64,000 nucleotides of DNA. Origin: Dechloromonas denitrificans (GTDB lineage Bacteria > Pseudomonadota > Gammaproteobacteria > Burkholderiales > Rhodocyclaceae). The stretch is taken from NCBI RefSeq assembly GCF_020510685.1, contig NZ_CP075185.1, positions 3,658,001-3,722,000 on the forward strand, in the 5' to 3' direction. Shown piece by piece: positions 1-64,000 of the stretch (its first letter is position 1; the number at the start of each line of letters is the position of its first letter). The notes under the pieces are model-generated. The model ran no database searches. It was not told the origin of the DNA and saw nothing but the letters and a program-made list of their open reading frames with translations. Both the position numbers and the translations under genes were made by a program.

Positions 1-451
1 TCGAAAGATCGACGGTGCGTTGCTGGACGTGGTCGAGCAATCGGCCCGGCGTCGCCACCAACACATCGACACCGCGGCGCAGGTTGGCGATCTGCGGATT
101 GATGCCGACCCCGCCGAAAACGGCCAGCGAGTTGATCGGCAGATGCTTGCCGTAGGTGCGCACGCTCTCCTCGACCTGGATCGCCAGTTCGCGGGTCGGC
201 GTCAGGACCAGCACGCGCGGCGTCTTGGAAACGCGGGACACCTGGGCGTTCGGGCCGGAAGTCAGGCGGTGCAGGATGGGCAGCGTGAAGCCGGCGGTCT
301 TGCCGGTGCCGGTCTGGGCCGAGGCCATCAGGTCGTGCCCGGCCATCACGGCGGGAATCGCTTGTTGCTGGATCGGGGTCGGCGTGTCGTAACCCTGCTC
401 GCTGACAGCGCGCAGGAGTTCGGCCTTAAGGCCGAGTTCGTTGAATTGCAT
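1..451 (-). CDS. rhlE: DEAD-box ATP-dependent RNA helicase, RhlE type (3' part outside window)
   Basis: Only the first 150 codons are inside the window; the gene runs off the left edge. Translation from the ATG at 451 shows the Q motif ([11 protein letters not shown]), Walker A (AQTGTGKT), motif Ia (PTRELA), GG and motif Ib (TPGRLLDHV) in helicase superfamily 2 order. The DEAD box itself would lie just beyond the edge. A CGGAG Shine-Dalgarno lies about 8 bases before the ATG. The family unwinds RNA in ribosome assembly and mRNA turnover. RhlE is favoured over DbpA/SrmB by the short N-terminus (MQFNELGL...), but the C-terminus is unseen, so the paralogue assignment is tentative. Confidence 0.85.
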
Positions 452-499
452 GGAAAACTCCGGAAAATGGGAGGAACGCCGCATGAGCGGCGAAGAAAA

Positions 500-1744
500 T
501 CAGTGAATGCCTTCGATGTAGTAGTCGATACGGCCGCGTGGCGCCAAGTATTCGACTACCTCGACCGGCAGTTTGGCGGGGCTGATCGCCGCCTCGATGG
601 TGGACTCGGCCTCACTCAGGTCGAGCAACAGAGCCTCGTTGCGTGGCACGCTCGGGTCGTGCAGCATGATCAGCGGGTGCAACAGGTCGTTGCTGTTGGT
701 TTCAACGACCAAACCGATACTGCCATCGCTCAAGGTCACGAAGCAGCCGGGCGGATAAACCCCGATCTCCTTGACGAACAGTTGCAGCAGTTCCGGATCG
801 AAATTGGCCTTCTCCTGCTTGAACATGAAGGCGACCGCTTCGGACGGTGTCTTGGCAGTTGTCAGGTCGAAGGGATTGCACAGGTTATCGTAGCGGTTGG
901 CAATCGCCGCGATACGCGCCAGCCGGGGAATCTTGGCGCCAACTAGGTGGTTGGGAAAACCGTTGCCATCCCAGCGTTCGTGGTGGCAGGCGATGACATT
1001 CCTGACCGGCACCGGCAGGTCGCGAATCGCCGCCGCATACTTGATGCCGTAGCCGACATGCGCCTGGTAAAACTGTTCTTCGGACGGCGTGCGCCGTGAA
1101 TTGCGCAGCACCCGGGCCGGCACGTCGGCCTTGCCGATGTCGTGAAACATCGCCCCCAGGCCCAGCCAACGCATCTCCTCCTCGCCCAGCTTGGCCGCCT
1201 TGCCGAGCAACAGGGCGAGCACGACAACGTTCATCGCGTGATGCGCCGGGCCGGTCTCCTTGACCTTCATGTTGACCAGATGCACGGCCACGCTTTCGGC
1301 ATCGAGCAGGTGATCGACCAGACGGCCGACCGTCGACTTGGCACGCCCACAGGATTCGTTGGGGCGCGCGCCGAGATCGCGCAGAATTTCACCGATCCCC
1401 GTCGCTTCCTGCTCGAACAAGCGTTCGCAGCGGGCCAGGCCTTCGCGCTGCTGGCGCACCCGCTCGGTGCGCTCGCGTTTGGCATCGAGCATCGAATGGA
1501 GCACGGCCGACGAGAAATCGACTTCCTCACCTTCGTGGCTGTTCTTCTCCGGCAGCGGCTGGGCGGTGCTGCGTGCCGGATCCCACGCCACCGTCTTCAG
1601 ACCGAGGCTGCGCAGAACCTTGATCTGTTCTTCACTGGACAGGCGAAAACGGTTGAGCAAAAACGGATGATCGAGCCACCGCACCTCGTCGATCGAGATG
1701 AAAACGCCGGGCTGCAGGAGATCGACCGATACCGTTTGCTTCAT
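500..1744 (-). CDS. HD-GYP-like phosphodiesterase with N-terminal DUF3391-type domain
   Basis: The 414-residue protein starts with a region typical of DUF3391 (residues 1-75, KQTVSVDLLQPGVFI...). It continues into an HD-GYP fold (about 135-300): AHHA near 168, HDIGK at 201-205 and HHERWDGNGFP at 254-264. HD-GYP enzymes hydrolyse cyclic di-GMP. The usual GDGYP signature is GNGFP here, so activity is uncertain although the HD and HH metal ligands are kept. About 110 further residues follow the domain. Its ATG overlaps the metZ stop (ATGA), implying translational coupling with the upstream biosynthetic gene. The role could be signalling or a degenerate sensor. Confidence 0.85.
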   Translation of the reverse strand: MKQTVSVDLLQPGVFISIDEVRWLDHPFLLNRFRLSSEEQIKVLRSLGLKTVAWDPARSTAQPLPEKNSHEGEEVDFSSAVLHSMLDAKRERTERVRQQREGLARCERLFEQEATGIGEILRDLGARPNESCGRAKSTVGRLVDHLLDAESVAVHLVNMKVKETGPAHHAMNVVVLALLLGKAAKLGEEEMRWLGLGAMFHDIGKADVPARVLRNSRRTPSEEQFYQAHVGYGIKYAAAIRDLPVPVRNVIACHHERWDGNGFPNHLVGAKIPRLARIAAIANRYDNLCNPFDLTTAKTPSEAVAFMFKQEKANFDPELLQLFVKEIGVYPPGCFVTLSDGSIGLVVETNSNDLLHPLIMLHDPSVPRNEALLLDLSEAESTIEAAISPAKLPVEVVEYLAPRGRIDYYIEGIH

Positions 1745-2937
1745 CAGCCGATCAACGACAGGCCGCGCTCGAGATCGGCCTGCAGATCCTCCGCCGCTTC
1801 GAGACCGACGGCGATGCGCAGCAGCACTTCGCTGATGCCGGCCGCCGCCCGCGCTTCCGGAGAAATGCGGCCGTGCGTGGTCGAGGCGGGATGGGTAATG
1901 GTGGTCTTGGTATCGCCGAGGTTGGCGGTAATCGACAGCAATTTGCAGTTATCGACGACCTGCCAGGCCTGCTCGCGCGCCCCCTTCACTTCGAAGGAAA
2001 CAATCGCCCCGCCGCTCTTCTGCTGGATTTTCGCCAACTCATATTGCGGGTGCGACGGCAGGCCGGGGTAGAACACCCGGGCTACCTTGGGGTGGGCTTC
2101 CAGCCAGCTCGCCAGGCGCAGGGCGTTGGCGGCCTGCGCGTCGATGCGGATTTTCAGTGTTTCGAGACCCTTCAACAGCACCCAGGCGTTGAAGGCCGAC
2201 AGCGTCGGGCCAGCCGTGCGCAGGTACTTGAAGACTTCCTCGGTGAGTTTCTTGGCCCCGCAGACCGCGCCGCCAAGGACACGTCCCTGACCGTCGAGAA
2301 ACTTGGTCGCCGAGTGGACGACCAGGTCGGCGCCCAGTTCGAGCGGCCGTTGCAGGATCGGCGTGCAGAAGCAGTTGTCGACCGCGACCAGAATGCCCTT
2401 GCCGTGGGCAATGGCGGCCAAGGCCCGGATATCGGCGATTTCGGTCAGCGGATTGGACGGCGTTTCGAGGAAGAACAGCTTGGTTTCCGGGCGGATCGCC
2501 GCTTCCCAGGCCGCCGGATCGGTGTGCGCAACGAAGGTCGTAGTGATCCCGGTGCGCGACAGGATGTTGTTGAACAACTGCACGGTGGCGCCGAACAGGC
2601 TGTTCGAGGCAACGATGTGATCGCCCTGCTTGAGGTGCGCCAGACAAAGCGCCATGATCGCCGACATGCCGCTGGCCGTGGCGACGCAATCCTCGGCGCC
2701 TTCCAGCGCGGCGAGGCGCTCCTCGAACATGGTGACGGTCGGGTTGGAGAAACGGGCGTAAACATTGCCCTCTTCCTCGCCGGAAAAGCGCCGGGCGGCA
2801 TGCGCCGCACTGTTAAAGACGAAGCTCGAGGTCAGGTACAGGGCTTCGGAATGCTCGCCGAACTGGCTGCGCTCCTGGCCGGCACGGACGGCCAGGGTTT
2901 CCGGGCGATAGGCGGCGTCCTGGTCGAATGCGCTCAT
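1744..2937 (-). CDS. metZ: O-succinylhomoserine sulfhydrylase
   Basis: This 397-residue PLP enzyme of the Cys/Met metabolism family condenses O-succinylhomoserine with sulfide to give homocysteine in methionine synthesis. The PLP lysine is K212 in SATKFLDGQGRV, and the family motifs TASGMSAI (87-94), ETPSNPL (158-164) and DNCFCTP (187-193) are present. Length and the close spacing after purF fit MetZ of beta- and gammaproteobacteria. MetZ is preferred over cystathionine gamma-synthase because of the purF-metZ context. The ATG at 2937 overlaps the end of purF, so the two are probably co-transcribed and coupled. Confidence 0.93.
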   Translation of the reverse strand: MSAFDQDAAYRPETLAVRAGQERSQFGEHSEALYLTSSFVFNSAAHAARRFSGEEEGNVYARFSNPTVTMFEERLAALEGAEDCVATASGMSAIMALCLAHLKQGDHIVASNSLFGATVQLFNNILSRTGITTTFVAHTDPAAWEAAIRPETKLFFLETPSNPLTEIADIRALAAIAHGKGILVAVDNCFCTPILQRPLELGADLVVHSATKFLDGQGRVLGGAVCGAKKLTEEVFKYLRTAGPTLSAFNAWVLLKGLETLKIRIDAQAANALRLASWLEAHPKVARVFYPGLPSHPQYELAKIQQKSGGAIVSFEVKGAREQAWQVVDNCKLLSITANLGDTKTTITHPASTTHGRISPEARAAAGISEVLLRIAVGLEAAEDLQADLERGLSLIG

Positions 2938-4475
2938 CAGTCCTGGGCCTCCGAAGCCAATTGCAGCACCAGTTGCTGGGCGGCATTGCCATCGCCATCA
3001 TCGTCGTTCTTGCCCGCCTTGCCGCCGCGCTTGCCTTCGACGGCATCGAGGTAGTACTCGTCGATATCGCCGGTGATGTAGCAACCATCGAAACAGGAGG
3101 CATCGAACAAGGTCAGGTCGGCACGCAGCTTGGTCACCGAATCCTTCAACGCGTCGAGATCCTGATAGACCAGCGCATCGGCCCCGATTTCGCGGGCGAT
3201 GCCCTCGCCATCACGGCCGGTGGCAATCAGTTCGGAGCGGGTCGGCATGTCGATACCGTAAACATTCGGGAAGCGCACCGGAGGTGCCGCGGAAGCGAAA
3301 TAAACCTTGGTCGCCCCGGCCGCCCGGGCCATTTCAACGATTTCCCGGCTGGTCGTCCCGCGGACGATGGAATCATCCACCAGCAGCACGCGCTTGCCCT
3401 TGAATTCCTGGCCCACGGTATTGAGCTTCTGACGCACCGATTTCTTGCGCATCGACTGCCCGGGCATGATGAAGGTCCGGCCGACGTAGCGGTTCTTGAC
3501 GAACCCTTCGCGGAACGGGATGCCCAACGCCTGCGCCAGCTGCATGGCCGACGGCCGGCTGGAGTCGGGAATCGGAATGACGACGTCGATGTCCTCGACC
3601 GGAATGTGCTTCTTGACCTTTTCGGCGAGCGCTTCGCCCATGGCCAGACGGGCTTCGTAAACGGAAACGCCGTCGATGACCGAATCCGGCCGGGCCAGAT
3701 AGACATATTCGAAAATACACGGCGCGTAGATCGGCTGTTGCGCGCACTGGCGGCTGTACAGCTGATGATCGAGACTGACGAACACCGCCTCGCCCGGCTC
3801 GATATCGCGGACCATCTCGAAGCCCAGCGTATCCAGGGCCACCGATTCGGAAGCGATCAGATACTCCGTTCCCTCGGGCGTCTGGTTCTGACCATACACC
3901 AGCGGCCGGATGCCGTACGGGTCGCGAAAAGCGAGCAAGCCGTAACCGGCAATCAGGGCGACCACGGCGTAGGCGCCGCGGCAACGGCGGTGCACCCCGG
4001 CGACCGCCTGGAAAATGCTGTCGACATCCAGCTCATAGCCGTGCGAAGCCGATTGCAGCTCATGCGCCAGCACATTGAGCAGGACTTCGGAGTCGGAATT
4101 GGTGTTGATGTGCCGGCGATCGAGACGGAACATCTCGCCCTTCAACTGCTCGGCATTGGTCAGGTTGCCGTTGTGACCGAGCACGATGCCGAACGGCGAA
4201 TTGACGTAGAACGGCTGGGCTTCGGCAAAGTTGTAGGCCGAACCGGCGGTCGGGTAGCGGACGTGGCCGATACCCCAGTTGCCGGGCAGAGCCCGCATGT
4301 TGCGCGTGCGAAAAACGTCGCGCACCAACCCCGGCCCCTTGTGCAGGTTGAAGGTATTGCCTTCCGCGGTAGCAATCCCGGCCGCATCCTGTCCGCGATG
4401 CTGAAGCACCATCAGACCGTCGTAAAGCAACTGGTTGACCGGCGATGTCGCCACCACACCTAAAATCCCGCACAT
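2937..4475 (-). CDS. purF: Amidophosphoribosyltransferase
   Basis: The protein has 512 residues and performs the first committed step of purine synthesis, glutamine + PRPP to phosphoribosylamine. It begins MCGILGVV, so after Met removal Cys is the N-terminal nucleophile of the class II glutamine amidotransferase domain (about 2-235; [19 protein letters not shown]). The phosphoribosyltransferase domain follows with the PRPP loop [13 protein letters not shown] near 362-374. It lies 14 bp after cvpA, in the classic cvpA-purF pair. The tail after residue 480 is rich in Gly/Lys/Asp, common for this family. Confidence 0.96.
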
Positions 4476-4489
4476 AGTTTTTTTCCTGC

Positions 4490-4981
4490 CTAACTAAATC
4501 GAATTCGTTTTGCCAAATCGTCCGGCAACCATTGTCTGGCCACCAAAACCGCTGTTTCCAACGGCGGCGAAAGCGTCGCTTCGCGCCACCATGACTGCTT
4601 CGGAGCGGCGGTCATGCCACCCAGGCCAACCAGCACCATGGTGACCAGCACGCCCCGCACCAAACCAAAAATCATTCCCAACAAACGGTCCGACAGGCTC
4701 AAGCCAAGCGCCTTGACCATGCTGCTCACTGCCCAGCGGACCAGCGCCATCGCCAGCAACACGCCGACAAAAATCAATACACAACCGGCCAGCGTCCGCA
4801 CCGATGGGTCGGCGATGCCGGTGAACACGGTCTGCCCGGCCGGGCTACCGAACTCGACGGCGGCAAACACGCCAAGCACCCAGGCGCCCAGCGCAATCAC
4901 CTCGCCAACCACGCCGCGCCACAGCCCGAAGAGCAGCGACAAGCTGATGATGCCGATCACGACATAATCGAACGTCGTCAT
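4490..4981 (-). CDS. cvpA: CvpA family inner-membrane protein
   Basis: The 163-residue protein has four hydrophobic segments (about 5-23, 28-48, 64-88 and 100-122) and the typical opening [27 protein letters not shown]. CvpA was named for colicin V production; its exact biochemical role is unsettled, with links to envelope stress. It sits directly upstream of purF, as in many proteobacteria. Its start overlaps the end of the SPOR gene (4978-4981, ATGA), implying translational coupling. Confidence 0.93.
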
Positions 4982-5715
4982 TGTTTTGCTGCAACAACCC
5001 CGGAAACGCCGATACGCTGCATCTTCGCCGCCGCCGCCTCAGCCGCTTCCCGACTGGCAAAAGGCCCGGCCCGGACGCGGATTTTCTTGCCCTGCGGCGT
5101 ATCGAGCGGCTCGCTGAAGACCTTGATGCCCTGCTCGCTCAGCTTGGCTTTCAGGTTTTTGACATTCGCTTCGTTGGAAAATGCCCCGATCAACACTAAA
5201 AATTCTCCGCCCTTGGCCGCCGGCTTGGCCTCGGCACCCTGTCCGGCAAGAATCGCCGCGGCTCGCTTGGCATCGTCATTCTTGACCACCGGCTTTTCGA
5301 CGGGTTTGTCCGCCGCTTTGGCAGCCGGTTTGTCCACCGGTTTCTCGGGCGTCTTGGCAACCGGCTTCTCGGGAGCCTTCTCGGGCTTGACGACGGGCTT
5401 CTCAACAGCCTTGTCGGCCGGCGCTTCCTTGACCACTTCGACGACGCGAGCGCTCGGCGCCACCGCAGCCTTGGGCTCCGGCACTTCGGCCGGCGGCTTG
5501 GCTGCCGTGTCGACGGGTGCGACAGCGAATTTCGGGGCAAACGGCTTCTCGTCCTGGCCGGGAATGCGAATCTCCACATCCTGCACGACCTGCCGCGGTT
5601 CGTTATCCATCACCAGCGGCAGCACGATGGCCACCACCGAAACGAAGGCGACCGCACCCACCAGCCGGCGACGGGCGCGCTTTTTGAGTTGCAACTGGGT
5701 ATCGTTGTCTGCCAT
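4978..5715 (-). CDS. SPOR-domain protein, DedD-like
   Basis: The 245-residue protein has a basic cytoplasmic N-terminus (KKRARRR), one membrane span (about 18-36) and a long Ala/Lys/Pro/Glu-rich linker with PEKPV/DKPAAK-like repeats (about 80-160). A C-terminal SPOR domain (about 166-245, FLVLIGAFSNEANVKNLKAKL...) follows. SPOR domains bind denuded septal peptidoglycan, and DedD assists cell division. The folC-dedD-cvpA-purF order matches E. coli, supporting a DedD role. The repetitive linker is low complexity, so homology can be judged only at the ends. Confidence 0.85.
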   Translation of the reverse strand: MADNDTQLQLKKRARRRLVGAVAFVSVVAIVLPLVMDNEPRQVVQDVEIRIPGQDEKPFAPKFAVAPVDTAAKPPAEVPEPKAAVAPSARVVEVVKEAPADKAVEKPVVKPEKAPEKPVAKTPEKPVDKPAAKAADKPVEKPVVKNDDAKRAAAILAGQGAEAKPAAKGGEFLVLIGAFSNEANVKNLKAKLSEQGIKVFSEPLDTPQGKKIRVRAGPFASREAAEAAAAKMQRIGVSGVVAAKQ

Positions 5716-5718
5716 GTA

Positions 5719-7029
5719 CTAGGGTTTCTTCCGCAACGCTTGAAGCGCTCCGGCTACCGTGTAGAACGAACCAAAGGCCAGGATTCTATCACTTTCGGCG
5801 GCCCCTCCCTTCGCTGCCTGCATTGCCGCAGCGGGTGAGGCATGGCAGACGATCTCACCGCCCAGACCGGCATCGACGATGACGGCGGCCAGGGTTTCGG
5901 CTGTTGCGCCGCGCGGGCCGGGCAAAGTCGCCAGATGCCAGATGTCAATCTTGCCCTTCAAAGGCAGCAAAGCCCCGACGATATCCTTGTCCTTGAGCAT
6001 CCCGAGCACGGCATGGGTGCTATTGAAGAAGCCCATATTCGCCAGATTGTCGGCCAGCACCTTGATCGCCTGCGGGTTGTGGCCGACATCGAGGACGATG
6101 GCCGGCTTGCCCGGCAGCACCTGAAAGCGGCCGGTCAGTTCGGTTTCGATCAGGCCGGGACGAATCGCCTGCATGGTCACCGGCAACCGGTCGACCAGCG
6201 CTTCGAGCGCGGCCAGCGCTACTGCCGCGTTGTACAGCTGGGTCGGTCCACGCAGGCCGGGATAGGCCAGCGAGCGCTTCAGCAACCGCTCGCCGGAGCG
6301 ACACCACCAGCGCCATTGCAGGCGGTTTTCACCGCTGTCGGCCGGCGGACGCTCGAAACCGAAATCGCGGCCGATCAAGCGCAAGTCGGCGCCGATCGTC
6401 GCTGCGTGGTCAAGCAGGCTGTGCGGCGGCTGCGGATCGGCGCAGAAAGCCGGCTTGCCGGAGCGGTAGATTCCGGCTTTTTCAAAACCAATGCGCTCGC
6501 GATCCGGCCCCAGCCAGTCGGTGTGATCGAGGGCCACCGTGGTGACGATGGAGACATCCGGCTCGTAGGCATTGACCGCATCCAGTCGTCCGCCCAGACC
6601 GACTTCCAGGATGGCAGCTTCGACGCCGGCGGCGGCAAACACTTCCCAGGCGGCCAGCGTCCCGAATTCGAAGTAGGTCAGCGCGACACTGCCGGCTTGC
6701 TGGCGCGCCGCTTCGACGCGAGCGAAGGCGGCACACAGCGCCTCATCGGCAACCGGCCGACCGTTCAGGCGAACCCGCTCGTTGTAGGCCAGCAGGTGCG
6801 GCGAGGTATAACAACCGACCTTGTAGCCGGCACGGTCGATGATGTTTTCCAGATAGGCGCAGGTCGAGCCCTTGCCATTGGTGCCCCCGACGACGATGAC
6901 CGGGCAATGCTGGGTCTGGCCGAGGGCCGCCTTGACGAGACGAATCCGATCCAGACCCAGCTCGATACCGGCCTGACCTTTCGGATGCAGGCCTTCGAGA
7001 TGGAGCAGCCAGTCGTCGAGCGTCTTCAA
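5719..7029 (-). CDS. folC: Bifunctional dihydrofolate synthase / folylpolyglutamate synthase
   Basis: The 436-residue Mur-ligase-like enzyme adds glutamate to dihydropteroate and then to folates. The ATP loop is [13 protein letters not shown] (48-60). Further Mur-type elements are [28 protein letters not shown] and the C-terminal LDVGHNPQA. It overlaps accD by 4 bp (7026-7029), and the SPOR gene begins 3 bp after its stop, so it belongs in the accD-folC-SPOR-cvpA-purF transcription unit. Confidence 0.95.
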
Positions 7030-7895
7030 GCGGCAGCCGGCAATTTTTGCAACAGTGCCAGAACGCGCGCCACCTGATCGCGCATTTCGCGACGGTCGAC
7101 AATCATGTCGATGGCGCCCTTTTCCATAATGAATTCGGAGCGCTGGAAGCCTTCCGGCAAGGTTTCGCGCACCGTCTGCTCGATGACGCGCGGGCCGGCA
7201 AAGCCGATCAGCGCCTTCGGTTCGGCGATGACCACGTCACCGACAAAGGCGAAGGAGGCCGAAACGCCGCCCATGGTCGGATCGGTCAGGATCGAGATGA
7301 AGGGCAGGCCGGCTTGCGAGAGCTTGGTCAGCGAGGCCGTCGTCTTGGCCATCTGCATCAGCGAAAACAGGCCTTCCTGCATGCGCGCACCGCCGGAAGC
7401 GGTAATGCAGATGAAGGGCATTTTCTGCTCGACCGCGACCTGGACGCCACGCACGAAGCGCTCGCCGAGCACGGAACCCATCGAGCCGCCCATGAACTGG
7501 AACTCGAAAGCGGCGGCAACGACCGGCATGGTCTTGATCGCCCCTTGCAGGCAAACCAGGGAATCGCTCTCGCCGGTCGCCTCGTTGGCTTCCATCAGAC
7601 GATCCGGGTAGCGCTTCGAGTCCTTGAACTTCAGGGTGTCGACTGGCACGACTTCGGCGCCGATCTCGAAACGGCCTTCCGGATCAAGCAGCAGATCGAG
7701 ACGCTGACGGGCATTCAGGCGATTGTGGTGGCCGCACTTGGGACAGACCTGGAGATTGTTTTCCAGATCGGTCGCGTACAACACAGCCTCGCACGACGGG
7801 CATTTGCTCCACAGGCCTTCGGGCAGCGAACCGCGGCGCTGAACGCCCTGTTCGCGCTTGATCTTGGGGGGAAGAAGCTTGGTCAGCCAACTCAT
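7026..7895 (-). CDS. accD: Acetyl-CoA carboxylase carboxyltransferase subunit beta
   Basis: The 289-residue subunit forms the carboxyltransferase with AccA (encoded at 54181-55149 here) and makes malonyl-CoA for fatty acid synthesis. The zinc ribbon has Cys32, Cys35, Cys51 and Cys54 (CPSC ... CPKC). The crotonase-like core contains [10 protein letters not shown] and the [10 protein letters not shown] segment. Start and stop overlap trpA and folC by 4 bp each, so translation is probably coupled along the operon. Confidence 0.96.
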
Positions 7896-8698
7896 TGTTT
7901 CACCTCATCGACACCCCGACGAATATCCGCGACCAGTGCTTTCACATTGGCACAGGCGGTTTCGGCGGTGGATTTTTCAATTTCTTCAATAATCCGGCTG
8001 CCGACCACGACAGCATCGGCAATACGGGCAATACGGGCAGCGGTCGACGCGTCACGAATGCCGAAACCGACGCCAACCGGCAGGCCGGTCTTTTCCCGAA
8101 TCAGCGGCAGCCGTTCGGCGACTGCCTCGATATTCAGATTTCCCGCCCCGGTCACCCCGGCCAGCGAGACGTAGTAAACGTAACCACTGGCCACGGCGGC
8201 GACCTGCTCGATGCGCGCAGCAGTCGAGGTCGGGGCGAGCAGGAAAATCGGATCCATGCCGTGCGCCTTCATCGTCGCGCCGAAGCTGGCCGCCTCTTCC
8301 GGCGGGTAATCGACGACCAGCACGCCATCGACGCCGGCCTGTGCGGCGTTGACCGCAAATTTTTCCAGGCCCATCGCCTCGATCGGATTGGCATAGCCCA
8401 TCAGCACTACCGGCGTCTTGCCATCGGTCGCCCGGAAGGCAACCACCAGTTCGAGCACCTTGCGCAGGCTCATGCCCTTGGCCAGAGCACGTTCGGAGGC
8501 ACGCTGGATGGTCGGACCGTCGGCCATCGGGTCGGAAAACGGCACGCCGAGCTCGATGACATCGGCGCCGGCGTCGACCAGGGTGTGCATCAGCGGCAGG
8601 GTCAGCGCAGCGTCGGGATCCCCGGCGGTGATGAAGGGAATCAGCGCCTTGCGGCCTTCGCCGGCGAGGCGTTCAAAAGTGGATTTGATGCGCGACAT
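7892..8698 (-). CDS. trpA: Tryptophan synthase alpha subunit
   Basis: The 268-residue TIM-barrel enzyme cleaves indole-3-glycerol phosphate to indole, which is channelled to TrpB. The catalytic acids are visible as Glu49 (VIELGVPF) and Asp60 (DPMADGP). The phosphate loop [11 protein letters not shown] is near the C-terminal third. Its start touches the trpB stop at 8698 and its end overlaps accD, a common trpB-trpA-accD arrangement. Confidence 0.96.
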
Positions 8699-9903
8699 CA
8701 GAAAGTGATCCCGGATTTCTCGGCCACGGTGTGCATGTCCTTGTCACCCCGACCGGAGAGGTTGACCAGCAGAATTTTGTCCTTGGCCATGCTCGGTGCC
8801 AGCTTGGCAGCATAGGCCAGTGCATGGCTCGATTCGAGCGCCGGGATGATGCCTTCGATGCGGCACAGGGTATGGAAGGCGGCGAGCGCCTCGCTGTCGG
8901 TCACCGTCACGTATTCGGCGCGGTGGATATCCTTCAGCCAGGCATGCTCGGGGCCGACACCGGGATAGTCGAGACCGGCCGAGATCGAGTGGGTTTCGAT
9001 AATCTGACCATCCTCGTCCTGCAGCAGGTAGGTGCGGTTGCCGTGCAGCACGCCAGGCACTCCCTCGGTCAACGAAGCCGAGTGGCGCCCGGTTTCGATC
9101 CCCTCACCAGCTGCCTCGACGCCGATCAGGCGGACACCATCGACGGGAATATACGGATAGAAAATACCCATCGCGTTGGAGCCGCCACCGACGCAGGCAA
9201 TCACCGCATCCGGCTGACGCCCGGCCATTTCCGGCATCTGCGTCAGACATTCCTCGCCGATGATCTTCTGGAAATCGCGGACCAGCATTGGGTAGGGGTG
9301 CGGGCCGGCCACCGTGCCGATGATGTAGAAGGTGTTGGCGATGTTGGTCACCCAGTCGCGCATCGCTTCGTTCAGCGCATCCTTCAGCGTCTTCGAGCCG
9401 CTTTCCACCGGCACCACCGTCGCACCGAGCAGTTTCATGCGATAGACGTTGGCGGCCTGGCGCTTGACGTCCTCGCTGCCCATATAGACCACGCATTCCA
9501 TGCCGTAGCGGGCGGCGACGGTCGCCGTCGCGACACCATGCTGGCCGGCGCCGGTTTCGGCGATGACCCGCGGCTTGCCCATACGGCGAGCCAGCATGGC
9601 CTGGCCGATACAGTTGTTTACCTTGTGGGCACCGGTGTGATTGAGGTCTTCGCGCTTCAGATAGATCTGCGCGCCGCCGAGCATCTCCGACCAGCGCTTG
9701 GCGTGGTAGATCGGCGACGGACGGCCGACGAAATGCTTGAGTTCGTACTCGTACTCGGCACGAAAAGCGGGATCGGCCTGCGCCTCGGCATAGGCCGCTT
9801 TCAGTTCATCAAGCGCGCCGAACAGGGTTTCGGCAACGAAGACGCCACCATAAGGACCAAAATGGCCACTGGCGTCGGGAAAGTTATACGGGCTATGGGA
9901 CAT
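8698..9903 (-). CDS. trpB: Tryptophan synthase beta subunit
   Basis: The 401-residue PLP enzyme condenses indole with serine. The PLP lysine is K94 in HTGAHKVNN, and the glycine-rich phosphate-binding loop is VGGGSNAMG. The ATG at 9903 is chosen because AAGGAG lies 7 bases upstream and the protein then begins [10 protein letters not shown] as in the family. The open frame continues to 10170, but that extension has a non-protein composition and overlaps trpF in another frame. A 118-bp gap separates it from trpF, longer than other gaps in this operon. Confidence 0.96.
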
Positions 9904-10021
9904 GGCAAAACTCCTTGGAAAATTGGACGAAAAAGAACGACCGTCCGACTTCAAGGATGATTCGCCAGATGGTGCCGCCAACAGGTTCGGGTGAGCCCAC
10001 CCGCCGATTCCCGCATATTCC

Positions 10022-10657
10022 CTACCCTTCGTTAACTGCCACGTCCGCCGCGCGCACGGCGGCGACGAAGGCAGCGATTTTCGCGTGATCCTTGATGCCC
10101 TTGCCCATTTCCACTCCGGACGAAACATCCACTGCCGCCGGATGCACACGCCGCACGGCATCGCCGACATTCTCGGCGGTCAACCCGCCGGAGAGTACCA
10201 GAAAGCCCGGCAAGCCTGACGGGATCAGCGTCCAGTCGAAAACATGACCGCCACCGCCGTAACCTTCGACGAAGGCGTCGAGCAGCAAACCGCGACTCTC
10301 GGGAAACGAGCCGGAGAATTCTACCAGATCGAGTCCCGGCCTCACCCGCGCCGCCCGCAGATAGGGCTGGGCGAACTGGCGGCAATAGGCGGGATCCTCG
10401 TCGCCGTGAAACTGCAGCAGGCTGATCGGCACCTGCCGGCAGACGCTGCGCACGGTTTCCGCTGTTTCATTGACGAACAGGCCAACGACATCGACGAACG
10501 GCGGAATCCGCTTGACCAGCTCAGCCGCCTGCTGCGGCGTTACGTAACGCGGGCTGGGCGGATAGAAGACGAAGCCGAGCGCATCGGCCCCGGCGGCTAC
10601 CGCCGCATCGACATCTTCGGCGCGGGTCAGACCGCAAATCTTGATTCGCGTCTTCAC
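10022..10657 (-). CDS. trpF: Phosphoribosylanthranilate isomerase
   Basis: The 211-residue TIM-barrel enzyme isomerises N-(5'-phosphoribosyl)anthranilate in tryptophan synthesis. The catalytic Cys lies in [11 protein letters not shown], and the C-terminal [18 protein letters not shown] segment is the phosphate-binding signature. It is a stand-alone gene, not fused to trpC, and overlaps truA by 4 bp, matching the truA-trpF-trpB order of betaproteobacteria. Confidence 0.95.
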
Positions 10658-11442
10658 TTCAGCACTCCATCGAGAAAATCATCGTCCGGATCGGGCAAGC
10701 CCCAGTGTGGCTCATAAATCGGCCCACGAAAATAGAGACCATCCGGCGAGAAGGTCGGTGCCGCCTGTTTGCGGTCCCTGGCCAGCAATAATTCGTCGAT
10801 CCAGGCCGGCGACTGCGTTCCCTTGCCGATGTAAACCAGACTACCAACCAGATTGCGCACCATATGATGGAGGAAAGCACTGGCCTCGAAATCGAAAACA
10901 AAGAGACTGCCCTGCTGGCGCACGTCGGCCCGCCACAGCGTTTTCACCGGCGTCTTGGCCTGGCAGCCGGCGGCACGAAAAGCGGAGAAGTCGTGCTCGC
11001 CGAGCAGGCCACGCGCCGCCTCCTGCATCGGCCCCAACTCGAGCGGCCCATGGAACCAGCCAACCCGGCCGGCCCAGAGGCCCGGACGTTGCGGCCGATT
11101 GAGCAGCAGATAGCGATAACGCCGACCCCGCGCACTGAACCTGGCGTGAAACTCGGGATCGACGGCTTGCGCCCAGCGCACTGCGACCCCCTCCGGCAAA
11201 TGCGAATTGACGCCCCGTACCCAGGCAGTCAGCGGCCGCTCGACCGGCGCATCGAAATGCACGACCTGATGGCTGGCATGTACGCCGGCGTCGGTCCGGC
11301 CGGCACAGATCACGCCGATCGGCAGGCCGGCGATTTCACGCAGCGCGGCCTCCAGCGCATCCTGCACCGTGCCGCCCTGCAACTGGCTCTGCCAACCATG
11401 AAAGCCGCTGCCAAAATACTCGACCCCCAGCGCAATCCTCAC
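10654..11442 (-). CDS. truA: tRNA pseudouridine(38-40) synthase
   Basis: From the GTG at 11442 the product is 262 residues, the normal TruA length. It modifies uridines 38-40 of the tRNA anticodon arm. The catalytic Asp51 sits in CAGRTDAGVHAS, and RYRYLL and FLHHMVRNLVG are family motifs. The GTG overlaps the preceding gene's stop (GTGA), supporting this start. A longer frame to 11688 would add an Arg-rich segment that only shadows the upstream gene. Confidence 0.94.
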   Translation of the reverse strand: MRIALGVEYFGSGFHGWQSQLQGGTVQDALEAALREIAGLPIGVICAGRTDAGVHASHQVVHFDAPVERPLTAWVRGVNSHLPEGVAVRWAQAVDPEFHARFSARGRRYRYLLLNRPQRPGLWAGRVGWFHGPLELGPMQEAARGLLGEHDFSAFRAAGCQAKTPVKTLWRADVRQQGSLFVFDFEASAFLHHMVRNLVGSLVYIGKGTQSPAWIDELLLARDRKQAAPTFSPDGLYFRGPIYEPHWGLPDPDDDFLDGVLK

Positions 11443-12032
11443 AGCAACGACGCTCCCAGCAACATTGCGGCGATCAGCACGACGGCCCGCGTATCGGCCG
11501 CGCGCCAAGCTGGCTGGCTGAGATGCAGGACGTTGGGGCCAAGCGCGTGATCCGGTTCGGCGTCGAGCATTTTTTTCCACGCTCCCTTTTCGGGTGGTGA
11601 CTGGATATTGTCCATGACCAGCGACACACGGACGACCAGACGCTCGCTGTCCAGCCCAAGTCGCCCAACCGGCAACAGCAACGCCCAAAGCGCGCCAACC
11701 AGACCGTCACGCCCCAAACGATTGAACAGCCAGGCAAGACTGCCCAGCATGACCAGCAGGCGAGCCGCCTGCAGATTGGCTTCGCCCAGACCTTCGTAGG
11801 TCGGCGCCCAGGCCAGATCCCACAACGCTTCACCGGGCGTGTTGTAGGCAAGAATGAGCCAGAGCATCAACAGCAGCCAGCGGGCGCGCCGAATATAACC
11901 GAGCCACGGCCGGGCAGCGCCAGGGGCCGAGAGAATGACGACCAGCGCCAGCAAGCCCAACCCGGGATAACCGAGAAACTGCACGGCAAGCACAGCCGCC
12001 AGCCAGGCGAGCAAGGAAACGGAAGGATGCAA
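11439..12032 (-). CDS. Small inner-membrane protein, possibly EcfT/CbiQ-like
   Basis: About 197 residues from the TTG at 12032 (214 if read from the GTG at 12083). Hydrophobic segments cover roughly the first 110 residues (HPSVSLLAWLAAVLAVQFL, ARWLLLMLWLILAY, LLVMLGSLAWLF), then comes a charged loop with RVSLVMDNIQS and a last C-terminal span. The layout resembles energy-coupling-factor T components, but no diagnostic motif is certain and no ATPase gene lies nearby. The inner start is preferred because a fimV terminator hairpin sits at 12043-12069; neither start has a convincing ribosome site. It is coupled to truA by GTGA overlap. Confidence 0.6.
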   Translation of the reverse strand: MHPSVSLLAWLAAVLAVQFLGYPGLGLLALVVILSAPGAARPWLGYIRRARWLLLMLWLILAYNTPGEALWDLAWAPTYEGLGEANLQAARLLVMLGSLAWLFNRLGRDGLVGALWALLLPVGRLGLDSERLVVRVSLVMDNIQSPPEKGAWKKMLDAEPDHALGPNVLHLSQPAWRAADTRAVVLIAAMLLGASLL

Positions 12033-12042
12033 AGCGGACCCC

Positions 12043-12069
12043 AAAAATGCACACAGCCCCTTGCGGGGC
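12043..12069 (-). terminator. Rho-independent terminator after fimV
   Basis: On the minus strand a GCCCC-GCAA-GGGGC hairpin (12069-12056) is followed after 8 bases by TTTTT (12047-12043), 26 bases beyond the fimV stop. The spacing between stem and T-run is longer than ideal, so termination may be partial and allow read-through into the membrane protein-truA-trp operon. Confidence 0.5.
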
Positions 12070-12094
12070 CATGTGCCATTCACAAACGGTGATT

Positions 12095-15000
12095 TTACTC
12101 GCCTATTCGACCGAGAATCGCACGCGCCTGCTCAACCAGATCGACCGGCCCCTCAGCCACCACCTCCTGAAGCAATTCACGCGCCCCTTCGAGATCGCCC
12201 ATTTCCTCGTAGGCTTTCGCCAGATCGAGCTTGGTGTTCACTTCTTCCCACTGGGAATCCTGAACGGGAGCTTCTTCTGGCGACGTCTCAACCGGTTTCG
12301 GTTCGGCTTCCGGTTGCACCTCTAGTGCCGGCTCGGCCGGCTGGCTAACCACCTCGACGGGCGCTTCGGCCGCCAGATCAAGGTTGATCGAGCCAATGTC
12401 GAAGTCCGTCGGCATCATCGGCTGACCGAGGAAGACGGAATCAGTCAACTTGACGTCGAACTCAAGCGAATCGGCATCGAGTACACCCGTATTAACCACC
12501 GTACTGGCCAGTTGCGGATTGTCGAAATCGACCTCCTCGGCCAGCGAATTCGGGGCAACCACCGTTTCAGTCGCCGAATTTTCGTCATTTTCGATATTGG
12601 CGCTAATCGGATTGATCGAGGTTTCAGTCGCCGAGGAGTCCATATCCAGGTCGAAATCGACCATCGGCGGCTCTTCCTGATACGGCGGCTCGGCAGCAAA
12701 AGCGCTGGCCGAAGTATCGCCACCAACATAGGTGCTGGCTGCATCGATGCCTGATGGCATGACCAACGTACCCTCAGGCGAGAAATCGTGAGCATCTTCG
12801 CCGGCCACTTCCGGCAGAGCGAACTCTTCGGCCACCGGCAAATCGAAATCGACGTCATCGACCTTCAAGTCATCGGCCACCTGCAAGTCGCTGGCTGATA
12901 CGTCGGCTTCCTCCGGCTCAGGAGCAGGAGCCGGCGCTTCCACACCCAGATCGAAGTCCAGCGCATCGTTGGCATCCACCGCCAACGATGTATCGACCGG
13001 CTCTTCGGCATCCAGTTTGACTTCCGGCGCCAACTCGGGGGAACCGAGGTCGAAATCAAGGCTCATCAGGTCGGCATCGGCTGTCAGATCGGTCGTTTCC
13101 GGTTCGGCAGCAACTTCTGCAACCGGCTCGACCTCAGCCAACTCCGACAATAGCAGCGTGTCTGTTTCAAAATCATCGGCCGGCGGGGCATTTTCCGGCA
13201 ACGGCGCCACCGCGGCCAACTGGGCCAATTCACCGGGCATGGCCAGCGTTGCCTTGCCGGTTTTATCCGGCGCAACGATCATCGTGGCATCCGGATCGAA
13301 AGACTCTGTCTGCCCGCGCGAACCGGAATACAGCGGGTTGGCCGGATCAAGGCCGACACCCAGCGCAGCAACTTTTTCCCAATCGGCACCTACGCCACCA
13401 GTCTGGGCATACAACTCGCTGGCCAGCGTCTCGAACTGCTTGAGACTGCGCCGGTTGGCATAGATTTCCAGGAGCTTGGCATGAATGGCCGTACGCTGCG
13501 GGTCCTTCTGCAAGGCCTCGAGCAAGATTTCTTCGGCCTGGGTATCACGGCCATAGGCCATGTACACATCGGCTTCGGCTACCGGATCAACCTCGTCGGT
13601 ATCGATCGTCCCCGGCCCCGTCTGGCTGAAATCGCCAGTTTGCGGCGCGGTGTTCCCGGTATCGACACTCTGACCGCCGGTCATCCGGAAGACGGAGTTG
13701 GGGCCAAGGCTTGACGGCCCCGGCGCAGCGGTCGTTTCGAGAGACGAAGGCTCGCCGCGCCGACGCTTGTAGAAGAAGTAGCCGGCGAGCAAGGCCAGGA
13801 TGCCGCCACCGCCGACCAGCGGTAGAGGATCGCCCAGCAGCGAATCGAGGAAGCTCGGCTCCGGTTCCGGTTCGGGCGCCGGTACTGGCGGCGGCACAGG
13901 CGCTTTCGGTGACGGCTCAACCGGCTTGGGCGCCTCAGACCGCTTGGTCTCGACCGGCTTCGCCTCTTCAGCTGCCTTCGGCGGCTCGACCGGTTCGGCC
14001 GGTTTCGCCACCTCGGCCAACTTCGGCTGTTCGAGCGGCTTTGCCGCTTCGACGACTTTCGCTGGCTCGGCTTGCTTCGGCGGTTCGACCGGCTTAATTT
14101 CTTCCTTCTTGGCTGCAGTCTGCTGCTGCAATTCCGCCAGCTTCTGATTCTTCATTTCGACGAGTTTCTGCAACTCGAGGACATTCTTCTCAAGCAGCGC
14201 CAGACGATCCTGCGCTTCCTTGAGCGCCTTGCCCTTGGCAATCTTGTCCGCTTCGCTGTCGGCCGCAGCCTTGCTGGCTGCAGCGCTGGTTGCCGCCAAT
14301 TCGGTCGGCGAAACCTTGAGCTGATCCTTGCCCTGCTGGGCCGGCGCAACCTTCTCTTCGACCTTGGCAGTAATCTTTCCGGAACTCGACTGGCTTACCG
14401 ACTCTTCCTTGGCCGATGCCTTGGCAGTCGTGGCGGCAAGCTTCTGGCGATAGGCATTCCAATCGGCAGCTTGCGCGACATAAATCTTTTTCGCCTCGGC
14501 ATCGGACACGGCTTCGACCGCTGCTCGCTCGGGAATGCCGAGGATGGCGCCTGCCTTCAGGCGATTGACGTTATCACCAATGAAAGCGTCGGGATTTTTC
14601 TGAAACAGCCCGACCAGCATCTGTTCGAGCGAAACACCGTCATGCTTGGTTTCGGTAGCGATCTTGCGCAACGTCTCGCCCGGACGGACGACTCTCGTCC
14701 CCGCAGCATCAGCCTTCTGCGGCTCGCTCGCCACTTTCGGCGCCGGCGCGGGTCGGGTGCCGGTCCTGGCCGGTGCCGGCCGTTCGACCATCGCCCCGCC
14801 ACCTTGCACGGTCTCGACAATACGCGCCTCGGCAACCGGACGCGACGCCTGTTTCACCGCAATTTCGGGCGGATCGAGCAGGAAGGTATATTCGCGGACC
14901 AACCGCCCGGCGGGCCAGTTCAGTTCGACCAGAAAGTCGAGAAAGGGCTCGTTGACCGGCTTGAACGACGTCACCTTGACCACCGCCTGCCCATTGGGCC

Positions 15001-15280
15001 GCTTCTCGATGGCAAAGCGCAGATCGAGCAGCACCGAAGCGAAGTCAACGCCGGCCTGGCGGAAAGCATCCTGTGGCGCCAGACGCGCCGTCATACCGGA
15101 AAGTTCGTCGCGGTTCGCACCGATCTCGACCTCGGCCCGCAGGGGCTGGCCCAGACCGGACAACACAGTGAGTTTTCCGAGACCCGCAGCCTCGGCGATC
15201 CATGGTGCGAAGGACAAACAAGAGGCGACTGCAAGTGCAGCCGCCCGCTTTTTGAATTTGGAGCAATTCGTTTCGTTCAC
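12095..15280 (-). CDS. fimV: FimV-family pilus/polarity protein
   Basis: The 1061-residue protein has a signal peptide (about 1-31, cleavage after AEA). The conserved FimV N-terminal domain begins GLGKLTVLSGLGQPL, followed by a LysM peptidoglycan-binding domain (about 193-246, RPGETLRKIA). A Glu/Lys/Pro/Ala-rich linker precedes a single membrane span near 488-505 with a stop-transfer KRRR. A long acidic cytoplasmic region ends in a short TPR-like FimV C-terminal domain (about 1012-1058, AYEEMGDLEGARELLQEVV). FimV organises type IV pilus/type II secretion and polar cAMP signalling in Pseudomonas. Low-complexity acidic stretches make the middle poorly alignable. Confidence 0.9.
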   Translation of the reverse strand: MNETNCSKFKKRAAALAVASCLSFAPWIAEAAGLGKLTVLSGLGQPLRAEVEIGANRDELSGMTARLAPQDAFRQAGVDFASVLLDLRFAIEKRPNGQAVVKVTSFKPVNEPFLDFLVELNWPAGRLVREYTFLLDPPEIAVKQASRPVAEARIVETVQGGGAMVERPAPARTGTRPAPAPKVASEPQKADAAGTRVVRPGETLRKIATETKHDGVSLEQMLVGLFQKNPDAFIGDNVNRLKAGAILGIPERAAVEAVSDAEAKKIYVAQAADWNAYRQKLAATTAKASAKEESVSQSSSGKITAKVEEKVAPAQQGKDQLKVSPTELAATSAAASKAAADSEADKIAKGKALKEAQDRLALLEKNVLELQKLVEMKNQKLAELQQQTAAKKEEIKPVEPPKQAEPAKVVEAAKPLEQPKLAEVAKPAEPVEPPKAAEEAKPVETKRSEAPKPVEPSPKAPVPPPVPAPEPEPEPSFLDSLLGDPLPLVGGGGILALLAGYFFYKRRRGEPSSLETTAAPGPSSLGPNSVFRMTGGQSVDTGNTAPQTGDFSQTGPGTIDTDEVDPVAEADVYMAYGRDTQAEEILLEALQKDPQRTAIHAKLLEIYANRRSLKQFETLASELYAQTGGVGADWEKVAALGVGLDPANPLYSGSRGQTESFDPDATMIVAPDKTGKATLAMPGELAQLAAVAPLPENAPPADDFETDTLLLSELAEVEPVAEVAAEPETTDLTADADLMSLDFDLGSPELAPEVKLDAEEPVDTSLAVDANDALDFDLGVEAPAPAPEPEEADVSASDLQVADDLKVDDVDFDLPVAEEFALPEVAGEDAHDFSPEGTLVMPSGIDAASTYVGGDTSASAFAAEPPYQEEPPMVDFDLDMDSSATETSINPISANIENDENSATETVVAPNSLAEEVDFDNPQLASTVVNTGVLDADSLEFDVKLTDSVFLGQPMMPTDFDIGSINLDLAAEAPVEVVSQPAEPALEVQPEAEPKPVETSPEEAPVQDSQWEEVNTKLDLAKAYEEMGDLEGARELLQEVVAEGPVDLVEQARAILGRIGE

Positions 15281-15313
15281 AGCGAAACCTTGAGCGTCGA
15301 TTTTGGGACTTTC

Positions 15314-15342
15314 AAATTAACATCATGGACTTAGCAATGCAA
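15314..15342 (-). promoter_or_regulatory. Candidate sigma-70 promoter of fimV
   Basis: On the minus strand TTGCAT (15342-15337) and TAATTT (15319-15314) are separated by exactly 17 bases and lie about 35-60 bases upstream of the fimV ATG. It is the best hexamer pair in the asd-fimV gap. The -10 is only a moderate match. Confidence 0.35.
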
Positions 15343-15390
15343 GCTAAACCTGCTTCTCATAGGCGACTTTTGGCATATTCCCAACAAATA

Positions 15391-15415
15391 AAAACCGGGA
15401 TGGCAATCCCGGTTT
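15391..15415. terminator. Bidirectional terminator between asd and fimV
   Basis: A perfect 8-bp stem ACCGGGAT-GGCA-ATCCCGGT (15394-15413) is flanked by A-runs on the left and T-runs on the right, so it can work on both strands. It lies 28 bases past the asd stop and separates the asd and fimV transcripts. Confidence 0.85.
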
Positions 15416-15441
15416 TTGATCCGCTTCGCCAACTTCGCAAA

Positions 15442-16575
15442 TCAGGCGTCGAGCAAAATCCGCAACATCCGCCGCAACGGCTCGGCAGCCCCCCACAGCA
15501 GTTGGTCGCCACAGGTGAAGGCGGCGAGATACTCCGGGCCCATCGCCATCTTGTGCAGACGACCGACCGGCACCGTCAGCGTGCCAGTAACAGCAGCCGG
15601 CGTCAGTTCGCGCTCGGATATCTCGCGCTCGTTGGGCACGACCTTGGCCCACGGATTGGCCTTGGCGAGCATGTCGGAAATTTCATCCAGCGGCACGTCC
15701 TTCTTCAGCTTGATGGTCAGCGCCTGACTGTGGCAGCGCATGGCACCGATGCGCACGCACAGGCCGTCGATCGGGATCGAACCGGCCGTACGGAAAGCCG
15801 GCTTGCCGAGGATCTTGTTGCACTCAGCGCCGCCCTTCCACTCTTCCTTCGACTGGCCGTTCTCGTAGGGCACATCGATCCACGGGATCAACGAACCGGC
15901 GAGCGGCGTGTTGCGGAAGTTCTTTTTCGGGAAGGCATCCGAACGGATGGTTTCGGCGACCTTGCGGTCGATGTCGAGAATCGCCGAAGCCGGGTCGGCC
16001 AGCAGATCGGCGACGGACGAATGGATGGCGCCCATCTGGGAGATCAGCTCGCGCATGTTCTGCGCGCCGGCGCCGGAAGCGGCCTGATAGGTCATCGAGG
16101 TTGCCCATTCGATCAGGTCGTTCTGGAACAGGCCACCGAGGCCCATCAGCATCAGGGAAACCGTGCAGTTGCCGCCGATCCAGTTTTTGCCACCCTTGGC
16201 CAGCGCGTCCTTGATGACGGGCATGTTGACCGGGTCGAGGACGATCACGGCGTCGTCGGCCATGCGCAGCGACGAGGCGGCATCGATCCAGTGACCGTTC
16301 CAGCCGGACGCACGCAGCTTGGGGAAGACCTCCTTGGTGTAGTCGCCGCCCTGACAGGTAATGACGATTTCGCAGGCTTTCAGCGCCTCAATCGAGGAAG
16401 CATCCTGCAACGGCAGCGAGGCTTCCTTGCCGCCGAACACCGGCGCTTTGCCGCCGGCGGCGGAGGTGGAGAAATACACCGGATCGATATGGGCGAAATC
16501 GCCCTCTTCGACCATGCGCTGCATCAGCACGGAACCAACCATGCCACGCCAACCGACCAGACCAACCTTCTTCAT
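15442..16575 (-). CDS. asd: Aspartate-semialdehyde dehydrogenase
   Basis: The 377-residue enzyme reduces aspartyl phosphate to aspartate semialdehyde, the branch point for Lys/DAP, Met and Thr. The N-terminal NADP motif is [14 protein letters not shown]. The catalytic Cys137 lies in [10 protein letters not shown], and [14 protein letters not shown] is a family signature. It follows leuB by 51 bp on the same strand; leuD-leuB-asd-fimV is a common betaproteobacterial neighbourhood. Confidence 0.96.
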
Positions 16576-16626
16576 GTCATCACTCTCCGAGTCAAACCTG
16601 TTTAACGCGCCGGGGCGCTTTTGGTA

Positions 16627-17682
16627 TTACGCCAGCGCCGCCAGCACGGCGTCGCCCATTTCCCTGGTCCCAACCTTGTTGGTGCCGCGTTCGTAGATAT
16701 CGCCGGTGCGATAGCCTTGCGCCAATACTTTTTTGACCGCATTCTCGATGCGGAGTGCCGGCTCTTCCAGAGCGAAGGTGTAGCGCAGCATCATCGCCGC
16801 CGAAAGGATCGTGGCCAGCGGATTGGCGATGCCTTTGCCGGCGATGTCCGGCGCCGAACCGTGCGACGGCTCGTAGAGGCCCTTGTTCTTGTCGTCCAGC
16901 GAGGCGGACGGCAGCATGCCGATCGAGCCGGTGAGCATCGAGGCTTCGTCGGACAGGATGTCGCCGAACATGTTGCCGGTAACCATCACGTCGAACTGCT
17001 TCGGCGCCTTGACCAGCTGCATCGCGGCATTGTCCACCAGCATGTGGCTGAGTTCGACATCCGGGTAATCCTTGCTGGTCTCGATCATCACGTCGCGCCA
17101 GAGCTGCGTGCATTCGAGCACATTCATCTTGTCGACCGAACACAGCTTCTTGTTGCGCTTCTGCGCCGCCTGGAACGCGACATGGCCAATGCGGCGGATT
17201 TCCGATTCGCTATAGACCATGGTGTTGAAACCGACGCGCTCGCCGTTTTCTTCACGGATGCCGCGCGGCTGGCCGAAATAGATATCGCCGGTCAGTTCGC
17301 GGACGATCAAGATATCCAGCCCGGCAACGACTTCCGGCTTCAGCGTCGAAGCATTGGCCAGTTCCGGATAGAGGATGGCCGGCCGCAGGTTGGCGAACAG
17401 GTTGAGGTCCTTGCGGATGCCGAGCAGACCACGCTCCGGGCGCTTCTCACGGGGCAGCGCATCCCACTGCGGGCCGCCGACTGCGCCGAGCAGCACGGCA
17501 TCGGCTTCGCGGGCCAGCTTCTGGGTTGCCTCGGGATAAGGAACGCCGGCCGCATCGACCGCTGCGCCGCCGAGCAAAGCCTCTTCCATCTCGAACTTGA
17601 GGTCGAGGGAGTTCAGCACACGCACTGCCTCGGCAGTGATTTCGGGACCAATGCCGTCACCCGGCAGAACACAAATCTTCAT
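16627..17682 (-). CDS. leuB: 3-isopropylmalate dehydrogenase
   Basis: The 351-residue enzyme oxidatively decarboxylates 3-isopropylmalate in leucine synthesis. It opens [14 protein letters not shown] and shows the metal/substrate motif [18 protein letters not shown] and the NAD-binding [11 protein letters not shown]. It follows leuD after 95 bp of odd repetitive DNA (see separate entry). It uses the product of the LeuCD isomerase encoded just upstream. Confidence 0.96.
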
Positions 17683-17777
17683 ATTTTTAGGATCCAGTGG
17701 TTAGGATTTAGGATCGAGCCAGAAGCCTTGCCAGTCGGTAATGCTGACTGATAGCTCAAACCCCTAATAACTAATGA
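17683..17777. repeat. Short-repeat intergenic spacer between leuD and leuB
   Basis: On the plus strand the 95-bp gap holds three copies of TTAGGAT within 35 bases near 17687-17720. A further run of ACTAA/CTAAT steps sits near 17762-17785, reaching the leuD stop. The rest of the leu cluster is tightly packed and GC-rich, so this low-complexity AT-rich patch stands out. It also contains the leuB ribosome-binding region. No mobile-element ends were seen. Confidence 0.5.
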
Positions 17778-18416
17778 CTAACTAAACAGCCAGGGCTGGT
17801 TAATACGACGTTTCTCTTCAAATTCGCGGATTTTTTCGGCGTGACGCAGGGTCAGGCCGATATCGTCCCAGCCATTGATCAGACATTCCTTGCGGAAGGC
17901 ATCGATCGAGAAGGGAATGCCGTAGCCGTCCGGACGAAGCACCACCTGCGCCTGCAGATCGACGACCAGCTTGTAGCCGGGCGTCGCTTCAACCTGCTTG
18001 AACAAGGTCTCGATCTCGGCGGCCGACAACACGATGGGCACAATGCCGTTCTTGTAGCAGTTGTTGAAGAAAATATCGGCAAACGACTCGGCGATGATCG
18101 CCTTGAAACCGAAATCGAGCAGTGCCCACGGCGCATGTTCGCGCGAACTGCCGCAGCCGAAGTTGGCACGGGTCAGCAGAACCTGCGCTCCCTGATAGCG
18201 GGGCTGGTTGAGCACGAAATTCGGGTTCTTCGGGCGCCCCGAATTATCCTGACCGGGCTGCCCGACATCCATGTAACGCCACTCGTCGAAGGCGTTCGGA
18301 CCGAAGCCGGAACGCTTGATCGACTTGAGAAACTGCTTGGGGATGATCGCATCGGTATCGACGTTGTTACGGTCGAGGGGGGCCACCAAACCTTCCAGAC
18401 GAACAAATTTATCCAT
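17778..18416 (-). CDS. leuD: 3-isopropylmalate dehydratase small subunit
   Basis: The 212-residue subunit pairs with LeuC to isomerise 2- to 3-isopropylmalate. It shows the aconitase swivel-domain features [13 protein letters not shown] and the signature [15 protein letters not shown]. Length and the C-terminus (INQPWLF) are typical of the proteobacterial form. It abuts the entericidin-like gene (shared position 18416), so leuC, that gene and leuD are probably one transcript. Confidence 0.96.
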
Positions 18417-18631
18417 TACTCCACCACTTTCTGCACAGCTTCACCCGATTTCTTGAGGGCACCGCCGACGACTTCTCCAGTTTTGTTCAAAGCGCCACCG
18501 ACGGCCTCGCCACCTTTATGCAGCGCCTCGCCGGTCACCTCGACACCTTGCTTGACGTCCTTTTTGACGCCCTGCGCCGTGTTGCAGGCTGCCAGCCCGC
18601 AAACCATGAGTGCGATCAATAAATTACGCAT
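18416..18631 (-). CDS. Entericidin-like small lipoprotein
   Basis: This 71-residue protein starts at the ATG at 18631, with AAGGAC upstream. A signal peptide ([16 protein letters not shown]) ends in a lipobox with Cys17. The mature part starts [14 protein letters not shown], close to the entericidin A/B pattern, followed by three repeats of about 11 residues ([31 protein letters not shown]). It lies between leuC and leuD, 10 bp after leuC, so it must be co-expressed with leucine synthesis. In E. coli entericidin B is a toxic, stationary-phase lipoprotein; function here is unknown. Confidence 0.8.
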
Positions 18632-18641
18632 GGCGAGTCCT

Positions 18642-20048
18642 TTACAGAACTTCCCGCACATCGGCAAAGCGGCCGGCAATCGCTGCCGCTGCGGCCATCG
18701 CCGGACTGACCAGATGGGTACGCCCACCCGGACCCTGGCGGCCTTCGAAATTGCGGTTGGACGTCGAAGCGCAGCGTTCGCCCGGCTCCAGACGGTCGGC
18801 ATTCATCGCCAGACACATCGAGCAGCCTGGCTCGCGCCACTCGAACCCGGCGGCGACAAAAACCTTGTCGAGACCTTCATCCTCGGCCTGGCGTTTGACC
18901 AGCCCGGAACCCGGCACTGCAAGGGCCAGCTTGATGTTGGCGGCGATATGGCGGCCCTTGAGCACCGATGCCGCTTCACGCAGGTCTTCGATGCGGGAAT
19001 TGGTGCACGAGCCGATGAAAATCTTGTCGACGCTGATCTGGCTGATCGGCGTATTCGGGTTCAAGCCCATGTACTGCAGCGCCCGCTCCATGCCTTCGCG
19101 CTTGACCGGGTCCGGCTGCTTGGCCGGATCGGGAACGACGGCATCGATGGCGACAACCATTTCCGGCGAGGTACCCCAGGTCACTTGCGGACGAATGTCT
19201 TCAGCCTTCAGGGTTACGACGTGATCGAACTGGGCGCCGGCATCGGAATGCAGCGTGCGCCAGTAGGCCACCGCCTTGTCCCAGGTCTCGCCCTTGGGCG
19301 AGAAGAGGCGGCCGCGCAAATAATCGATCGTCGTGTCGTCGACCGCAACAAAGCCCATCCGCGCGCCACCCTCGATGGCCATGTTGCACAAGGTCATTCG
19401 GCCTTCCATCGACAGACCGCGAATGGCGCTACCGCCGAATTCGATGGCGTAACCGTTACCGCCAGCCGTGCCGATGGTGCCGATGATGGCCAGCGCCACG
19501 TCCTTGGCCGTAACGCCCTTGCCGAGCTTGCCATCGACGGCGATCAGCATGGTTTTCGATTTTTTCTGCAGCAGGCACTGGGTCGCCAGCACATGCTCGA
19601 CCTCGGAAGTACCGATGCCATGCGCCAGACAGGCGAAAGCGCCGTGCGTCGAGGTATGCGAATCGCCGCAGACGACGGTCATGCCGGGCAACGTCGCGCC
19701 GTTTTCGGGGCCGACGACATGGACGATGCCCTGCTTCGGATCCTTGAACGGGAAATAAGCCAGCGCCCCGACTTCGCGGATGTTGGCATCCAGGGTTTCG
19801 ACCTGCTGGCGCGAAACCGGGTCCTTGATGCCTTCTTCCCAGTGGTCGGTCGGCGTGTTGTGGTCAGCCGTCGCGACGATGGAAGAAATCCGCCAGGGCT
19901 TGCGGGCAGCCAGTTTCAGGCCCTCGAAGGCCTGCGGACTGGTCACTTCGTGCACGAGGTGACGATCGATATAGAGGAGGGCCGTGCCATCAGCTTCCTG
20001 ATGGACCACATGGTTCTCCCAGAGCTTGTCGTAGAGTGTCTTCGCCAT
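18642..20048 (-). CDS. leuC: 3-isopropylmalate dehydratase large subunit
   Basis: From the ATG at 20048 the protein is 468 residues, the normal LeuC length, beginning [15 protein letters not shown]. [4Fe-4S] ligands appear in [13 protein letters not shown] and [10 protein letters not shown], with the aconitase motif [14 protein letters not shown]. The open frame extends to 20552 but only as the antisense of the MFS gene. It is the first gene of the leuC-(entericidin-like)-leuD-leuB run. Confidence 0.96.
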
Positions 20049-20107
20049 GGAACGCTTCAAATTGGCCGTAAAGCGTTGAATTATGGCACAGGATGGGCGC
20101 CTTTTTC

Positions 20108-21268
20108 CTAGCCGGCGGCGTCGACCGCGGCAGTCTCGCGCACCCAGCGCCAGACCAGAAACAGCCCGATCAGGGCAAAAACCGAACTGAGCGCGAAAGT
20201 CCACCCCGCCCCCCAGTCGTCCCAGGTCCAGCCGCTGATCAGCGCCCCGAGCAAACCGCCCGCGCCAAACGACAGGCTGGAGTACAAGGCCTGCCCTCGG
20301 CCCTGTGCCCGCCCGGGAAACCATTCGTTGACGGCGGCAATGGCCGAGGCATGGTAGGCGCCAAAGGTCAGTCCGTGCATCAACTGCACGACGACCATAA
20401 CAGCCATCGATTCGACCCCCCAGCCCATCAGCAGAAAGCGCAAAACTGCTACGGCAAAACTGGCGAGCAGAATGTCGCGCAGCGAAAAGCGCCGGGACAG
20501 CCGCGCCATCAACATGAAGACGACGATCTCGGCGACCACGCCGAGCGACCACAAGCCGCCCACCTCGGTCTTGCTGTAGCCATGGCCGGCCAGATGGATC
20601 GAGTAAAAAACGTAGAACGCGCCATGCGCCGCCGACATCGCGAAACAGGCCGCCATCAGCGCCCTGACTTTCGGTTGGCGGAGGATTTCGGCAATCGGCT
20701 GCCCGTCGCGGACTTGCGGCGCTTCATGCACTTCCGGCAGAACGCCGGCAAGGACCAGGATGCCGAGCAGAATGCCCCAGCATACCCAGAGCACGCCAAC
20801 CGGCGGCGCCATATCGAGCAAGGCGCCGGTTCCCATCACGGCAACGATGAAGCCGATCGACCCCCATAGCCGGATGCGGCTATAGCGTCCGCACTCCTCG
20901 CGCAGATGGTCGAAAGTCAGCGTTTCGACCAACGGCAGCGCAGCGCTCCAGAAAAAAGCCAGGACCGCCATGGCGACCAGCATGGTCGGCAGTCGATCAA
21001 GCCAGAAAAAGGCGGTGAATCCGGCCAGGGCGATCACCCCGGCGAGGCGAATGATGGCCATGCGCCGGCCGAAGCGGTCGGCGAGCCAGCCCCAGAGATT
21101 GGGACCGAACAGGCGCATCAACTGCATCTGCGACATCAACAGGCCGATGTCCCAGGCGGAGAAATTCAGGGATTGGAGATACAGCCCGAAATAGGGCGAA
21201 AACGCGCCAATGAAGGCGAAATAGAAAAAGTAATAGCCGGAAAGGCGCCAGTAAGGCAAAGCATGCAT
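20108..21268 (-). CDS. MFS transporter, HcaT-like
   Basis: The 386-residue protein has about 12 hydrophobic segments and the MFS loop 2-3 motif [12 protein letters not shown] near 60-71. The opening [27 protein letters not shown] is typical of the HcaT/LacY-related MFS_1-like group (3-phenylpropionate permease type). The substrate cannot be told from sequence. It lies 59 bp upstream of leuC on the same strand and could be transcribed with it. Confidence 0.85.
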
Positions 21269-21309
21269 CCGGCGATTTTACCGGATGCCGCGTCGGGCAC
21301 CGGCGCTAA

Positions 21310-21576
21310 TCAGGCCTTGGCAGACTGCTGGCCGGCGCGAAAAGCGAGCAGCAGGTGGTAAAGCTCGTCCTTCAGCTTGACGCGCTGTTTCTTCATGTCC
21401 TCGAGCGTGAAGTCGGCCACCGGCATGTCCTGCTCTTCGAGATCTTCAACCTTGCCGGTCAGCCGGGTATAGCTGGCGAACAGCGTGGCGAAATGCGCGT
21501 TGCCGGCACTCAGGACATCGATCGCATCCTTCATGTCCGGAAACTCCTGGTGGAGGTCGTGGTGATCAACTTGCAT
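21310..21576 (-). CDS. YdcH-like small protein (DUF465)
   Basis: The 88-residue, mostly helical, charged protein has the pattern DLHQEFPDMKDAIDVL...HFATLFASYTRL...LEDMKKQRVKLKDELYHLL seen in YdcH/DUF465 proteins. It has no signal peptide or membrane span. Function is unknown in this family. It sits between aroC and the MFS gene on the same strand. Confidence 0.75.
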   Translation of the reverse strand: MQVDHHDLHQEFPDMKDAIDVLSAGNAHFATLFASYTRLTGKVEDLEEQDMPVADFTLEDMKKQRVKLKDELYHLLLAFRAGQQSAKA

Positions 21577-21627
21577 TGCAGTCTCCCATTTAGACTTTCC
21601 GCTCGAACAGCGGCAAAAGATGAACTC

Positions 21628-22728
21628 TTACCCAATTACTCCGGGAATACGCGGCGTCTGACAGGCCACATCGCCACACTGTGCCCGATGACGCAGGGCG
21701 TGGTCAATCAGCACCAGGGCCAGCATGGCTTCGGCGATCGGCGTGGCACGAATGCCGACACAGGGGTCGTGCCGACCCTCGGTGGCCACCTCGATGGCCT
21801 TGCCGTGAATATCGATCGAACGGCGCGGCTGGGCGATCGACGACGTCGGTTTGATCGCCATGTTGACGACGATTTCCTGACCGGTCGAAATACCGCCAAG
21901 CACGCCACCGGCGTGATTGCTGGCGAATCCTTGCGGGGTCATTTCGTCGCCGTGCTCACTGCCCCTCTGGGCAACGGAGGCAAAACCGGCCCCGATCTCG
22001 ACGCCCTTGACGGCGTTGATACCCATCATCGCATAGGCGATTTCGGCATCCAGGCGATCATAGACCGGCTCGCCCCAACCGGGCGGCACGCCGGTCGCCG
22101 TGACGGTGATCCGCGCACCGACGGAATCGAGCGATTTGCGCAGGCTGTCCATGTAGTTTTCCAGCTCCGGCACGATCGCGGCATTCGGGGCGAAGAAAGC
22201 GTTGTCGTCGATGTCGTCGGCCGCCACGAAAGGGATCTCGATCGGCCCGAGGGCGCTCATCCAGCCGCGAATGCTGACGCCGTAACGTTCATGCAGCCAC
22301 TTGCGGGCGATCGCCCCGGCCGCGACGCGCACCGCGGTCTCCCGCGCCGAGGAGCGGCCGCCGCCGCGATAGTCGCGAAAGCCGTACTTGTGGGTGTAGG
22401 TGTAATCAGCATGACCGGGCCGGAAAGTGTCGGCGATATTGCCGTAATCCTTGCTGCGCTGATCCTGATTGCGGATCAACAGGGCGATCGGCGTGCCGGT
22501 CGTCTTGCCTTCGAAGACGCCGGAAAGAATCTCGACGGCATCCGGTTCGCGGCGTTGCGTCACATGGCGCGAGGTGCCCGGCTTGCGGCGATCGAGCTCG
22601 CCCTGGATATCGGCCGCACACAGGGCCAGGCCCGGCGGGCAGCCATCAACGACACAGCCGATTGCCGGACCGTGCGATTCGCCGAAGGAAGTGACGGTAA
22701 ACAGAGTGCCAAAAGTATTGCCGGACAT
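21628..22728 (-). CDS. aroC: Chorismate synthase
   Basis: The 366-residue flavin-dependent lyase makes chorismate from EPSP, the last shared step to aromatic amino acids. It shows [34 protein letters not shown] and the C-terminal [17 protein letters not shown] signatures. The ATG at 22728 gives the canonical [10 protein letters not shown] start; a TTG three codons earlier is less likely. Its start is divergent from the small ORF at 22766, with 37 bp between them. Confidence 0.95.
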
Positions 22729-22765
22729 GGGAAGCAAGGATCTAAAATGGAATCAGGAGTCTACC

Positions 22766-22924
22766 ATGCCAAGCAAAAAGCCCCCCGTCGCACCGCTGGC
22801 GACAGCCAAAGCCACCACCCGCCCACCGCTCCGCAAGGACACTTCGCCGGCCACGGCGAACGCCCGGCAACAGCCGGACAATCGCTGGCAACGGACGAAA
22901 CGTTACGGTTGGGACAGCCGCTGA
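22766..22924 (+). CDS. Small basic Pro/Thr/Ala-rich protein, unknown
   Basis: A 52-residue frame begins MPSKKPPVAPLATAK and ends QRTKRYGWDSR. It is supported by an AGGAG Shine-Dalgarno at 22755-22759, six bases before the ATG, and by a terminator 16 bases past its stop. It is very basic, without membrane span or cysteine. I do not recognise the family. It is divergently transcribed from aroC across 37 bp. Confidence 0.5.
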   Translation: MPSKKPPVAPLATAKATTRPPLRKDTSPATANARQQPDNRWQRTKRYGWDSR

Positions 22925-22937
22925 GGCGGCACCAACA

Positions 22938-22963
22938 AAAAAGGCAGCCGAAGCTGCCTTTTT
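22938..22963. terminator. Bidirectional terminator
   Basis: Perfect stem AAGGCAGC-CGAA-GCTGCCTT (22941-22960) with A- and T-runs on the two sides. It serves the plus-strand small ORF and the minus-strand CBS gene, which converge here. Confidence 0.85.
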
Positions 22964-22978
22964 GCCGAAGCAAGCCGG

Positions 22979-23425
22979 TCAGGCCTGGGCTTCGTCCGGC
23001 CAGTTCTTGATGTAGCTCTTCAGCATCTTGTTCTCGAAACTCTGCTCTTCGAGCACGGCCTTGGCGACATCGAGAAAAGAGATGACGCCCATCAACATGT
23101 TGCCCTCGAGCACCGGCAGATAACGCGAGTGCTTTTCGATCATCAGGCGGCGCAAATCATTGGCTTCCATATCCGGGAAAGCCGTCACCGGATCCTTGAC
23201 CATCACTTCGCCGACGGTTACGCCAACGACGCTCGAGCCGTGCTGCTTGAGCGCCAGGATGATTTCGCGAAAGGTCAGCATGCCGGCCATCTTGCCGCCG
23301 TCCATGATGACCAGCGAACCGACATCGAGCTCGGCCATGGTATCGGCGGCCGAAGCCAGCGACTGTTGCGGCGTTGCCGTGTAGAGCGTTCCGCCCTTGA
23401 GTTGAATGATTTCACGCACCTGCAT
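22979..23425 (-). CDS. Tandem CBS-domain protein
   Basis: The protein has 148 residues from the ATG at 23425, with GGGAGA eight bases upstream. Two CBS modules occur at about 7-62 (TPQQSLASAADTMAELDVGSLVIMD...) and 74-130 (MVKDPVTAF...RYLPVLEGNMLMGVIS). Stand-alone CBS pairs bind adenine nucleotides and act as energy sensors; the partner here is unknown. The frame extends upstream to 23500 but lacks a ribosome site there. Confidence 0.85.
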   Translation of the reverse strand: MQVREIIQLKGGTLYTATPQQSLASAADTMAELDVGSLVIMDGGKMAGMLTFREIILALKQHGSSVVGVTVGEVMVKDPVTAFPDMEANDLRRLMIEKHSRYLPVLEGNMLMGVISFLDVAKAVLEEQSFENKMLKSYIKNWPDEAQA

Positions 23426-23573
23426 TGAAGTCTCCCGGGCAAGCATTTTTCGATTGATCGGGTCGATCTTAGAGCATGACTCCGCTTTCGCAAAGGCCAA
23501 TCGCCGAAACCCTCACCAGCAGAACGAAGAGCAAAAACAGCCGGTCGGGCACGATAATTTTCCAGCGTCGGGA

Positions 23574-23650
23574 CATAAATATTTATGGCATATGTACTTG
23601 CATAACGTCATAACCAGTTATAGACTTCATATATTACCTAAGTCATATAT
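23574..23650. promoter_or_regulatory. Palindromic AT-rich operator-like region upstream of the HTH gene
   Basis: In a GC-rich genome, 23560-23660 is strongly AT-rich. It contains the perfect 14-bp palindrome CATAAATATTTATG (23574-23587), an inverted repeat ATAAC-CA-GTTAT (23610-23621), and TCATATAT twice in direct orientation (23627-23634 and 23643-23650). They lie 50-127 bases upstream of a helix-turn-helix gene and probably include its promoter and autoregulatory sites. The assignment to that protein is inference. Confidence 0.5.
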
Positions 23651-23700
23651 CGCTAGGATGCTTGGGTAAGCTGATAACACTAGCGTGTGGAGATTGGACT

Positions 23701-24006
23701 ATGACTTCCGTCAAAACTATCGAGAAAGTCGACGCTCGTGAAATTCGTCGCAAACTCGGCCTCAACCAACAACAATTCTGGTCCACCCTGGGCGTGACCC
23801 AAAGCGGTGGCTCACGCTACGAAAGCGGCCGCAACATGCCGAAGCCCGTGCGCGAACTGCTGCGCCTGGTGCACGTCGAGCAGATCGACATCAAGTCGAT
23901 CAAGCGCGAAGACTGGGAAGTGCTGGATTACCTGAAGTCGCAGGAACCGGAACTGTTCAAGTCGCTGAAGAAATCGGCGCGCAGCCGCGGCAAGAAAGCG
24001 GCCTGA
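23701..24006 (+). CDS. Helix-turn-helix (XRE-like) transcriptional regulator
   Basis: The 101-residue protein starts at the ATG at 23701, with GGAG about 9 bases upstream. An XRE-type helix-turn-helix lies at about 10-50 (REIRRKLGLNQQQFWSTLGVTQSGGSRYESG), followed by a helical tail ending in a basic cluster (KKSARSRGKKAA). No ligand domain or toxin partner gene is adjacent. The upstream palindromes suggest autoregulation. Its terminator at 24039-24080 overlaps the end of the convergent radical SAM gene. Confidence 0.8.
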   Translation: MTSVKTIEKVDAREIRRKLGLNQQQFWSTLGVTQSGGSRYESGRNMPKPVRELLRLVHVEQIDIKSIKREDWEVLDYLKSQEPELFKSLKKSARSRGKKAA

Positions 24007-24038
24007 AAAACGGCCTGAAAAGGCCGGCGACCGCAGTA

Positions 24039-24080
24039 ACGGGCATTACGGGGAAACCATCACCCGGATGCCCGTTTTTT
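24039..24080 (+). terminator. Rho-independent terminator after the HTH gene
   Basis: The stem ACGGGCAT (24039-24046) / ATGCCCGT (24068-24075) closes a 21-base loop and is followed by a six-T run to 24080. It overlaps the 3' end of the opposite-strand radical SAM gene. Confidence 0.7.
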
Positions 24081-24882
24081 CATGGATTTCGCTGGCGAAA
24101 GCCGCCAGCTCCTCGGCCGACAGACGACTCAGGCGCGGCGCCGCCGGTTGCAGCGACGGCCGGGCCAGGCCATAGAGGTGGACACCCTGCAGTTGCTCGG
24201 CCAGCGGGGCCAGCAGCGCGCAATAGGCCTGTCGCGCCGCCACGCCCGGCGACTCGCCATCGAGCGCGAACCAGCAGGTCTGCACCCAGGTCGGCGCCAG
24301 ACCGGCACACAGTTCGAGATTGCGGGCGATTTTCTCCGGCAGCAGCGGCACCCCATTGACCACGGCGACATCGGCCGTCTCGGCGCGATCGATCTTGAAC
24401 CAGACCTCGCCCCCCAGTTCGGCCAATTGCCGGATGCCGGCCTGAACCTCGGGACGATGCAGCAGACTGCCGTTGGTAATCAGCCGGAGCATCAACTTGC
24501 CGCGCAGCTCGAAATGTTCGAGCTGCGCCCCGACCCGGTCGACCGCTGCGGCAAACTCCGGGGCGCTGGTCGGCTCGCCGTTGCCGGAGAAGGCGATGTC
24601 CATCAGGCATCGCGCTTCCGACGGCACCTGGCGCTGCATGAAGTCGCCATGCAGCGCGTCGTCGAGAAACCCGGCCAGTTCGCGCTCCAGGCGGTCGAGA
24701 TCGATCGGCGGCGGGCCGCCGCGCGTCAGGTTATCGACCTGGCAATACAGGCAGGCCCAGTTGCAGGCATTGTTGGTGTTCAGATTGATGCCGATCGACA
24801 CGCCGCCGGCGCGGCGCGACACGACCGGATAAACATAGAGCAGGCCGGCGCTGTCCCGGCGGTGATCGTCTGTGGTGAGCAT
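24046..24882 (-). CDS. Radical SAM protein of unknown substrate
   Basis: The 278-residue protein has the [4Fe-4S]/SAM motif C40-x3-C44-x2-C47 (NACNWACLYCQ), a GNGEPT motif near 99-104 and TNGSLL later, typical of radical SAM barrels. It is longer than, and not clearly, QueE, although it is divergent from queD with only 44 bp between starts. That placement invites a link to 7-deazaguanine or tRNA modification, but no sequence feature proves it. No C-terminal accessory cluster cysteines were seen. Confidence 0.8.
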   Translation of the reverse strand: MLTTDDHRRDSAGLLYVYPVVSRRAGGVSIGINLNTNNACNWACLYCQVDNLTRGGPPPIDLDRLERELAGFLDDALHGDFMQRQVPSEARCLMDIAFSGNGEPTSAPEFAAAVDRVGAQLEHFELRGKLMLRLITNGSLLHRPEVQAGIRQLAELGGEVWFKIDRAETADVAVVNGVPLLPEKIARNLELCAGLAPTWVQTCWFALDGESPGVAARQAYCALLAPLAEQLQGVHLYGLARPSLQPAAPRLSRLSAEELAAFASEIHEKTGIRVMVSP

Positions 24883-24891
24883 GGGGCATTG

Positions 24892-24897
24892 TATAAT
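24892..24897 (+). promoter_or_regulatory. -10 box for queD
   Basis: A perfect TATAAT lies 30 bases before the queD ATG, in the 44-bp divergent gap with the radical SAM gene. No good -35 is visible at 16-18 bp, where the sequence already codes for the neighbour. Confidence 0.5.
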
Positions 24898-24926
24898 CCG
24901 CGCCCGCCTTGTCGAGCCTTACACCC

Positions 24927-25379
24927 ATGTTTATCACCCGCCGACTCGAATTCGATGCCGGGCACCGCATTCCCGACCACAAGAGTCAGTGCCGCCACCT
25001 GCACGGGCACCGCTACATCATCGAAATCACCCTCTCCGGCGGCGTCATCGACAAGGCCGGCGACACGGCCAACGGCATGGTGATGGATTTTTCGCAGGTC
25101 AAGGACCTCGCCAAGACGCATCTGGTCGATGGCTGGGACCACGCGTTCCTGGCCTTTGCCGGCGACACGGCGATTGTCGACTTCCTGTCATCGCTGCCCG
25201 ACCACAAGACGGTGATCCTCGATCGCGTGCCGACCGCCGAGAATCTCGCACGGATCGCTTTCGAGCGGCTCGACGCGGTCTATCGCGACACCTACGGCAA
25301 TCACCTCCGGCTCGAACAGGTCCGCCTCTACGAAACGCCCAACTGCTGGGCCGATGCGGTGCGCGCCCGGCTGGATTGA
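24927..25379 (+). CDS. queD: 6-carboxy-5,6,7,8-tetrahydropterin synthase family protein
   Basis: The 150-residue T-fold enzyme converts dihydroneopterin triphosphate to carboxytetrahydropterin in queuosine synthesis. Zinc ligands are His13 (FDAGHRIP), His26 and His28 (HLHGHRY). Catalytic Cys22 lies four residues before His26, the E. coli QueD spacing, which separates it from eukaryotic PTPS. YETPNCWADA is the C-terminal family motif. The ATG at 24927 is chosen over an upstream TTG (24909). Confidence 0.9.
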   Translation: MFITRRLEFDAGHRIPDHKSQCRHLHGHRYIIEITLSGGVIDKAGDTANGMVMDFSQVKDLAKTHLVDGWDHAFLAFAGDTAIVDFLSSLPDHKTVILDRVPTAENLARIAFERLDAVYRDTYGNHLRLEQVRLYETPNCWADAVRARLD

Positions 25380-25452
25380 GCCGGCCGGCGCTTCTCCTTA
25401 TACTGTTCGAATAACGGCAGGACATCAGCCGCCAGGCTGACAGGAGGGGACC

Positions 25453-25500
25453 ATGAGATCGATTCGACCGGCTGGCGCAGCTTTGCGTCACGTCCGCTGA
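25453..25500 (+). CDS. Short leader ORF or disrupted 5' end of the patatin gene
   Basis: A 15-codon frame (MRSIRPAGAALRHVR) begins five bases after a very strong AGGAGG Shine-Dalgarno (25442-25447). It ends in TGA 7 bases before the patatin TTG. The patatin frame over the same stretch reads like normal protein (DRFDRLAQLCVTSADGR), but its start lies one base out of register. Either this is a leader peptide or a one-base indel separates the true start from the lipase. Confidence 0.4.
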   Translation: MRSIRPAGAALRHVR

Positions 25501-25507
25501 CGGCCGT

Positions 25508-26665
25508 TTGACCGTGGCCGACACCACCCGCGGCAAATCGCCCGGCACGGCCCTGATCCTGACCGGCGGCGGAGCTCGCGCCGCCTATCAGGTCGGCTTC
25601 CTGCTCGCCGTCGCCAAACTGTCGACCAACCGTCGCCACAACCCTTTTCCGATTCTCTGCGGCACCTCGGCCGGCGCCATCAATGCGGCGGGCATCGCCT
25701 GCCTGGCCGACAATTTCGGCAAGGCGATCTCGATCCTCGCCGGCGTCTGGCGCAACATGCACGCCGGCCACATCTACCGGGCCGACACGCTGGGCGTCGG
25801 CCTTTCCGGCGCCCGCTGGATGTCCCTGCTGGCGCTCGGCTGGCTGATCCGCAATCCGCCCCGCTCGCTGCTCGACAACGCGCCGCTGCGCGAGCTGCTG
25901 ACCCGCCACCTCGACTTCAAGGGGATCGATCGCTCGATTGCCCGGGGAGCCCTGCACGCCGTCAGCATCTCGGCTTCCGGCTACGAATCCGGCGAAAGCA
26001 TCAGTTTCTTCCAGGCCCACTCCTCGGCCCAACCCTGGCGACGGGTGCAGCGCCTGGGCATCCGGGCGCAGATCGGGGTCGATCATCTGCTTGCCTCAAG
26101 CGCGATTCCCTTCATTTTTCCAGCCACCCGCATCCATCGCGAGTATTTCGGTGACGGCTCGATGCGCCAGCTGGCGCCGATTTCGCCGGCCATCCATCTC
26201 GGCGCCGAGCGCGTCGTGGTGGTCGGCGCCAGCCGGAAAAACGAGCACCTGGACCGCCAGCGCGTCGAAGCCCATCCGTCGCTCGCCCAGATTGCCGGCC
26301 ACGCGCTGTCCAGCATCTTTCTCGACGGCCTGGCCGTCGATATCGAACGGATGCAGCGCATCAACCAGACGCTCTCGGCGATTCCGCCGGAAATCCGCGA
26401 GCACTCGGGCATTCCGTTGCGGCCGATCAAGACCCTGATCATCGCCCCTTCCGAGCGGCTCGACCGGATCGCCGCCGAACACGCCAGCGCCCTGCCCTGG
26501 GGCGTCAAGGCCTTGCTCAGCGGCATCGGCGCGATGAACCGCCATGGCGGCGCGCTGACCAGCTACCTGCTGTTCGAAAAGCCCTTTACCCGGGCGCTGA
26601 TCGACCTCGGCTACGCCGACACCATGGCGCGGTCGACGGAAGTCGGGGACTTTCTCGACCTTTGA
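25508..26665 (+). CDS. Patatin-like phospholipase
   Basis: The 385-residue protein (from TTG 25508; GTG 25514 also possible) has the patatin oxyanion loop GGGARAAYQVG (20-30), the nucleophile elbow GTSAG with Ser54, and the catalytic Asp216 in GDGSMRQL. No signal peptide is visible. Patatins cleave acyl chains from phospholipids. Neither start has a ribosome site, whereas an ideal one lies upstream in another frame (see the entry at 25453), so the annotated N-terminus is unreliable. Confidence 0.85.
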   Translation: MTVADTTRGKSPGTALILTGGGARAAYQVGFLLAVAKLSTNRRHNPFPILCGTSAGAINAAGIACLADNFGKAISILAGVWRNMHAGHIYRADTLGVGLSGARWMSLLALGWLIRNPPRSLLDNAPLRELLTRHLDFKGIDRSIARGALHAVSISASGYESGESISFFQAHSSAQPWRRVQRLGIRAQIGVDHLLASSAIPFIFPATRIHREYFGDGSMRQLAPISPAIHLGAERVVVVGASRKNEHLDRQRVEAHPSLAQIAGHALSSIFLDGLAVDIERMQRINQTLSAIPPEIREHSGIPLRPIKTLIIAPSERLDRIAAEHASALPWGVKALLSGIGAMNRHGGALTSYLLFEKPFTRALIDLGYADTMARSTEVGDFLDL

Positions 26666-26705
26666 GGCGGCCCAACGGCCGCTCCGGCTGATCGGCCCAG
26701 CCATC

Positions 26706-26721
26706 CGTGCGCTGGCGCACA
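26706..26721 (+). promoter_or_regulatory. Crp-type palindrome upstream of the glucan synthase operon
   Basis: CGTGCG-CTGG-CGCACA, one mismatch from the consensus TGTGYG-N4-CGCACA found repeatedly in 26.7-47 kb. TAAACT at 26743-26748 sits exactly where the -10 falls for an activator centred at -41.5 (start near 26755). The rest of the roughly 300-bp gap (26666-26963) shows no gene. Confidence 0.5.
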
Positions 26722-26963
26722 TACGTCAAGTACGTTGGCGATTAAACTCATCTCTTTGCTGTTGCGAGCCCCGTCGGGCCACTGCCGCCGAGCCGGCTGG
26801 CACCGCCCAGCGCGCCTGAGCGGCAAGCAATCCGCAGCGTTCCCGCGTCGAGTAATCGGCGAAGGCGCGGCGCACCGCCCCCGATGCGAATTAAAGCGTT
26901 GCAGACGGCGTTTTGGGTCCACCGTGTACGTCCGGACTTGCGCTACAGACAGGGATCAGAAAA

Positions 26964-29900
26964 TTGACAGAACGCAACAAGTCCATCCGCACTGCCCTGC
27001 TCAGGATCAGCAAACGCCTGCATGACGGCGGCCTGGCCCGGAAATTCGCGGCGGCCGAACCGCCGCTGCGTGCCGAGCTGTTCAGCGCCGACCAGATGGA
27101 GCGGCATGGCAAGGCGCTGGCCGACACGCATAAATTGCAGGCGGCACACGGACCGGACCTGCTGCTGGCCCGCCTCGGCGAGAACGAGGGTATCCTGCTC
27201 GGCACCTATGACCTGCTGCGCGAAGCGGTCAAGGAAAAGCGCCGGATCACGCCGGCCGGCGAATGGCTGCTCGACAACTTCTACCTGATCGAAGAACAGA
27301 TCCGCACCGCCCGGCGCCATTTCCCCAAGGGCTACAGCCGCGAATTGCCGCTGCTCGCCAGCGGTCCGTCGAGCGGCCTGCCGCGCGTTTACGACATCGC
27401 CCTGGAAGAAATCGCGCACGGCGACGGCCGGGTCGATCCAGAAAGCCTCTATCGCTTCGTCGCCGCCTACCAGAAGGTCGCCGACCTGAAGCTCGGCGAG
27501 TTGTGGGCGATCCCGATCATGTTGCGCCTGGCGCTGATCGAGAATCTGCGCCGGGTCGGCGCCCGCGTCGCCGCCGGCATGATCGACCGGAACAATGCCG
27601 ATGCCTGGGCCGACCAGATGATCGAGGTGGCCGAGACCGATCCGAAGAGCCTGATCCTGGTCATCGCCGACATGGCGCGGGCCAATCCGCCGCTGGTCAA
27701 TTCCTTCGTCGCCGAACTGGCGCGCCGCTTGCAGGGCCACAGTTCGGCGCTGGCCCTGCCGCTCACCTGGATCGAACAGCGGCTGTCCGAATCCGGCCAA
27801 ACCATCGAGCAGCTGGTCCAGTCGGAAACCCAGAGCCAGGCGGCGAACCAGGTTTCGATCAGCAACAGCATCGGCAGCCTGCGCCTACTCGGCGCCATCG
27901 ACTGGCGCGAATTTGTCGAAACGATGAGCACCGTCGACCAGAAACTGCGCGAGGATCCCGACGGGGTCTATGGCCGGATGGATTTCGCCAGCCGCGACCG
28001 CTACCGGCACGTCATCGAAAAACTGGCCCGGCAAAGCCGACTTTCCGAATGCGAGGTGGCGCGCAAAGCCATCCAGCTCGCCCACCAGGGCGACGGCGGC
28101 GACCAGCGCACCCGGCACGTCGGCTACTACCTGATCGACCACGGTCTAACGCAACTCGAGCACGCCGCCGCAGTCCGCCCGTCGGCCGGCGATGTCGTGC
28201 GCCGGCTGGGCACCGGCTCGCCCTTGCTGCTCTATCTTGGCGCCGTCGGGCTGCTCGTCGCCATTTTCGCCGGCGGCCTGCTGGTCTCGGCGCATGGCGC
28301 CGGGCTGGCCGACTGGCGGCTCGGCCTGATGGTCGTGCCGGCCCTGCTCGGCACCAGCCAACTGGCGGTAACGCTGGTGAACTGGCTGGTCACCCTGCTG
28401 GTCGTACCGCACCCGCTGCCCCGCATGGATTTTGCCAAAGGCATCGCCGCGCCAGCCCGCACGCTGGTCGTCGTGCCGACCATGCTGAGCAGCCGGCAGG
28501 GCGTCGCCGAGCTGCTTGAGGCGCTGGAAGTGCGCTTCCTGGCCAACCGCGATCCGTGCCTGCATTTCGGCCTGCTCACCGATTTCCGCGATGCCGATTC
28601 CGAACATCTGCCGACCGACGCGGCCTTGCTGCAACAAGCCGCCGCCGGTATCGCCGCGTTGAACGAGAAGTACGACCGGGCGACCAGCAACCAGTTCTTC
28701 CTGTTTCACCGGCCGCGCCGCTGGAATGTCCAGGAAGGCATCTGGATGGGTTACGAACGCAAGCGCGGCAAGCTCGGCGACCTCAACGCGCTGTTGCGCG
28801 GCGGCGGCAGCGAAGCCTTCTCGCAGATCGTCGGCCACCCCGCGATCCTCCACGAGGTCAAATACGTCATCACGCTCGACACCGACACCCAGCTGCCGCG
28901 CGATGCGGCGCGCGAGTTCGCCGCGACCATGGCGCATCCGCTGAACCAGCCGCGCTATGACGCCAGCCGGCAACGCGTCGACGCCGGCTACGGCATCCTG
29001 CAGCCGCGCATGGCGGTCAGCCTGCCGAGCACCAACCAGTCGCGCTACGCCCAGCTGTGCGGCAGCGAACCGGGCATCGATCCGTACACCCGGGCGGTCT
29101 CCGACGTGTATCAGGATCTCTTCGCCGAAGGCTCGTTCATCGGCAAGGGCATCTACGACGTCGATGCCTTCGAGCAATCGCTCAAGGAGCGCTTCCCGGA
29201 AAACCGCATTCTCAGCCACGACCTGCTCGAAGGCTGCTACGCCCGGGCCGGCCTGCTCAGCGACGTGCTGCTCTACGAGGACTACCCGGCCCGCTACAGT
29301 GCCGATGTCAGCCGCCGCTACCGCTGGATCCGGGGCGACTGGCAGATCGCCAGCTGGCTGCTGCCGCGCGTCCCCGGCGTCGGCGGCGAACGGCGGAAAA
29401 ACCCGCTGTCGAAACTGTCGCAATGGAAGCTGTTCGACAATCTGCGGCGCAGCCTCGTGCCGGCCGCGCTGGTGGCGCTGTTCCTGCTCGGCTGGGCGGC
29501 CGCCCCGGCGTTCGTCGGGTGGACGCTGGCGGCACTCGGCATCCTGTTCATCCCCAGCCTGCTGACCTCCAGCCTCGACCTGGTGCGCAAACAACCGGAA
29601 GTTCGCCTCGGTCAGCATCTGTCCTGCGTCGGACGGGCGACCAGCCGGCAATTCGCCCAGGCGACGTTGAGTCTCGCCTGCCTGCCCTACGAAGCCTGGT
29701 TCAGCCTCGATGCCATCCTGCGCACCGGCGCCCGCCTGCTGTTCACCGGCCGGCGCCTGCTCGAATGGAATCCGTCCGGCGAACTGCAGCGCGAAGCCGA
29801 GCACAAGCGCCGTCGCCAAGCTGCCCCCGGCAGCATCGGCGACCTGCGCCAGACCACCGGCACGATGTGGATGTCCCCTGCCCTGGCGACGACCACCGCC

Positions 29901-32900
29901 CTGGCGCTCGCCGCGCTGCGGCCGGAAGCCTTGCCCGCTGCGCTACCGATCCTCGGCCTGTGGCTGATCGCCCCGGCCATCGCCTGGTGGATCAGCCGCC
30001 CGCTGGCTCGCCGCCCGGCGACGCTGGCCCCCGAACAGCGGGTGTTTCTGCACCAGCTGGCGCGCAAGACCTGGGCATTCTTTGAAACCTTCGTCACCGC
30101 CCGCGACAACTGGCTGCCGCCCGACAATTTCCAGGAACACCCGGTGGCCGTGGTCGCCCACCGCACCTCGCCGACCAACATGGGGCTGGCCCTCCTCGCC
30201 AACCTGTCGGCCAGCGACTTCGGCTATATCAGCTTCGGCACCCTGCTCGAGCGGACCAACAATGCCTTGCTGAGCATGCTGGCCCTCGGTCGCTACCGCG
30301 GCCATTTCTACAACTGGTACGACACCCTGTCGCTGGCGCCGTTGTCGCCGCTCTACGTCTCCTCGGTGGACAGCGGCAACCTGGCCGGCCACCTGCTGAC
30401 CTTGCGCCCCGGCCTGCTCGCCCTGGCCGACCAGAGCATCCTGCCGGCCCGCACCTTCGCCGGCCTGGCCGACACCATGGGCGTCTTGCAGGAAGTCGCG
30501 GCGAACAACCCGTCAGCGGCCCTGGGCAGCCTGCGCCGCACCATCGAGTCGGCCTATGACGCCCGCCCGGCGAGCATCGCGGCGATCGGCCAGTGGCTGG
30601 ACAAGCTGACGGCGGCCGGCGAACTGCTGGCCGAGCAATTGGGCAGCAACCCGTCGGACACGACGAGCGAAGAACTGATCTGGTGGACGCAGGCCTTGTG
30701 CCGCCAATGCCAGGACGCCGTCGATGAACTGAACTTCCTGGCGCCCTGGGCCCGCCTGCCGGCCGCCCCGGAAAGCCTGGCGGAGCTACCCGGCCTGACC
30801 AGCCTGCCGACCTTGCGCCAGCTATCGAGGCTGGCCGATACCTTGCGCGGCCATTTCGAGAATAGCGCCGGCGGCGTCCGCTCGCCGGCCGAAAGCGCCT
30901 GGCTGGCCGAGCTGCAGCCGCTGGTCGAACTGGCCAGCCAACGGGCCAGCGAACGCATCCTGACCAGCCACAACCTGGCCCGCCAGGTCGGCGAACTGGC
31001 GGTACTCGACTACGATTTCCTCTACGACAAGCTGCGCCACCTGCTGACCGTCGGCTACAACGTCGATCAGCGCCGCCAGGACACCGGCAGCTACGACCTG
31101 CTCGCCTCGGAAGCCCGGCTCTCGAGCTTTGTCGCCATTGCCCAGGGCGCCGTGCCGCAGGAAAGCTGGTTCGCCCTCGGTCGCCTGCTGACGACGGCCG
31201 GCGGCGATCCGATCCTGCTCTCGTGGAGCGGCTCGATGTTCGAGTATCTGATGCCGATGCTGGTCATGCCGACCTACGAGAACACCCTGCTGCACCAGAC
31301 CTGCCTGGCCGCCGTCCAGCGCCAGATCGCCTACGGCAAGCAGCGCGGCGTGCCCTGGGGGATGTCGGAATCCGGCTACAACGCGGTCGACGCCCGCCTC
31401 AACTACCAGTACCGCGCCTTCGGCGTGCCCGGCCTGGGCCTGAAACGCGGCCTCGGTGAAGATCTGGTCATCGCCCCCTACGCCTCCGCCCTCGCCCTGA
31501 TGGTGATGCCCGAAGCAGCTTGCGAGAATCTGCAACGGCTGACCGCCGACGGCCTGCAGGGCAAGTTCGGCATGTACGAAGCGGTCGATTTCACCCCGGC
31601 CCGCCTGCCGCGCGGCCAGAACAACGCCGTGGTGCGCTCCTTCATGGCCCACCACCAGGGCATGAGCCTGCTCGCCATCGCCTATCTGCTGCACGATCAG
31701 CCGATGCAGAAACGCTTTGTCGCCGACCCGCTGTTCCAGGCCACGACGCTGCTGCTGCAGGAGCGCGTGCCGGTCGTCGCCGCCTTCCACGTCCATGCCG
31801 CCGAGTTGTCCGAGGTGCGGACTACCTCGGCCGGGCCGGAAATGCCGATGCGCATCATCCGCAGCGCCGACACGCCGAGTCCGGAAGTCCAGCTGCTGTC
31901 GAACGGCCGTTACCACGTGATGGTCACCAATGCCGGCGGCGGCTACAGTCGCTGGAAGGATTTCGCCATCACCCGCTGGCAGGAGGACGGCACCAGCGAC
32001 AACTGGGGCACCTTCTGCTACCTGCGCGACGTGGCGACCGGCGCCTGCTGGTCGACCGCCCACCAGCCGACCGGCCAGCCGGCCGATACCTACGAGGCGA
32101 TTTTCTCCGAGGCGCGGGCCGAGTTCCGGCGCCTCGATCACGACTATGAAACGCATACCGAAATCGTCGTCTCGCCGGAAGACGACATCGAACTGCGCCG
32201 CATCCGCCTGACCAACCGCTCGCGCGTCCGGCGGACCATCGAAATCACCAGCTACGCCGAGGTGGTGCTCGCCTCGCCGGCGGCCGACGCTCTGCACCCG
32301 GCCTTCAGCAACCTGTTCGTGCAGAGCGAGATCGTTCCGGAACAGCAGGCCATCCTGTGCACCCGCCGGCCACGTGCCGTCGGCGACCCGGTGCCCTGGA
32401 TGTTCCACCTGATGGCGGTGCACGGCGCCACCTGCGAAGCGGTGTCCTACGAAACAGACCGGGCCCGCTTCATCGGCCGGACGCGCAGCCTCGCCGCGCC
32501 GGAAGCCCTGCGCCAGGCCGGCCCGCTGTCGGGCAGCCAGGGTTCGGTGCTCGACCCGATCGTCGCCATCCGCTACCGGATCAGCCTAGATCCCGAACAA
32601 TCGGCGACGCTCGACGTCGTTTCCGGCATCGCCGACAGCCGCGACGCGGCGCTCGGCCTGGTCGGCAAATACCGCGACCGGAATCTCGCCGACCGCGTCT
32701 TCGAAGTCGCCTGGACGCACAGCTGGGTCAATCTGCAGCAGATCAACGCCAGCGAATCCGACGCCCAGCTGTTCAACCGGCTGGCCGGCTCGGTGATCTA
32801 CGCCAATCCGCTGCTCCGCGCCGAGGCCAGCGTTCTCGCCAGCAACCGGCGCGGCCAGTCCGGGCTGTGGGGCTACGCCATTTCCGGCGACCTGCCGATC

Positions 32901-35744
32901 GTGCTGCTGCAGATCGGCGACCAGGCCAATATCGAACTCGTCCGGCAACTGGTCCAGGCCCACGCCTACTGGCGACTGAAGGGCCTGGCCGTCGACCTGG
33001 TGATCTGGAACGAAGACCACGCCGGCTACCGCCAGGTGCTGCAGGAACAGATCATGGGCCTGATCGCCGCCGGCGTCGAAGCCAACCTGACCGACCGTCC
33101 GGGCGGCATCTTCGTCCGGGTGGCCGAACAGATCTCGAGCGAGGACCGCATCCTCTTCCAGACCGTCGCCCGCGCCATCATTTCCGACACCCGCGGCCCG
33201 CTGGTCGACCAGCTCGGTCGGCGCAGCGCCCTCGACATGCGCGAAGCGCTGCTCCCCCGGCTGATCCCGAGCCGCGGCCGCAAGGCCGAAGGCCGCCCGG
33301 CACCGCTGCTGCCGCGCGACGATCTGTTGTTCTTCAACGGTTTCGGCGGCTTCACCCAGGATGGCCGCGAATACGTCATCACCACCGCCCCCGGCCAGAC
33401 GACGCCGACCCCCTGGGTCAATGTCATCGCCAATAGCCATTTCGGGACGGTCATTTCGGAAAGCGGCGCCGCCTACACCTGGAGCGAAAACGCCCACGAA
33501 TTCCGCTTCACCCCCTGGCACAACGACCCGGTCAGCGATGCCAGCGGCGAAGCGATCTATCTGCGCGACGAGGAAAGCGGCCATTTCTGGTCACCGACCC
33601 CGCTGCCCTGCCCCGGCAGTACCCCCTATGTGACGCGGCACGGCTTCGGCTACAGCATTTTCGAGCATGAGGAGGACGGCATCCGTTCGGAACTGACGGT
33701 GCATATCGATGCCGTGGCGGCGCTCAAGTTTTCGGTATTGAAAATCAGCAACAACTCCGGGCGAGCCCGCCAGTTGTCGGCCACCGGCTACGTCGAATGG
33801 GTGCTCGGCGACCTCCGGCCGAAGTCGGCGATGCATGTCGTCACGGTGATCGATCCGGCGAGCGGCGCGCTCTCCGCGCACAATCCGTACAGCGCCGAAT
33901 TCGCCGACCGGATTGCCTTCTTCGATGCCGATGAAGCGACCCGCCAGACAAATGTCACGCTGAGCGGCGACCGCCGCGAATTTATCGGCCGCAACGGCAG
34001 CCTGCGCAAGCCGGCGGCGCTGGGCCGCGCCAAACTGTCGAACAAGATCGGCGCCGGGCTCGACCCTTGCGGGGCGATCCAGGTGCCCTTCGAACTGGCC
34101 GACGGCGAGCAGCGCGAAATCATTTTCCGCCTCGGCACCACCGGGCGCCGGGGCAGCGATGCCGACGAGCTGAAGCGCCGCCTGCGCGGCTCGGAGGCCG
34201 CCCGCAACTCGCTCGAAGCGGTCCGCGACTACTGGCGGACGACGCTCGGCGCGGTGCAGGTCGCCACGCCCGATCCGGCGCTCGATGTGCTGGCCAACGG
34301 CTGGCTGCTCTACCAGACCATCGCCTGCCGGCTGTGGGCGCGCAGCGGCTATTACCAGTCGGGCGGCGCGTTCGGCTTCCGCGACCAGTTGCAGGACACG
34401 ATGGCCCTGGTGCACGCCCGCCCGGCGCTGCTCCGCGAGCAGTTGCTGCGCAGTGCGGCGCGCCAGTTTGTCGAGGGCGACGTCCAGCACTGGTGGCATC
34501 CGCCGGTCGGCCGCGGCGTCCGGACCCATTGTTCGGACGATTACCTGTGGCTGCCCCAGGCCGTCTGCCGCTATGTCGAGAGCACCGGCGACCGCGGCAT
34601 CCTGGCCGAATCGGTGGCCTTCCTCGAAGGCCGGCCGGTCAACCCGGAAGACGACTCCTATTACGATCTGCCGCTCCGCTCCGAGAGCTCGGCGACGCTC
34701 TACCAGCATTGCCTGCGGGCCATTGTCCATGGCCTGAATTTCGGTACGCACGGCCTGCCGCTGATCGGTTCCGGCGACTGGAACGACGGGATGAACCTGG
34801 TCGGCATGCAGGGCAAGGGAGAAAGCGTCTGGCTCGGCTTCTTCCTCTACGACACGCTGCTCCGCTTCGCCGACCTGGCCCGCGACAACGACGACGCGCC
34901 CTTCGCCGAGCGCTGCCACGGCGAGGCCGAGCAACTGCGCCACAACATCGAGGCACATGGCTGGGATGGCGAATGGTATCGCCGCGCCTACTTCGACGAC
35001 GGCACGCCGCTCGGCTCGGCGAGCAATCAGGAATGCCGGATCGACTCGATTGCCCAGAGCTGGTCGGTGCTTTCCGGCGCCGGCGAGACGCTACGCGCCC
35101 GTACCGCGATGGCCGCCCTCGACCAGCATCTGGTCCGCCGCGACGGGGCGCTGATCCAGTTGCTCGACCCGCCGTTCGACCGCTCCGAACTGAACCCCGG
35201 CTACATCAAGGGCTACGTTCCCGGCATCCGGGAAAACGGCGGCCAATACACGCACGGCGCCATCTGGGCGGCGATGGCCTTCGCCAGGCAGGGCGACCAC
35301 CAGCGCGCCTGGGAACTGTTCGACATGATCAACCCGGTGCGCCACGGCGATTCGCCGGAAACCATCGCCATCTACAAGGTCGAACCCTACGTCGCCGCTG
35401 CCGACGTCTATGCCGTCGCCCCGCACACCGGCCGCGGCGGCTGGACCTGGTACACCGGCTCGGCCGGCTGGCTCTACCGGCTGATCCTCGAATCGCTGCT
35501 CGGCGTCCAGCTCGCGGCCGACAAACTGCGCTTCGTGCCCTGCCTGCCGCCGCACTGGCCGGGCTTCACGCTGCGCTATCGCTACCGCGAAACACTGTAC
35601 GTCATCAGCGTCGTGCAAACTGCAGGCGCCGACCAGTCACTGACGGTGTGCGTCGACGGCAGCCGGCAGGCGGATCCGGAAATCACGCTGGTCGATGATC
35701 GCCAGGAACATGTCGTTGAAGTCAGAATACCGGCGGCGCTATGA
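26964..35744 (+). CDS. ndvB: Cyclic beta-1,2-glucan synthase (NdvB/Cgs-like)
   Basis: A giant 2926-residue inner-membrane enzyme. Membrane segments lie near 415-490, 830-875 and 972-1012. Between them is a GT84 glycosyltransferase domain with DTDT at about 639-642 and a QxxRW-like RYRWIRGDWQ near 783. A glycoamylase-like domain follows (about 1060-1600). Two carbohydrate-binding/phosphorylase-like regions end in a GH94 domain with the catalytic GDWNDG near 2605. The family polymerises UDP-glucose into cyclic glucan exported to the periplasm for osmoprotection and host interaction. Start: TTG at 26964 (MTERNKSIRTALL) is preferred to TTG 26913; neither has a strong ribosome site. Confidence 0.88.
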   Translation: MTERNKSIRTALLRISKRLHDGGLARKFAAAEPPLRAELFSADQMERHGKALADTHKLQAAHGPDLLLARLGENEGILLGTYDLLREAVKEKRRITPAGEWLLDNFYLIEEQIRTARRHFPKGYSRELPLLASGPSSGLPRVYDIALEEIAHGDGRVDPESLYRFVAAYQKVADLKLGELWAIPIMLRLALIENLRRVGARVAAGMIDRNNADAWADQMIEVAETDPKSLILVIADMARANPPLVNSFVAELARRLQGHSSALALPLTWIEQRLSESGQTIEQLVQSETQSQAANQVSISNSIGSLRLLGAIDWREFVETMSTVDQKLREDPDGVYGRMDFASRDRYRHVIEKLARQSRLSECEVARKAIQLAHQGDGGDQRTRHVGYYLIDHGLTQLEHAAAVRPSAGDVVRRLGTGSPLLLYLGAVGLLVAIFAGGLLVSAHGAGLADWRLGLMVVPALLGTSQLAVTLVNWLVTLLVVPHPLPRMDFAKGIAAPARTLVVVPTMLSSRQGVAELLEALEVRFLANRDPCLHFGLLTDFRDADSEHLPTDAALLQQAAAGIAALNEKYDRATSNQFFLFHRPRRWNVQEGIWMGYERKRGKLGDLNALLRGGGSEAFSQIVGHPAILHEVKYVITLDTDTQLPRDAAREFAATMAHPLNQPRYDASRQRVDAGYGILQPRMAVSLPSTNQSRYAQLCGSEPGIDPYTRAVSDVYQDLFAEGSFIGKGIYDVDAFEQSLKERFPENRILSHDLLEGCYARAGLLSDVLLYEDYPARYSADVSRRYRWIRGDWQIASWLLPRVPGVGGERRKNPLSKLSQWKLFDNLRRSLVPAALVALFLLGWAAAPAFVGWTLAALGILFIPSLLTSSLDLVRKQPEVRLGQHLSCVGRATSRQFAQATLSLACLPYEAWFSLDAILRTGARLLFTGRRLLEWNPSGELQREAEHKRRRQAAPGSIGDLRQTTGTMWMSPALATTTALALAALRPEALPAALPILGLWLIAPAIAWWISRPLARRPATLAPEQRVFLHQLARKTWAFFETFVTARDNWLPPDNFQEHPVAVVAHRTSPTNMGLALLANLSASDFGYISFGTLLERTNNALLSMLALGRYRGHFYNWYDTLSLAPLSPLYVSSVDSGNLAGHLLTLRPGLLALADQSILPARTFAGLADTMGVLQEVAANNPSAALGSLRRTIESAYDARPASIAAIGQWLDKLTAAGELLAEQLGSNPSDTTSEELIWWTQALCRQCQDAVDELNFLAPWARLPAAPESLAELPGLTSLPTLRQLSRLADTLRGHFENSAGGVRSPAESAWLAELQPLVELASQRASERILTSHNLARQVGELAVLDYDFLYDKLRHLLTVGYNVDQRRQDTGSYDLLASEARLSSFVAIAQGAVPQESWFALGRLLTTAGGDPILLSWSGSMFEYLMPMLVMPTYENTLLHQTCLAAVQRQIAYGKQRGVPWGMSESGYNAVDARLNYQYRAFGVPGLGLKRGLGEDLVIAPYASALALMVMPEAACENLQRLTADGLQGKFGMYEAVDFTPARLPRGQNNAVVRSFMAHHQGMSLLAIAYLLHDQPMQKRFVADPLFQATTLLLQERVPVVAAFHVHAAELSEVRTTSAGPEMPMRIIRSADTPSPEVQLLSNGRYHVMVTNAGGGYSRWKDFAITRWQEDGTSDNWGTFCYLRDVATGACWSTAHQPTGQPADTYEAIFSEARAEFRRLDHDYETHTEIVVSPEDDIELRRIRLTNRSRVRRTIEITSYAEVVLASPAADALHPAFSNLFVQSEIVPEQQAILCTRRPRAVGDPVPWMFHLMAVHGATCEAVSYETDRARFIGRTRSLAAPEALRQAGPLSGSQGSVLDPIVAIRYRISLDPEQSATLDVVSGIADSRDAALGLVGKYRDRNLADRVFEVAWTHSWVNLQQINASESDAQLFNRLAGSVIYANPLLRAEASVLASNRRGQSGLWGYAISGDLPIVLLQIGDQANIELVRQLVQAHAYWRLKGLAVDLVIWNEDHAGYRQVLQEQIMGLIAAGVEANLTDRPGGIFVRVAEQISSEDRILFQTVARAIISDTRGPLVDQLGRRSALDMREALLPRLIPSRGRKAEGRPAPLLPRDDLLFFNGFGGFTQDGREYVITTAPGQTTPTPWVNVIANSHFGTVISESGAAYTWSENAHEFRFTPWHNDPVSDASGEAIYLRDEESGHFWSPTPLPCPGSTPYVTRHGFGYSIFEHEEDGIRSELTVHIDAVAALKFSVLKISNNSGRARQLSATGYVEWVLGDLRPKSAMHVVTVIDPASGALSAHNPYSAEFADRIAFFDADEATRQTNVTLSGDRREFIGRNGSLRKPAALGRAKLSNKIGAGLDPCGAIQVPFELADGEQREIIFRLGTTGRRGSDADELKRRLRGSEAARNSLEAVRDYWRTTLGAVQVATPDPALDVLANGWLLYQTIACRLWARSGYYQSGGAFGFRDQLQDTMALVHARPALLREQLLRSAARQFVEGDVQHWWHPPVGRGVRTHCSDDYLWLPQAVCRYVESTGDRGILAESVAFLEGRPVNPEDDSYYDLPLRSESSATLYQHCLRAIVHGLNFGTHGLPLIGSGDWNDGMNLVGMQGKGESVWLGFFLYDTLLRFADLARDNDDAPFAERCHGEAEQLRHNIEAHGWDGEWYRRAYFDDGTPLGSASNQECRIDSIAQSWSVLSGAGETLRARTAMAALDQHLVRRDGALIQLLDPPFDRSELNPGYIKGYVPGIRENGGQYTHGAIWAAMAFARQGDHQRAWELFDMINPVRHGDSPETIAIYKVEPYVAAADVYAVAPHTGRGGWTWYTGSAGWLYRLILESLLGVQLAADKLRFVPCLPPHWPGFTLRYRYRETLYVISVVQTAGADQSLTVCVDGSRQADPEITLVDDRQEHVVEVRIPAAL

Positions 35745-35784
35745 TGAAACGGCGCTCGGTCAATTTCGGAACGGGGAAAAATCG

Positions 35785-36870
35785 ATGAATCCAACACGCC
35801 AATTGCACGCCCTCGGCCAAAGCCTGTGGCTCGACAACATCACCCGCGACCTGCTCAACAGCGGCACCTTGCAGCGTTACTGCAACGAGCTGTCGGTCAG
35901 CGGCCTGACCTCCAATCCGACCATCTTCGAGCAGGCCATTCGCAACACCGCGGCTTACGACGCGGCCATCGCCGCCGCGGCCGGCGCCGGCAAAACCGGC
36001 GAAGCGCTGTTTTTCGATCTGGCGCTGGCCGATCTGAAGCAGGCGGCCGCCCTCTTCCGGCCCATCCACCAGGCCAGCGGCGGACTGGATGGCTGGGTGT
36101 CGCTGGAAATCTCGCCGCTGCTGGCCGACGATACCGCCGGCACGGTCGCCGAGGCCAAGCGCCTGCACGCCCTGGCCAACTGTCCCAACCTGTTCATCAA
36201 GATTCCCGGCACGCCGGCCGGCGTCCGGGCCATCGAAGAAGTGATCCTGGCCGGCGTGCCGGTCAACGTCACGCTGCTCTTCTCCCGCGAACACTACATC
36301 GCGGCGGCCGACGCCTACTGGCGCGGCATCGCCCGGCGGATCGAGGCCGGCCTCGACGCCCGGGTCAATTCGGTCGCCTCGATCTTCGTCAGCCGCTGGG
36401 ATGCCGCGGTCGCCGGCAAGACGCCGGCCGCCCTGAGCAACCGCTTGGGCGTGGCGATCGGCCAGCGCATCTACAAGGCCTACCGCAAGCGCCTGACCTC
36501 CCCGGCCTGGCGCAAACTGGCCGACGCCGGCGCCCTGCCGCAGCGCCTGCTGTGGGCCAGCACCGGCACTAAGGACCCGCAGATCAAGGCGAGCTATTAC
36601 ATCGAAGCGCTCGCCGCCCCCGGCACCATCAACACCATGCCGGAAAAGACCCTGCTCGCCTTCGCCGAACTGGGCGTCATCAACGGAGTGATGGCCGAGG
36701 ATGGCGGCGACACCGAAACGATGCTCGCCGACTTTGCCCTGGCCGGCGTCGATATCGTCGCGCTGGCCAGCCAGCTGCAACTGGACGGGGCGCGCGCCTT
36801 CACGCAATCGTGGGTCGCCCTGCTCGCGCTGATCGACGCCAAATCCCAGCCCGCCACCGGAAGGAGCTGA
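35785..36870 (+). CDS. tal: Transaldolase
   Basis: The 361-residue TIM-barrel enzyme moves a dihydroxyacetone unit between sugar phosphates in the pentose phosphate pathway. The Schiff-base lysine is K139 in [12 protein letters not shown], and [14 protein letters not shown] (39-52) is the family signature. The ATG at 35785, 40 bases after the glucan synthase stop and following GGGGA, is chosen over an upstream frame start. It is the TalA-long subtype, paired with a phosphoketolase two bases downstream, so the three genes probably form one operon. Confidence 0.93.
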
Positions 36871-36872
36871 TC

Positions 36873-39236
36873 ATGAGCAATGCCAGCACGCCAACCCTGT
36901 CGCCCGATCTGCTGAGGAAAATGAACGCCTGGTGGCGCGCCGCCAACTACCTGTCGGTCGGCCAGATTTACCTCTACGACAATCCGCTGCTCAAGGAGCC
37001 GCTCGAACTCGCCCACATCAAGCCGCGCCTGCTCGGCCACTGGGGCACGACGCCGGGGCTCAACTTCATCTACGTGCACCTCAACCGGATCATCAAGGCG
37101 CACGACCTCAACGTCATCTACCTGACCGGGCCGGGCCACGGCGGTCCGGGGCTGGTTGCCAATACCTATCTGGAAGGCACCTACAGCGAGATCTATCCGA
37201 ATATCTCGCCGGACGAGCCCGGCATGAAACGCCTGTTCAAGCAGTTCTCCTTTCCCGGCGGCATTCCCAGCCACGTTTCGCCGGACACCCCGGGCTCGAT
37301 CCATGAAGGCGGCGAACTCGGCTACGCGCTGTCGCACGCCTACGGGGCAGCCTTCGACAATCCCGATCTGCTGGTCGCCTGCGTCGTCGGCGACGGCGAA
37401 GCGGAAACCGGGCCGCTGGCCACCAGTTGGCACTCGAACAAGTTTCTCAATCCGGTGCACGACGGTGCCGTGCTCCCGATCCTCCATCTGAACGGCTACA
37501 AGATCGCCGGCCCGACCGTGCTGGCACGCATTCCGCACGACGAACTGGAAGCGCTGTTCCGCGGCTACGGCTACACGCCGTATTTCGTCGAGGGCGACGA
37601 TCCGCTGGAAATGCACCAGCAGATGGCGGCCACCCTCGACCGCGCCGTGGCCCACATCCAGGCCATCCAGCACGATGCCCGGAGCAACGGCTTCACCGAG
37701 CGGCCGGCCTGGCCGATGATCATCCTGCGTTCGCCCAAGGGCTGGAGCGGCCCGCAAATGGTCGACGGCAAGCCGACCGAGAACACTTTCCGCTCGCACC
37801 AGGTGCCGATGGGCGACATGAGCCAGCCCGGCCATGTCCAGATTCTCGAAGACTGGCTGCAGAGCTACCGGCCGCAGGAGCTGTTCGACGAGAACGGCAA
37901 GCTGCGCGCCGAACTGGCCGACTTGGCGCCGCAGGGCAACCGGCGCATGGGAGCCAACCCGCATGCCAATGGCGGCCTGCTGCTGCGCGACCTGCGCCTG
38001 CCCGACTACCGCGATTACGCCATCCAGGTCCCGCAACCGGGCGGCGTGAAGGCCGAGGCCACCCGCGCCCAGGGCGAGTTCATCCGCGATGTCGTCAAGG
38101 GCAACCCGCACACCTTCCGTATCTTCAGCCCGGACGAAACGGCATCGAACCGCTGGGGCGCCGTATTCGAAGTGACCAACCGCTGCTCGACGGCGGAAAT
38201 CCTGGCGATCGACGACCACGTCGCGCCGGACGGCAGGGTCATGGAAATATTGAGCGAGCACCAGTGCGAAGGCTGGCTCGAAGGCTACCTGCTGACCGGC
38301 CGGCACGGCTTCTTTTCCTCCTACGAAGCCTTCATCCACATCATCGACTCGATGTTCAACCAGCACGCCAAGTGGCTGAAGATGGCCAACGAGATTCCCT
38401 GGCGGCGGCCGATCGCCTCGTTGAACTACCTGCTCTCCTCGCACGTCTGGCGCCAGGACCACAACGGCTTCAGCCACCAGGACCCGGGTTTCATCGACCA
38501 CGTGATCAACAAGAAGGCCGAGATCATCCGTGTCTATCTGCCGCCCGATGCCAATACCCTGCTCTCGGTCACCGACCACTGCCTGCGCAGCCGCAATTAC
38601 GTCAACGTGATCATTGCCGGCAAGCAGCCGGAAGCGCAGTGGCTGGACATGGACGCGGCGATCAAGCATTGCACCGCTGGCATCGGTATCTGGGAATGGG
38701 CGAGCAGCGACCGGGGCGAGGAACCGGATGTCGTGATGGCCTGCGCCGGCGATGTACCGACCCTCGAAACGCTGGCCGCCGTGGTCTTGCTGCGCCAGCA
38801 CTTTCCCGAACTGAAAGTCCGCGTCATCAACGTCGTCGACCTGATGACCCTGCCGCCCCACAGCGAGCACCCGCACGGCCTGAGCGACCGCGACTTCGAC
38901 GAACTGTTCACCCGCGACAAGCCGATCATTTTCGCCTACCACGGCTACCCCTGGCTGATCCACCGCCTGACCTATGCCCGGACCAACCACAAGAACCTGC
39001 ACGTCCGCGGCTACAAGGAGGAAGGCACGACCTCGACGCCGTTCGACATGGTGGTGATGAACGACATGGATCGCTTCCATCTGGTGGCCGACGTCATCGA
39101 CCGCGTCGCCCAGCTCGGCCCGCGCGCCGCTTACGCCAAGCAGGCGATCCGCGACAAGCTGATCGAGCACAAGCAGTACATCGCGACGCATGGCGAGGAT
39201 CTGCCGGAAATCCGCGACTGGAAATGGCCGTTCTGA
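36873..39236 (+). CDS. xfp: Xylulose-5-phosphate/fructose-6-phosphate phosphoketolase
   Basis: The 787-residue thiamine-diphosphate enzyme splits xylulose-5-P or fructose-6-P to acetyl phosphate. Signatures include [18 protein letters not shown], the start of the ThDP motif [25 protein letters not shown] and SPKGWSGP. An ideal AAGGAG lies six bases before the ATG. Full-length and apparently intact. Together with transaldolase it could shunt sugar phosphates to acetyl-P/acetate; its location after a glucan synthase suggests a response to carbon overflow, which is inference. Confidence 0.95.
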
Positions 39237-39242
39237 CATAGA

Positions 39243-39284
39243 GCGGCAGCCCGGGCACCGCAAAGCCCGGGCGCCGCATTTTTT
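39243..39284 (+). terminator. Strong rho-independent terminator after xfp
   Basis: Left arm GCGGC-A-GCCCGGGC and right arm GCCCGGGC-GCCGC pair with one bulge, followed by ATTTTTT (39278-39284). It begins 7 bases past the xfp stop and closes the glucan synthase-tal-xfp operon. Confidence 0.85.
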
Positions 39285-39312
39285 CATTCATTCGCTAAAT
39301 ACCGGGGCGCTG

Positions 39313-39328
39313 TGTGCGATGGCGCACA
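39313..39328 (+). promoter_or_regulatory. Crp-type palindrome, candidate activator site for a small RNA
   Basis: TGTGCG-ATGG-CGCACA with perfect 6-bp arms. TATTGT at 39350-39355 is exactly at the class II -10 position (site centre -41.5 from a start near 39362). The transcript would run into the terminator at 39405-39437. Confidence 0.55.
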
Positions 39329-39361
39329 GAAGAGATCTGCCGAATGGAATATTGTCGATCC

Positions 39362-39437
39362 CGGCGTCTGGTCTCCCCCAGATCGGCGCCCGTAGCATTC
39401 AGCTCGGTAGCGGCAACGCTGTTACCGGGCTTTTTTT
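39362..39437 (+). ncRNA. Candidate ~75-nt small RNA
   Basis: Predicted from a promoter-like arrangement (site at 39313, -10 TATTGT at 39350) to a terminator made of CGGTA-GCG-GCAA-CGC-(TGT)-TACCG followed by seven T (39431-39437). An upstream hairpin TCTGG-TCTCCC-CCAGA (39367-39382) exposes a C-rich loop able to pair with Shine-Dalgarno sequences, as in several known regulatory RNAs. No ORF with a ribosome site fits. Expression and targets are inference. Confidence 0.4.
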
Positions 39438-39484
39438 CGCGCCCGCCAACCAGCCGCTGCCCGCACCGAAAAAACCGCGTCATC

Positions 39485-39500
39485 TGTGCGCCAACACACC
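39485..39500 (+). promoter_or_regulatory. Crp-type palindrome upstream of the YqjD-like gene
   Basis: TGTGCG-CCAA-CACACC, a weaker copy of the recurring site, 62 bases before the ATG at 39562. CATTCT at 39522-39527 occupies the class II -10 position but is only a half match. Confidence 0.35.
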
Positions 39501-39561
39501 GACCGCCACCGGGCAAGCGCCCATTCTTGGCTGGTATCCACACCAGCAAAGGAGCTGAATC

Positions 39562-39879
39562 ATGGAAACGAAGGAAATGAGCGACAAACTCGCTCGCACG
39601 GTAGACAGCGTAACGAGCAACGCGCACAAGGCCATCGACCGGGTTTCCGGGGCAACGCGCCCGGCCATCGAACACATTGCCGCCGGCGCCCATCAGGCGG
39701 CCGACAAACTCAACGCAACCGGCCGGCAGATCAGGGAAAGCCAGGCGCGACTTACGGAAAACCTGCGCGGGCAGTTACGCGAGCGGCCATTCACCAGCAT
39801 CGGCATCGCCGTCGCCGCCGGCTTCCTGCTCAACTGGCTGCTCAGGCAGCGCCCGGCTGCCCGGCCACCAACCGAATAA
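39562..39879 (+). CDS. YqjD/ElaB-like (DUF883) membrane-anchored protein
   Basis: The 105-residue protein has a long amphipathic helical region rich in Ala/His/Thr (about 8-72) and a C-terminal hydrophobic anchor (about 80-95, GIAVAAGFLLNWLL) followed by RQRPAAR. This matches the DUF883 layout of YqjD/ElaB, inner-membrane proteins that bind ribosomes in stationary phase in E. coli. AAAGGAG precedes the ATG. Two recurring Crp-type sites lie upstream, and the 49-residue membrane gene follows 15 bp downstream. Confidence 0.75.
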   Translation: METKEMSDKLARTVDSVTSNAHKAIDRVSGATRPAIEHIAAGAHQAADKLNATGRQIRESQARLTENLRGQLRERPFTSIGIAVAAGFLLNWLLRQRPAARPPTE

Positions 39880-39894
39880 AACGGAGACAATTCA

Positions 39895-40044
39895 ATGCTC
39901 TATACCATTGCAGTAGTAATGCTGATCCTCTGGCTGCTTGGCCTGATCACGTCGACCACCATGGGTGGCTTTGTGCACATCCTGCTGGTCATCGCCATCG
40001 TCGTCATCCTGCTACGGGTGATCGGCGGACGCCGGGGCTTGTAA
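39895..40044 (+). CDS. Lmo0937-like 49-residue membrane protein
   Basis: A 49-residue frame, MLYTIAVVMLILWLLGL then GGFVHILLVIAIVVILL and a terminal GGRRGL. This is the two-span pattern of the Lmo0937 family (DUF5670). CGGAG lies about 9 bases upstream. The family is widespread and stress-associated but uncharacterised. It sits between the YqjD-like and VIT genes on the same strand, so likely co-transcribed. Confidence 0.8.
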   Translation: MLYTIAVVMLILWLLGLITSTTMGGFVHILLVIAIVVILLRVIGGRRGL

Positions 40045-40058
40045 GCGGCAGCACTATC

Positions 40059-40096
40059 GGCTGTACTGTAGGCCCTGAACAAACTACAGAGCAGCC
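40059..40096 (+). promoter_or_regulatory. RNA hairpin directly before the VIT start codon
   Basis: GGCTG-TA-CTGTAG (40059-40071) pairs with CTACAG-AG-CAGCC (40084-40096) around a 12-base loop. It ends one base before the ATG at 40098 and leaves no free Shine-Dalgarno. It would restrict translation unless opened. No known metal riboswitch consensus was recognised. Confidence 0.45.
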
Positions 40097-40097
40097 C

Positions 40098-40799
40098 ATG
40101 AAAGCTTTTCGCCGCCACGCCGAACGTCACCGCACCGAGCGCATCGGCTGGCTGCGGGCGGCCGTGCTCGGGGCCAACGACGGCATCGTGTCCACCGCCA
40201 GTCTGATCGTCGGTGTCGCCGCCGCCAGCACGCCCCCGGAAAACATCCTGATGGTCGGCGTTGCCGGCCTGGTCGCCGGAGCCATGTCGATGGCGGCCGG
40301 CGAATATGTCTCGGTACACTCGCAGGCCGACACCGAAAATGCCGATCTGGCCCGCGAGAAAGCCGAACTCGAAACCGACCCGGCGGCCGAACATCGCGAG
40401 CTGGAGAGTATCTATATCGCCCGCGGTCTCGAACCCGAACTGGCCAAACAGGTCGCCGTCCAACTGATGGCCCATGACGCCCTCGGCGCCCATGCCCGCG
40501 ACGAACTCGGCATCTCCAAAGAGCTGGGCGCGCGCCCCCTGCAGGCCGCCCTCGCATCGGCCGCCAGTTTCGCGGTGGGTGCCGCCCTGCCGCTGCTCAG
40601 CACCGCCCTGGCCCCGGCGCCCGGGATTATTCTCTGGGTCTCCGCCAGCTCGCTGGTCTTTCTCGCCCTGCTCGGCGCCCTGGCCGCCCGCGCCGGTGGT
40701 GCCGGCCTGGTCCAGGGCACCTGGCGCGTCACCTTCTGGGGAGCGCTGGCCATGGCGATCACCGCCGGCGTCGGCGCCTTGTTCGGCACCGTGGTCTGA
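40098..40799 (+). CDS. VIT1/CCC1 family iron/manganese transporter
   Basis: The 233-residue protein starts with a short basic segment and ERIGWLRAAVLGANDGIVSTASLIVGV, the VIT/CCC1 signature. The loop GAMSMAAGEYVSVHSQADTE follows, then a hydrophilic metal-binding region (about 75-150) rich in Glu/Asp/His, and further spans. Members move Fe(II)/Mn(II) out of the cytosol. The ATG abuts a hairpin (40059-40096). The frame is open far upstream but only across other genes. Confidence 0.9.
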   Translation: MKAFRRHAERHRTERIGWLRAAVLGANDGIVSTASLIVGVAAASTPPENILMVGVAGLVAGAMSMAAGEYVSVHSQADTENADLAREKAELETDPAAEHRELESIYIARGLEPELAKQVAVQLMAHDALGAHARDELGISKELGARPLQAALASAASFAVGAALPLLSTALAPAPGIILWVSASSLVFLALLGALAARAGGAGLVQGTWRVTFWGALAMAITAGVGALFGTVV

Positions 40800-40859
40800 A
40801 TCAACGGCGCCTGGTCCGACCCCGCTGGCGCGGCAGTCGGACGTTAAATGGCGCCAGGT

Positions 40860-41741
40860 TTAGCGGCCGCGACCGCGTTCCTCGTTGTTGTTTTCCCGGC
40901 CGTGGCTGTCGCCGCCCCGGCCCCGATTGTCGCGGCCCGGCTCGTCCGCCCTGACGGCCGGTTCGGGAGCTCGGGGCGACGGCTCGCTGGCCCGCCGCGG
41001 CGCTTCCGTCCGCTCGGCGGGTGGCGCCTGACGTTGCTGCATCGGCGAGGGCTGGCGTGGCTCGACCGGCTCGGCATTGCGGGCCGGTGGCCCCGAACGA
41101 TCCGGCGCTTCGTGCGGTGCATCCGGGCGGCGGCTGTCGCCATTGCCGCGCGACTGGAATTGCTCCTGGGTTACCCGTTCGCGCGGCTGGTAGCGGTAAT
41201 TTTCGGCGCGAATCGCATGTTGCTGCTCGACCGCCCGTGGATAGGCGTCGCCCCGGTACTGCCGCTGGTAAGTCGGCAATGGGGCGGGAGCGGGAGCGGC
41301 ACGGCGATCCCGGCTGTTCCACTCCGGCCTCTGCCGTTCCCAGTCGTTGCCCCAGTACTGCCCCCAGCGCGGCGGCGCATCGGCCCGCCAGCCACGGAAA
41401 TAGCGCGGCGGCTGACTGTAATAGCGGACCGGGATGCGCAGCACATAGACCGGCACATACTCGGGCTCGACCGACTGCCAGGGACCGTTGTACCAGCTGC
41501 TCGAATACCACATGTCGCTGCGGTAGACCCAGAACAGGCCGTCATAAAAGAAGAAGTTCGATTGCACGCTTGGCGCGTAGTAGGCCGGCAAGCCGGGAAT
41601 CCGGACAAACTCGGGATAGCGGGCCATGTTGATGCCGACATTGACGCCGGGAAAGCCGATATTGACGCTGACCTGGGCCTGGGCCGAGGCGGCCGTGCCA
41701 AATGCCAGCGACAGGGCGACGAGCAGGGAGCGCATTTTCAT
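40860..41741 (-). CDS. Secreted YXWGXW-type repeat protein
   Basis: The 293-residue exported protein has a signal peptide (1-22, ASAQA|QVSVNIG). Its Tyr/Trp-rich region (about 40-140) contains FFFYDGLFWVYRSDMWYSSSWYNGPW, as in the YXWGXW/VNIG-type periplasmic family. The Arg/Pro/Glu/Gln-rich tail (about 150-293) is disordered and ends RGRGR. Function unknown. Its ATG overlaps the stop of the BON gene (ATGA), indicating coupling. Confidence 0.75.
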   Translation of the reverse strand: MKMRSLLVALSLAFGTAASAQAQVSVNIGFPGVNVGINMARYPEFVRIPGLPAYYAPSVQSNFFFYDGLFWVYRSDMWYSSSWYNGPWQSVEPEYVPVYVLRIPVRYYSQPPRYFRGWRADAPPRWGQYWGNDWERQRPEWNSRDRRAAPAPAPLPTYQRQYRGDAYPRAVEQQHAIRAENYRYQPRERVTQEQFQSRGNGDSRRPDAPHEAPDRSGPPARNAEPVEPRQPSPMQQRQAPPAERTEAPRRASEPSPRAPEPAVRADEPGRDNRGRGGDSHGRENNNEERGRGR

Positions 41742-42163
41742 TTGCTGGCCTGCACGCGCAGCGCCGTCGTATCGACGGCCTTGACGCCCTCAACCTTGGC
41801 GGCAATTTCCCGGACCCGGAGGATTGCCTCCGGATTGCCCAGCACGCCCGTCAGAACGACGACGCCGTCGGTCGTCGTGACATTGACCTCGAAGCCCTTG
41901 CTGGCGCTGTCGGCGAGGATTTCCGACTTGACCTTGGTGGTGATCCAGCTATCGGAAGCGACCTGCTTGGTCATGGCCACAGCCTCCCGTGCATCGGCCT
42001 TGGCATTGTCGACGGTCCCGGCGCCGGCGCTGGCCGCTGTCGCGAACACGCTGCCGATTACCCATGCGGAAACCGAGCATGCCCGCCGGAATGAGTGTCC
42101 GCCAGCTACTGGAGGGACGTTTCGTTTTGCCGACCGCGATGCGGTCCACCGGAATGATTTCAT
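41738..42163 (-). CDS. Exported BON-domain protein
   Basis: The 141-residue protein starts at the ATG at 42163, with GAGGTAA upstream. A long basic n-region precedes the hydrophobic SVSAWVIGSVFATAASA signal segment (about 29-46). One BON domain follows (about 72-137, WITTKVKSEILADSASKGFEVNVTTTDGVVVLTG). BON proteins (OsmY-like) are periplasmic and induced by osmotic or envelope stress. The frame is open upstream to 42421 but with low-quality composition. A Crp-type site lies 90 bases upstream. Confidence 0.85.
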   Translation of the reverse strand: MKSFRWTASRSAKRNVPPVAGGHSFRRACSVSAWVIGSVFATAASAGAGTVDNAKADAREAVAMTKQVASDSWITTKVKSEILADSASKGFEVNVTTTDGVVVLTGVLGNPEAILRVREIAAKVEGVKAVDTTALRVQASK

Positions 42164-42252
42164 GTTTACCTCGGAGAGAAGAGCAGAAGAGCGCACTTGA
42201 ACGGTACGCTGAAGTCGCCGGATCGATCTTGCTTGGACAAGCGAACCCCGTC

Positions 42253-42268
42253 CGTGTGTCAGCGCACA
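42253..42268 (-). promoter_or_regulatory. Crp-type palindrome for the BON-YXWGXW operon
   Basis: CGTGTG-TCAG-CGCACA. On the minus strand CAAGAT (42231-42226) lies exactly at the class II -10 position (start near 42219, 56 bases before the BON ATG). Confidence 0.45.
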
Positions 42269-42311
42269 TTGTCTTCCCAGGCACGGCCGTGGGCGGCGCT
42301 CCTCATTTTTA

Positions 42312-42327
42312 TGTGTGCTAGCGCACA
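42312..42327 (+). promoter_or_regulatory. Crp-type palindrome for the small lipoprotein gene
   Basis: TGTGTG-CTAG-CGCACA, 59 bases from the neighbouring site in the same divergent gap. CACTCT at 42349-42354 is in the class II -10 position but is a poor hexamer. Target gene starts at 42460. Confidence 0.4.
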
Positions 42328-42459
42328 GACCGCATTGAAACGCGCCGCCACTCTTGCTGCACCGGGCGCCGAAAACCGGGTAACGGCCTCGCCAAGGCCG
42401 CTGCGGAATCCGTGGCACCAACGGCGCCTCATCGTTGTTCGCACGCCAAGGAGATTCAA

Positions 42460-42657
42460 ATGATCAAGAACCACAAAGTCGTCGTTACCACACTGGCGAT
42501 AAGCGCCCTCGTTTTCGCGCTGTCGGGCTGCGAAAAACCGGCCGGTCCGGCGGAGAAAGCCGGCCAGGAAGTTGACAAGGCGGTGCAGAGCGCCGGGCAG
42601 CAGATCGAAAAAGCCGGTGAAAAAATCCAGGACGCGGCCAAGGACACGAAGAAATAA
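42460..42657 (+). CDS. Small lysine/glutamine-rich lipoprotein
   Basis: The 65-residue protein has an AAGGAG seven bases before the ATG, a signal peptide (about 1-23) and the lipobox ALSGC with Cys24. The mature part is a charged amphipathic helix (EKAGQEVDKAVQSAGQQIEKAGEKIQDAAKDTKK), resembling small stress lipoproteins. No specific family is recognised. It is divergent from the BON gene over a 296-bp gap containing two palindromes. Confidence 0.75.
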   Translation: MIKNHKVVVTTLAISALVFALSGCEKPAGPAEKAGQEVDKAVQSAGQQIEKAGEKIQDAAKDTKK

Positions 42658-42672
42658 GTCGCCTGGTCGCTG

Positions 42673-42688
42673 CGTACGCTGCCGCACA
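42673..42688 (+). promoter_or_regulatory. Degenerate Crp-type site upstream of the Spy-like gene
   Basis: CGTACG-CTGC-CGCACA: the right arm is perfect and the left arm poor. TAGCCT at 42710-42715 sits at the class II -10 position, and the gene starts at 42775. Confidence 0.25.
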
Positions 42689-42774
42689 TTCAGCGGTAGC
42701 GAATCGGACTAGCCTTCGCTTCATCGCTCACCGGCTTGGCATCAGGCCCGTCCACTCGCCCAAGGAGATCCATC

Positions 42775-43284
42775 ATGCCTCAGTTCCGCCCGTCGATTCC
42801 GTCGTTGTTCGTCGCCTCGATCCTCGCCCTGTGCAGCATCCCGGCCCTGGCCGAGATGTCTTGCGGGCCGCTCGACGGCCACGGATATTTCCACGAGCAC
42901 CGCGCCGAGCGGATGGAACAACGGCAAAAGACCCTGCATGAAAAGCTCAAGCTGAGCGCCGAGCAGGAAGCCGGCTGGAAAAAACTGATTGATTCCGAAC
43001 ATTCCGGCCCGTGGGCGAAAACGGGAAAGAGGGAGGACTGGGCCAAGCTCACCACGCCGGAGCGAGCCGAAAAGATGCAGGAACGGATGACGGCGCAGCA
43101 GACAGCAATGGCCGAGCATCTGGTCGTGCTCAAGGAGTTCTACGCGACGCTGACGCCGGCTCAGAAAAAGATCTTTGACGATTTCCACGTCGGCCCGCGG
43201 CGTGGCATGCGCGGCAAACCGGCCCCACACTCCGGCCCGCAACCGGCGCCGCTCCCGCCCAGAGCCGCAGTTGGCCAATCTTGA
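42775..43284 (+). CDS. Spy/CpxP-like periplasmic LTXXQ protein
   Basis: The 169-residue protein has a signal peptide (1-26, IPALA|EMSCG), a helical His/Glu/Gln/Lys-rich body and the LTPAQ motif near 137-141 followed by KKIFDDFH. It ends in a Pro-rich tail. This is the Spy/CpxP LTXXQ pattern of ATP-independent envelope chaperones. AAGGAGA precedes the ATG. The phospholipase gene overlaps its stop (TTGA). Confidence 0.8.
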   Translation: MPQFRPSIPSLFVASILALCSIPALAEMSCGPLDGHGYFHEHRAERMEQRQKTLHEKLKLSAEQEAGWKKLIDSEHSGPWAKTGKREDWAKLTTPERAEKMQERMTAQQTAMAEHLVVLKEFYATLTPAQKKIFDDFHVGPRRGMRGKPAPHSGPQPAPLPPRAAVGQS

Positions 43285-44405
43285 CTGAAGCCGGCCGGAA
43301 GGCCTCCGGAGATCGGATTGTCCCGTCACACCGACGCTTTGCCCCCCGCCGGTGGTGCAGCATGGCGCCGGTCGCCGCCGCCCTGCTGGCCGGATCGTGC
43401 CTCGCTGCCGAGCCGGCCAGTTGCGCCAGCGAGGCCGACGATGCGCGCCGGCTGGCCTGCTACGACCGACTTTTCGCCGCTTCACCGGCCAGCCCGGCGG
43501 CGCAGCCGGCCAGCCGCGCCGCCGTCGCTAACGAGAAGCCTCCAGCTCCGGCCGTACCGGTTAAGCTCGATGCCGAACATCCGACCTCGGTCATGTCCAA
43601 GGCCTGGGAACTCGGCCCCGACGACAAGCGCGGCACGTTCGTGGTCAGGACTTACCTGCCGAACTTTCTGCTGCCGCTGCATTACACCACCCACGTCAAT
43701 CAATCACCGAGCAGCCCAACCCAGGTGCCGGGCGCCAGCCACCCGAGCTACAAGAAAATCGAAGCGAAGCTGCAAATCTCGTTGCGCGCCAAGGTTGCGG
43801 AAGACCTGCTGCTGCCCGGCGCCGATCTGTGGTTCGCCTTTACCCAGCGCTCGCTCTGGCAGGTTTGGGATCAACAGGATTCATCGCCGTTCCGGAGCAC
43901 CGACTATCAGCCGGAAGCGATCTACGTCATCCCCGTCCCGGCGAAGCTGGGCGACCTCCCCTTCGGCTGGAACCTGCGGATGATCCAGCTCGGTCTGGCC
44001 CACCAGTCGAATGGTCAAAGCGACCCGCTGTCGAGAAGCTGGAACCGCACCTATATCAGCGCCGGATTCGAGCGCGGCGATGTCGGCCTGATGGTTCGCG
44101 CCAACCACCGCCTGCCCGAACCCAGCGACGACCAGAACCCCGACCTCACCAAATTCATCGGCCACGGCGAGGTCATGCTGAACTGGTTTCCCGGCCCCTC
44201 GACGCTCGGCCTGACCTGGCGTCCCAACCTGCAACGCATCGAACGCGGCTCCGTTCAATTCGATTTGACCCACCCGGTCTTTCCCGACAAGCCATCCGGT
44301 CTTCGCTGGTATGTCCAGTTTTTCAACGGCTACGGCGAGACCCTGCTCGACTACAACCATCGGCAAACCCGGCTGGGCGTCGGCTTGAGCCTGTTCCAGT
44401 TCTGA
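43281..44405 (+). CDS. pldA: Outer-membrane phospholipase A1 (OMPLA)
   Basis: The 374-residue frame from TTG 43281 contains the OMPLA catalytic motif HQSNGQS...SRSWNRTY (His241, Ser243, Asn in the second half) and alternating aromatic beta-strands ending in Phe (SLFQF), as for a beta-barrel. An inner ATG at 43362 gives a clean signal peptide (MAPVAAALLAGSCLA|AEP) and may be the real start. OMPLA removes phospholipids misplaced in the outer leaflet under envelope stress, calcium dependent, as a dimer. Confidence 0.88.
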   Translation: MTEAGRKASGDRIVPSHRRFAPRRWCSMAPVAAALLAGSCLAAEPASCASEADDARRLACYDRLFAASPASPAAQPASRAAVANEKPPAPAVPVKLDAEHPTSVMSKAWELGPDDKRGTFVVRTYLPNFLLPLHYTTHVNQSPSSPTQVPGASHPSYKKIEAKLQISLRAKVAEDLLLPGADLWFAFTQRSLWQVWDQQDSSPFRSTDYQPEAIYVIPVPAKLGDLPFGWNLRMIQLGLAHQSNGQSDPLSRSWNRTYISAGFERGDVGLMVRANHRLPEPSDDQNPDLTKFIGHGEVMLNWFPGPSTLGLTWRPNLQRIERGSVQFDLTHPVFPDKPSGLRWYVQFFNGYGETLLDYNHRQTRLGVGLSLFQF

Positions 44406-44510
44406 GCCAAACAGGCTGACCGGGGAATCGGGAGCTAAGATTAAGCAGATGAATGACAACCAGCAATCGATAATCGGCAAGGCTGTAGCCGCATACAAAA
44501 AGGACGGGCA

Positions 44511-46676
44511 TTGCTTCCTGCATTGATCCAGAACGCCAGACAGAACCGCATCATCTCGGCCCTGCCGATGACGGTGTACACCCGGCTGGAAGACGATCTG
44601 GAGATCGTCAGCCTGCCCCTCGGCCAGACACTCTATGAGGCCGGCGACAGTCTGGATTTCGTATACTTCCCGACGACCTGCATCGTCTCGCTGATTTTCG
44701 CCACCGAGAACGGCTCCTCGTCGGAACTGGCGATGACGGGAAATGACGGCCTGATCGGCATTCCGCTGGTCCTCGGCGGCGAAACGACAACCCACAAGGT
44801 GGTCGTGCAAAGTGCCGGCGAAGCCTATCGCCTGCGCACCGAGGTATTTACCTGGGAGCTCGACCAGGGCGGCTATCTGCAGCGCCTTTGTCTGTGTTAC
44901 GCCCAGGCGCTGATGACGCAGATGGCCCAGAGCGTGGTCTGCAATCGCCACCATTCGGTGGTTCAGCAACTGTGCCGTTGGCTGCTGCAAAGCCTTGATC
45001 AGCTACCGGGCAACGAGCTGTACATGACCCAGGAACTGATCGCCAGCATGCTCGGCGTCCGCCGCGAAGCCGTCACCGAGGCGGCCGGAAAACTGCAGAC
45101 CGCCGGCCTGATGCAATACCGCCGCGGGCACATCACGGTGACCGACCGGCCCGGCCTCGAAGCCCGGGTTTGCGAATGCTACGGCGTCGTCCGCGCCGAA
45201 TATGACCGGATCTTCAAACTGATGCCGGCGACGCTCCCCAAGAACCGCACCAGGCCGAATCCGGCCACCTTGCGCCAGCGTGCCGAGGCTCGATTTCAAC
45301 AGACACCGCCAACAATGCCGACGACCACATGGGATACCGAACGGCTGGTGCACGAACTCCAGGTGCACCAGATCGAACTGGAAATGCATAACGAGGAGCT
45401 GCGCCATGCCTATGGCGAAGCCGACGCCTTGCGCGAGAAATATGCCGACATCTACGACTTCGCGCCGGTCGGCTATTTCACGATCGATCGGCACAGCCTC
45501 ATTCTGCAACTAAATCTGGCCGGCGCCATCCTGCTCGGCATCAAACGCTCGCAGATCGGCCGACACCGCTTTGCCGCCGCGATCAAGCCGGAATACCTGT
45601 TGCCGTTCAAGCATTTTGTCGAAGACGTTCTCGACGATAAAGCCAAGAAAAACTGCGAAATCGTGCTTGCCGCGACCAACCAGCGGCCCGAGGCGATCGT
45701 CAGGATCGAGGCGGTGCCGGATGAGAGCACCAGTGAATGCCGGATGGTGGTGATGGATGTCACCGCCGAAAAACTGGCCGAACGAGCGGTGAACCTGCGT
45801 GAGCAATATCAGCGGGCGCTGCTCGACAATTTTCCGTTCATGGTCTGGCTGAAGGACGAGCAAAGCCGGTTTCTCGCGGTTAACGCGCCTTTTGCCGAAA
45901 TCCACGGCTGGTCTTCGGTCGATATCCCGGTTGGCAAGACCGATTTCGACATCAGCCCGCCGGAACAGGCCGAAACCTATCGCGCCGACGATCTGGCCGT
46001 GCTGAGCAGCGGCGAGCGGAAAAGCGGCGAAGAGCTGATCGAGATCAACGGCGAGCCGCATTGGCTGGAAACCTACAAGTCGCCGGTCGTGATGGACGGC
46101 AACCGGATCGGCACGGTCGGCTTTTCGCGGGACATCACCAAACGCAAGCTGATGGAAGATGAATTGCGCCGACTGGCGGCGACCGATCCGTTAACCGAAC
46201 TGTTCACCCTGAAACATTTCCTGACGCATCTCGAAGCTGCCCACGCCAGTCTGAAACGCGGGGCCGACCAGTCGGTCGCCGTGCTCGAAATCAATATCGA
46301 CTATCTCCAGTCGATCAACAGCAATCTCGGTCATGCCGCGGGCGATGCGGTACTCCGGCTGGTTTCCGGACTGTTGCGCGCCGAATTGCGCAAGACCGAT
46401 GTCGCCGGCCGGATCAGCGGTGAAAAATTTGCCGTCCTGATGCCGGGTAGCGACGCCGCAGACGCCGAATCGTTCGCCGAGCGCCTGCGCAAAACGGTCG
46501 CCATGCCGAAAATCATCCTCGGCGAACGCCAAGGGGCGGTCAGCGTCAGCCTGAGCGTTGCGCTGATGGACGCCGCCGACCCAACGGCCGAAGCCGTGCT
46601 CAATCGGGCCGATGCGGCCCTGACGCTGGCCAAGGCGGCCGGTCTGACCGACGACAGGTCGGGGCGGCCCCACTGA
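44511..46676 (+). CDS. Crp-type sensor/HTH fused to PAS-PAS-degenerate GGDEF
   Basis: The 721-residue protein starts at TTG 44511, with AAAGGAC upstream. Residues 20-120 form a cNMP-binding-like beta-roll (PTTCIVSLIFATENGSSSEL). Residues 172-211 hold a Crp-type winged helix with the recognition helix VRREAVTEAAGKL. Two PAS domains lie at about 313-420 and 433-545. A GGDEF fold (about 555-710) has the signature SGEKF (636-640) and other substitutions (IDYLQSINSNLGH), so cyclase activity is unlikely. One chain joins a DNA-binding module to second-messenger-type sensing. The Crp Arg180/Glu181 contacts look conserved (RE), Arg185 is Glu. Confidence 0.85.
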   Translation: MLPALIQNARQNRIISALPMTVYTRLEDDLEIVSLPLGQTLYEAGDSLDFVYFPTTCIVSLIFATENGSSSELAMTGNDGLIGIPLVLGGETTTHKVVVQSAGEAYRLRTEVFTWELDQGGYLQRLCLCYAQALMTQMAQSVVCNRHHSVVQQLCRWLLQSLDQLPGNELYMTQELIASMLGVRREAVTEAAGKLQTAGLMQYRRGHITVTDRPGLEARVCECYGVVRAEYDRIFKLMPATLPKNRTRPNPATLRQRAEARFQQTPPTMPTTTWDTERLVHELQVHQIELEMHNEELRHAYGEADALREKYADIYDFAPVGYFTIDRHSLILQLNLAGAILLGIKRSQIGRHRFAAAIKPEYLLPFKHFVEDVLDDKAKKNCEIVLAATNQRPEAIVRIEAVPDESTSECRMVVMDVTAEKLAERAVNLREQYQRALLDNFPFMVWLKDEQSRFLAVNAPFAEIHGWSSVDIPVGKTDFDISPPEQAETYRADDLAVLSSGERKSGEELIEINGEPHWLETYKSPVVMDGNRIGTVGFSRDITKRKLMEDELRRLAATDPLTELFTLKHFLTHLEAAHASLKRGADQSVAVLEINIDYLQSINSNLGHAAGDAVLRLVSGLLRAELRKTDVAGRISGEKFAVLMPGSDAADAESFAERLRKTVAMPKIILGERQGAVSVSLSVALMDAADPTAEAVLNRADAALTLAKAAGLTDDRSGRPH

Positions 46677-46677
46677 C

Positions 46678-46893
46678 TCAGCGCCCGACGGGTTCCTTCA
46701 GATTGCCCTCCCACTGGCAGGAGAACTCGTAACAGCGATAGCGTCGCAGGTGCCCGAAAATACTCCAGAACCGGTCGATCGGCCGGCGGTGAATGCGGAT
46801 CAGCTTGTGTTGCCCGCAAACCGGGCAGGCCGGCGAATCAGCGGTATCAGGAAGCCCCGCGGAACGACTCGGTGAGGCAACAGGATTTACCAT
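46678..46893 (-). CDS. Small zinc-ribbon-like Cys-rich protein
   Basis: The 71-residue protein has CPVCG (23-27) and RCYEFSC (53-59), four cysteines spaced as a zinc ribbon, with IHRRPIDRFWSIFGHLRRYRC between them. Similar short proteins with a W(E/R)G end after the last Cys occur in many proteobacteria, function unknown. It converges with the Crp-GGDEF gene, one base apart. A perfect Crp-type palindrome and -10 lie upstream (47005, 46978). Confidence 0.6.
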   Translation of the reverse strand: MVNPVASPSRSAGLPDTADSPACPVCGQHKLIRIHRRPIDRFWSIFGHLRRYRCYEFSCQWEGNLKEPVGR

Positions 46894-47004
46894 TGCCAGG
46901 CTTTAATACCCATGCCAGCCTCCCTTCAACGAAATCCGGCGCGGCAAACACAACCCTGCAGCAGGGGCGTTACGGTAATTGTCTGCTCAAGTCCGGCCGC
47001 GCTC

Positions 47005-47020
47005 TGTGTGCTCGCACACA
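47005..47020 (-). promoter_or_regulatory. Crp-type palindrome upstream of the zinc-ribbon gene
   Basis: TGTGTG-CTCG-CACACA with perfect arms. On the minus strand GACAAT (46983-46978) is at the class II -10 position (start near 46971, 78 bases before the ATG at 46893). Confidence 0.5.
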
Positions 47021-47133
47021 TTCGGAACAATCAGGAAAAGATGCACCACGGCAAATTGGTCGTCAAGCTGATGGAAACATTCTCGATCGCGGTCTTTCCG
47101 CGAGAGTTATTGTACATTGCACCATCAGCGCTT

Positions 47134-47222
47134 CTGGCGGGTCCGGTGAGATTCGAACTCACGATGGGTTTCCCCACGCCGGTTTTCAAGACCGGTGCAT
47201 TCAACCGCTCTGCCACAGACCC
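47134..47222 (-). tRNA. tRNA-Ser(UGA)
   Basis: The 89-base sequence folds as a class II tRNA. The acceptor GGGTCTG pairs with CGGACCC before encoded GCCA. D-arm GCAGAGCGGTTGAATGC, anticodon loop CTTGAAA (anticodon TGA at 47188-47186), a variable arm GTGGGGAAACCCAT and the T-loop TTCGAATC follow. Closely similar to E. coli serT. A hairpin CGCGG-TCTTT-CCGCG at 47088-47102 downstream may terminate it. Confidence 0.97.
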
Positions 47223-47351
47223 CAGAAGGCGCGCATGATAGCATAAAGGCCAGTGATATTACCCGACTGCTTTACTCGACTATTATTGAAACTTTTCCCC
47301 GGCTCCGTTAGTCTTATTGCCTGAGAAAACCACAGAAAGGAAGCATCCCGC

Positions 47352-48044
47352 ATGAATACTCACTACCAGACAGCCAACCAGGGTTCTTCGAGCCTTGCAG
47401 TGCAGCAGAATCGCGTCCTTCGTAACACCTATATGCTACTTGCCCTGTCCATGGTACCGACCGTACTTGGTGCGCTGGTCGGCATCCAGATGCAGTTCAG
47501 CTTCATGGCCGGTAGCCCGTTCATTGGTTTCTTGCTGTTCCTCGGTATTGCCTGGGGCTTCATGTACGGCATCGAGAAGAACAAGGACAGCGGTTTGGGT
47601 GTCGCCCTGCTGCTCGGTTTCACATTCTTCATGGGGCTGATGCTGTCCCGCATCCTGCAAGTTGCCCTGGGCTTTACCAACGGTAGCTCGATGATTGTCA
47701 TGGCCGCCGCTGGCACCGGTGCGGTCTTCTTCACGATGGCAACCATCGCCACCGTCAGCAAGCGGGACTTCAGCGGCATGGGCAAGTTCCTGTTCATCGG
47801 CATGATCGTCGTGCTGCTGGCCGCCGCTGCCAACATCTTCTTCCAGATCCCGGCGTTGTCCCTGGCCATTTCGGCTGCGGCAGTCATGGTCTTCTCTGCC
47901 TACATCCTCTACGACATCAGCCGCATCGTGCAAGGCGGCGAAACCAACTACGTCAGCGCGACCCTTTCGGTCTACCTGAGCATTTACAACGTCTTCGTCA
48001 GCCTGCTGCAACTGATCATGGCCCTGACCGGCGAACGCGACTGA
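47352..48044 (+). CDS. Bax inhibitor-1/YccA family membrane protein
   Basis: The 230-residue protein has seven hydrophobic segments and the BI-1 features RNTYMLLALSMVPTVLGA at the N-terminus and SAYILYDISRIVQGGETNYV in the sixth-seventh span region. AAAGGAAG lies upstream. YccA binds and restrains the FtsH protease in E. coli; BI-1 homologues act as pH-sensitive calcium leak channels. It stands alone between tRNA-Ser and a terminator. Confidence 0.93.
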   Translation: MNTHYQTANQGSSSLAVQQNRVLRNTYMLLALSMVPTVLGALVGIQMQFSFMAGSPFIGFLLFLGIAWGFMYGIEKNKDSGLGVALLLGFTFFMGLMLSRILQVALGFTNGSSMIVMAAAGTGAVFFTMATIATVSKRDFSGMGKFLFIGMIVVLLAAAANIFFQIPALSLAISAAAVMVFSAYILYDISRIVQGGETNYVSATLSVYLSIYNVFVSLLQLIMALTGERD

Positions 48045-48065
48045 TCAACGCGTTGCAGAAACGAC

Positions 48066-48090
48066 AAGGGCGGCCATGGCCGCCCTTTTT
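48066..48090. terminator. Palindromic bidirectional terminator
   Basis: The 22-bp perfect palindrome AAGGGCGGCCATGGCCGCCC plus TT (48066-48087) is followed by a T-run. It separates the convergent BI-1 and rlmD genes. Confidence 0.8.
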
Positions 48091-48108
48091 ACATGTCGCG
48101 CCGCCGCT

Positions 48109-49410
48109 TCAGGGACGCTCGAAAACGGCTATCGATTCGACGTGCGCGGTATGCGGAAACATGTTGACCGCCCCCGCCGCAACAAACCGGTAGCCCTTGC
48201 TACCAACCAGTACCGCCGCATCCCGCGCCAGGGTCGCCGGATTGCACGAAACATAAACGATGCGCTGCGGCCCATCCTGCTGCCCGATGACCTTGACCAG
48301 TTCGTGCGCCCCTTCGCGCGGCGGATCGATCAGCATCTTGTCGAAGTGCCCCAAGGCGGCCAACGATGCTTCGCTACATTCAAACAGATTGGCCACCCCG
48401 AACTCGACCCGATCAGCCAGACCATTGGCCGTCGCATTCTCGCGCCCGCGCTGAACCAGCCCTTCGCTGCCCTCGACCCCAACCACCATCGCCCCCGAGC
48501 GGGCGATCGGCAAGGTGAAATTTCCCAGACCACAGAACATGTCGGCAATGCGTTCACCCGGCAAGGGGTCGAGCAAACGCAATGTGCGGCGCACGAGAAC
48601 ACGATTGACCGCATGATTCACCTGGGTGAAATCGGTCGGTTTAAAGTCCAATTCCAGATCGAACTCGGGCAAGGTGTACGACAGGCGCGGACCGGGCAAG
48701 GGATGGAATCGGTAAACCGAATCCGGGCCTTTCGGCTGCAGATAGAAAACGACATCGTGGCGCTCGGCAAAATCGCGGAGCAACTGCTCGTCCCTGGCTT
48801 TCAACGGTTCGAGAATACGCAGGAGCAGCACCGTACAGTGTTCGCCGACCGACACTTCAACCTGCGGCAGACGCTCGGCGATGGATAGCGCAGCGAACAA
48901 CTCACGCAGCGGCATCAGCAAGGCGGAAACGTGCGGCGGCAAGATCAGGCAACTACGCATGTCGGCGATATAACTGCTGCGCCACTCGTGGAAGCCGATC
49001 AGCACCCCGCCTTTTTTGCTGACCTGGCGCACGGCCAGCCGGGCCCGGTGGCGATAGCCCCAGGGCGCTCCGTGGATAGGCGGCAGCATCGTTTCGGGAC
49101 GAACGCGACCGATGTGCCACAGGCTGTCTTCAAGCACCCGCTGCTTGGCGGCGACCTGCGCCGACGGGTCCATGTGCTGCATGGCGCATCCGCCACAGAT
49201 GCCGAAATGCGGACAACGCGGCTCGACACGCGCGGTAGAGGGCTTCAGAACGGCGACCAGATGCGCCAACTCGTAGCTAGGTTTTCTTCGGAAACTGGCG
49301 TACTCAACGACCTCCCCCGGCAAGGCTGCGTCGACGAAAACAGTCTTGCCTTCCAGTCGGGTAATGCCCCTGGCTTCGTGGTCCAGCGATTCGATAGTCC
49401 CGATCGGCAC
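48109..49410 (-). CDS. rlmD: 23S rRNA (uracil-1939-C5)-methyltransferase
   Basis: The 433-residue protein starts at GTG 49410 (GGAG six bases upstream, giving [14 protein letters not shown] as a TRAM-domain start). The TRAM domain is followed by the Fe-S cysteines of [10 protein letters not shown], a SAM domain with [14 protein letters not shown], and the catalytic motif [12 protein letters not shown]. RlmD makes m5U1939 in 23S rRNA. The frame extends to 49443 with a TTG, a weaker choice. Confidence 0.92.
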
Positions 49411-49461
49411 GCACAACTCCGCAAAAAGCGCGAATTCTATCAATCGGTTACACTAATAGCC

Positions 49462-49938
49462 ATGTCTCGCGAACTGATTACTTCCTGGAACGACTATCAG
49501 GCGGCAATAGACCGCCTGCTGGCCATGGCTAGCCAGAAAATCTGCATTTACGACGAGGATCTGACCCAGCTCAGACTCGACTCCGAAAATCGCCAGAATG
49601 CGCTGAAGCGCCTTCTGCACGGCGGCCGCAATGAGACGCTGCAGATTGCCGTGCGCAACGCCGTTCCGTTGTCCCGACAAAATCCCCTGCTGGTCGGGCT
49701 GTTGACGACTTACAGCCATCTCGCGGCAGCCCAACAAACACCGCCGCAACTGGCTCATCTGCGGGACAGCATGCTGCTCATCGATGGCAAGCATGCGTTG
49801 ATCCGCTTCGAGCAGGACCAACCGCGCAGCAAGCTGTTGATCGATGAAGCCGAGGAATTGAGGCCTTATCTGCTGCGTTTTGGCGAAATATGGTCGGAAG
49901 GCGGCGAACCAGTCAGAAATACTGCCCTTGGACTTTAA
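49462..49938 (+). CDS. Conserved-looking hypothetical, possibly DUF7931-like
   Basis: The 158-residue soluble protein begins MSRELITSWNDYQAAIDRLL. It contains KICIYDEDLTQLRLDSENRQNAL and LRLLIDGKHALIR-like segments, a layout resembling phospholipase-D-fold fragments of the DUF7931 type without HKD catalytic motifs. There is no signal peptide. No purine-rich ribosome site precedes the ATG. A TACACT hexamer ends eight bases before it, so a leaderless transcript is possible. It is divergent from rlmD with a 51-bp gap. Confidence 0.6.
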   Translation: MSRELITSWNDYQAAIDRLLAMASQKICIYDEDLTQLRLDSENRQNALKRLLHGGRNETLQIAVRNAVPLSRQNPLLVGLLTTYSHLAAAQQTPPQLAHLRDSMLLIDGKHALIRFEQDQPRSKLLIDEAEELRPYLLRFGEIWSEGGEPVRNTALGL

Positions 49939-49990
49939 CAACGGAGAAAATGCCGCGGTGCACCAATGCGGTTCTAATAAATAAAATTAT

Positions 49991-49999
49991 TGCTATAAT
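49991..49999 (+). promoter_or_regulatory. Extended -10 promoter for the Ala/Pro-rich lipoprotein
   Basis: TGCTATAAT is a perfect extended -10 (TGnTATAAT) in an AT-rich stretch, 75 bases before the ATG at 50075. No consensus -35 is present at 16-18 bp, normal for extended -10 promoters. A ~70-nt leader would result. Confidence 0.75.
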
Positions 50000-50074
50000 C
50001 ACGGACTGATTAGGTCGTACCTGATCTCAGAAAATATTTAGCTATTACTGGCTCTTGTCGATAAGGAAATCCCA

Positions 50075-50308
50075 ATGAATAAGTCTGTACTCGTTGCTGC
50101 TCTGCTGGCTGTTGCTCTGACTGCTTGTGGCAAGACCGAAGCCCCGGCTCCGGCCGCCCCGGCCCCGGCTCCGGCCGCTGTTGCTCCGGCTGCCCCGGCT
50201 GCTGAACCCGCCCCGGCTGCCGCTCCGGCTGCTGATGCCGCCAAGCCTGCTGAAGCCGCTCCGGCTCCGGCTGCTGATGCTGCCAAGCCTGCTGAAGAAA
50301 AGAAGTAA
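50075..50308 (+). CDS. Small Ala/Pro-rich lipoprotein
   Basis: The 77-residue protein has AAGGAAAT upstream of the ATG, a signal peptide (MNKSVLVAALLAVALTAC) and a lipobox with Cys18 (LTAC). The mature chain is almost only Ala, Pro, Glu and Lys, with the unit PAADAAKPAE repeated twice. It probably forms an extended linker-like periplasmic tail. A strong promoter and a perfect terminator flank it, so it is likely abundant as a single-gene transcript. Function unknown. Confidence 0.8.
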   Translation: MNKSVLVAALLAVALTACGKTEAPAPAAPAPAPAAVAPAAPAAEPAPAAAPAADAAKPAEAAPAPAADAAKPAEEKK

Positions 50309-50321
50309 TTCTTCTTGCTTC

Positions 50322-50355
50322 AATAAAAACGGGGCTTCGGCCCCGTTTTTTATTG
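50322..50355. terminator. Bidirectional terminator with UUCG loop
   Basis: AAAACGGGGC-TTCG-GCCCCGTTTT with flanking A and T runs. It ends the lipoprotein transcript and, on the other strand, the bamC-MBL unit. Confidence 0.92.
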
Positions 50356-50374
50356 CCCCGGCATTTCGTTCAGG

Positions 50375-51142
50375 TCACTGCAGTACGCGCCAGGCAAAAC
50401 CACTATCGGGCGTGGCCACACCAACCCAGCTCTCGGCACATCCCAAGGCCTGCGCGATGGCGCCGACAGCCAGTCCGGGCTGGTTATTACGTTCGCTGAG
50501 GTGGGCTGCGACGATATGCTGTAAACGCGAACAGTCGATCTGCCGGAGCAGTCCTGCCGCAACGGAATTTTCGAGATGCCCGTAACGCCCGGCAATGCGC
50601 CGCTTCAGCGAGGCGGGATAGGTGGACCGGGCAAGCATTCCGGCATCGTGGTTGCATTCCAGCACCAACCCGTCACAACCTGACAGGACGTCGCGGACAT
50701 GCGGCGTGACTTCGCCAATGTCAGTCAGCACACCGAGGCGGCGCAGCGTATTGGAAAACACGTACTGCACCGGTTCGCGCGCATCATGGGGGACGGGAAA
50801 CGGCAGCACCTCAAGTTCGCCGATCGTCAGGGATCGATGGCTGTCGATCAGGCGCAAATCAAGTCCGGCTTCGGCTTCCCGCGAGGCTGCCCAGGTACCG
50901 TGCGTCATCCAGAGCGGCAGCGCATATTTTCGGGCCAGCCGAAATACGCCGCCAAGGTGATCGCCATGTTCATGCGTTACGAGGATTCCGGCCAGATCGG
51001 CCGGCTGACGCTCCAGTCGGTGTAGCCGGGCTACGGTTTCCCGCAGCCCGAAGCCACAATCGAGCATCAGACAGGTTGCCCCGCTTTCGACCAGCAACGC
51101 ATTGCCAGCGCTGCCACTGCCGAGCGAGGCGAAACGGATCAC
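50375..51142 (-). CDS. MBL-fold metallo-hydrolase, YycJ-like
   Basis: The 255-residue protein has the metallo-beta-lactamase motif THEHGDH (about 55-61), further ligands in TDIGE and a His near the C-terminus (AAHLSERNN). It opens RFASLGSGSAGNALLVE, typical of YycJ/WalJ-type enzymes related to exonucleases. It overlaps the bamC stop by 4 bp. The substrate is unknown. Confidence 0.88.
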   Translation of the reverse strand: MIRFASLGSGSAGNALLVESGATCLMLDCGFGLRETVARLHRLERQPADLAGILVTHEHGDHLGGVFRLARKYALPLWMTHGTWAASREAEAGLDLRLIDSHRSLTIGELEVLPFPVPHDAREPVQYVFSNTLRRLGVLTDIGEVTPHVRDVLSGCDGLVLECNHDAGMLARSTYPASLKRRIAGRYGHLENSVAAGLLRQIDCSRLQHIVAAHLSERNNQPGLAVGAIAQALGCAESWVGVATPDSGFAWRVLQ

Positions 51143-52275
51143 TGCAACTGCTGGAGGAGCAGACCGAGGATTTTCTTTGCCGTTTCGGATTTGTCGGTGC
51201 CGCCTTCGCTGGAAAGCACCTGCACGACACTCTGCGGACCGCTATCGCTGACATGAATGCGATACTGGACCTTCGAGCTAGTCGGCAATTCCGAGCTCTT
51301 CCAGAAGGTGAGCTTGGACATCCAGCCAGCATCCTTCTTCTTGTTATCGGCTTCCGGGTCGACATAGCGAACGAAATACAGGCCACGCGAACGGTCGCGA
51401 TCCTCAACGGTGAAACCGACACGATCCAGCGCCAAACCGACACGGCGCCAAGCGCGGTCGAAGCGCTCGTAGACTTCCAGCGTACCGGCACCATCGTCCG
51501 ACTTGGCCAGCTTCGCCCGGGGCTCGGCCTTGGCGGCAGCAACGGAGACTTCGGCGCGTTTTTCATCCGAACCCAGACGCACCATCAGGCGGCGCAGCAT
51601 TTCAGCCTCAAGCTCGGGATCGGGCGGCCGCGGCTGCCAGCGGGTATCTTCCTTGGATGTCGAGGTATACACCTCTTCCATGCCGCGATGACTGATGAAA
51701 ACATCGGTCGTGCCTGGCTCGCTACCGGGTTCGAAACGGGTGCGGAACTTGTCGCGCTCGCCCGTCGAGTAAAGCGAATCGAGCAGCTTGCCGATGGTGT
51801 TGCGAATGATGTCATCGGGAATCTTGGCGCGGTTTTCCGCCCAATCGGTTTCCATCACGCCGGCGTCGGGACGCTCAAGGCTGACGATGAAGCCGGTTTC
51901 CTGCCAAAAATCCTTGACGTTATCCCACAACTTGTCGGCGGGCTGCGCGACAACCAGCCAGCGCTGGTTGCCGGAGCGTTCGACACGAACCTTGTCTACC
52001 TTCGGCAGAACAACCGAGTTCTGCGCCAGAGCGGCCGGCGTACGATCGGCGCTGTAGGCAGAAAAGGTGGCGCTACCCTTGCCAGCCGCATCGGGAACCA
52101 GGAAGCGGTCATCGCGCGACACTTGCGAAAGGTCTGGCGGCACTTCCAGTGTCGGCGCCTTGCCGGATGACTTGTATTCGATTTTTCGGGAATCGGGAAT
52201 GATGCTGCACCCCGTCATGGCAATGACGAGCAGCGAGAGAGTAAAACTGGAAAGCCGACGATTCATGTGTTTCAT
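51139..52275 (-). CDS. bamC: Outer membrane protein assembly factor BamC
   Basis: The 378-residue lipoprotein has a signal peptide with lipobox AMTGC (Cys near 23). An unstructured segment with PPDLSQVSRDDRFLVP, known in BamC to bind BamD, is followed by two helix-grip domains (about 95-215 and 265-370). It follows dapA by 6 bp, the E. coli dapA-bamC (nlpB) order. Start MKHMNRR at 52275; an ATG three codons later is possible. Confidence 0.9.
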   Translation of the reverse strand: MKHMNRRLSSFTLSLLVIAMTGCSIIPDSRKIEYKSSGKAPTLEVPPDLSQVSRDDRFLVPDAAGKGSATFSAYSADRTPAALAQNSVVLPKVDKVRVERSGNQRWLVVAQPADKLWDNVKDFWQETGFIVSLERPDAGVMETDWAENRAKIPDDIIRNTIGKLLDSLYSTGERDKFRTRFEPGSEPGTTDVFISHRGMEEVYTSTSKEDTRWQPRPPDPELEAEMLRRLMVRLGSDEKRAEVSVAAAKAEPRAKLAKSDDGAGTLEVYERFDRAWRRVGLALDRVGFTVEDRDRSRGLYFVRYVDPEADNKKKDAGWMSKLTFWKSSELPTSSKVQYRIHVSDSGPQSVVQVLSSEGGTDKSETAKKILGLLLQQLQ

Positions 52276-52281
52276 TCTCCG

Positions 52282-53160
52282 TCAGGCGATCACGCCGGCC
52301 TGCCGCATGGCGGCCAGTACGCGCGCCTGGTTTGCTTCGGACAGGGTGGTCAGCGGAAGGCGAATGCCGCCCGACATCAGACCCAGTTGCTGGACAGCCC
52401 ACTTGACCGGAATCGGATTCGCCTCGCAGAAGAGGTCGCGATGCAGGCCGAGCAGCTTGAAGTGAATCTCGCGTGCCTTGGCAACGTTGCCGGCCGCAGC
52501 GGCAACACACATCTCATGCATCAGGCGCGGCGCAACGTTGGCGGTCACCGAGATATTGCCGTGGAAGCCAAGCAGGATCGATGCGATACACGTCATGTCA
52601 TCGCCGCTGTACAGCGCGAATCCCTTCGGCGCACGGGCGATCAGGTCGCAGGCACGGTCGAGGTTGCCGGTCGCGTCCTTGACGCCGACGATGCCCGGCA
52701 CCGCGGCCAGACGCAGGATGGTGTCGTTGGCCATGTCGGCAACGGTACGGCCCGGTACGTTGTAGAGCAGAACCGGCAACTCGACCGCTTCGGCGATCGC
52801 CTTGAAGTGGCGATAGAGGCCTTCCTGGGTCGGCTTGTTGTAATAGGGCACAACCGAGAGCGCCATGTCGGCACCGGCCTTTTTGGCGAATTCGGTGAGC
52901 TCGATCGCTTCCGACGTCGAGTTTGCCCCGGTGCCGGCGATGACCGGAATGCGGCCGGCGGCGTGGTCGACCGTGACGCGGATCAACTCGCAGTGTTCTT
53001 CGACATTGACGGTCGGCGATTCGCCCGTCGTGCCGACGATAACGATGGCGTCGGTTCCTTCCTGCACATGGAAATCGACCAACTTGCGCAGGGCGTTCAA
53101 ATCGAGGCTGCCATCCTCGTGCATGGGCGTAACGATGGCGACAATGGATCCGGTAATCAT
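52282..53160 (-). CDS. dapA: 4-hydroxy-tetrahydrodipicolinate synthase
   Basis: The 292-residue TIM-barrel enzyme condenses pyruvate with aspartate semialdehyde in lysine/DAP synthesis, using the Asd product (15442-16575). The Schiff-base lysine is K161 (GVKDATG), Tyr133 is in LLYNVPGR, and GTTGESPT is the phosphate-like loop. Residue numbers match E. coli DapA. A structured 80-bp gap lies upstream. Confidence 0.96.
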
Positions 53161-53180
53161 GGCCTGTTTTTAGGAAAGAT

Positions 53181-53239
53181 AATCTCTTGATTGTAACTGA
53201 AGGCTATTCAGAGCGGAAAGACAGGCTCTGTAAGAGATT
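53181..53239 (-). promoter_or_regulatory. Nested inverted repeat between tilS and dapA
   Basis: AATCTCTT (53181-53188) and AAGAGATT (53232-53239) form an outer stem, and AGAGC (53210-53214) / GCTCT (53225-53229) an inner one. It fills nearly the whole tilS-dapA gap and would be in the dapA leader. It is too short for a lysine riboswitch. Confidence 0.4.
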
Positions 53240-53240
53240 G

Positions 53241-54212
53241 TTATTTTTGCGGCAACCACTGCAAACGACCACGGCCGCAACGCATCGTACCTTCCGGCAA
53301 GAGCAATTCCGGGTGACGATCGGGGCCAGCCGTACGTACTTGGTGCGCAAACTCGTCGAGCCTGGTCGCTACCGGCACCCGCCAACCGAGCTGACGCAAT
53401 CGATAACGCAGCACATTTTTCAGGCGCGCCGGGGAGAGCGTTCGCAGCACCGACAGGCGCGCCGCCTCGCCATCAGCCGCCACTTGCCAGTCGATGCCGG
53501 CCAGCTCGTCAAGCAGTCCGGCGGCCTCGGAAAAATTTGCGGCGGCCTGCGCCAGGGTGGCCTCGGCCGCAGGAAACCGGCGACTCAACGCGGCCAGCAC
53601 CTGATGGCGGATGAAATTCCGGGTCAGCGCCGTATCGGCATTGCTTTCATCGACCACCCAGGCCAGATCATTGGCCCGCGCATAGTCTTCAATTTCCGTC
53701 CGGGAAATATCGAGCAGCGGACGCAGCAAGCGCTGCCCGGGCAACTGGCGCTCAACGGGCATCGCTGCCGCCCCGGTCACCCCGGCGCCGCGCAGCAGAT
53801 TGAACAAAATCGTTTCGGCCTGATCGCCGCGATGCTGGGCCAGCAGCAGGCAATCGGCCGGACATTCGGCAAACGCCGCATAGCGGGCCTGCCGGGCGGC
53901 CGCCTCGAGACCCTGGCCGGCGCGACGGTCGACCGTGACCTTGCTGATGGTCAGCGGCACCGCAAGGGCATGGCAATAGCGGGTGCAGAATTCGGCCCAG
54001 GCATCGGCATTGGGCGACAATCCGTGATGGACATGGATCGCCGCAAGGCGCCCAGCGTAGCCAAGCCGGCTCAGAAGATGGAGCAGGACGACCGAGTCGC
54101 AGCCACCGGAGAGGCCGACGCACAGCCGTTCGTCTGCGTGCAGGCGGGCGGCGAGAACCGCCCCGACCCGCGCCGGCAGATCAGGTGACAGGCTGTTCCT
54201 TGAAACGACCAT
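53241..54212 (-). CDS. tilS: tRNA(Ile)-lysidine synthetase, short form
   Basis: The 323-residue PP-loop ATPase makes lysidine at C34 of tRNA-Ile(CAU). The ATP motif SGGCDS lies near 35-40, and HVHHGL and [17 protein letters not shown] are TilS signatures. E. coli TilS is about 430 residues; here the C-terminal tRNA-binding domain seems largely absent, as in some short TilS proteins. The end shows a normal stop without obvious frameshift remnant. Its start overlaps the accA stop by 32 bp. Confidence 0.88.
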
Positions 54213-55149
54213 AGCTCATCAGGCGCTCGTAGCGCGTTTCGAGCAGTTCCGTCGTTGACTGCCCGGAAAGGTGCTTGAGGGCGTCCTGCAAGGATTTCTT
54301 CAGGTTATGGGCCATTGCGGCATGGTCGCGATGTGCGCCGCCCAGCGGCTCGCTGACGATCTTGTCGATCAAGCCCAGGGTTTTCAGACGATGCGCCGTG
54401 ATCCCCATGGTTTCGGCCGCTTCGGGCGCCTTGGCCGAGCTTTTCCAGAGAATGGAGGCACAACCTTCCGGGGAAATGACCGAATAGGTCGAGTATTGCA
54501 GCATCTGCACGACGTCGCCGACGGCGATGGCCAGCGCACCGCCGGAACCGCCCTCGCCGATGATGGTGACGATGACCGGCACCTTCAGTTCGGCCATCAC
54601 GTACAGGTTGCGGCCGATGGCTTCGGACTGGCCGCGCTCTTCCGCATCAATGCCGGGATAAGCACCCGGCGTATCGACGAAGGTCATCACCGGAATGCCG
54701 AATTTCTCGGCCAGCTTCATCAGGCGCAGGGCCTTGCGATAGCCTTCCGGACGCGGCATGCCGAAGTTGCGGTAAATTTTTTCCTTGGTATCGCGGCCCT
54801 TTTGGTGGCCGATCACCATCACCGGCTGGCCATTGAAGCGGGCCAGACCGCCGACGATGGCGTGGTCGTCGGCAAAGGCGCGGTCGCCATGGAGTTCTTC
54901 AAAATCGGTAAAGATCAGCGACAGGTAATCCAGCGAATACGGCCGCTGCGGATGCCTGGCCACCTGCGAAATCTGCCACGGCGACAACTTGGCGTAGACA
55001 TCCTTGGTCAGCTGCGCGCTTTTTTTCTCCAGTCGCTCGATCTCCTCGGAGATATCGACAGCGGAATCATCCTGCACAAAGCGCAATTCTTCGATCTTTG
55101 CTTCGAGGTCGGCGATGGACTGCTCAAAGTCGAGAAAACTAATTTTCAT
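54181..55149 (-). CDS. accA: Acetyl-CoA carboxylase carboxyltransferase subunit alpha
   Basis: From the ATG at 55149 the protein is 322 residues, beginning [19 protein letters not shown]. It contains [30 protein letters not shown] and [12 protein letters not shown] of the carboxyltransferase fold. It partners AccD (7026-7895). The ribosome site is weak. The upstream frame to 55245 is not protein-like. Confidence 0.95.
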
Positions 55150-55365
55150 GGACGGCTCGTTGCTTAAGTTGGCGCGCATTTTACCCCAAAGCTCAGCATG
55201 CCCGCCTGTTCTCGATTCTAGCGGCTGCGGATCGCTGCGGCACAAGGCATCGGAGAATATGGGGGCGGCGCGCCCGAGACCGAATAGCGACCAGAAATCG
55301 CGGCCGACACAAGACGCCCCCGAGCGAGTTTGCTAACATCGCTCAATTAACCAAGAAAGCCCGAC

Positions 55366-56544
55366 ATGTCGCCCGCTGACCTTATCTTTATACACCCGCT
55401 GCTTGGCGCGGACGACTCCTGGTCAGGCTATCGCGTCGAATTCGCCGCGGGCGATGCCAACCCGAAAATCCTCGCCGATCTGTGCGCCTCGCCGCTGCTC
55501 AACGACTTCGATCATCGCCATCCCTGGTTCATCCCCGCCCTGCCCGGCGGCAGCGCCAAATGCCCGCTCGGCGCGCGCGCCGTCACCGTTTTCCCGGCGC
55601 AACCGGCAGCTGCGGATATCGAAGCCTTCGGGCAACTCGAGGCCAGCCTGCGGCAAGCACGCGGCAAACTCGGCCTGATTGCCTCGTCCGATGGAAAATT
55701 GCCGGGCACCGGCAGTTGGGAATACTTGCTGATCAGCACCAGCCACGCCCGGACCCTGCCGCGGTTTGCCATGCATGGATTGTCCAGCCGCACCATTCTG
55801 GTCGCTACGGACGTGCCCAATCACAATGACCGAAACTGGGTCCTCGAGCATGCCTGCTCGCTGTCGAGCGGCGAGTTCCTGCTGTCACGCGCCGGGGCCG
55901 GCGGCAAAGCCGACATGACGCGCGTCCACCTGCTGGAACTGCTCGCCTTGATTGCCCAGGACGCCGACACCGAAGCGCTGGAAGAAATTTTCCGCCAGGA
56001 GTCGAAGCTCTCCTACAGCCTGCTCCGCCTGGTCAATTCGGCGGCCATCGCACCGCGCAGCCCGATCACCGGTTTTGCCCAGGCGATCGATCTGCTCGGC
56101 CGACGCCAACTGCAGCGCTGGCTGCAGCTATTGGTCTATGCCGATCCGAACAATGGCCTGCACCCCAATCCGCTACTCCAGAAAGCCGCCGCCCGCGGGC
56201 ATCTGCTCGAACTGCTGGCGATCAGCCTGAAGCCGCGCCCGGCGGCCGAAAACCTCGAAGACGCCGCCTTCATGATCGGCACGTTCTCGCTGCTCAACGT
56301 GCTGCTCAACATGTCGATGCGGGAAATCCTGCAACAGCTGCCTCTTTCCGATCTCGTCCGCACGGCACTGGCCGAGTATGGCGGCCCGCTCGGCCAACTG
56401 TTGCGCGCCCTCGATAGCGCCGACATGCGCGACCTGACGAAAGCGGCCGAGGCTCTCGTCGAACTGGGCATTGATGGCGAGACCTTCGTCAAGGCCCAAC
56501 TCGCAGCCTTGAGCTGGGCAGCGAAGATCCGTCCGACCGCCTAA
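55366..56544 (+). CDS. HDOD-domain signalling protein with N-terminal EAL-like region
   Basis: The 392-residue protein has an N-terminal region (about 1-180) that looks like a degenerate EAL-type fold (DLIFIHPLL...) without the EAL/catalytic residues. An HDOD domain follows (about 185-385, LLALIAQDADTEALEEIFRQESKLSYSLLRLVNSA). This resembles YuxH/CdgJ-type proteins, which act in motility or virulence signalling without c-di-GMP hydrolysis. AAGAAAG precedes the ATG. Its stop overlaps the convergent MBL gene. Confidence 0.8.
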   Translation: MSPADLIFIHPLLGADDSWSGYRVEFAAGDANPKILADLCASPLLNDFDHRHPWFIPALPGGSAKCPLGARAVTVFPAQPAAADIEAFGQLEASLRQARGKLGLIASSDGKLPGTGSWEYLLISTSHARTLPRFAMHGLSSRTILVATDVPNHNDRNWVLEHACSLSSGEFLLSRAGAGGKADMTRVHLLELLALIAQDADTEALEEIFRQESKLSYSLLRLVNSAAIAPRSPITGFAQAIDLLGRRQLQRWLQLLVYADPNNGLHPNPLLQKAAARGHLLELLAISLKPRPAAENLEDAAFMIGTFSLLNVLLNMSMREILQQLPLSDLVRTALAEYGGPLGQLLRALDSADMRDLTKAAEALVELGIDGETFVKAQLAALSWAAKIRPTA

Positions 56545-57182
56545 CCGAAGCGACCGCTCAGAAAGGGGTTGTGTTTCCGCTCCTCGCCGAAGGTCGACAT
56601 CGGACCATGACCGGGGATGAACTCAACCTCGTCACCCAGCGGGAAGAGCTTTTCCTTGATCGAGCGAAGCAGCGTTTGGTGATCCCCCTTGGGGAAATCG
56701 GTACGGCCGATTGAGCCCTGGAACAGGACATCGCCGACCTGGGCAAGATGGCTGGGCGGGTGATAAAAAACGATATGGCCCGGGGTATGGCCAGGGCAAT
56801 GCAGGACATCCAGTTCGACCTCGCCGAAGCGCACCTTGTCGCCCTGCTCCAGCCAGCGGCTTGGCACGAAGCCCTTGACGTCCGGGAAGCCGAACATCTT
56901 GCTCTGCTGCGCCATGCCATCGATCCAGAACGCGTCATCGCGGTGCGGCCCGTCGATCGGCACCCCGGCACGTTCGGCCAAGGCCGCAACGCCGCCGGCG
57001 TGGTCGATGTGGCCGTGCGTAACGAGGATCAGGGCGAGCGTCAGGCCTTCGCCGGCCAGGGTAGCGAGGATGCGATCGATGTCGCCGCCGGGGTCGATTA
57101 CCGCGGCCTGGCGGGTTTTTTCGCACCAGAAAATGGTGCAGTTCTGCTCGAAAGGGGTAACCGGGACAATTGCGTAGCGCAT
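56541..57182 (-). CDS. Glyoxalase II-like MBL hydrolase (YcbL/GloC type)
   Basis: The 213-residue protein has THGHIDH (55-61), CPGHTPGH and IPGHGP, the glyoxalase II metal-binding pattern. The length and AIVPVTPFEQNCTIFW opening fit the single-domain YcbL/GloC group rather than the longer GloB. Such enzymes hydrolyse S-lactoylglutathione. It sits between two HDOD genes without a clear functional tie. Confidence 0.88.
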   Translation of the reverse strand: MRYAIVPVTPFEQNCTIFWCEKTRQAAVIDPGGDIDRILATLAGEGLTLALILVTHGHIDHAGGVAALAERAGVPIDGPHRDDAFWIDGMAQQSKMFGFPDVKGFVPSRWLEQGDKVRFGEVELDVLHCPGHTPGHIVFYHPPSHLAQVGDVLFQGSIGRTDFPKGDHQTLLRSIKEKLFPLGDEVEFIPGHGPMSTFGEERKHNPFLSGRFG

Positions 57183-57303
57183 TTTTCAACCAAAATGTTT
57201 ATTTCGCGACCATTATCGCATGCTGGCACCCTTGCCCGGCGCAGCCCGCCCCCTTACACTCGGCGGCGTTGCAGGCACACTTATATTGAAGGACGACAAG
57301 AAG

Positions 57304-58149
57304 ATGCTCGACCACCCGCTTCCGGATATCGACGCTTGGGTATTGCTCTTCAGCAACAATACGCTGCCCGTGCTGCGCGTCACCAAGCGCCGCCTCGACG
57401 AAATGCGCGCCGATCTCGAGCGTGTCGATGCCCGCGAACTGGCTCATGTCATCCTGCAAGACCCGATCATGACCGTTCGCGTCTTGGCCTATATCCAGCC
57501 GATGCGCGGCCGGGCGCTACAGCACGACATCACGACCATTGCCAGCGCCGTGATGATGGCCGGCATGGAGCCGTTCTTCCGGCGCTTCGAGGAACTGCCG
57601 ACCATCGAGGGGATGCTGAAGGGCGTTGACCCGCACGCCCTGCTCGGGGTTCTGCAGGTCATCCGGCGCGCCCAGCGGGCTGCGGACTACGCCCAGGACT
57701 GGGCGATCTGGCGCCACGACGTGAATATGGAAGAAGTACGCATTGCCGCGCTGCTCCACGATCTGACCGAAATTCTCGTGTGGTGCTTCGCGCCCAAACT
57801 CGGCCTGGAGATTCGCGCCCAGCAGATCGCCAAGCCGACCATGCGCAGTACCGATGCCCAGAAGCACATCATCGACCACACGTTTCAGGATATCCAGGTC
57901 GCGCTGTGCCAGGTCTGGCATCTGCCGGAATTGCTGCTCCGTCTGATCGACGATTCCAATGCCGAACAACCGCGCGTCAAGAATGTTGCGCTCGCCGTCC
58001 GTCTCGCCCGGCACTCATCGCACGGCTGGGATGACCCGGCCCTGCCCGACGATTTCACCGACATCGGCCAACTGTTGAACATCACGCCGGAAGCGGTGCG
58101 CCAGCGTATCGGCCTGGAGCCGATGCCGGCCCGCGAGGCGGACGACTAA
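57304..58149 (+). CDS. HDOD-domain protein
   Basis: The 281-residue protein has an HDOD domain over most of its length (about 30-240; ILQDPIMTVRVLAYIQ, RIAALLHDLTEILVW). HD-like residues occur in LLHDLTE, but no GYP motif. AAGGACGACAAGAAG lies before the ATG at 57304; an upstream GTG/ATG frame to 57220 is less likely. HDOD proteins usually act as non-enzymatic signalling adaptors. It is the second HDOD gene within 3 kb. Confidence 0.82.
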   Translation: MLDHPLPDIDAWVLLFSNNTLPVLRVTKRRLDEMRADLERVDARELAHVILQDPIMTVRVLAYIQPMRGRALQHDITTIASAVMMAGMEPFFRRFEELPTIEGMLKGVDPHALLGVLQVIRRAQRAADYAQDWAIWRHDVNMEEVRIAALLHDLTEILVWCFAPKLGLEIRAQQIAKPTMRSTDAQKHIIDHTFQDIQVALCQVWHLPELLLRLIDDSNAEQPRVKNVALAVRLARHSSHGWDDPALPDDFTDIGQLLNITPEAVRQRIGLEPMPAREADD

Positions 58150-58188
58150 CCCGGCCCGACGACGAACCGGCCGGCTCGGGCAGTCGCC

Positions 58189-60111
58189 TCAGGACAGGCT
58201 GGCGGCCCGCGCCTCAAGCACTTCCCAACGTTCGAGACATTCCAGCAATTCATCGTCAATGGCCGCCAGGCGGGCCGCCGCCTGTTGCGCCGTGGACGGA
58301 TCGCTCTGGTAGAGCGTCGCATCCGCCAGCAACTTGCCGAGTTCGAGCTGTTCAGCTTCCAGCCCGGCGATTTTCCCGGGCAAGGTTTCCAGTTCGCGCT
58401 GCTCCTTCCAGGGCAGCTTGCTGACCTTGGCCTTGGCCGCCTCAACCGGCTTGCCGGCCGGTTTGGCTTCCTGCTTCTGGCGGGCCGCATCCTTGGCCAC
58501 GCTTGCCTTGTAGGCCGCCCAGTCGCTGTAACCGCCGGCATATTCCGACCAGCGGCCATCGCCCTCGGCGGCAATGGTCTGCGTCACCACGTTGTCGAGG
58601 AAGGTCCGGTCGTGGCTGACCAGGAACAGCGTACCGGTGTAGTTGGCCAACAGTTCTTCGAGCAGTTCGAGGGTTTCGATATCGAGATCGTTGGTCGGCT
58701 CGTCGAGCACCAGCACATTGGCCGGCTTGGCGAACAGGCGGGCCAGCAGCAGCCGGTTGCGCTCGCCGCCGGACAAGGAGCTGACCGGGGAACGGGCGCG
58801 CTCCGGGGCGAAGAGGAAATCTTCCAGATAGCCGATGACGTGTTTCCTGGCACCACCGATTTCGACGAAGTCGGAGCCCGGCGAGATGATGTCGATCAGC
58901 GTCGAGTCCGGGTTCAACTGGGTACGGAACTGGTCGAAGTAGGCCACATCGATCTTGGTGCCGAGGCGGACGATTCCTTCGTCCGGCTGCAGTTCGCCGA
59001 GGATCATCCGCAGCAGCGTCGTCTTGCCGGCGCCATTCGGGCCGATCACGCCGATCTTGTCGCCCCGCTGGATGCGGGTCGAGAAATCGCCGACGATGGT
59101 CCGGCCGCCGTAGCGCTTGGTCACATGTTCCAGTTCGGCGACCAGCTTGCCGCTCTTGTCGCCGGAGTCGAGCTGCAGATTGACCTTGCCCATCCGCTCG
59201 CGCCGCGCCTGGCGCTCGGCCCGCAACTGATCCAGCCGCTGGACGCGGAAGACGGCGCGCGTGCGCCGCGCCTCGACTCCCTTGCGGATCCAGACTTCCT
59301 CTTCCTTGAGCAGTTTGTCGGCGCGGGCATTGGCCAGCCCCTCTTCATGCAGCAATGCTTCCTTGCGCTGCTGATACTCCTGGAAACTGCCGGGAAAACT
59401 AACCAGCTTGCCGCGATCCAGTTCGACGATGCGCGTACAGACGTGGTCGAGGAAGGAGCGATCGTGGGTGATGAAGAACAAGGTGACATTGGTCTCGATC
59501 AGCATGTTCTCCAGCCACTCGATAGCCGCGATATCGAGGTGATTGGTCGGCTCGTCGAGGAGCAGGACCTCCGGCGCCACGGCCAGCGCCTGGGCCAGTG
59601 CCAGGCGTTTCTTCTGGCCGCCGGAGAGACTGCCGACCAAGGCATCGGGGTCAAGACTGAAGCGTTCGATAACGCGCTCGGCCTGCGCCTCGTAAGCCCA
59701 CGCACCGCACGCCTCCATCTCGTGCTGCAGGGTTTCCATGCGGGCCAGCAGCGCCTCGTGGTCAACGTCAGGCTCGGCCATCTGGTGCGTCACTTCATGA
59801 TAGGCGGCGAGCAGTTTGGAAGCCTCGCCCATGCCGGAAGTCACCGCCTCGAAAACCGTCATCTCGGCCTCGAACGGCGGCTCCTGCGGCACATAGCCGA
59901 CGCGGATGCCGGGCTGCACCCAGACCTCGCCGTCGTCGAGTTTGCCGCGCCCCGAACCGCCAGCCAAGGCGGCGAGCAAGGAGGATTTACCGGTCCCGTT
60001 GCGGCCGATCAGCGCGACACGCTCACCCGGATCGAGCAGAAAATCGGTGTGGTCGAGAAGCGGCACGTGGCCGTAAGCAAGGCAGGCAGAGGAGAGTTTT
60101 AGATAGGGCAT
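58189..60111 (-). CDS. uup: ABC-F family ATPase Uup
   Basis: The 640-residue protein has two ATPase domains without membrane spans: Walker A GRNGTGKSS (36-44) and GPNGAGKTT (about 360). The signatures LSGGQKKRLA and LSGGERNRLL are each followed by DEPTN(H/D)LD. A C-terminal coiled-coil (about 560-640) favours Uup over EttA. Uup affects transposon excision and ribosome function. The start MPYLKLSSA at 60111 is chosen by homology; a hairpin lies 16 bases upstream. Confidence 0.92.
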   Translation of the reverse strand: MPYLKLSSACLAYGHVPLLDHTDFLLDPGERVALIGRNGTGKSSLLAALAGGSGRGKLDDGEVWVQPGIRVGYVPQEPPFEAEMTVFEAVTSGMGEASKLLAAYHEVTHQMAEPDVDHEALLARMETLQHEMEACGAWAYEAQAERVIERFSLDPDALVGSLSGGQKKRLALAQALAVAPEVLLLDEPTNHLDIAAIEWLENMLIETNVTLFFITHDRSFLDHVCTRIVELDRGKLVSFPGSFQEYQQRKEALLHEEGLANARADKLLKEEEVWIRKGVEARRTRAVFRVQRLDQLRAERQARRERMGKVNLQLDSGDKSGKLVAELEHVTKRYGGRTIVGDFSTRIQRGDKIGVIGPNGAGKTTLLRMILGELQPDEGIVRLGTKIDVAYFDQFRTQLNPDSTLIDIISPGSDFVEIGGARKHVIGYLEDFLFAPERARSPVSSLSGGERNRLLLARLFAKPANVLVLDEPTNDLDIETLELLEELLANYTGTLFLVSHDRTFLDNVVTQTIAAEGDGRWSEYAGGYSDWAAYKASVAKDAARQKQEAKPAGKPVEAAKAKVSKLPWKEQRELETLPGKIAGLEAEQLELGKLLADATLYQSDPSTAQQAAARLAAIDDELLECLERWEVLEARAASLS

Positions 60112-60126
60112 GGGCGCTAAATGAGT

Positions 60127-60148
60127 GCGGCGCCTCGCAAGGCGCCGC
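60127..60148 (-). promoter_or_regulatory. GC-rich hairpin in the uup leader
   Basis: Perfect 8-bp stem GCGGCGCC-TTGCGA-GGCGCCGC (minus strand), ending 15 bases before the uup ATG and not followed by a T-run. It could shield the start or act in attenuation. Confidence 0.4.
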
Positions 60149-60337
60149 GTTGGGAATAAAGGGATTCTAGCCGCTCGCGAGGCAAAGCGCGAAAGTTGTC
60201 TCGGCAAGACCGCCGCCCAAGGCGGTCGATTCGGTAGCCGATCGTGACTTTGGCCATTGCCGTTTTCATAGTGCGCCAATCTTTCACAAGGGCCTCCCGC
60301 ACCGGTACAATGCGCCCCTGCCGGAAAAATGCGGCTC

Positions 60338-60412
60338 GCCTCCATAGTTAAATGGATATAACACGCCCCTCCTAAGGGCGAATTGGTGGTTCGATTCCAC
60401 CTGGGGGCACCA
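60338..60412 (+). tRNA. tRNA-Arg(CCU)
   Basis: The 75-base sequence folds as a class I tRNA: acceptor GCCTCCA/TGGGGGC, D-arm GTTAAATGGATATAAC, anticodon stem CGCCC/GGGCG with loop CTCCTAA (CCT at 60371-60373), T-loop TTCGATT and encoded CCA. It lies divergently upstream of uup. Confidence 0.97.
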
Positions 60413-60537
60413 AGAAGCCGTTCGAATCGCGAGCCTTTTCAGCCCGAGCTTTCACCGAGACGACAAAACGCTTCGCCGGCCCCGTCACCAAGCGGGCTTC
60501 CTCGGACGTGCCATCAGAAGTCCTCACCTCATCCAGC

Positions 60538-61731
60538 ATGTCTCTCGACCCCCAGACTCTCTTTATCGTAAGCGTCACCAATCTCCTGGCACTGGCGATA
60601 CTGCTGCCGCTGATCATGGGCGGGAGGCTCAGTCCAGCCGCCAAAGCGGCACGCCTCTCATTGATCGTGCATGCCGGCGCCTGGATTGCCGTCATTCTTT
60701 CCGAACAAACGACCAACCAGTGGGCGAATCTCGTTTTGTCCACCATCTCGATGGGCTGCTACAGCGCCAGTCACTGGCTTCTTTACCGCGCCCTGAGCGA
60801 ATGGCTGGGACCACGCAAGCTCCGGCGGACGTTAGCCATCCTCGCCGTAACGATGCCGATCGGCTACGCCATTGCATTCGACAACTACGCCTGGCGAGTT
60901 GGCTGGGCCAATCTTCTGATTGCCTTGCAGCTCCTCATCCTTGCCCAGGCAACGCTGCATCCAGCGTCGAAACGCCATGGCTCGTGGCGCTTTGCGCTCT
61001 GCATCTGTTTCTCGGCGATGGCCGCCTTGACGTTGGCCCGAGGCTTTCTCGGCACCTTCCATAGCGACCTCTATCCGAGTTTTGCCACGCCGCACCCGAT
61101 CAATATCATGTCGTTGCTGGTGGCCAATGCGGCGATGATCTTGAGCAACGTCTCGGTCCTGGTCGCTTGGCGCGAGGAAGCGGAACTGCAGCTACGCGAA
61201 CTGATAGCAGTCGATCCGCTGACCACCTTGCTGAATCGTCGCGGCTGGGATGAGCGGGGAATGCACGCTTTCTCGCTGGCTTTACGCCATCAACAGCCGC
61301 TCTCCCTGCTCTCGATGGACATCGATCATTTCAAGCAAATCAACGACCACTACGGGCATGAGGCGGGAGACGCCGCCTTGCGTCTATTCGGGCAATTGCT
61401 GCACGAGCAACAACGGACCGGCGACATCATTGCCCGGATTGGCGGCGAGGAATTTTGTGTCATGCTCCCGATGGCCGGCTTAGATGCCGCACAAGGCTTC
61501 GAACGGCGCTTGCGTAGCCTGCTCGATAGCCAGGCAACAGAGAAACTCGGCTTTTCCTTCAGCTTCAGCACGGGGCTGGCCTACCTGACGCCAGCCGATC
61601 GCAGCCTCGATAATTTGCGGCAACGTTCCGACCAAGCCTTGTATCAAGCGAAAAATGCCGGGCGAGGACGCCTGGTGATGCATGACGACCACTTGCCGGA
61701 GATCGATCGAGCAAGTTTCAGCACGACCTAA
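60538..61731 (+). CDS. Membrane diguanylate cyclase
   Basis: The 397-residue protein has about six membrane spans (8-25, 40-56, 64-80, 98-112, 120-136, 150-168 approximately). A GGDEF domain follows (about 225-385) with DIDHFKQINDHYGHEAGD and an intact active site GGEEF. An inhibitory I-site RTGD lies five residues before it. It should make c-di-GMP from GTP with product inhibition. The ATG at 60538 has no good ribosome site; GTG 60508 is an alternative. Confidence 0.9.
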   Translation: MSLDPQTLFIVSVTNLLALAILLPLIMGGRLSPAAKAARLSLIVHAGAWIAVILSEQTTNQWANLVLSTISMGCYSASHWLLYRALSEWLGPRKLRRTLAILAVTMPIGYAIAFDNYAWRVGWANLLIALQLLILAQATLHPASKRHGSWRFALCICFSAMAALTLARGFLGTFHSDLYPSFATPHPINIMSLLVANAAMILSNVSVLVAWREEAELQLRELIAVDPLTTLLNRRGWDERGMHAFSLALRHQQPLSLLSMDIDHFKQINDHYGHEAGDAALRLFGQLLHEQQRTGDIIARIGGEEFCVMLPMAGLDAAQGFERRLRSLLDSQATEKLGFSFSFSTGLAYLTPADRSLDNLRQRSDQALYQAKNAGRGRLVMHDDHLPEIDRASFSTT

Positions 61732-61785
61732 GTCCGAAAGCCTTGGCGGCTACAATACCGCCCCACCTCACCGCCCCGCCGAACC

Positions 61786-62562
61786 ATGAAAAAAAGCGCC
61801 ACGACTCCCCGCCACTCCGTCGACATCAGCGAAGAGGCTGGCGTGCGCAACCTGCATTTCGGCTCGGACTGGATCCAGGGTGCCATGCGCATCGCCCGCC
61901 CATGGTCGCTGGAACTGGCCTATACCCGCGAAATGATGGCCGGGCTGCTGCTCCGCCCGGCCGGCCAGTGGCCGCGCCATGCCCTGCTGATCGGCCTCGG
62001 CGCCGGGTCGCTGGCCAAGTTCATTTACCGCAATCTGCCGAATTGCCGGATCACCGTCGTCGAGATCAATCCGCAGGTCGAATTCATCGCCCGCCAGTAT
62101 TTCAAGCTGCCGGACGATCCACGCCGCATCGATGTCGTCATCGGTTGCGGTGCCGACTACATGCTGAGCGGCGAGCGTCAGTTCGACTACATCCTGGCCG
62201 ACGGTTTCGACCCGGAAGCGCGGGCCGGCGCGCTCGACACCCTGCCTTTTTATCAGGCCTGCCGGGCCAGGCTGAGCGAACGCGGGCTGTTCTGCGCCAA
62301 TCTGCTCGGCCGCAACAAGAGTTTCCAGGCCAGCGCCGAGCGGATCAGGACGGCTTTCGATGGCCGGCTGACGGTCTTCCCCTCCTGCGACAGCGGCAAC
62401 ACCATCGTCTTCGCCACCGGCGGCGAGCCGGTCGATGTCTCGCTCGACGAACTGCGCGAGCGCGCGGTGAAACTGAAGCAGGACTCCGGCCTCGACTTGT
62501 TGCCGACGATCAGCCGCCTGCAACTGGGCGCCCCTTTCCCGGATAGCCGCCTGGCGATCTAA
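61786..62562 (+). CDS. Spermidine synthase-like aminopropyltransferase-fold protein
   Basis: The 258-residue Rossmann methyltransferase-like protein has LLIGLGAGSLAKF (SAM-type glycine motif), VVEINPQVEFIARQYF and DYILADGFDPEARAG, as in the spermidine synthase superfamily. It lacks a full N-terminal beta domain and some polyamine-site residues, so substrate is uncertain. An AT-flanked imperfect hairpin at 62562-62584 may be its terminator. Located after the diguanylate cyclase with a 54-bp gap. Confidence 0.78.
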   Translation: MKKSATTPRHSVDISEEAGVRNLHFGSDWIQGAMRIARPWSLELAYTREMMAGLLLRPAGQWPRHALLIGLGAGSLAKFIYRNLPNCRITVVEINPQVEFIARQYFKLPDDPRRIDVVIGCGADYMLSGERQFDYILADGFDPEARAGALDTLPFYQACRARLSERGLFCANLLGRNKSFQASAERIRTAFDGRLTVFPSCDSGNTIVFATGGEPVDVSLDELRERAVKLKQDSGLDLLPTISRLQLGAPFPDSRLAI

Positions 62563-62794
62563 AAAATCCGGGCGGAATTTTTTCGGGTGCCGGGTCCCGC
62601 CAGCCCTGGGTTGCAGGGTTTGCTCGGCCATCGGAGCGATTTTTCGCACCGATGTTTCTTCTTGATTTCCGGCCTTGCTGGGCTAACAATAGAATTGTCC
62701 TCCACCGATAACAACGACAAGGCGGCAAGAACAACGATAACTAGCAGGGGTTGTCGACCTTCATTTATCAACTGCCAAAAGCCAAGAGGAGACT
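62563..62794. other. Intergenic region without a clear gene
   Basis: The 232-bp gap begins with an imperfect A/T-flanked stem (62562-62584) that may terminate the spermidine-synthase-like gene. The rest shows no ORF with a ribosome site. AAGAGGAGA near its end is the ribosome site of the next gene. Confidence 0.4.
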
Positions 62795-63061
62795 ATGCTT
62801 TCATTTCAGGATGTTATGGATTACTGCGATCTCGACCGCGGTGAAATAGAAGCTGTCGCGGAACATGAACACATACCGATGACAGTAGCGGCGGAGATGG
62901 GCGAGTTTCTGCTTTGTACGCCGGATGGCGTCTGTCGGCTGCATTCGATGATTATCGACAACATGCAGCAGGCGCTTGATGCCGGCCATTACGAGCATGC
63001 GCAGGAGTTGGCGAAGACTTACGAACACCTGCAACGCTCCCACCCGATCCCGAATCACTGA
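62795..63061 (+). CDS. Small acidic hypothetical protein
   Basis: The 88-residue frame has an excellent AGAGGAG six to seven bases before its ATG and a terminator past its stop. Sequence: MLSFQDVMDYCDLDRGEIEAVAEHEHIP, then a helical His/Glu/Gln-rich region. It has no membrane span; two of its cysteines lie in LLCTPDGVCRL. I do not recognise a family. It converges with the narL-like gene. Confidence 0.7.
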   Translation: MLSFQDVMDYCDLDRGEIEAVAEHEHIPMTVAAEMGEFLLCTPDGVCRLHSMIIDNMQQALDAGHYEHAQELAKTYEHLQRSHPIPNH

Positions 63062-63106
63062 GTTTATTCCTCGCCCTCGAGGAACTCGCCGGCCATCAGC
63101 CGGCAT

Positions 63107-63141
63107 AAGGCTCCCGCCCTTGCGGCCGGAGCCTTTCTTTT
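63107..63141 (+). terminator. Rho-independent terminator after the small acidic ORF
   Basis: AAGGCTCC (63107-63114) pairs with GGAGCCTT (63128-63135), followed by TCTTTT. It lies 45 bases past the ORF stop and 28 before the end of the convergent regulator gene. Confidence 0.6.
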
Positions 63142-63168
63142 GGCCAACGAAAAAGCCGGCAAGCGCCA

Positions 63169-63846
63169 TCAGGCGCTGGGCGAGGCACTCCGGTTCTGGC
63201 CAAAACCGTGTTCGACGGCGTACAGCGCGACCTGCACGCGGCTGCTCATGTTCAGCTTCTTGAAGATGTTCTGGACGTGGATCTTGACCGTGCTCTCGGC
63301 CAGGTCGAGCTTGCGGGCGATTTCCTTGTTGCTTTCGCCCTGCGCCAGACTGGCCATGATGTCGCGTTCGCGCGGCGAAAAACGATCGCGTTCGAGCATC
63401 GCCGGCTCCCCCTTGGGCGAGGCCCGGACGCCCTGGATCAGCTTGGCGGTCATCTGCTGCGATACCACCGAATCCCCTTGCGCCGCCCGCCGGATGGCGT
63501 CGATCAGCGTATCGGTTTCGATATTCTTCAGCAGATAGCCGCTCGCCCCGGCCCGCAACGCGTCCATCAGATCGCGCGCATCCTCGGAAACGGTCAGCAT
63601 CAGCACATGGACATCGGGCATCTCCTCGGCGATCACCTTGACCGCTTCCAGTCCGGAAATACCGGCCATGTGCAGATCGAGCAACACGACATCGGGCTTC
63701 AGCGAACGGGCGCGCTTGATGCCTTCCAGCCCGTCGCCGGCCTCCCCGACGACGTCGAAATCGTCGTTGCGCTGGAGCAGGGACTTGATGCCGCTGCGGA
63801 ACAGGGTGTGATCGTCGACCAACAGGACACGGATTTTTTCGCTCAT
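63169..63846 (-). CDS. NarL/LuxR-family response regulator
   Basis: The 225-residue protein has a receiver domain (1-120) with acidic DD10-11 region (VDDHTLF), phospho-acceptor Asp57 near LLDLHM, and Lys near LLKN. A LuxR-type helix-turn-helix follows (about 150-212, FSPRERDIMASLAQGESNKEIARKL). Sequence style (IRVLLVDDHTLFRSGIKSLLQRN) is that of NarL-type regulators. The sensor kinase stop lies one base before its ATG, so they are co-transcribed. The nitrate link is not proven. Confidence 0.92.
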   Translation of the reverse strand: MSEKIRVLLVDDHTLFRSGIKSLLQRNDDFDVVGEAGDGLEGIKRARSLKPDVVLLDLHMAGISGLEAVKVIAEEMPDVHVLMLTVSEDARDLMDALRAGASGYLLKNIETDTLIDAIRRAAQGDSVVSQQMTAKLIQGVRASPKGEPAMLERDRFSPRERDIMASLAQGESNKEIARKLDLAESTVKIHVQNIFKKLNMSSRVQVALYAVEHGFGQNRSASPSA

Positions 63847-63847
63847 T

Positions 63848-64000
63848 TCAGACAGCCTCTTTGATTTTTCTCGGCAGGTTCAGCGTAACGCACGTACCCT
63901 CGCCAATTGTCGATGTTATCCGACATTCGCCGCCGACCCGATCGGCCCGCTCGCTCATGATCTGCAGGCCGACGTGACGATCGGACAGGACGTTCGGATC
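63848..64000 (-). CDS. Sensor histidine kinase, NarX-like (3' end only)
   Basis: The last 50 codons of a gene entering from the right edge. They show the end of a HATPase domain: HVGLQIMSERADRVGG, the G2 region, then TIGEGTCVTLNLPR. This is typical of NarX/HisKA_3 kinases paired with NarL-type regulators. The stop overlaps the response regulator start region, indicating an operon. Confidence 0.8.
   Translation of the reverse strand, partial: DPNVLSDRHVGLQIMSERADRVGGECRITSTIGEGTCVTLNLPRKIKEAV

Follow-up and report, generated by a model that had tools for sequence, protein, structure and literature searches.

Seven palindromes of the pattern TGTGYG-N4-CRCACA lie in the window, that is, in the whole stretch of 64,000 nucleotides of Dechloromonas denitrificans DNA analysed here. 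They are very probably the sites of a dimeric regulator that belongs to a Crp/Fnr subfamily, is represented locally by the protein of 44511-46676 and would act by class II activation at about 16 promoters. On the best reading of the sequences, the subfamily with the recognition helix VRRE.VTEA would bind TGTGCG-N4-CGCACA and activate envelope and stress promoters. The first-pass annotation had proposed a regulon of Crp-framed sites in class II geometry and had named the Crp-like protein of 44511 for a binding test. Comparative genomics strongly supports such a regulon, with the 44511 protein or its close kin as the predicted reader: motif and regulator occur in the same genomes and close to each other, the sites are intergenic, and in relatives the -10 keeps a fixed offset.

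The regulator dimer would occupy the -35 region, with its centre at -41.5, and recruit RNA polymerase as a class II activator; its promoters would keep their -10 box, while the binding site stands in for the -35. It would switch on about 16 promoters, which lie in two islands of the D. denitrificans genome, with targets comprising genes for periplasmic glucan synthesis, phosphoketolase, DUF883, CsbD, BON, Ysc84/SYLF, Spy-like proteins and lipoproteins, perhaps one small RNA, and probably the regulator's own operon, through site 6. The analysis shows the sites, the fixed geometry of their promoters, their association with the regulator across genomes, the genes they precede and a predicted Crp fold; from these we infer that the regulator binds, that it activates instead of repressing, that it controls its own operon, and what it might sense.

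With a defined operator and a fixed promoter geometry, candidate targets can be listed in any genome with such a regulator, and a candidate regulator is offered for stress genes of the CsbD, BON, DUF883, Ysc84 and lmo0937 types. The Crp-like subfamily is unstudied yet widespread, and its conserved Cys/His set makes the question of the sensed signal directly testable. No paper on the palindrome motif or its regulon was among the literature matches listed, a scope in which subscription literature is mostly not included.

Sites and promoter geometry

Pattern matching in the window places all seven palindromes where the first-pass annotation had reported them (Table 1). Its remark that the window holds no such sites elsewhere is borne out at up to one mismatch, where no further distinct site appears; at two mismatches, apart from matches overlapping the seven, there are only 29056 and 63209. 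The loose pattern, at up to two mismatches, does not exceed the chance level there (13 matches, 10.8 expected).

The proposed genome scan, run as a pattern count, yielded 24 matches at up to one mismatch against 5 for the reversed control, and 5 exact matches against 0 for the reversed pattern. These matches are concentrated in two places, the block in the window and an island at 1.607-1.641 Mb, and an exact site is also present at 1.038 Mb. The sites had been described as confined to the accessory block, which is correct for the window and incorrect for the genome; nor is the regulon local, as had been thought, since nine of the 16 promoter-like sites of the two islands lie 2 Mb from the window. 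Among the genome's own sites, 15 of 23 are intergenic. A combined pattern of site and -10 gave 51 matches at up to two mismatches against 12 for its reversed control, and all 15 matches with zero or one mismatch (14 sites) belong either to one of the two islands or to the 1.038 Mb locus. The exact site at 1.038 Mb lacks a fitting -10 on both sides. A further site, at 1.530 Mb, has neither a fitting -10 nor a close called gene, and probably stands outside the regulon.

At all seven window sites a -10-like hexamer whose second base is A and whose sixth is T starts exactly 29.5 bases from the centre (AnnnT at +29.5 in 7/7, background 8.1%, p=2e-8). The predicted start is at +41.5, so that the operator at -41.5 and the -10 box together have class II geometry, with the start being a predicted one. 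The earlier account had put the hexamer itself at exactly 41.5 bases, a distance that belongs to the predicted start, and had credited four sites with it (26706, 39313, 42253 and 47005); these four do carry a -10, and so do 39485, 42312 and 42673. Moreover, AnnnT stands at +29.5 in 71 of 91 intergenic sites of relatives and in 13 of 15 of the genome's own, compared with 286 of 3515 random intergenic points (8%) and none of the 8 own matches in coding DNA. When sites were oriented and columns tested, 79 of 124 had the A and 86 had the T (p below 1e-24); 69 of 124 had both, where the 76 offsets that were compared average 5.5. An A occupies +41.5, the predicted start position, in 28 of these 69 (p=1e-4). 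The -10-bearing sites also have C at -13 (35/69) and C at -8 (40/69), and their -10 resembles the sigma-S form, a likeness from which we draw no assignment, since the control, a housekeeping-promoter search, was hardly above its reversed pattern (10 matches against 9).

Table 1 Palindromic sites and neighbouring features (window coordinates; mismatches are to TGTGYG-N4-CRCACA)
Feature	Position	Strand	-10 hexamer	Predicted start	Remarks
Site 1, CGTGCGCTGGCGCACA	26706..26721	+	TAAACT 26743-26748	26755	One mismatch; upstream of putative cyclic glucan synthase-type operon
Site 2, TGTGCGATGGCGCACA	39313..39328	+	TATTGT 39350-39355	39362	Exact
Site 3, TGTGCGCCAACACACC	39485..39500	+	CATTCT 39522-39527	39534	One mismatch
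Site 4, CGTGTGTCAGCGCACA (+ strand letters)	42253..42268	-, leftward	CAAGAT 42231-42226	42219	One mismatch
Site 5, TGTGTGCTAGCGCACA	42312..42327	+	CACTCT 42349-42354	42361	Exact
Site 6, CGTACGCTGCCGCACA	42673..42688	+	TAGCCT 42710-42715	42722	Two mismatches
Site 7, TGTGTGCTCGCACACA	47005..47020	-, leftward	GACAAT 46983-46978	46971	Exact
Giant GH94 / glycosyltransferase protein, 2926 aa	26964..35744	+			First gene after site 1; presumably of cyclic beta-1,2-glucan synthase type
Transaldolase	35785..36870	+			From spacing, likely same operon as 26964..35744 gene
Phosphoketolase (XFP)	36873..39236	+			From spacing, likely same operon as 26964..35744 gene
Candidate small RNA, ~76 nt	39362..39437	+			Strong terminator hairpin and run of seven T at end
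DUF883-like small membrane protein	39562..39879	+			22 bits, under Pfam cut-off of 27
lmo0937/DUF5670 family small membrane protein	39895..40044	+			
VIT1 family protein	40098..40799	+			Pfam
Secreted-looking protein, no assigned function	40860..41741	-			Downstream of BON gene; no Pfam match
BON-domain protein	41738..42163	-			Downstream of site 4
Small lipoprotein-like protein	42460..42657	+			No Pfam match
LTXXQ (Spy/CpxP-like) protein	42775..43284	+			Pfam
Phospholipase A1 (outer-membrane phospholipase A) family protein	43281..44405	+			Pfam
Crp/Fnr-type regulator	44511..46676	+			cNMP-binding fold, HTH_Crp_2, PAS, GGDEF; start may be 44523
Small Cys-containing protein, 71 aa	46678..46893	-			Downstream of site 7; no Pfam match; not predicted by our gene caller

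The small RNA candidate folds with -37.9 kcal/mol (39361-39443, z -3.9). It has no Rfam match and was found in one of 150 genomes, its own, which does not support conservation. The upstream gap of the 44511 gene itself holds no site at up to two mismatches; site 6 is the possible head of a Spy - phospholipase - regulator operon.

Distribution of the motif among relatives

The motif was counted in 40 stretches around relatives of the 44511-46676 protein, or in 45 when five named loci were added. In the 40 regulator-centred stretches the motif matches 87 times, whereas 59 arm-permuted palindromes average 8.0 matches (highest 28); for exact matches the motif reaches 17 and the permuted palindromes average 0.25 (highest 3). 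Near regulator genes there is thus an excess of half-sites in the TGTG-N8-CACA frame, as expected of a Crp/Fnr operator, and in the 40 stretches and five named loci the motif is intergenic in 91 of 95 cases. Search for 6-mer dyads without a preset pattern recovered TGTGCG as the best at gap 4, in 9 of 40 loci, a result that is weak by itself because a different dyad, with gap 12, was present in just as many.

Presence of the exact motif also follows the regulator, with 31 of 48 genomes that have it against 19 of 102 that do not (p=4.8e-8; reversed control p=0.29); the association leaves 17 regulator-positive genomes without an exact site and the 19 regulator-negative ones with one. Regulator loci in other orders, classes or at phylum distance hold 13 matches against 0.9, and 19 of 29 short loci of this kind have no motif. 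Homologues of the genome's own regulon genes carry a site in 31 of 105 cases against 88 of 633 (p=1.3e-4). There is turnover of targets, CsbD relatives having a site in 1 of 12 cases and VIT1 relatives in 0 of 4, and a site at up to one mismatch lies within 420 bp in the case of only 16 of the 48 subfamily genes.

The regulator and alternative readings

Both the cNMP-binding and the Crp-type HTH domain of the 44511 protein score over the Pfam cut-off, and the structure model of residues 1-232 (mean pLDDT 91.5) matches Crp/Fnr structures over near full length. Relatives number at least 8000 at E<=1e-40, and those of the 120 listed that carry a source name are annotated only as 'Crp/Fnr family transcriptional regulator', 'CRP-like cAMP-binding protein' or 'cyclic nucleotide-binding domain protein'. 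Recognition-helix residues R184, R185, E186 and T189 are invariant in 38 of 38 aligned sequences, as are Cys144, His148, Cys221 and Cys223. Judged from sequence, the invariant Cys/His set hints at metal or thiol sensing, and the signal is probably not cAMP. More speculatively, and with the odds against it, this very large subfamily might act as a master switch for envelope stress that responds to redox state or metals, by way of an invariant Cys3-His site connecting the hinge helix with the end of the DNA-binding domain, and might be a Proteobacterial counterpart of the sigma-factor-based general stress response; here the PAS-GGDEF fusion would link the signal to cyclic-di-GMP.

A paralogue at 1,022,387-1,023,067, 73% identical over residues 9-235, has the same Crp-PAS-GGDEF domain order and the same VRREAVTEAA recognition helix, and could share the sites. 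That it is their main reader, with the 44511 protein as partner or competitor, seems unlikely to us: the nearest listed motif is 15 kb from the paralogue, whereas the 44511 protein lies inside the site cluster, as its relatives tend to elsewhere.

The geometry alone would suit equally a repressor, the dimer covering the -35 region and blocking polymerase. However, the site fills the -35 position, so that the promoter would be without a -35 of its own, and exactly -41.5 is the classical position of class II activators; repression by the same regulator is therefore improbable.

A still more doubtful reader is a canonical regulator of the Crp/Vfr, Fnr/Anr or Dnr type, for which the palindromes would be unusual forms of its normal motif, although the TGTG-N8-CACA frame is that of Crp and the genome has 15 HTH_Crp_2 matches, 13 of them over cut-off. 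Base frequencies in the columns of oriented sites are partly true by construction, the sites being pattern-selected, and the count was repeated with one letter freed and the rest of the site fixed: position 5 is C in 20, T in 10, G in 1 and A in none, and position 6 is G in 20/20. In the 45 stretches TGTGA-N6-TCACA occurs 0 times and TGTGC-N6-GCACA 10 times. Furthermore, motif presence tracks the 44511-type subfamily, and the exact pattern is absent in two congeners without it. We rejected cAMP-Crp and Fnr as site readers on co-occurrence, these half-site counts and the pocket segment described below.

A repeat element or chance clustering without regulatory role, for which the chance-level loose pattern in the window alone could speak, can be dismissed in view of the genome-wide excess over the reversed control, the excess near regulators, and a fixed -10 offset and intergenic placement across different promoters, with 122 of 124 oriented sites, 68 with a -10, left after removal of promoters at least 75% alike.

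Comparison with known systems

Among the solved structures listed, Crp/Fnr members (GlxR, Mycobacterium tuberculosis CRP, Fnr of A. fischeri, FixK2) have at most 22% identity to the 44511 protein, which has in addition PAS and GGDEF domains. The half-site is TGTGCG here, TGTGA in Crp and TTGAT in Fnr. True Crp has an Arg in its phosphate-binding cassette; by eye, against the cassette pattern as generally known, the pocket segment GNDGLIGIPLVLGGETTTHKVVV has none. Unlike the cysteine cluster in the N-terminal Fe-S type of Fnr, the invariant cysteines here (144, 221 and 223) lie away from the N-terminus. In Bacillus subtilis Fnr, C-terminal cysteines and one residue close to where the long helix ends bind an Fe-S cluster, and Cys144, His148, Cys221 and Cys223, as placed from sequence, occupy roughly comparable positions.

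PhaR belongs to a different protein family from Crp/Fnr. For the PhaR/AniA palindromes of Sinorhizobium meliloti the published motif is YGCRNYGCR, in which the arms stand much closer together than with the N4 gap here, and several of the PhaR sites listed contain TGTGC...GCACA-like arms (PMC12542648). PhaR was rejected as site reader on this shorter gap.

General stress responses are run by sigma-S in beta- and gammaproteobacteria and by PhyR-EcfG in alphaproteobacteria. Their targets are of similar kinds (CsbD, BON/OsmY-like, DUF883, Spy-like), but those responses are sigma-based, whereas here a Crp-type activator is predicted to read an operator.

Distribution of the palindrome in the genome

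Each of the seven TGTGYG-N4-CGCACA palindromes that the first-pass annotation had located in intergenic gaps within a single block of the window is present (Table). The loose motif, with two mismatches allowed, gives 13 matches in the window versus 10.8 expected, so that the loose pattern by itself is no evidence; the strict form, unlike the loose one, is. Over the 4.62-Mb genome the strict motif has 24 matches with at most one mismatch, versus 5 for the reversed pattern, and 5 exact matches versus 0. Once one overlapping match is dropped, 15 of 23 matches stand between genes, and the 8 inside genes are scattered, as expected of background. Six intergenic sites belong to the window block, seven to a second island (1.607-1.641 Mb), and one each lies at 1.038 and 1.530 Mb; confinement to one block holds within the window but not genome-wide. 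When motif and -10 are combined with two mismatches allowed, 51 hits are found in the genome versus 12 for the reversed control. At zero or one mismatch, 15 hits are left (14 sites, one readable in both directions), each of which falls within one of the two islands or at 1.038 Mb.

Sites and associated features (window positions unless stated)
Feature	Position	Description
Site 1	26706	-10-like hexamer TAAACT
Site 2	39313	TATTGT
Site 3	39485	CATTCT
Site 4	42253	CAAGAT
Site 5	42312	CACTCT
Site 6	42673	TAGCCT; two mismatches; precedes the Spy-phospholipase-regulator run
Site 7	47005	GACAAT
Regulator	44511-46676	cNMP_binding, HTH_Crp_2, PAS and GGDEF domains
Glucan synthase-type gene	26964-35744	2926 aa, GH94-type; one run with transaldolase and phosphoketolase
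Small-RNA candidate	39362-39437	~76 nt, between sites 2 and 3; C-rich loop hairpin and strong terminator (z -3.9)
Second regulon island (L016, L017)	genome 1,602,001-1,642,000	2 Mb off; nine promoter-like sites; no HTH_Crp_2 gene listed inside

The Crp/Fnr-type regulator and its link to the motif

Residues 1-232 of the regulator were modelled with a pLDDT of 91.5, and this part matches Crp/Fnr structures over nearly its whole length, at 11-22% identity among the matches listed. Relatives (E<=1e-30) occur in 48 of 150 same-family genomes. In 40 regulator-centred stretches, taken from 37 of the other 47 genomes, we counted 87 matches to the motif at up to one mismatch and 17 exact ones, versus means of 8.0 (highest 28) and 0.25 (highest 3) for 59 palindromes with identical but reordered arm letters. 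With five named loci added, 91 of the relatives' 95 sites fall between genes, in DNA whose intergenic share is about 24% by our gene calls.

Across genomes, occurrence of the exact motif tracks that of the regulator: 31/48 regulator-positive versus 19/102 negative genomes contain it (p=4.8e-8), the reversed control being present in 14/48 versus 24/102 (p=0.29). Among four congeners, exact motifs are absent from the two lacking the regulator (G112 and G147) and number 5 and 2 in those possessing it. Motif plus -10 with one mismatch allowed gives 4 hits in G112, 1 in G147 and 10 in G062; the hits left in the two regulator-negative genomes indicate that some background persists. Among 29 short loci that come from other orders or classes or stand at phylum distance, the motif occurs 13 times versus 0.9 for permuted arms, with at least one in 10 loci and none in 19.

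In the alignment, the pocket segment shows no cAMP-type Arg by eye. Cys144, His148, Cys221 and Cys223 are found in 38/38 aligned sequences and in 17 further aligned rows spanning all four positions, and could possibly form a shared metal, Fe-S or thiol site. These residues are invariant in 44511-45206 and in relatives L044-L047, L059 and L119-L157, and are common to the Crp-like subfamily and to a distantly related sister group whose DNA-reading helix is different.

Promoter geometry and putative targets

The first-pass annotation had put a -10-like hexamer exactly 41.5 bases from the centre at four sites. Those four hexamers exist, all seven window sites have one, and 41.5 is the distance of the predicted start, the hexamer itself beginning at 29.5. 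Read in one direction, A as the second and T as the sixth base of the hexamer are found at 7/7 window sites, versus 286 of 3515 intergenic points drawn at random from the same DNA (8.1%; p=2e-8). Where two matches lay two bases apart (47003/47005 and two sites of relatives), the better one was used. A -10 stands at this offset for 13/15 intergenic sites of the genome and 71/91 of the relatives' in the 45 stretches, versus 0/8 and 1/4, respectively, of sites inside genes. When sites between divergent genes are counted in both directions (124 oriented sequences), AnnnT occurs 69 times at +29.5, against a mean of 5.5 across the 76 offsets tested, with base counts of 79/124 for A and 86/124 for T; where just one direction is possible, the count is 38/54. 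Removal of promoters at least 75% alike leaves 122, of which 68 are positive. An A lies at +41.5 in 28/69 (p=1e-4). The predicted arrangement is the class II layout of Crp-type activators. In the promoters of all sites, C occurs at -13 in 35/69 and at -8 in 40/69, a pattern resembling that of sigma-S promoters; as the control, a search for housekeeping promoters, did hardly better than its reversed pattern (10 hits versus 9), we make no claim of sigma-S dependence.

Putative window targets are the glucan synthase-type (cyclic) gene with its transaldolase and phosphoketolase, the small-RNA candidate, DUF883, lmo0937, VIT1, a BON gene, a lipoprotein gene, Spy-like, phospholipase A, the regulator itself and a small Cys-containing protein. 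Those of the second island are Ysc84/SYLF, a small lipoprotein, FMN reductase, DUF883, CsbD, a secreted-looking protein with KTEYKAG, and a membrane protein, presumably CorC/HlyC-like. The small-RNA candidate was found in only 1/150 genomes. A site also precedes a similar GH94-type gene in relatives L130 and L154.

Sixty of the relatives' 64 first genes after sites with a -10 were scanned (two above 1000 residues, one cut at a stretch end and one duplicate being omitted), yielding BON 8, HTH_Crp_2 8, OmpA 4 and DUF5670 2. Sixty random genes from the same stretches gave HTH_Crp_2 3 and CsbD 2; BON and OmpA fell outside the 25 families listed, hence at most one each. Homologues of the genome's own targets carry a site in 31/105 cases versus 88/633 for other genes (p=1.3e-4), and turnover of individual targets is strong: 3/3 and 6/15 for two BON queries, 5/13 for lmo0937, 4/9 for the second DUF883, 2/11 for the glucan synthase type, 1/12 for CsbD and 0/4 for VIT1.

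Since site 6 with its hexamer heads the regulator's run, feedback through this predicted site is plausible; the gap immediately upstream of the regulator gene contains no site. Within the subfamily, 16/48 genes, own copies counted, have a site (<=1 mismatch) within 420 bp upstream, so that an upstream site is common yet not general.

Predicted DNA recognition and comparison with known regulators

The recognition helix V-R-R-E-(G/A)-V-T-E-A is near-invariant (R184, R185, E186 and T189 in 38/38; E190 in 35/38). In the half-site TGTG is kept, position 5 is C or T instead of A, and the next letter is G. Leaving one letter of one arm open with the remainder fixed, we counted C 20, T 10, G 1 and A 0 at position 5, G in 20/20 at position 6, and G 20, A 15, T 10 and C 2 at position 4, the loosest; T is preferred two bases beyond the 16-mer (79%). 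TGTGA-N6-TCACA is absent from all 45 stretches. We infer that the helix change is tied to the half-site base change.

In a more distant Crp-like group, often encoded beside the regulator, VRREG is mostly replaced by VRR(V/A)G; this group may recognise a different sequence, and targets may be split between the two sister regulators. A second Crp-like gene, 36-41% identical and mostly with this altered helix, lies near the first in L127, L128, L130, L131, L133, L135, L141, L142 and L147.

Motif and regulator constitute a regulator-operator pair, with binding predicted, that is real, coherent and widespread and belongs to an already known mechanistic kind. The literature matches listed contained no report of this pair. 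Aligned to the Crp-like protein GlxR, R185 and E186 fall on its Arg-Glu pair, whereas E190 stands at the GlxR Lys position.
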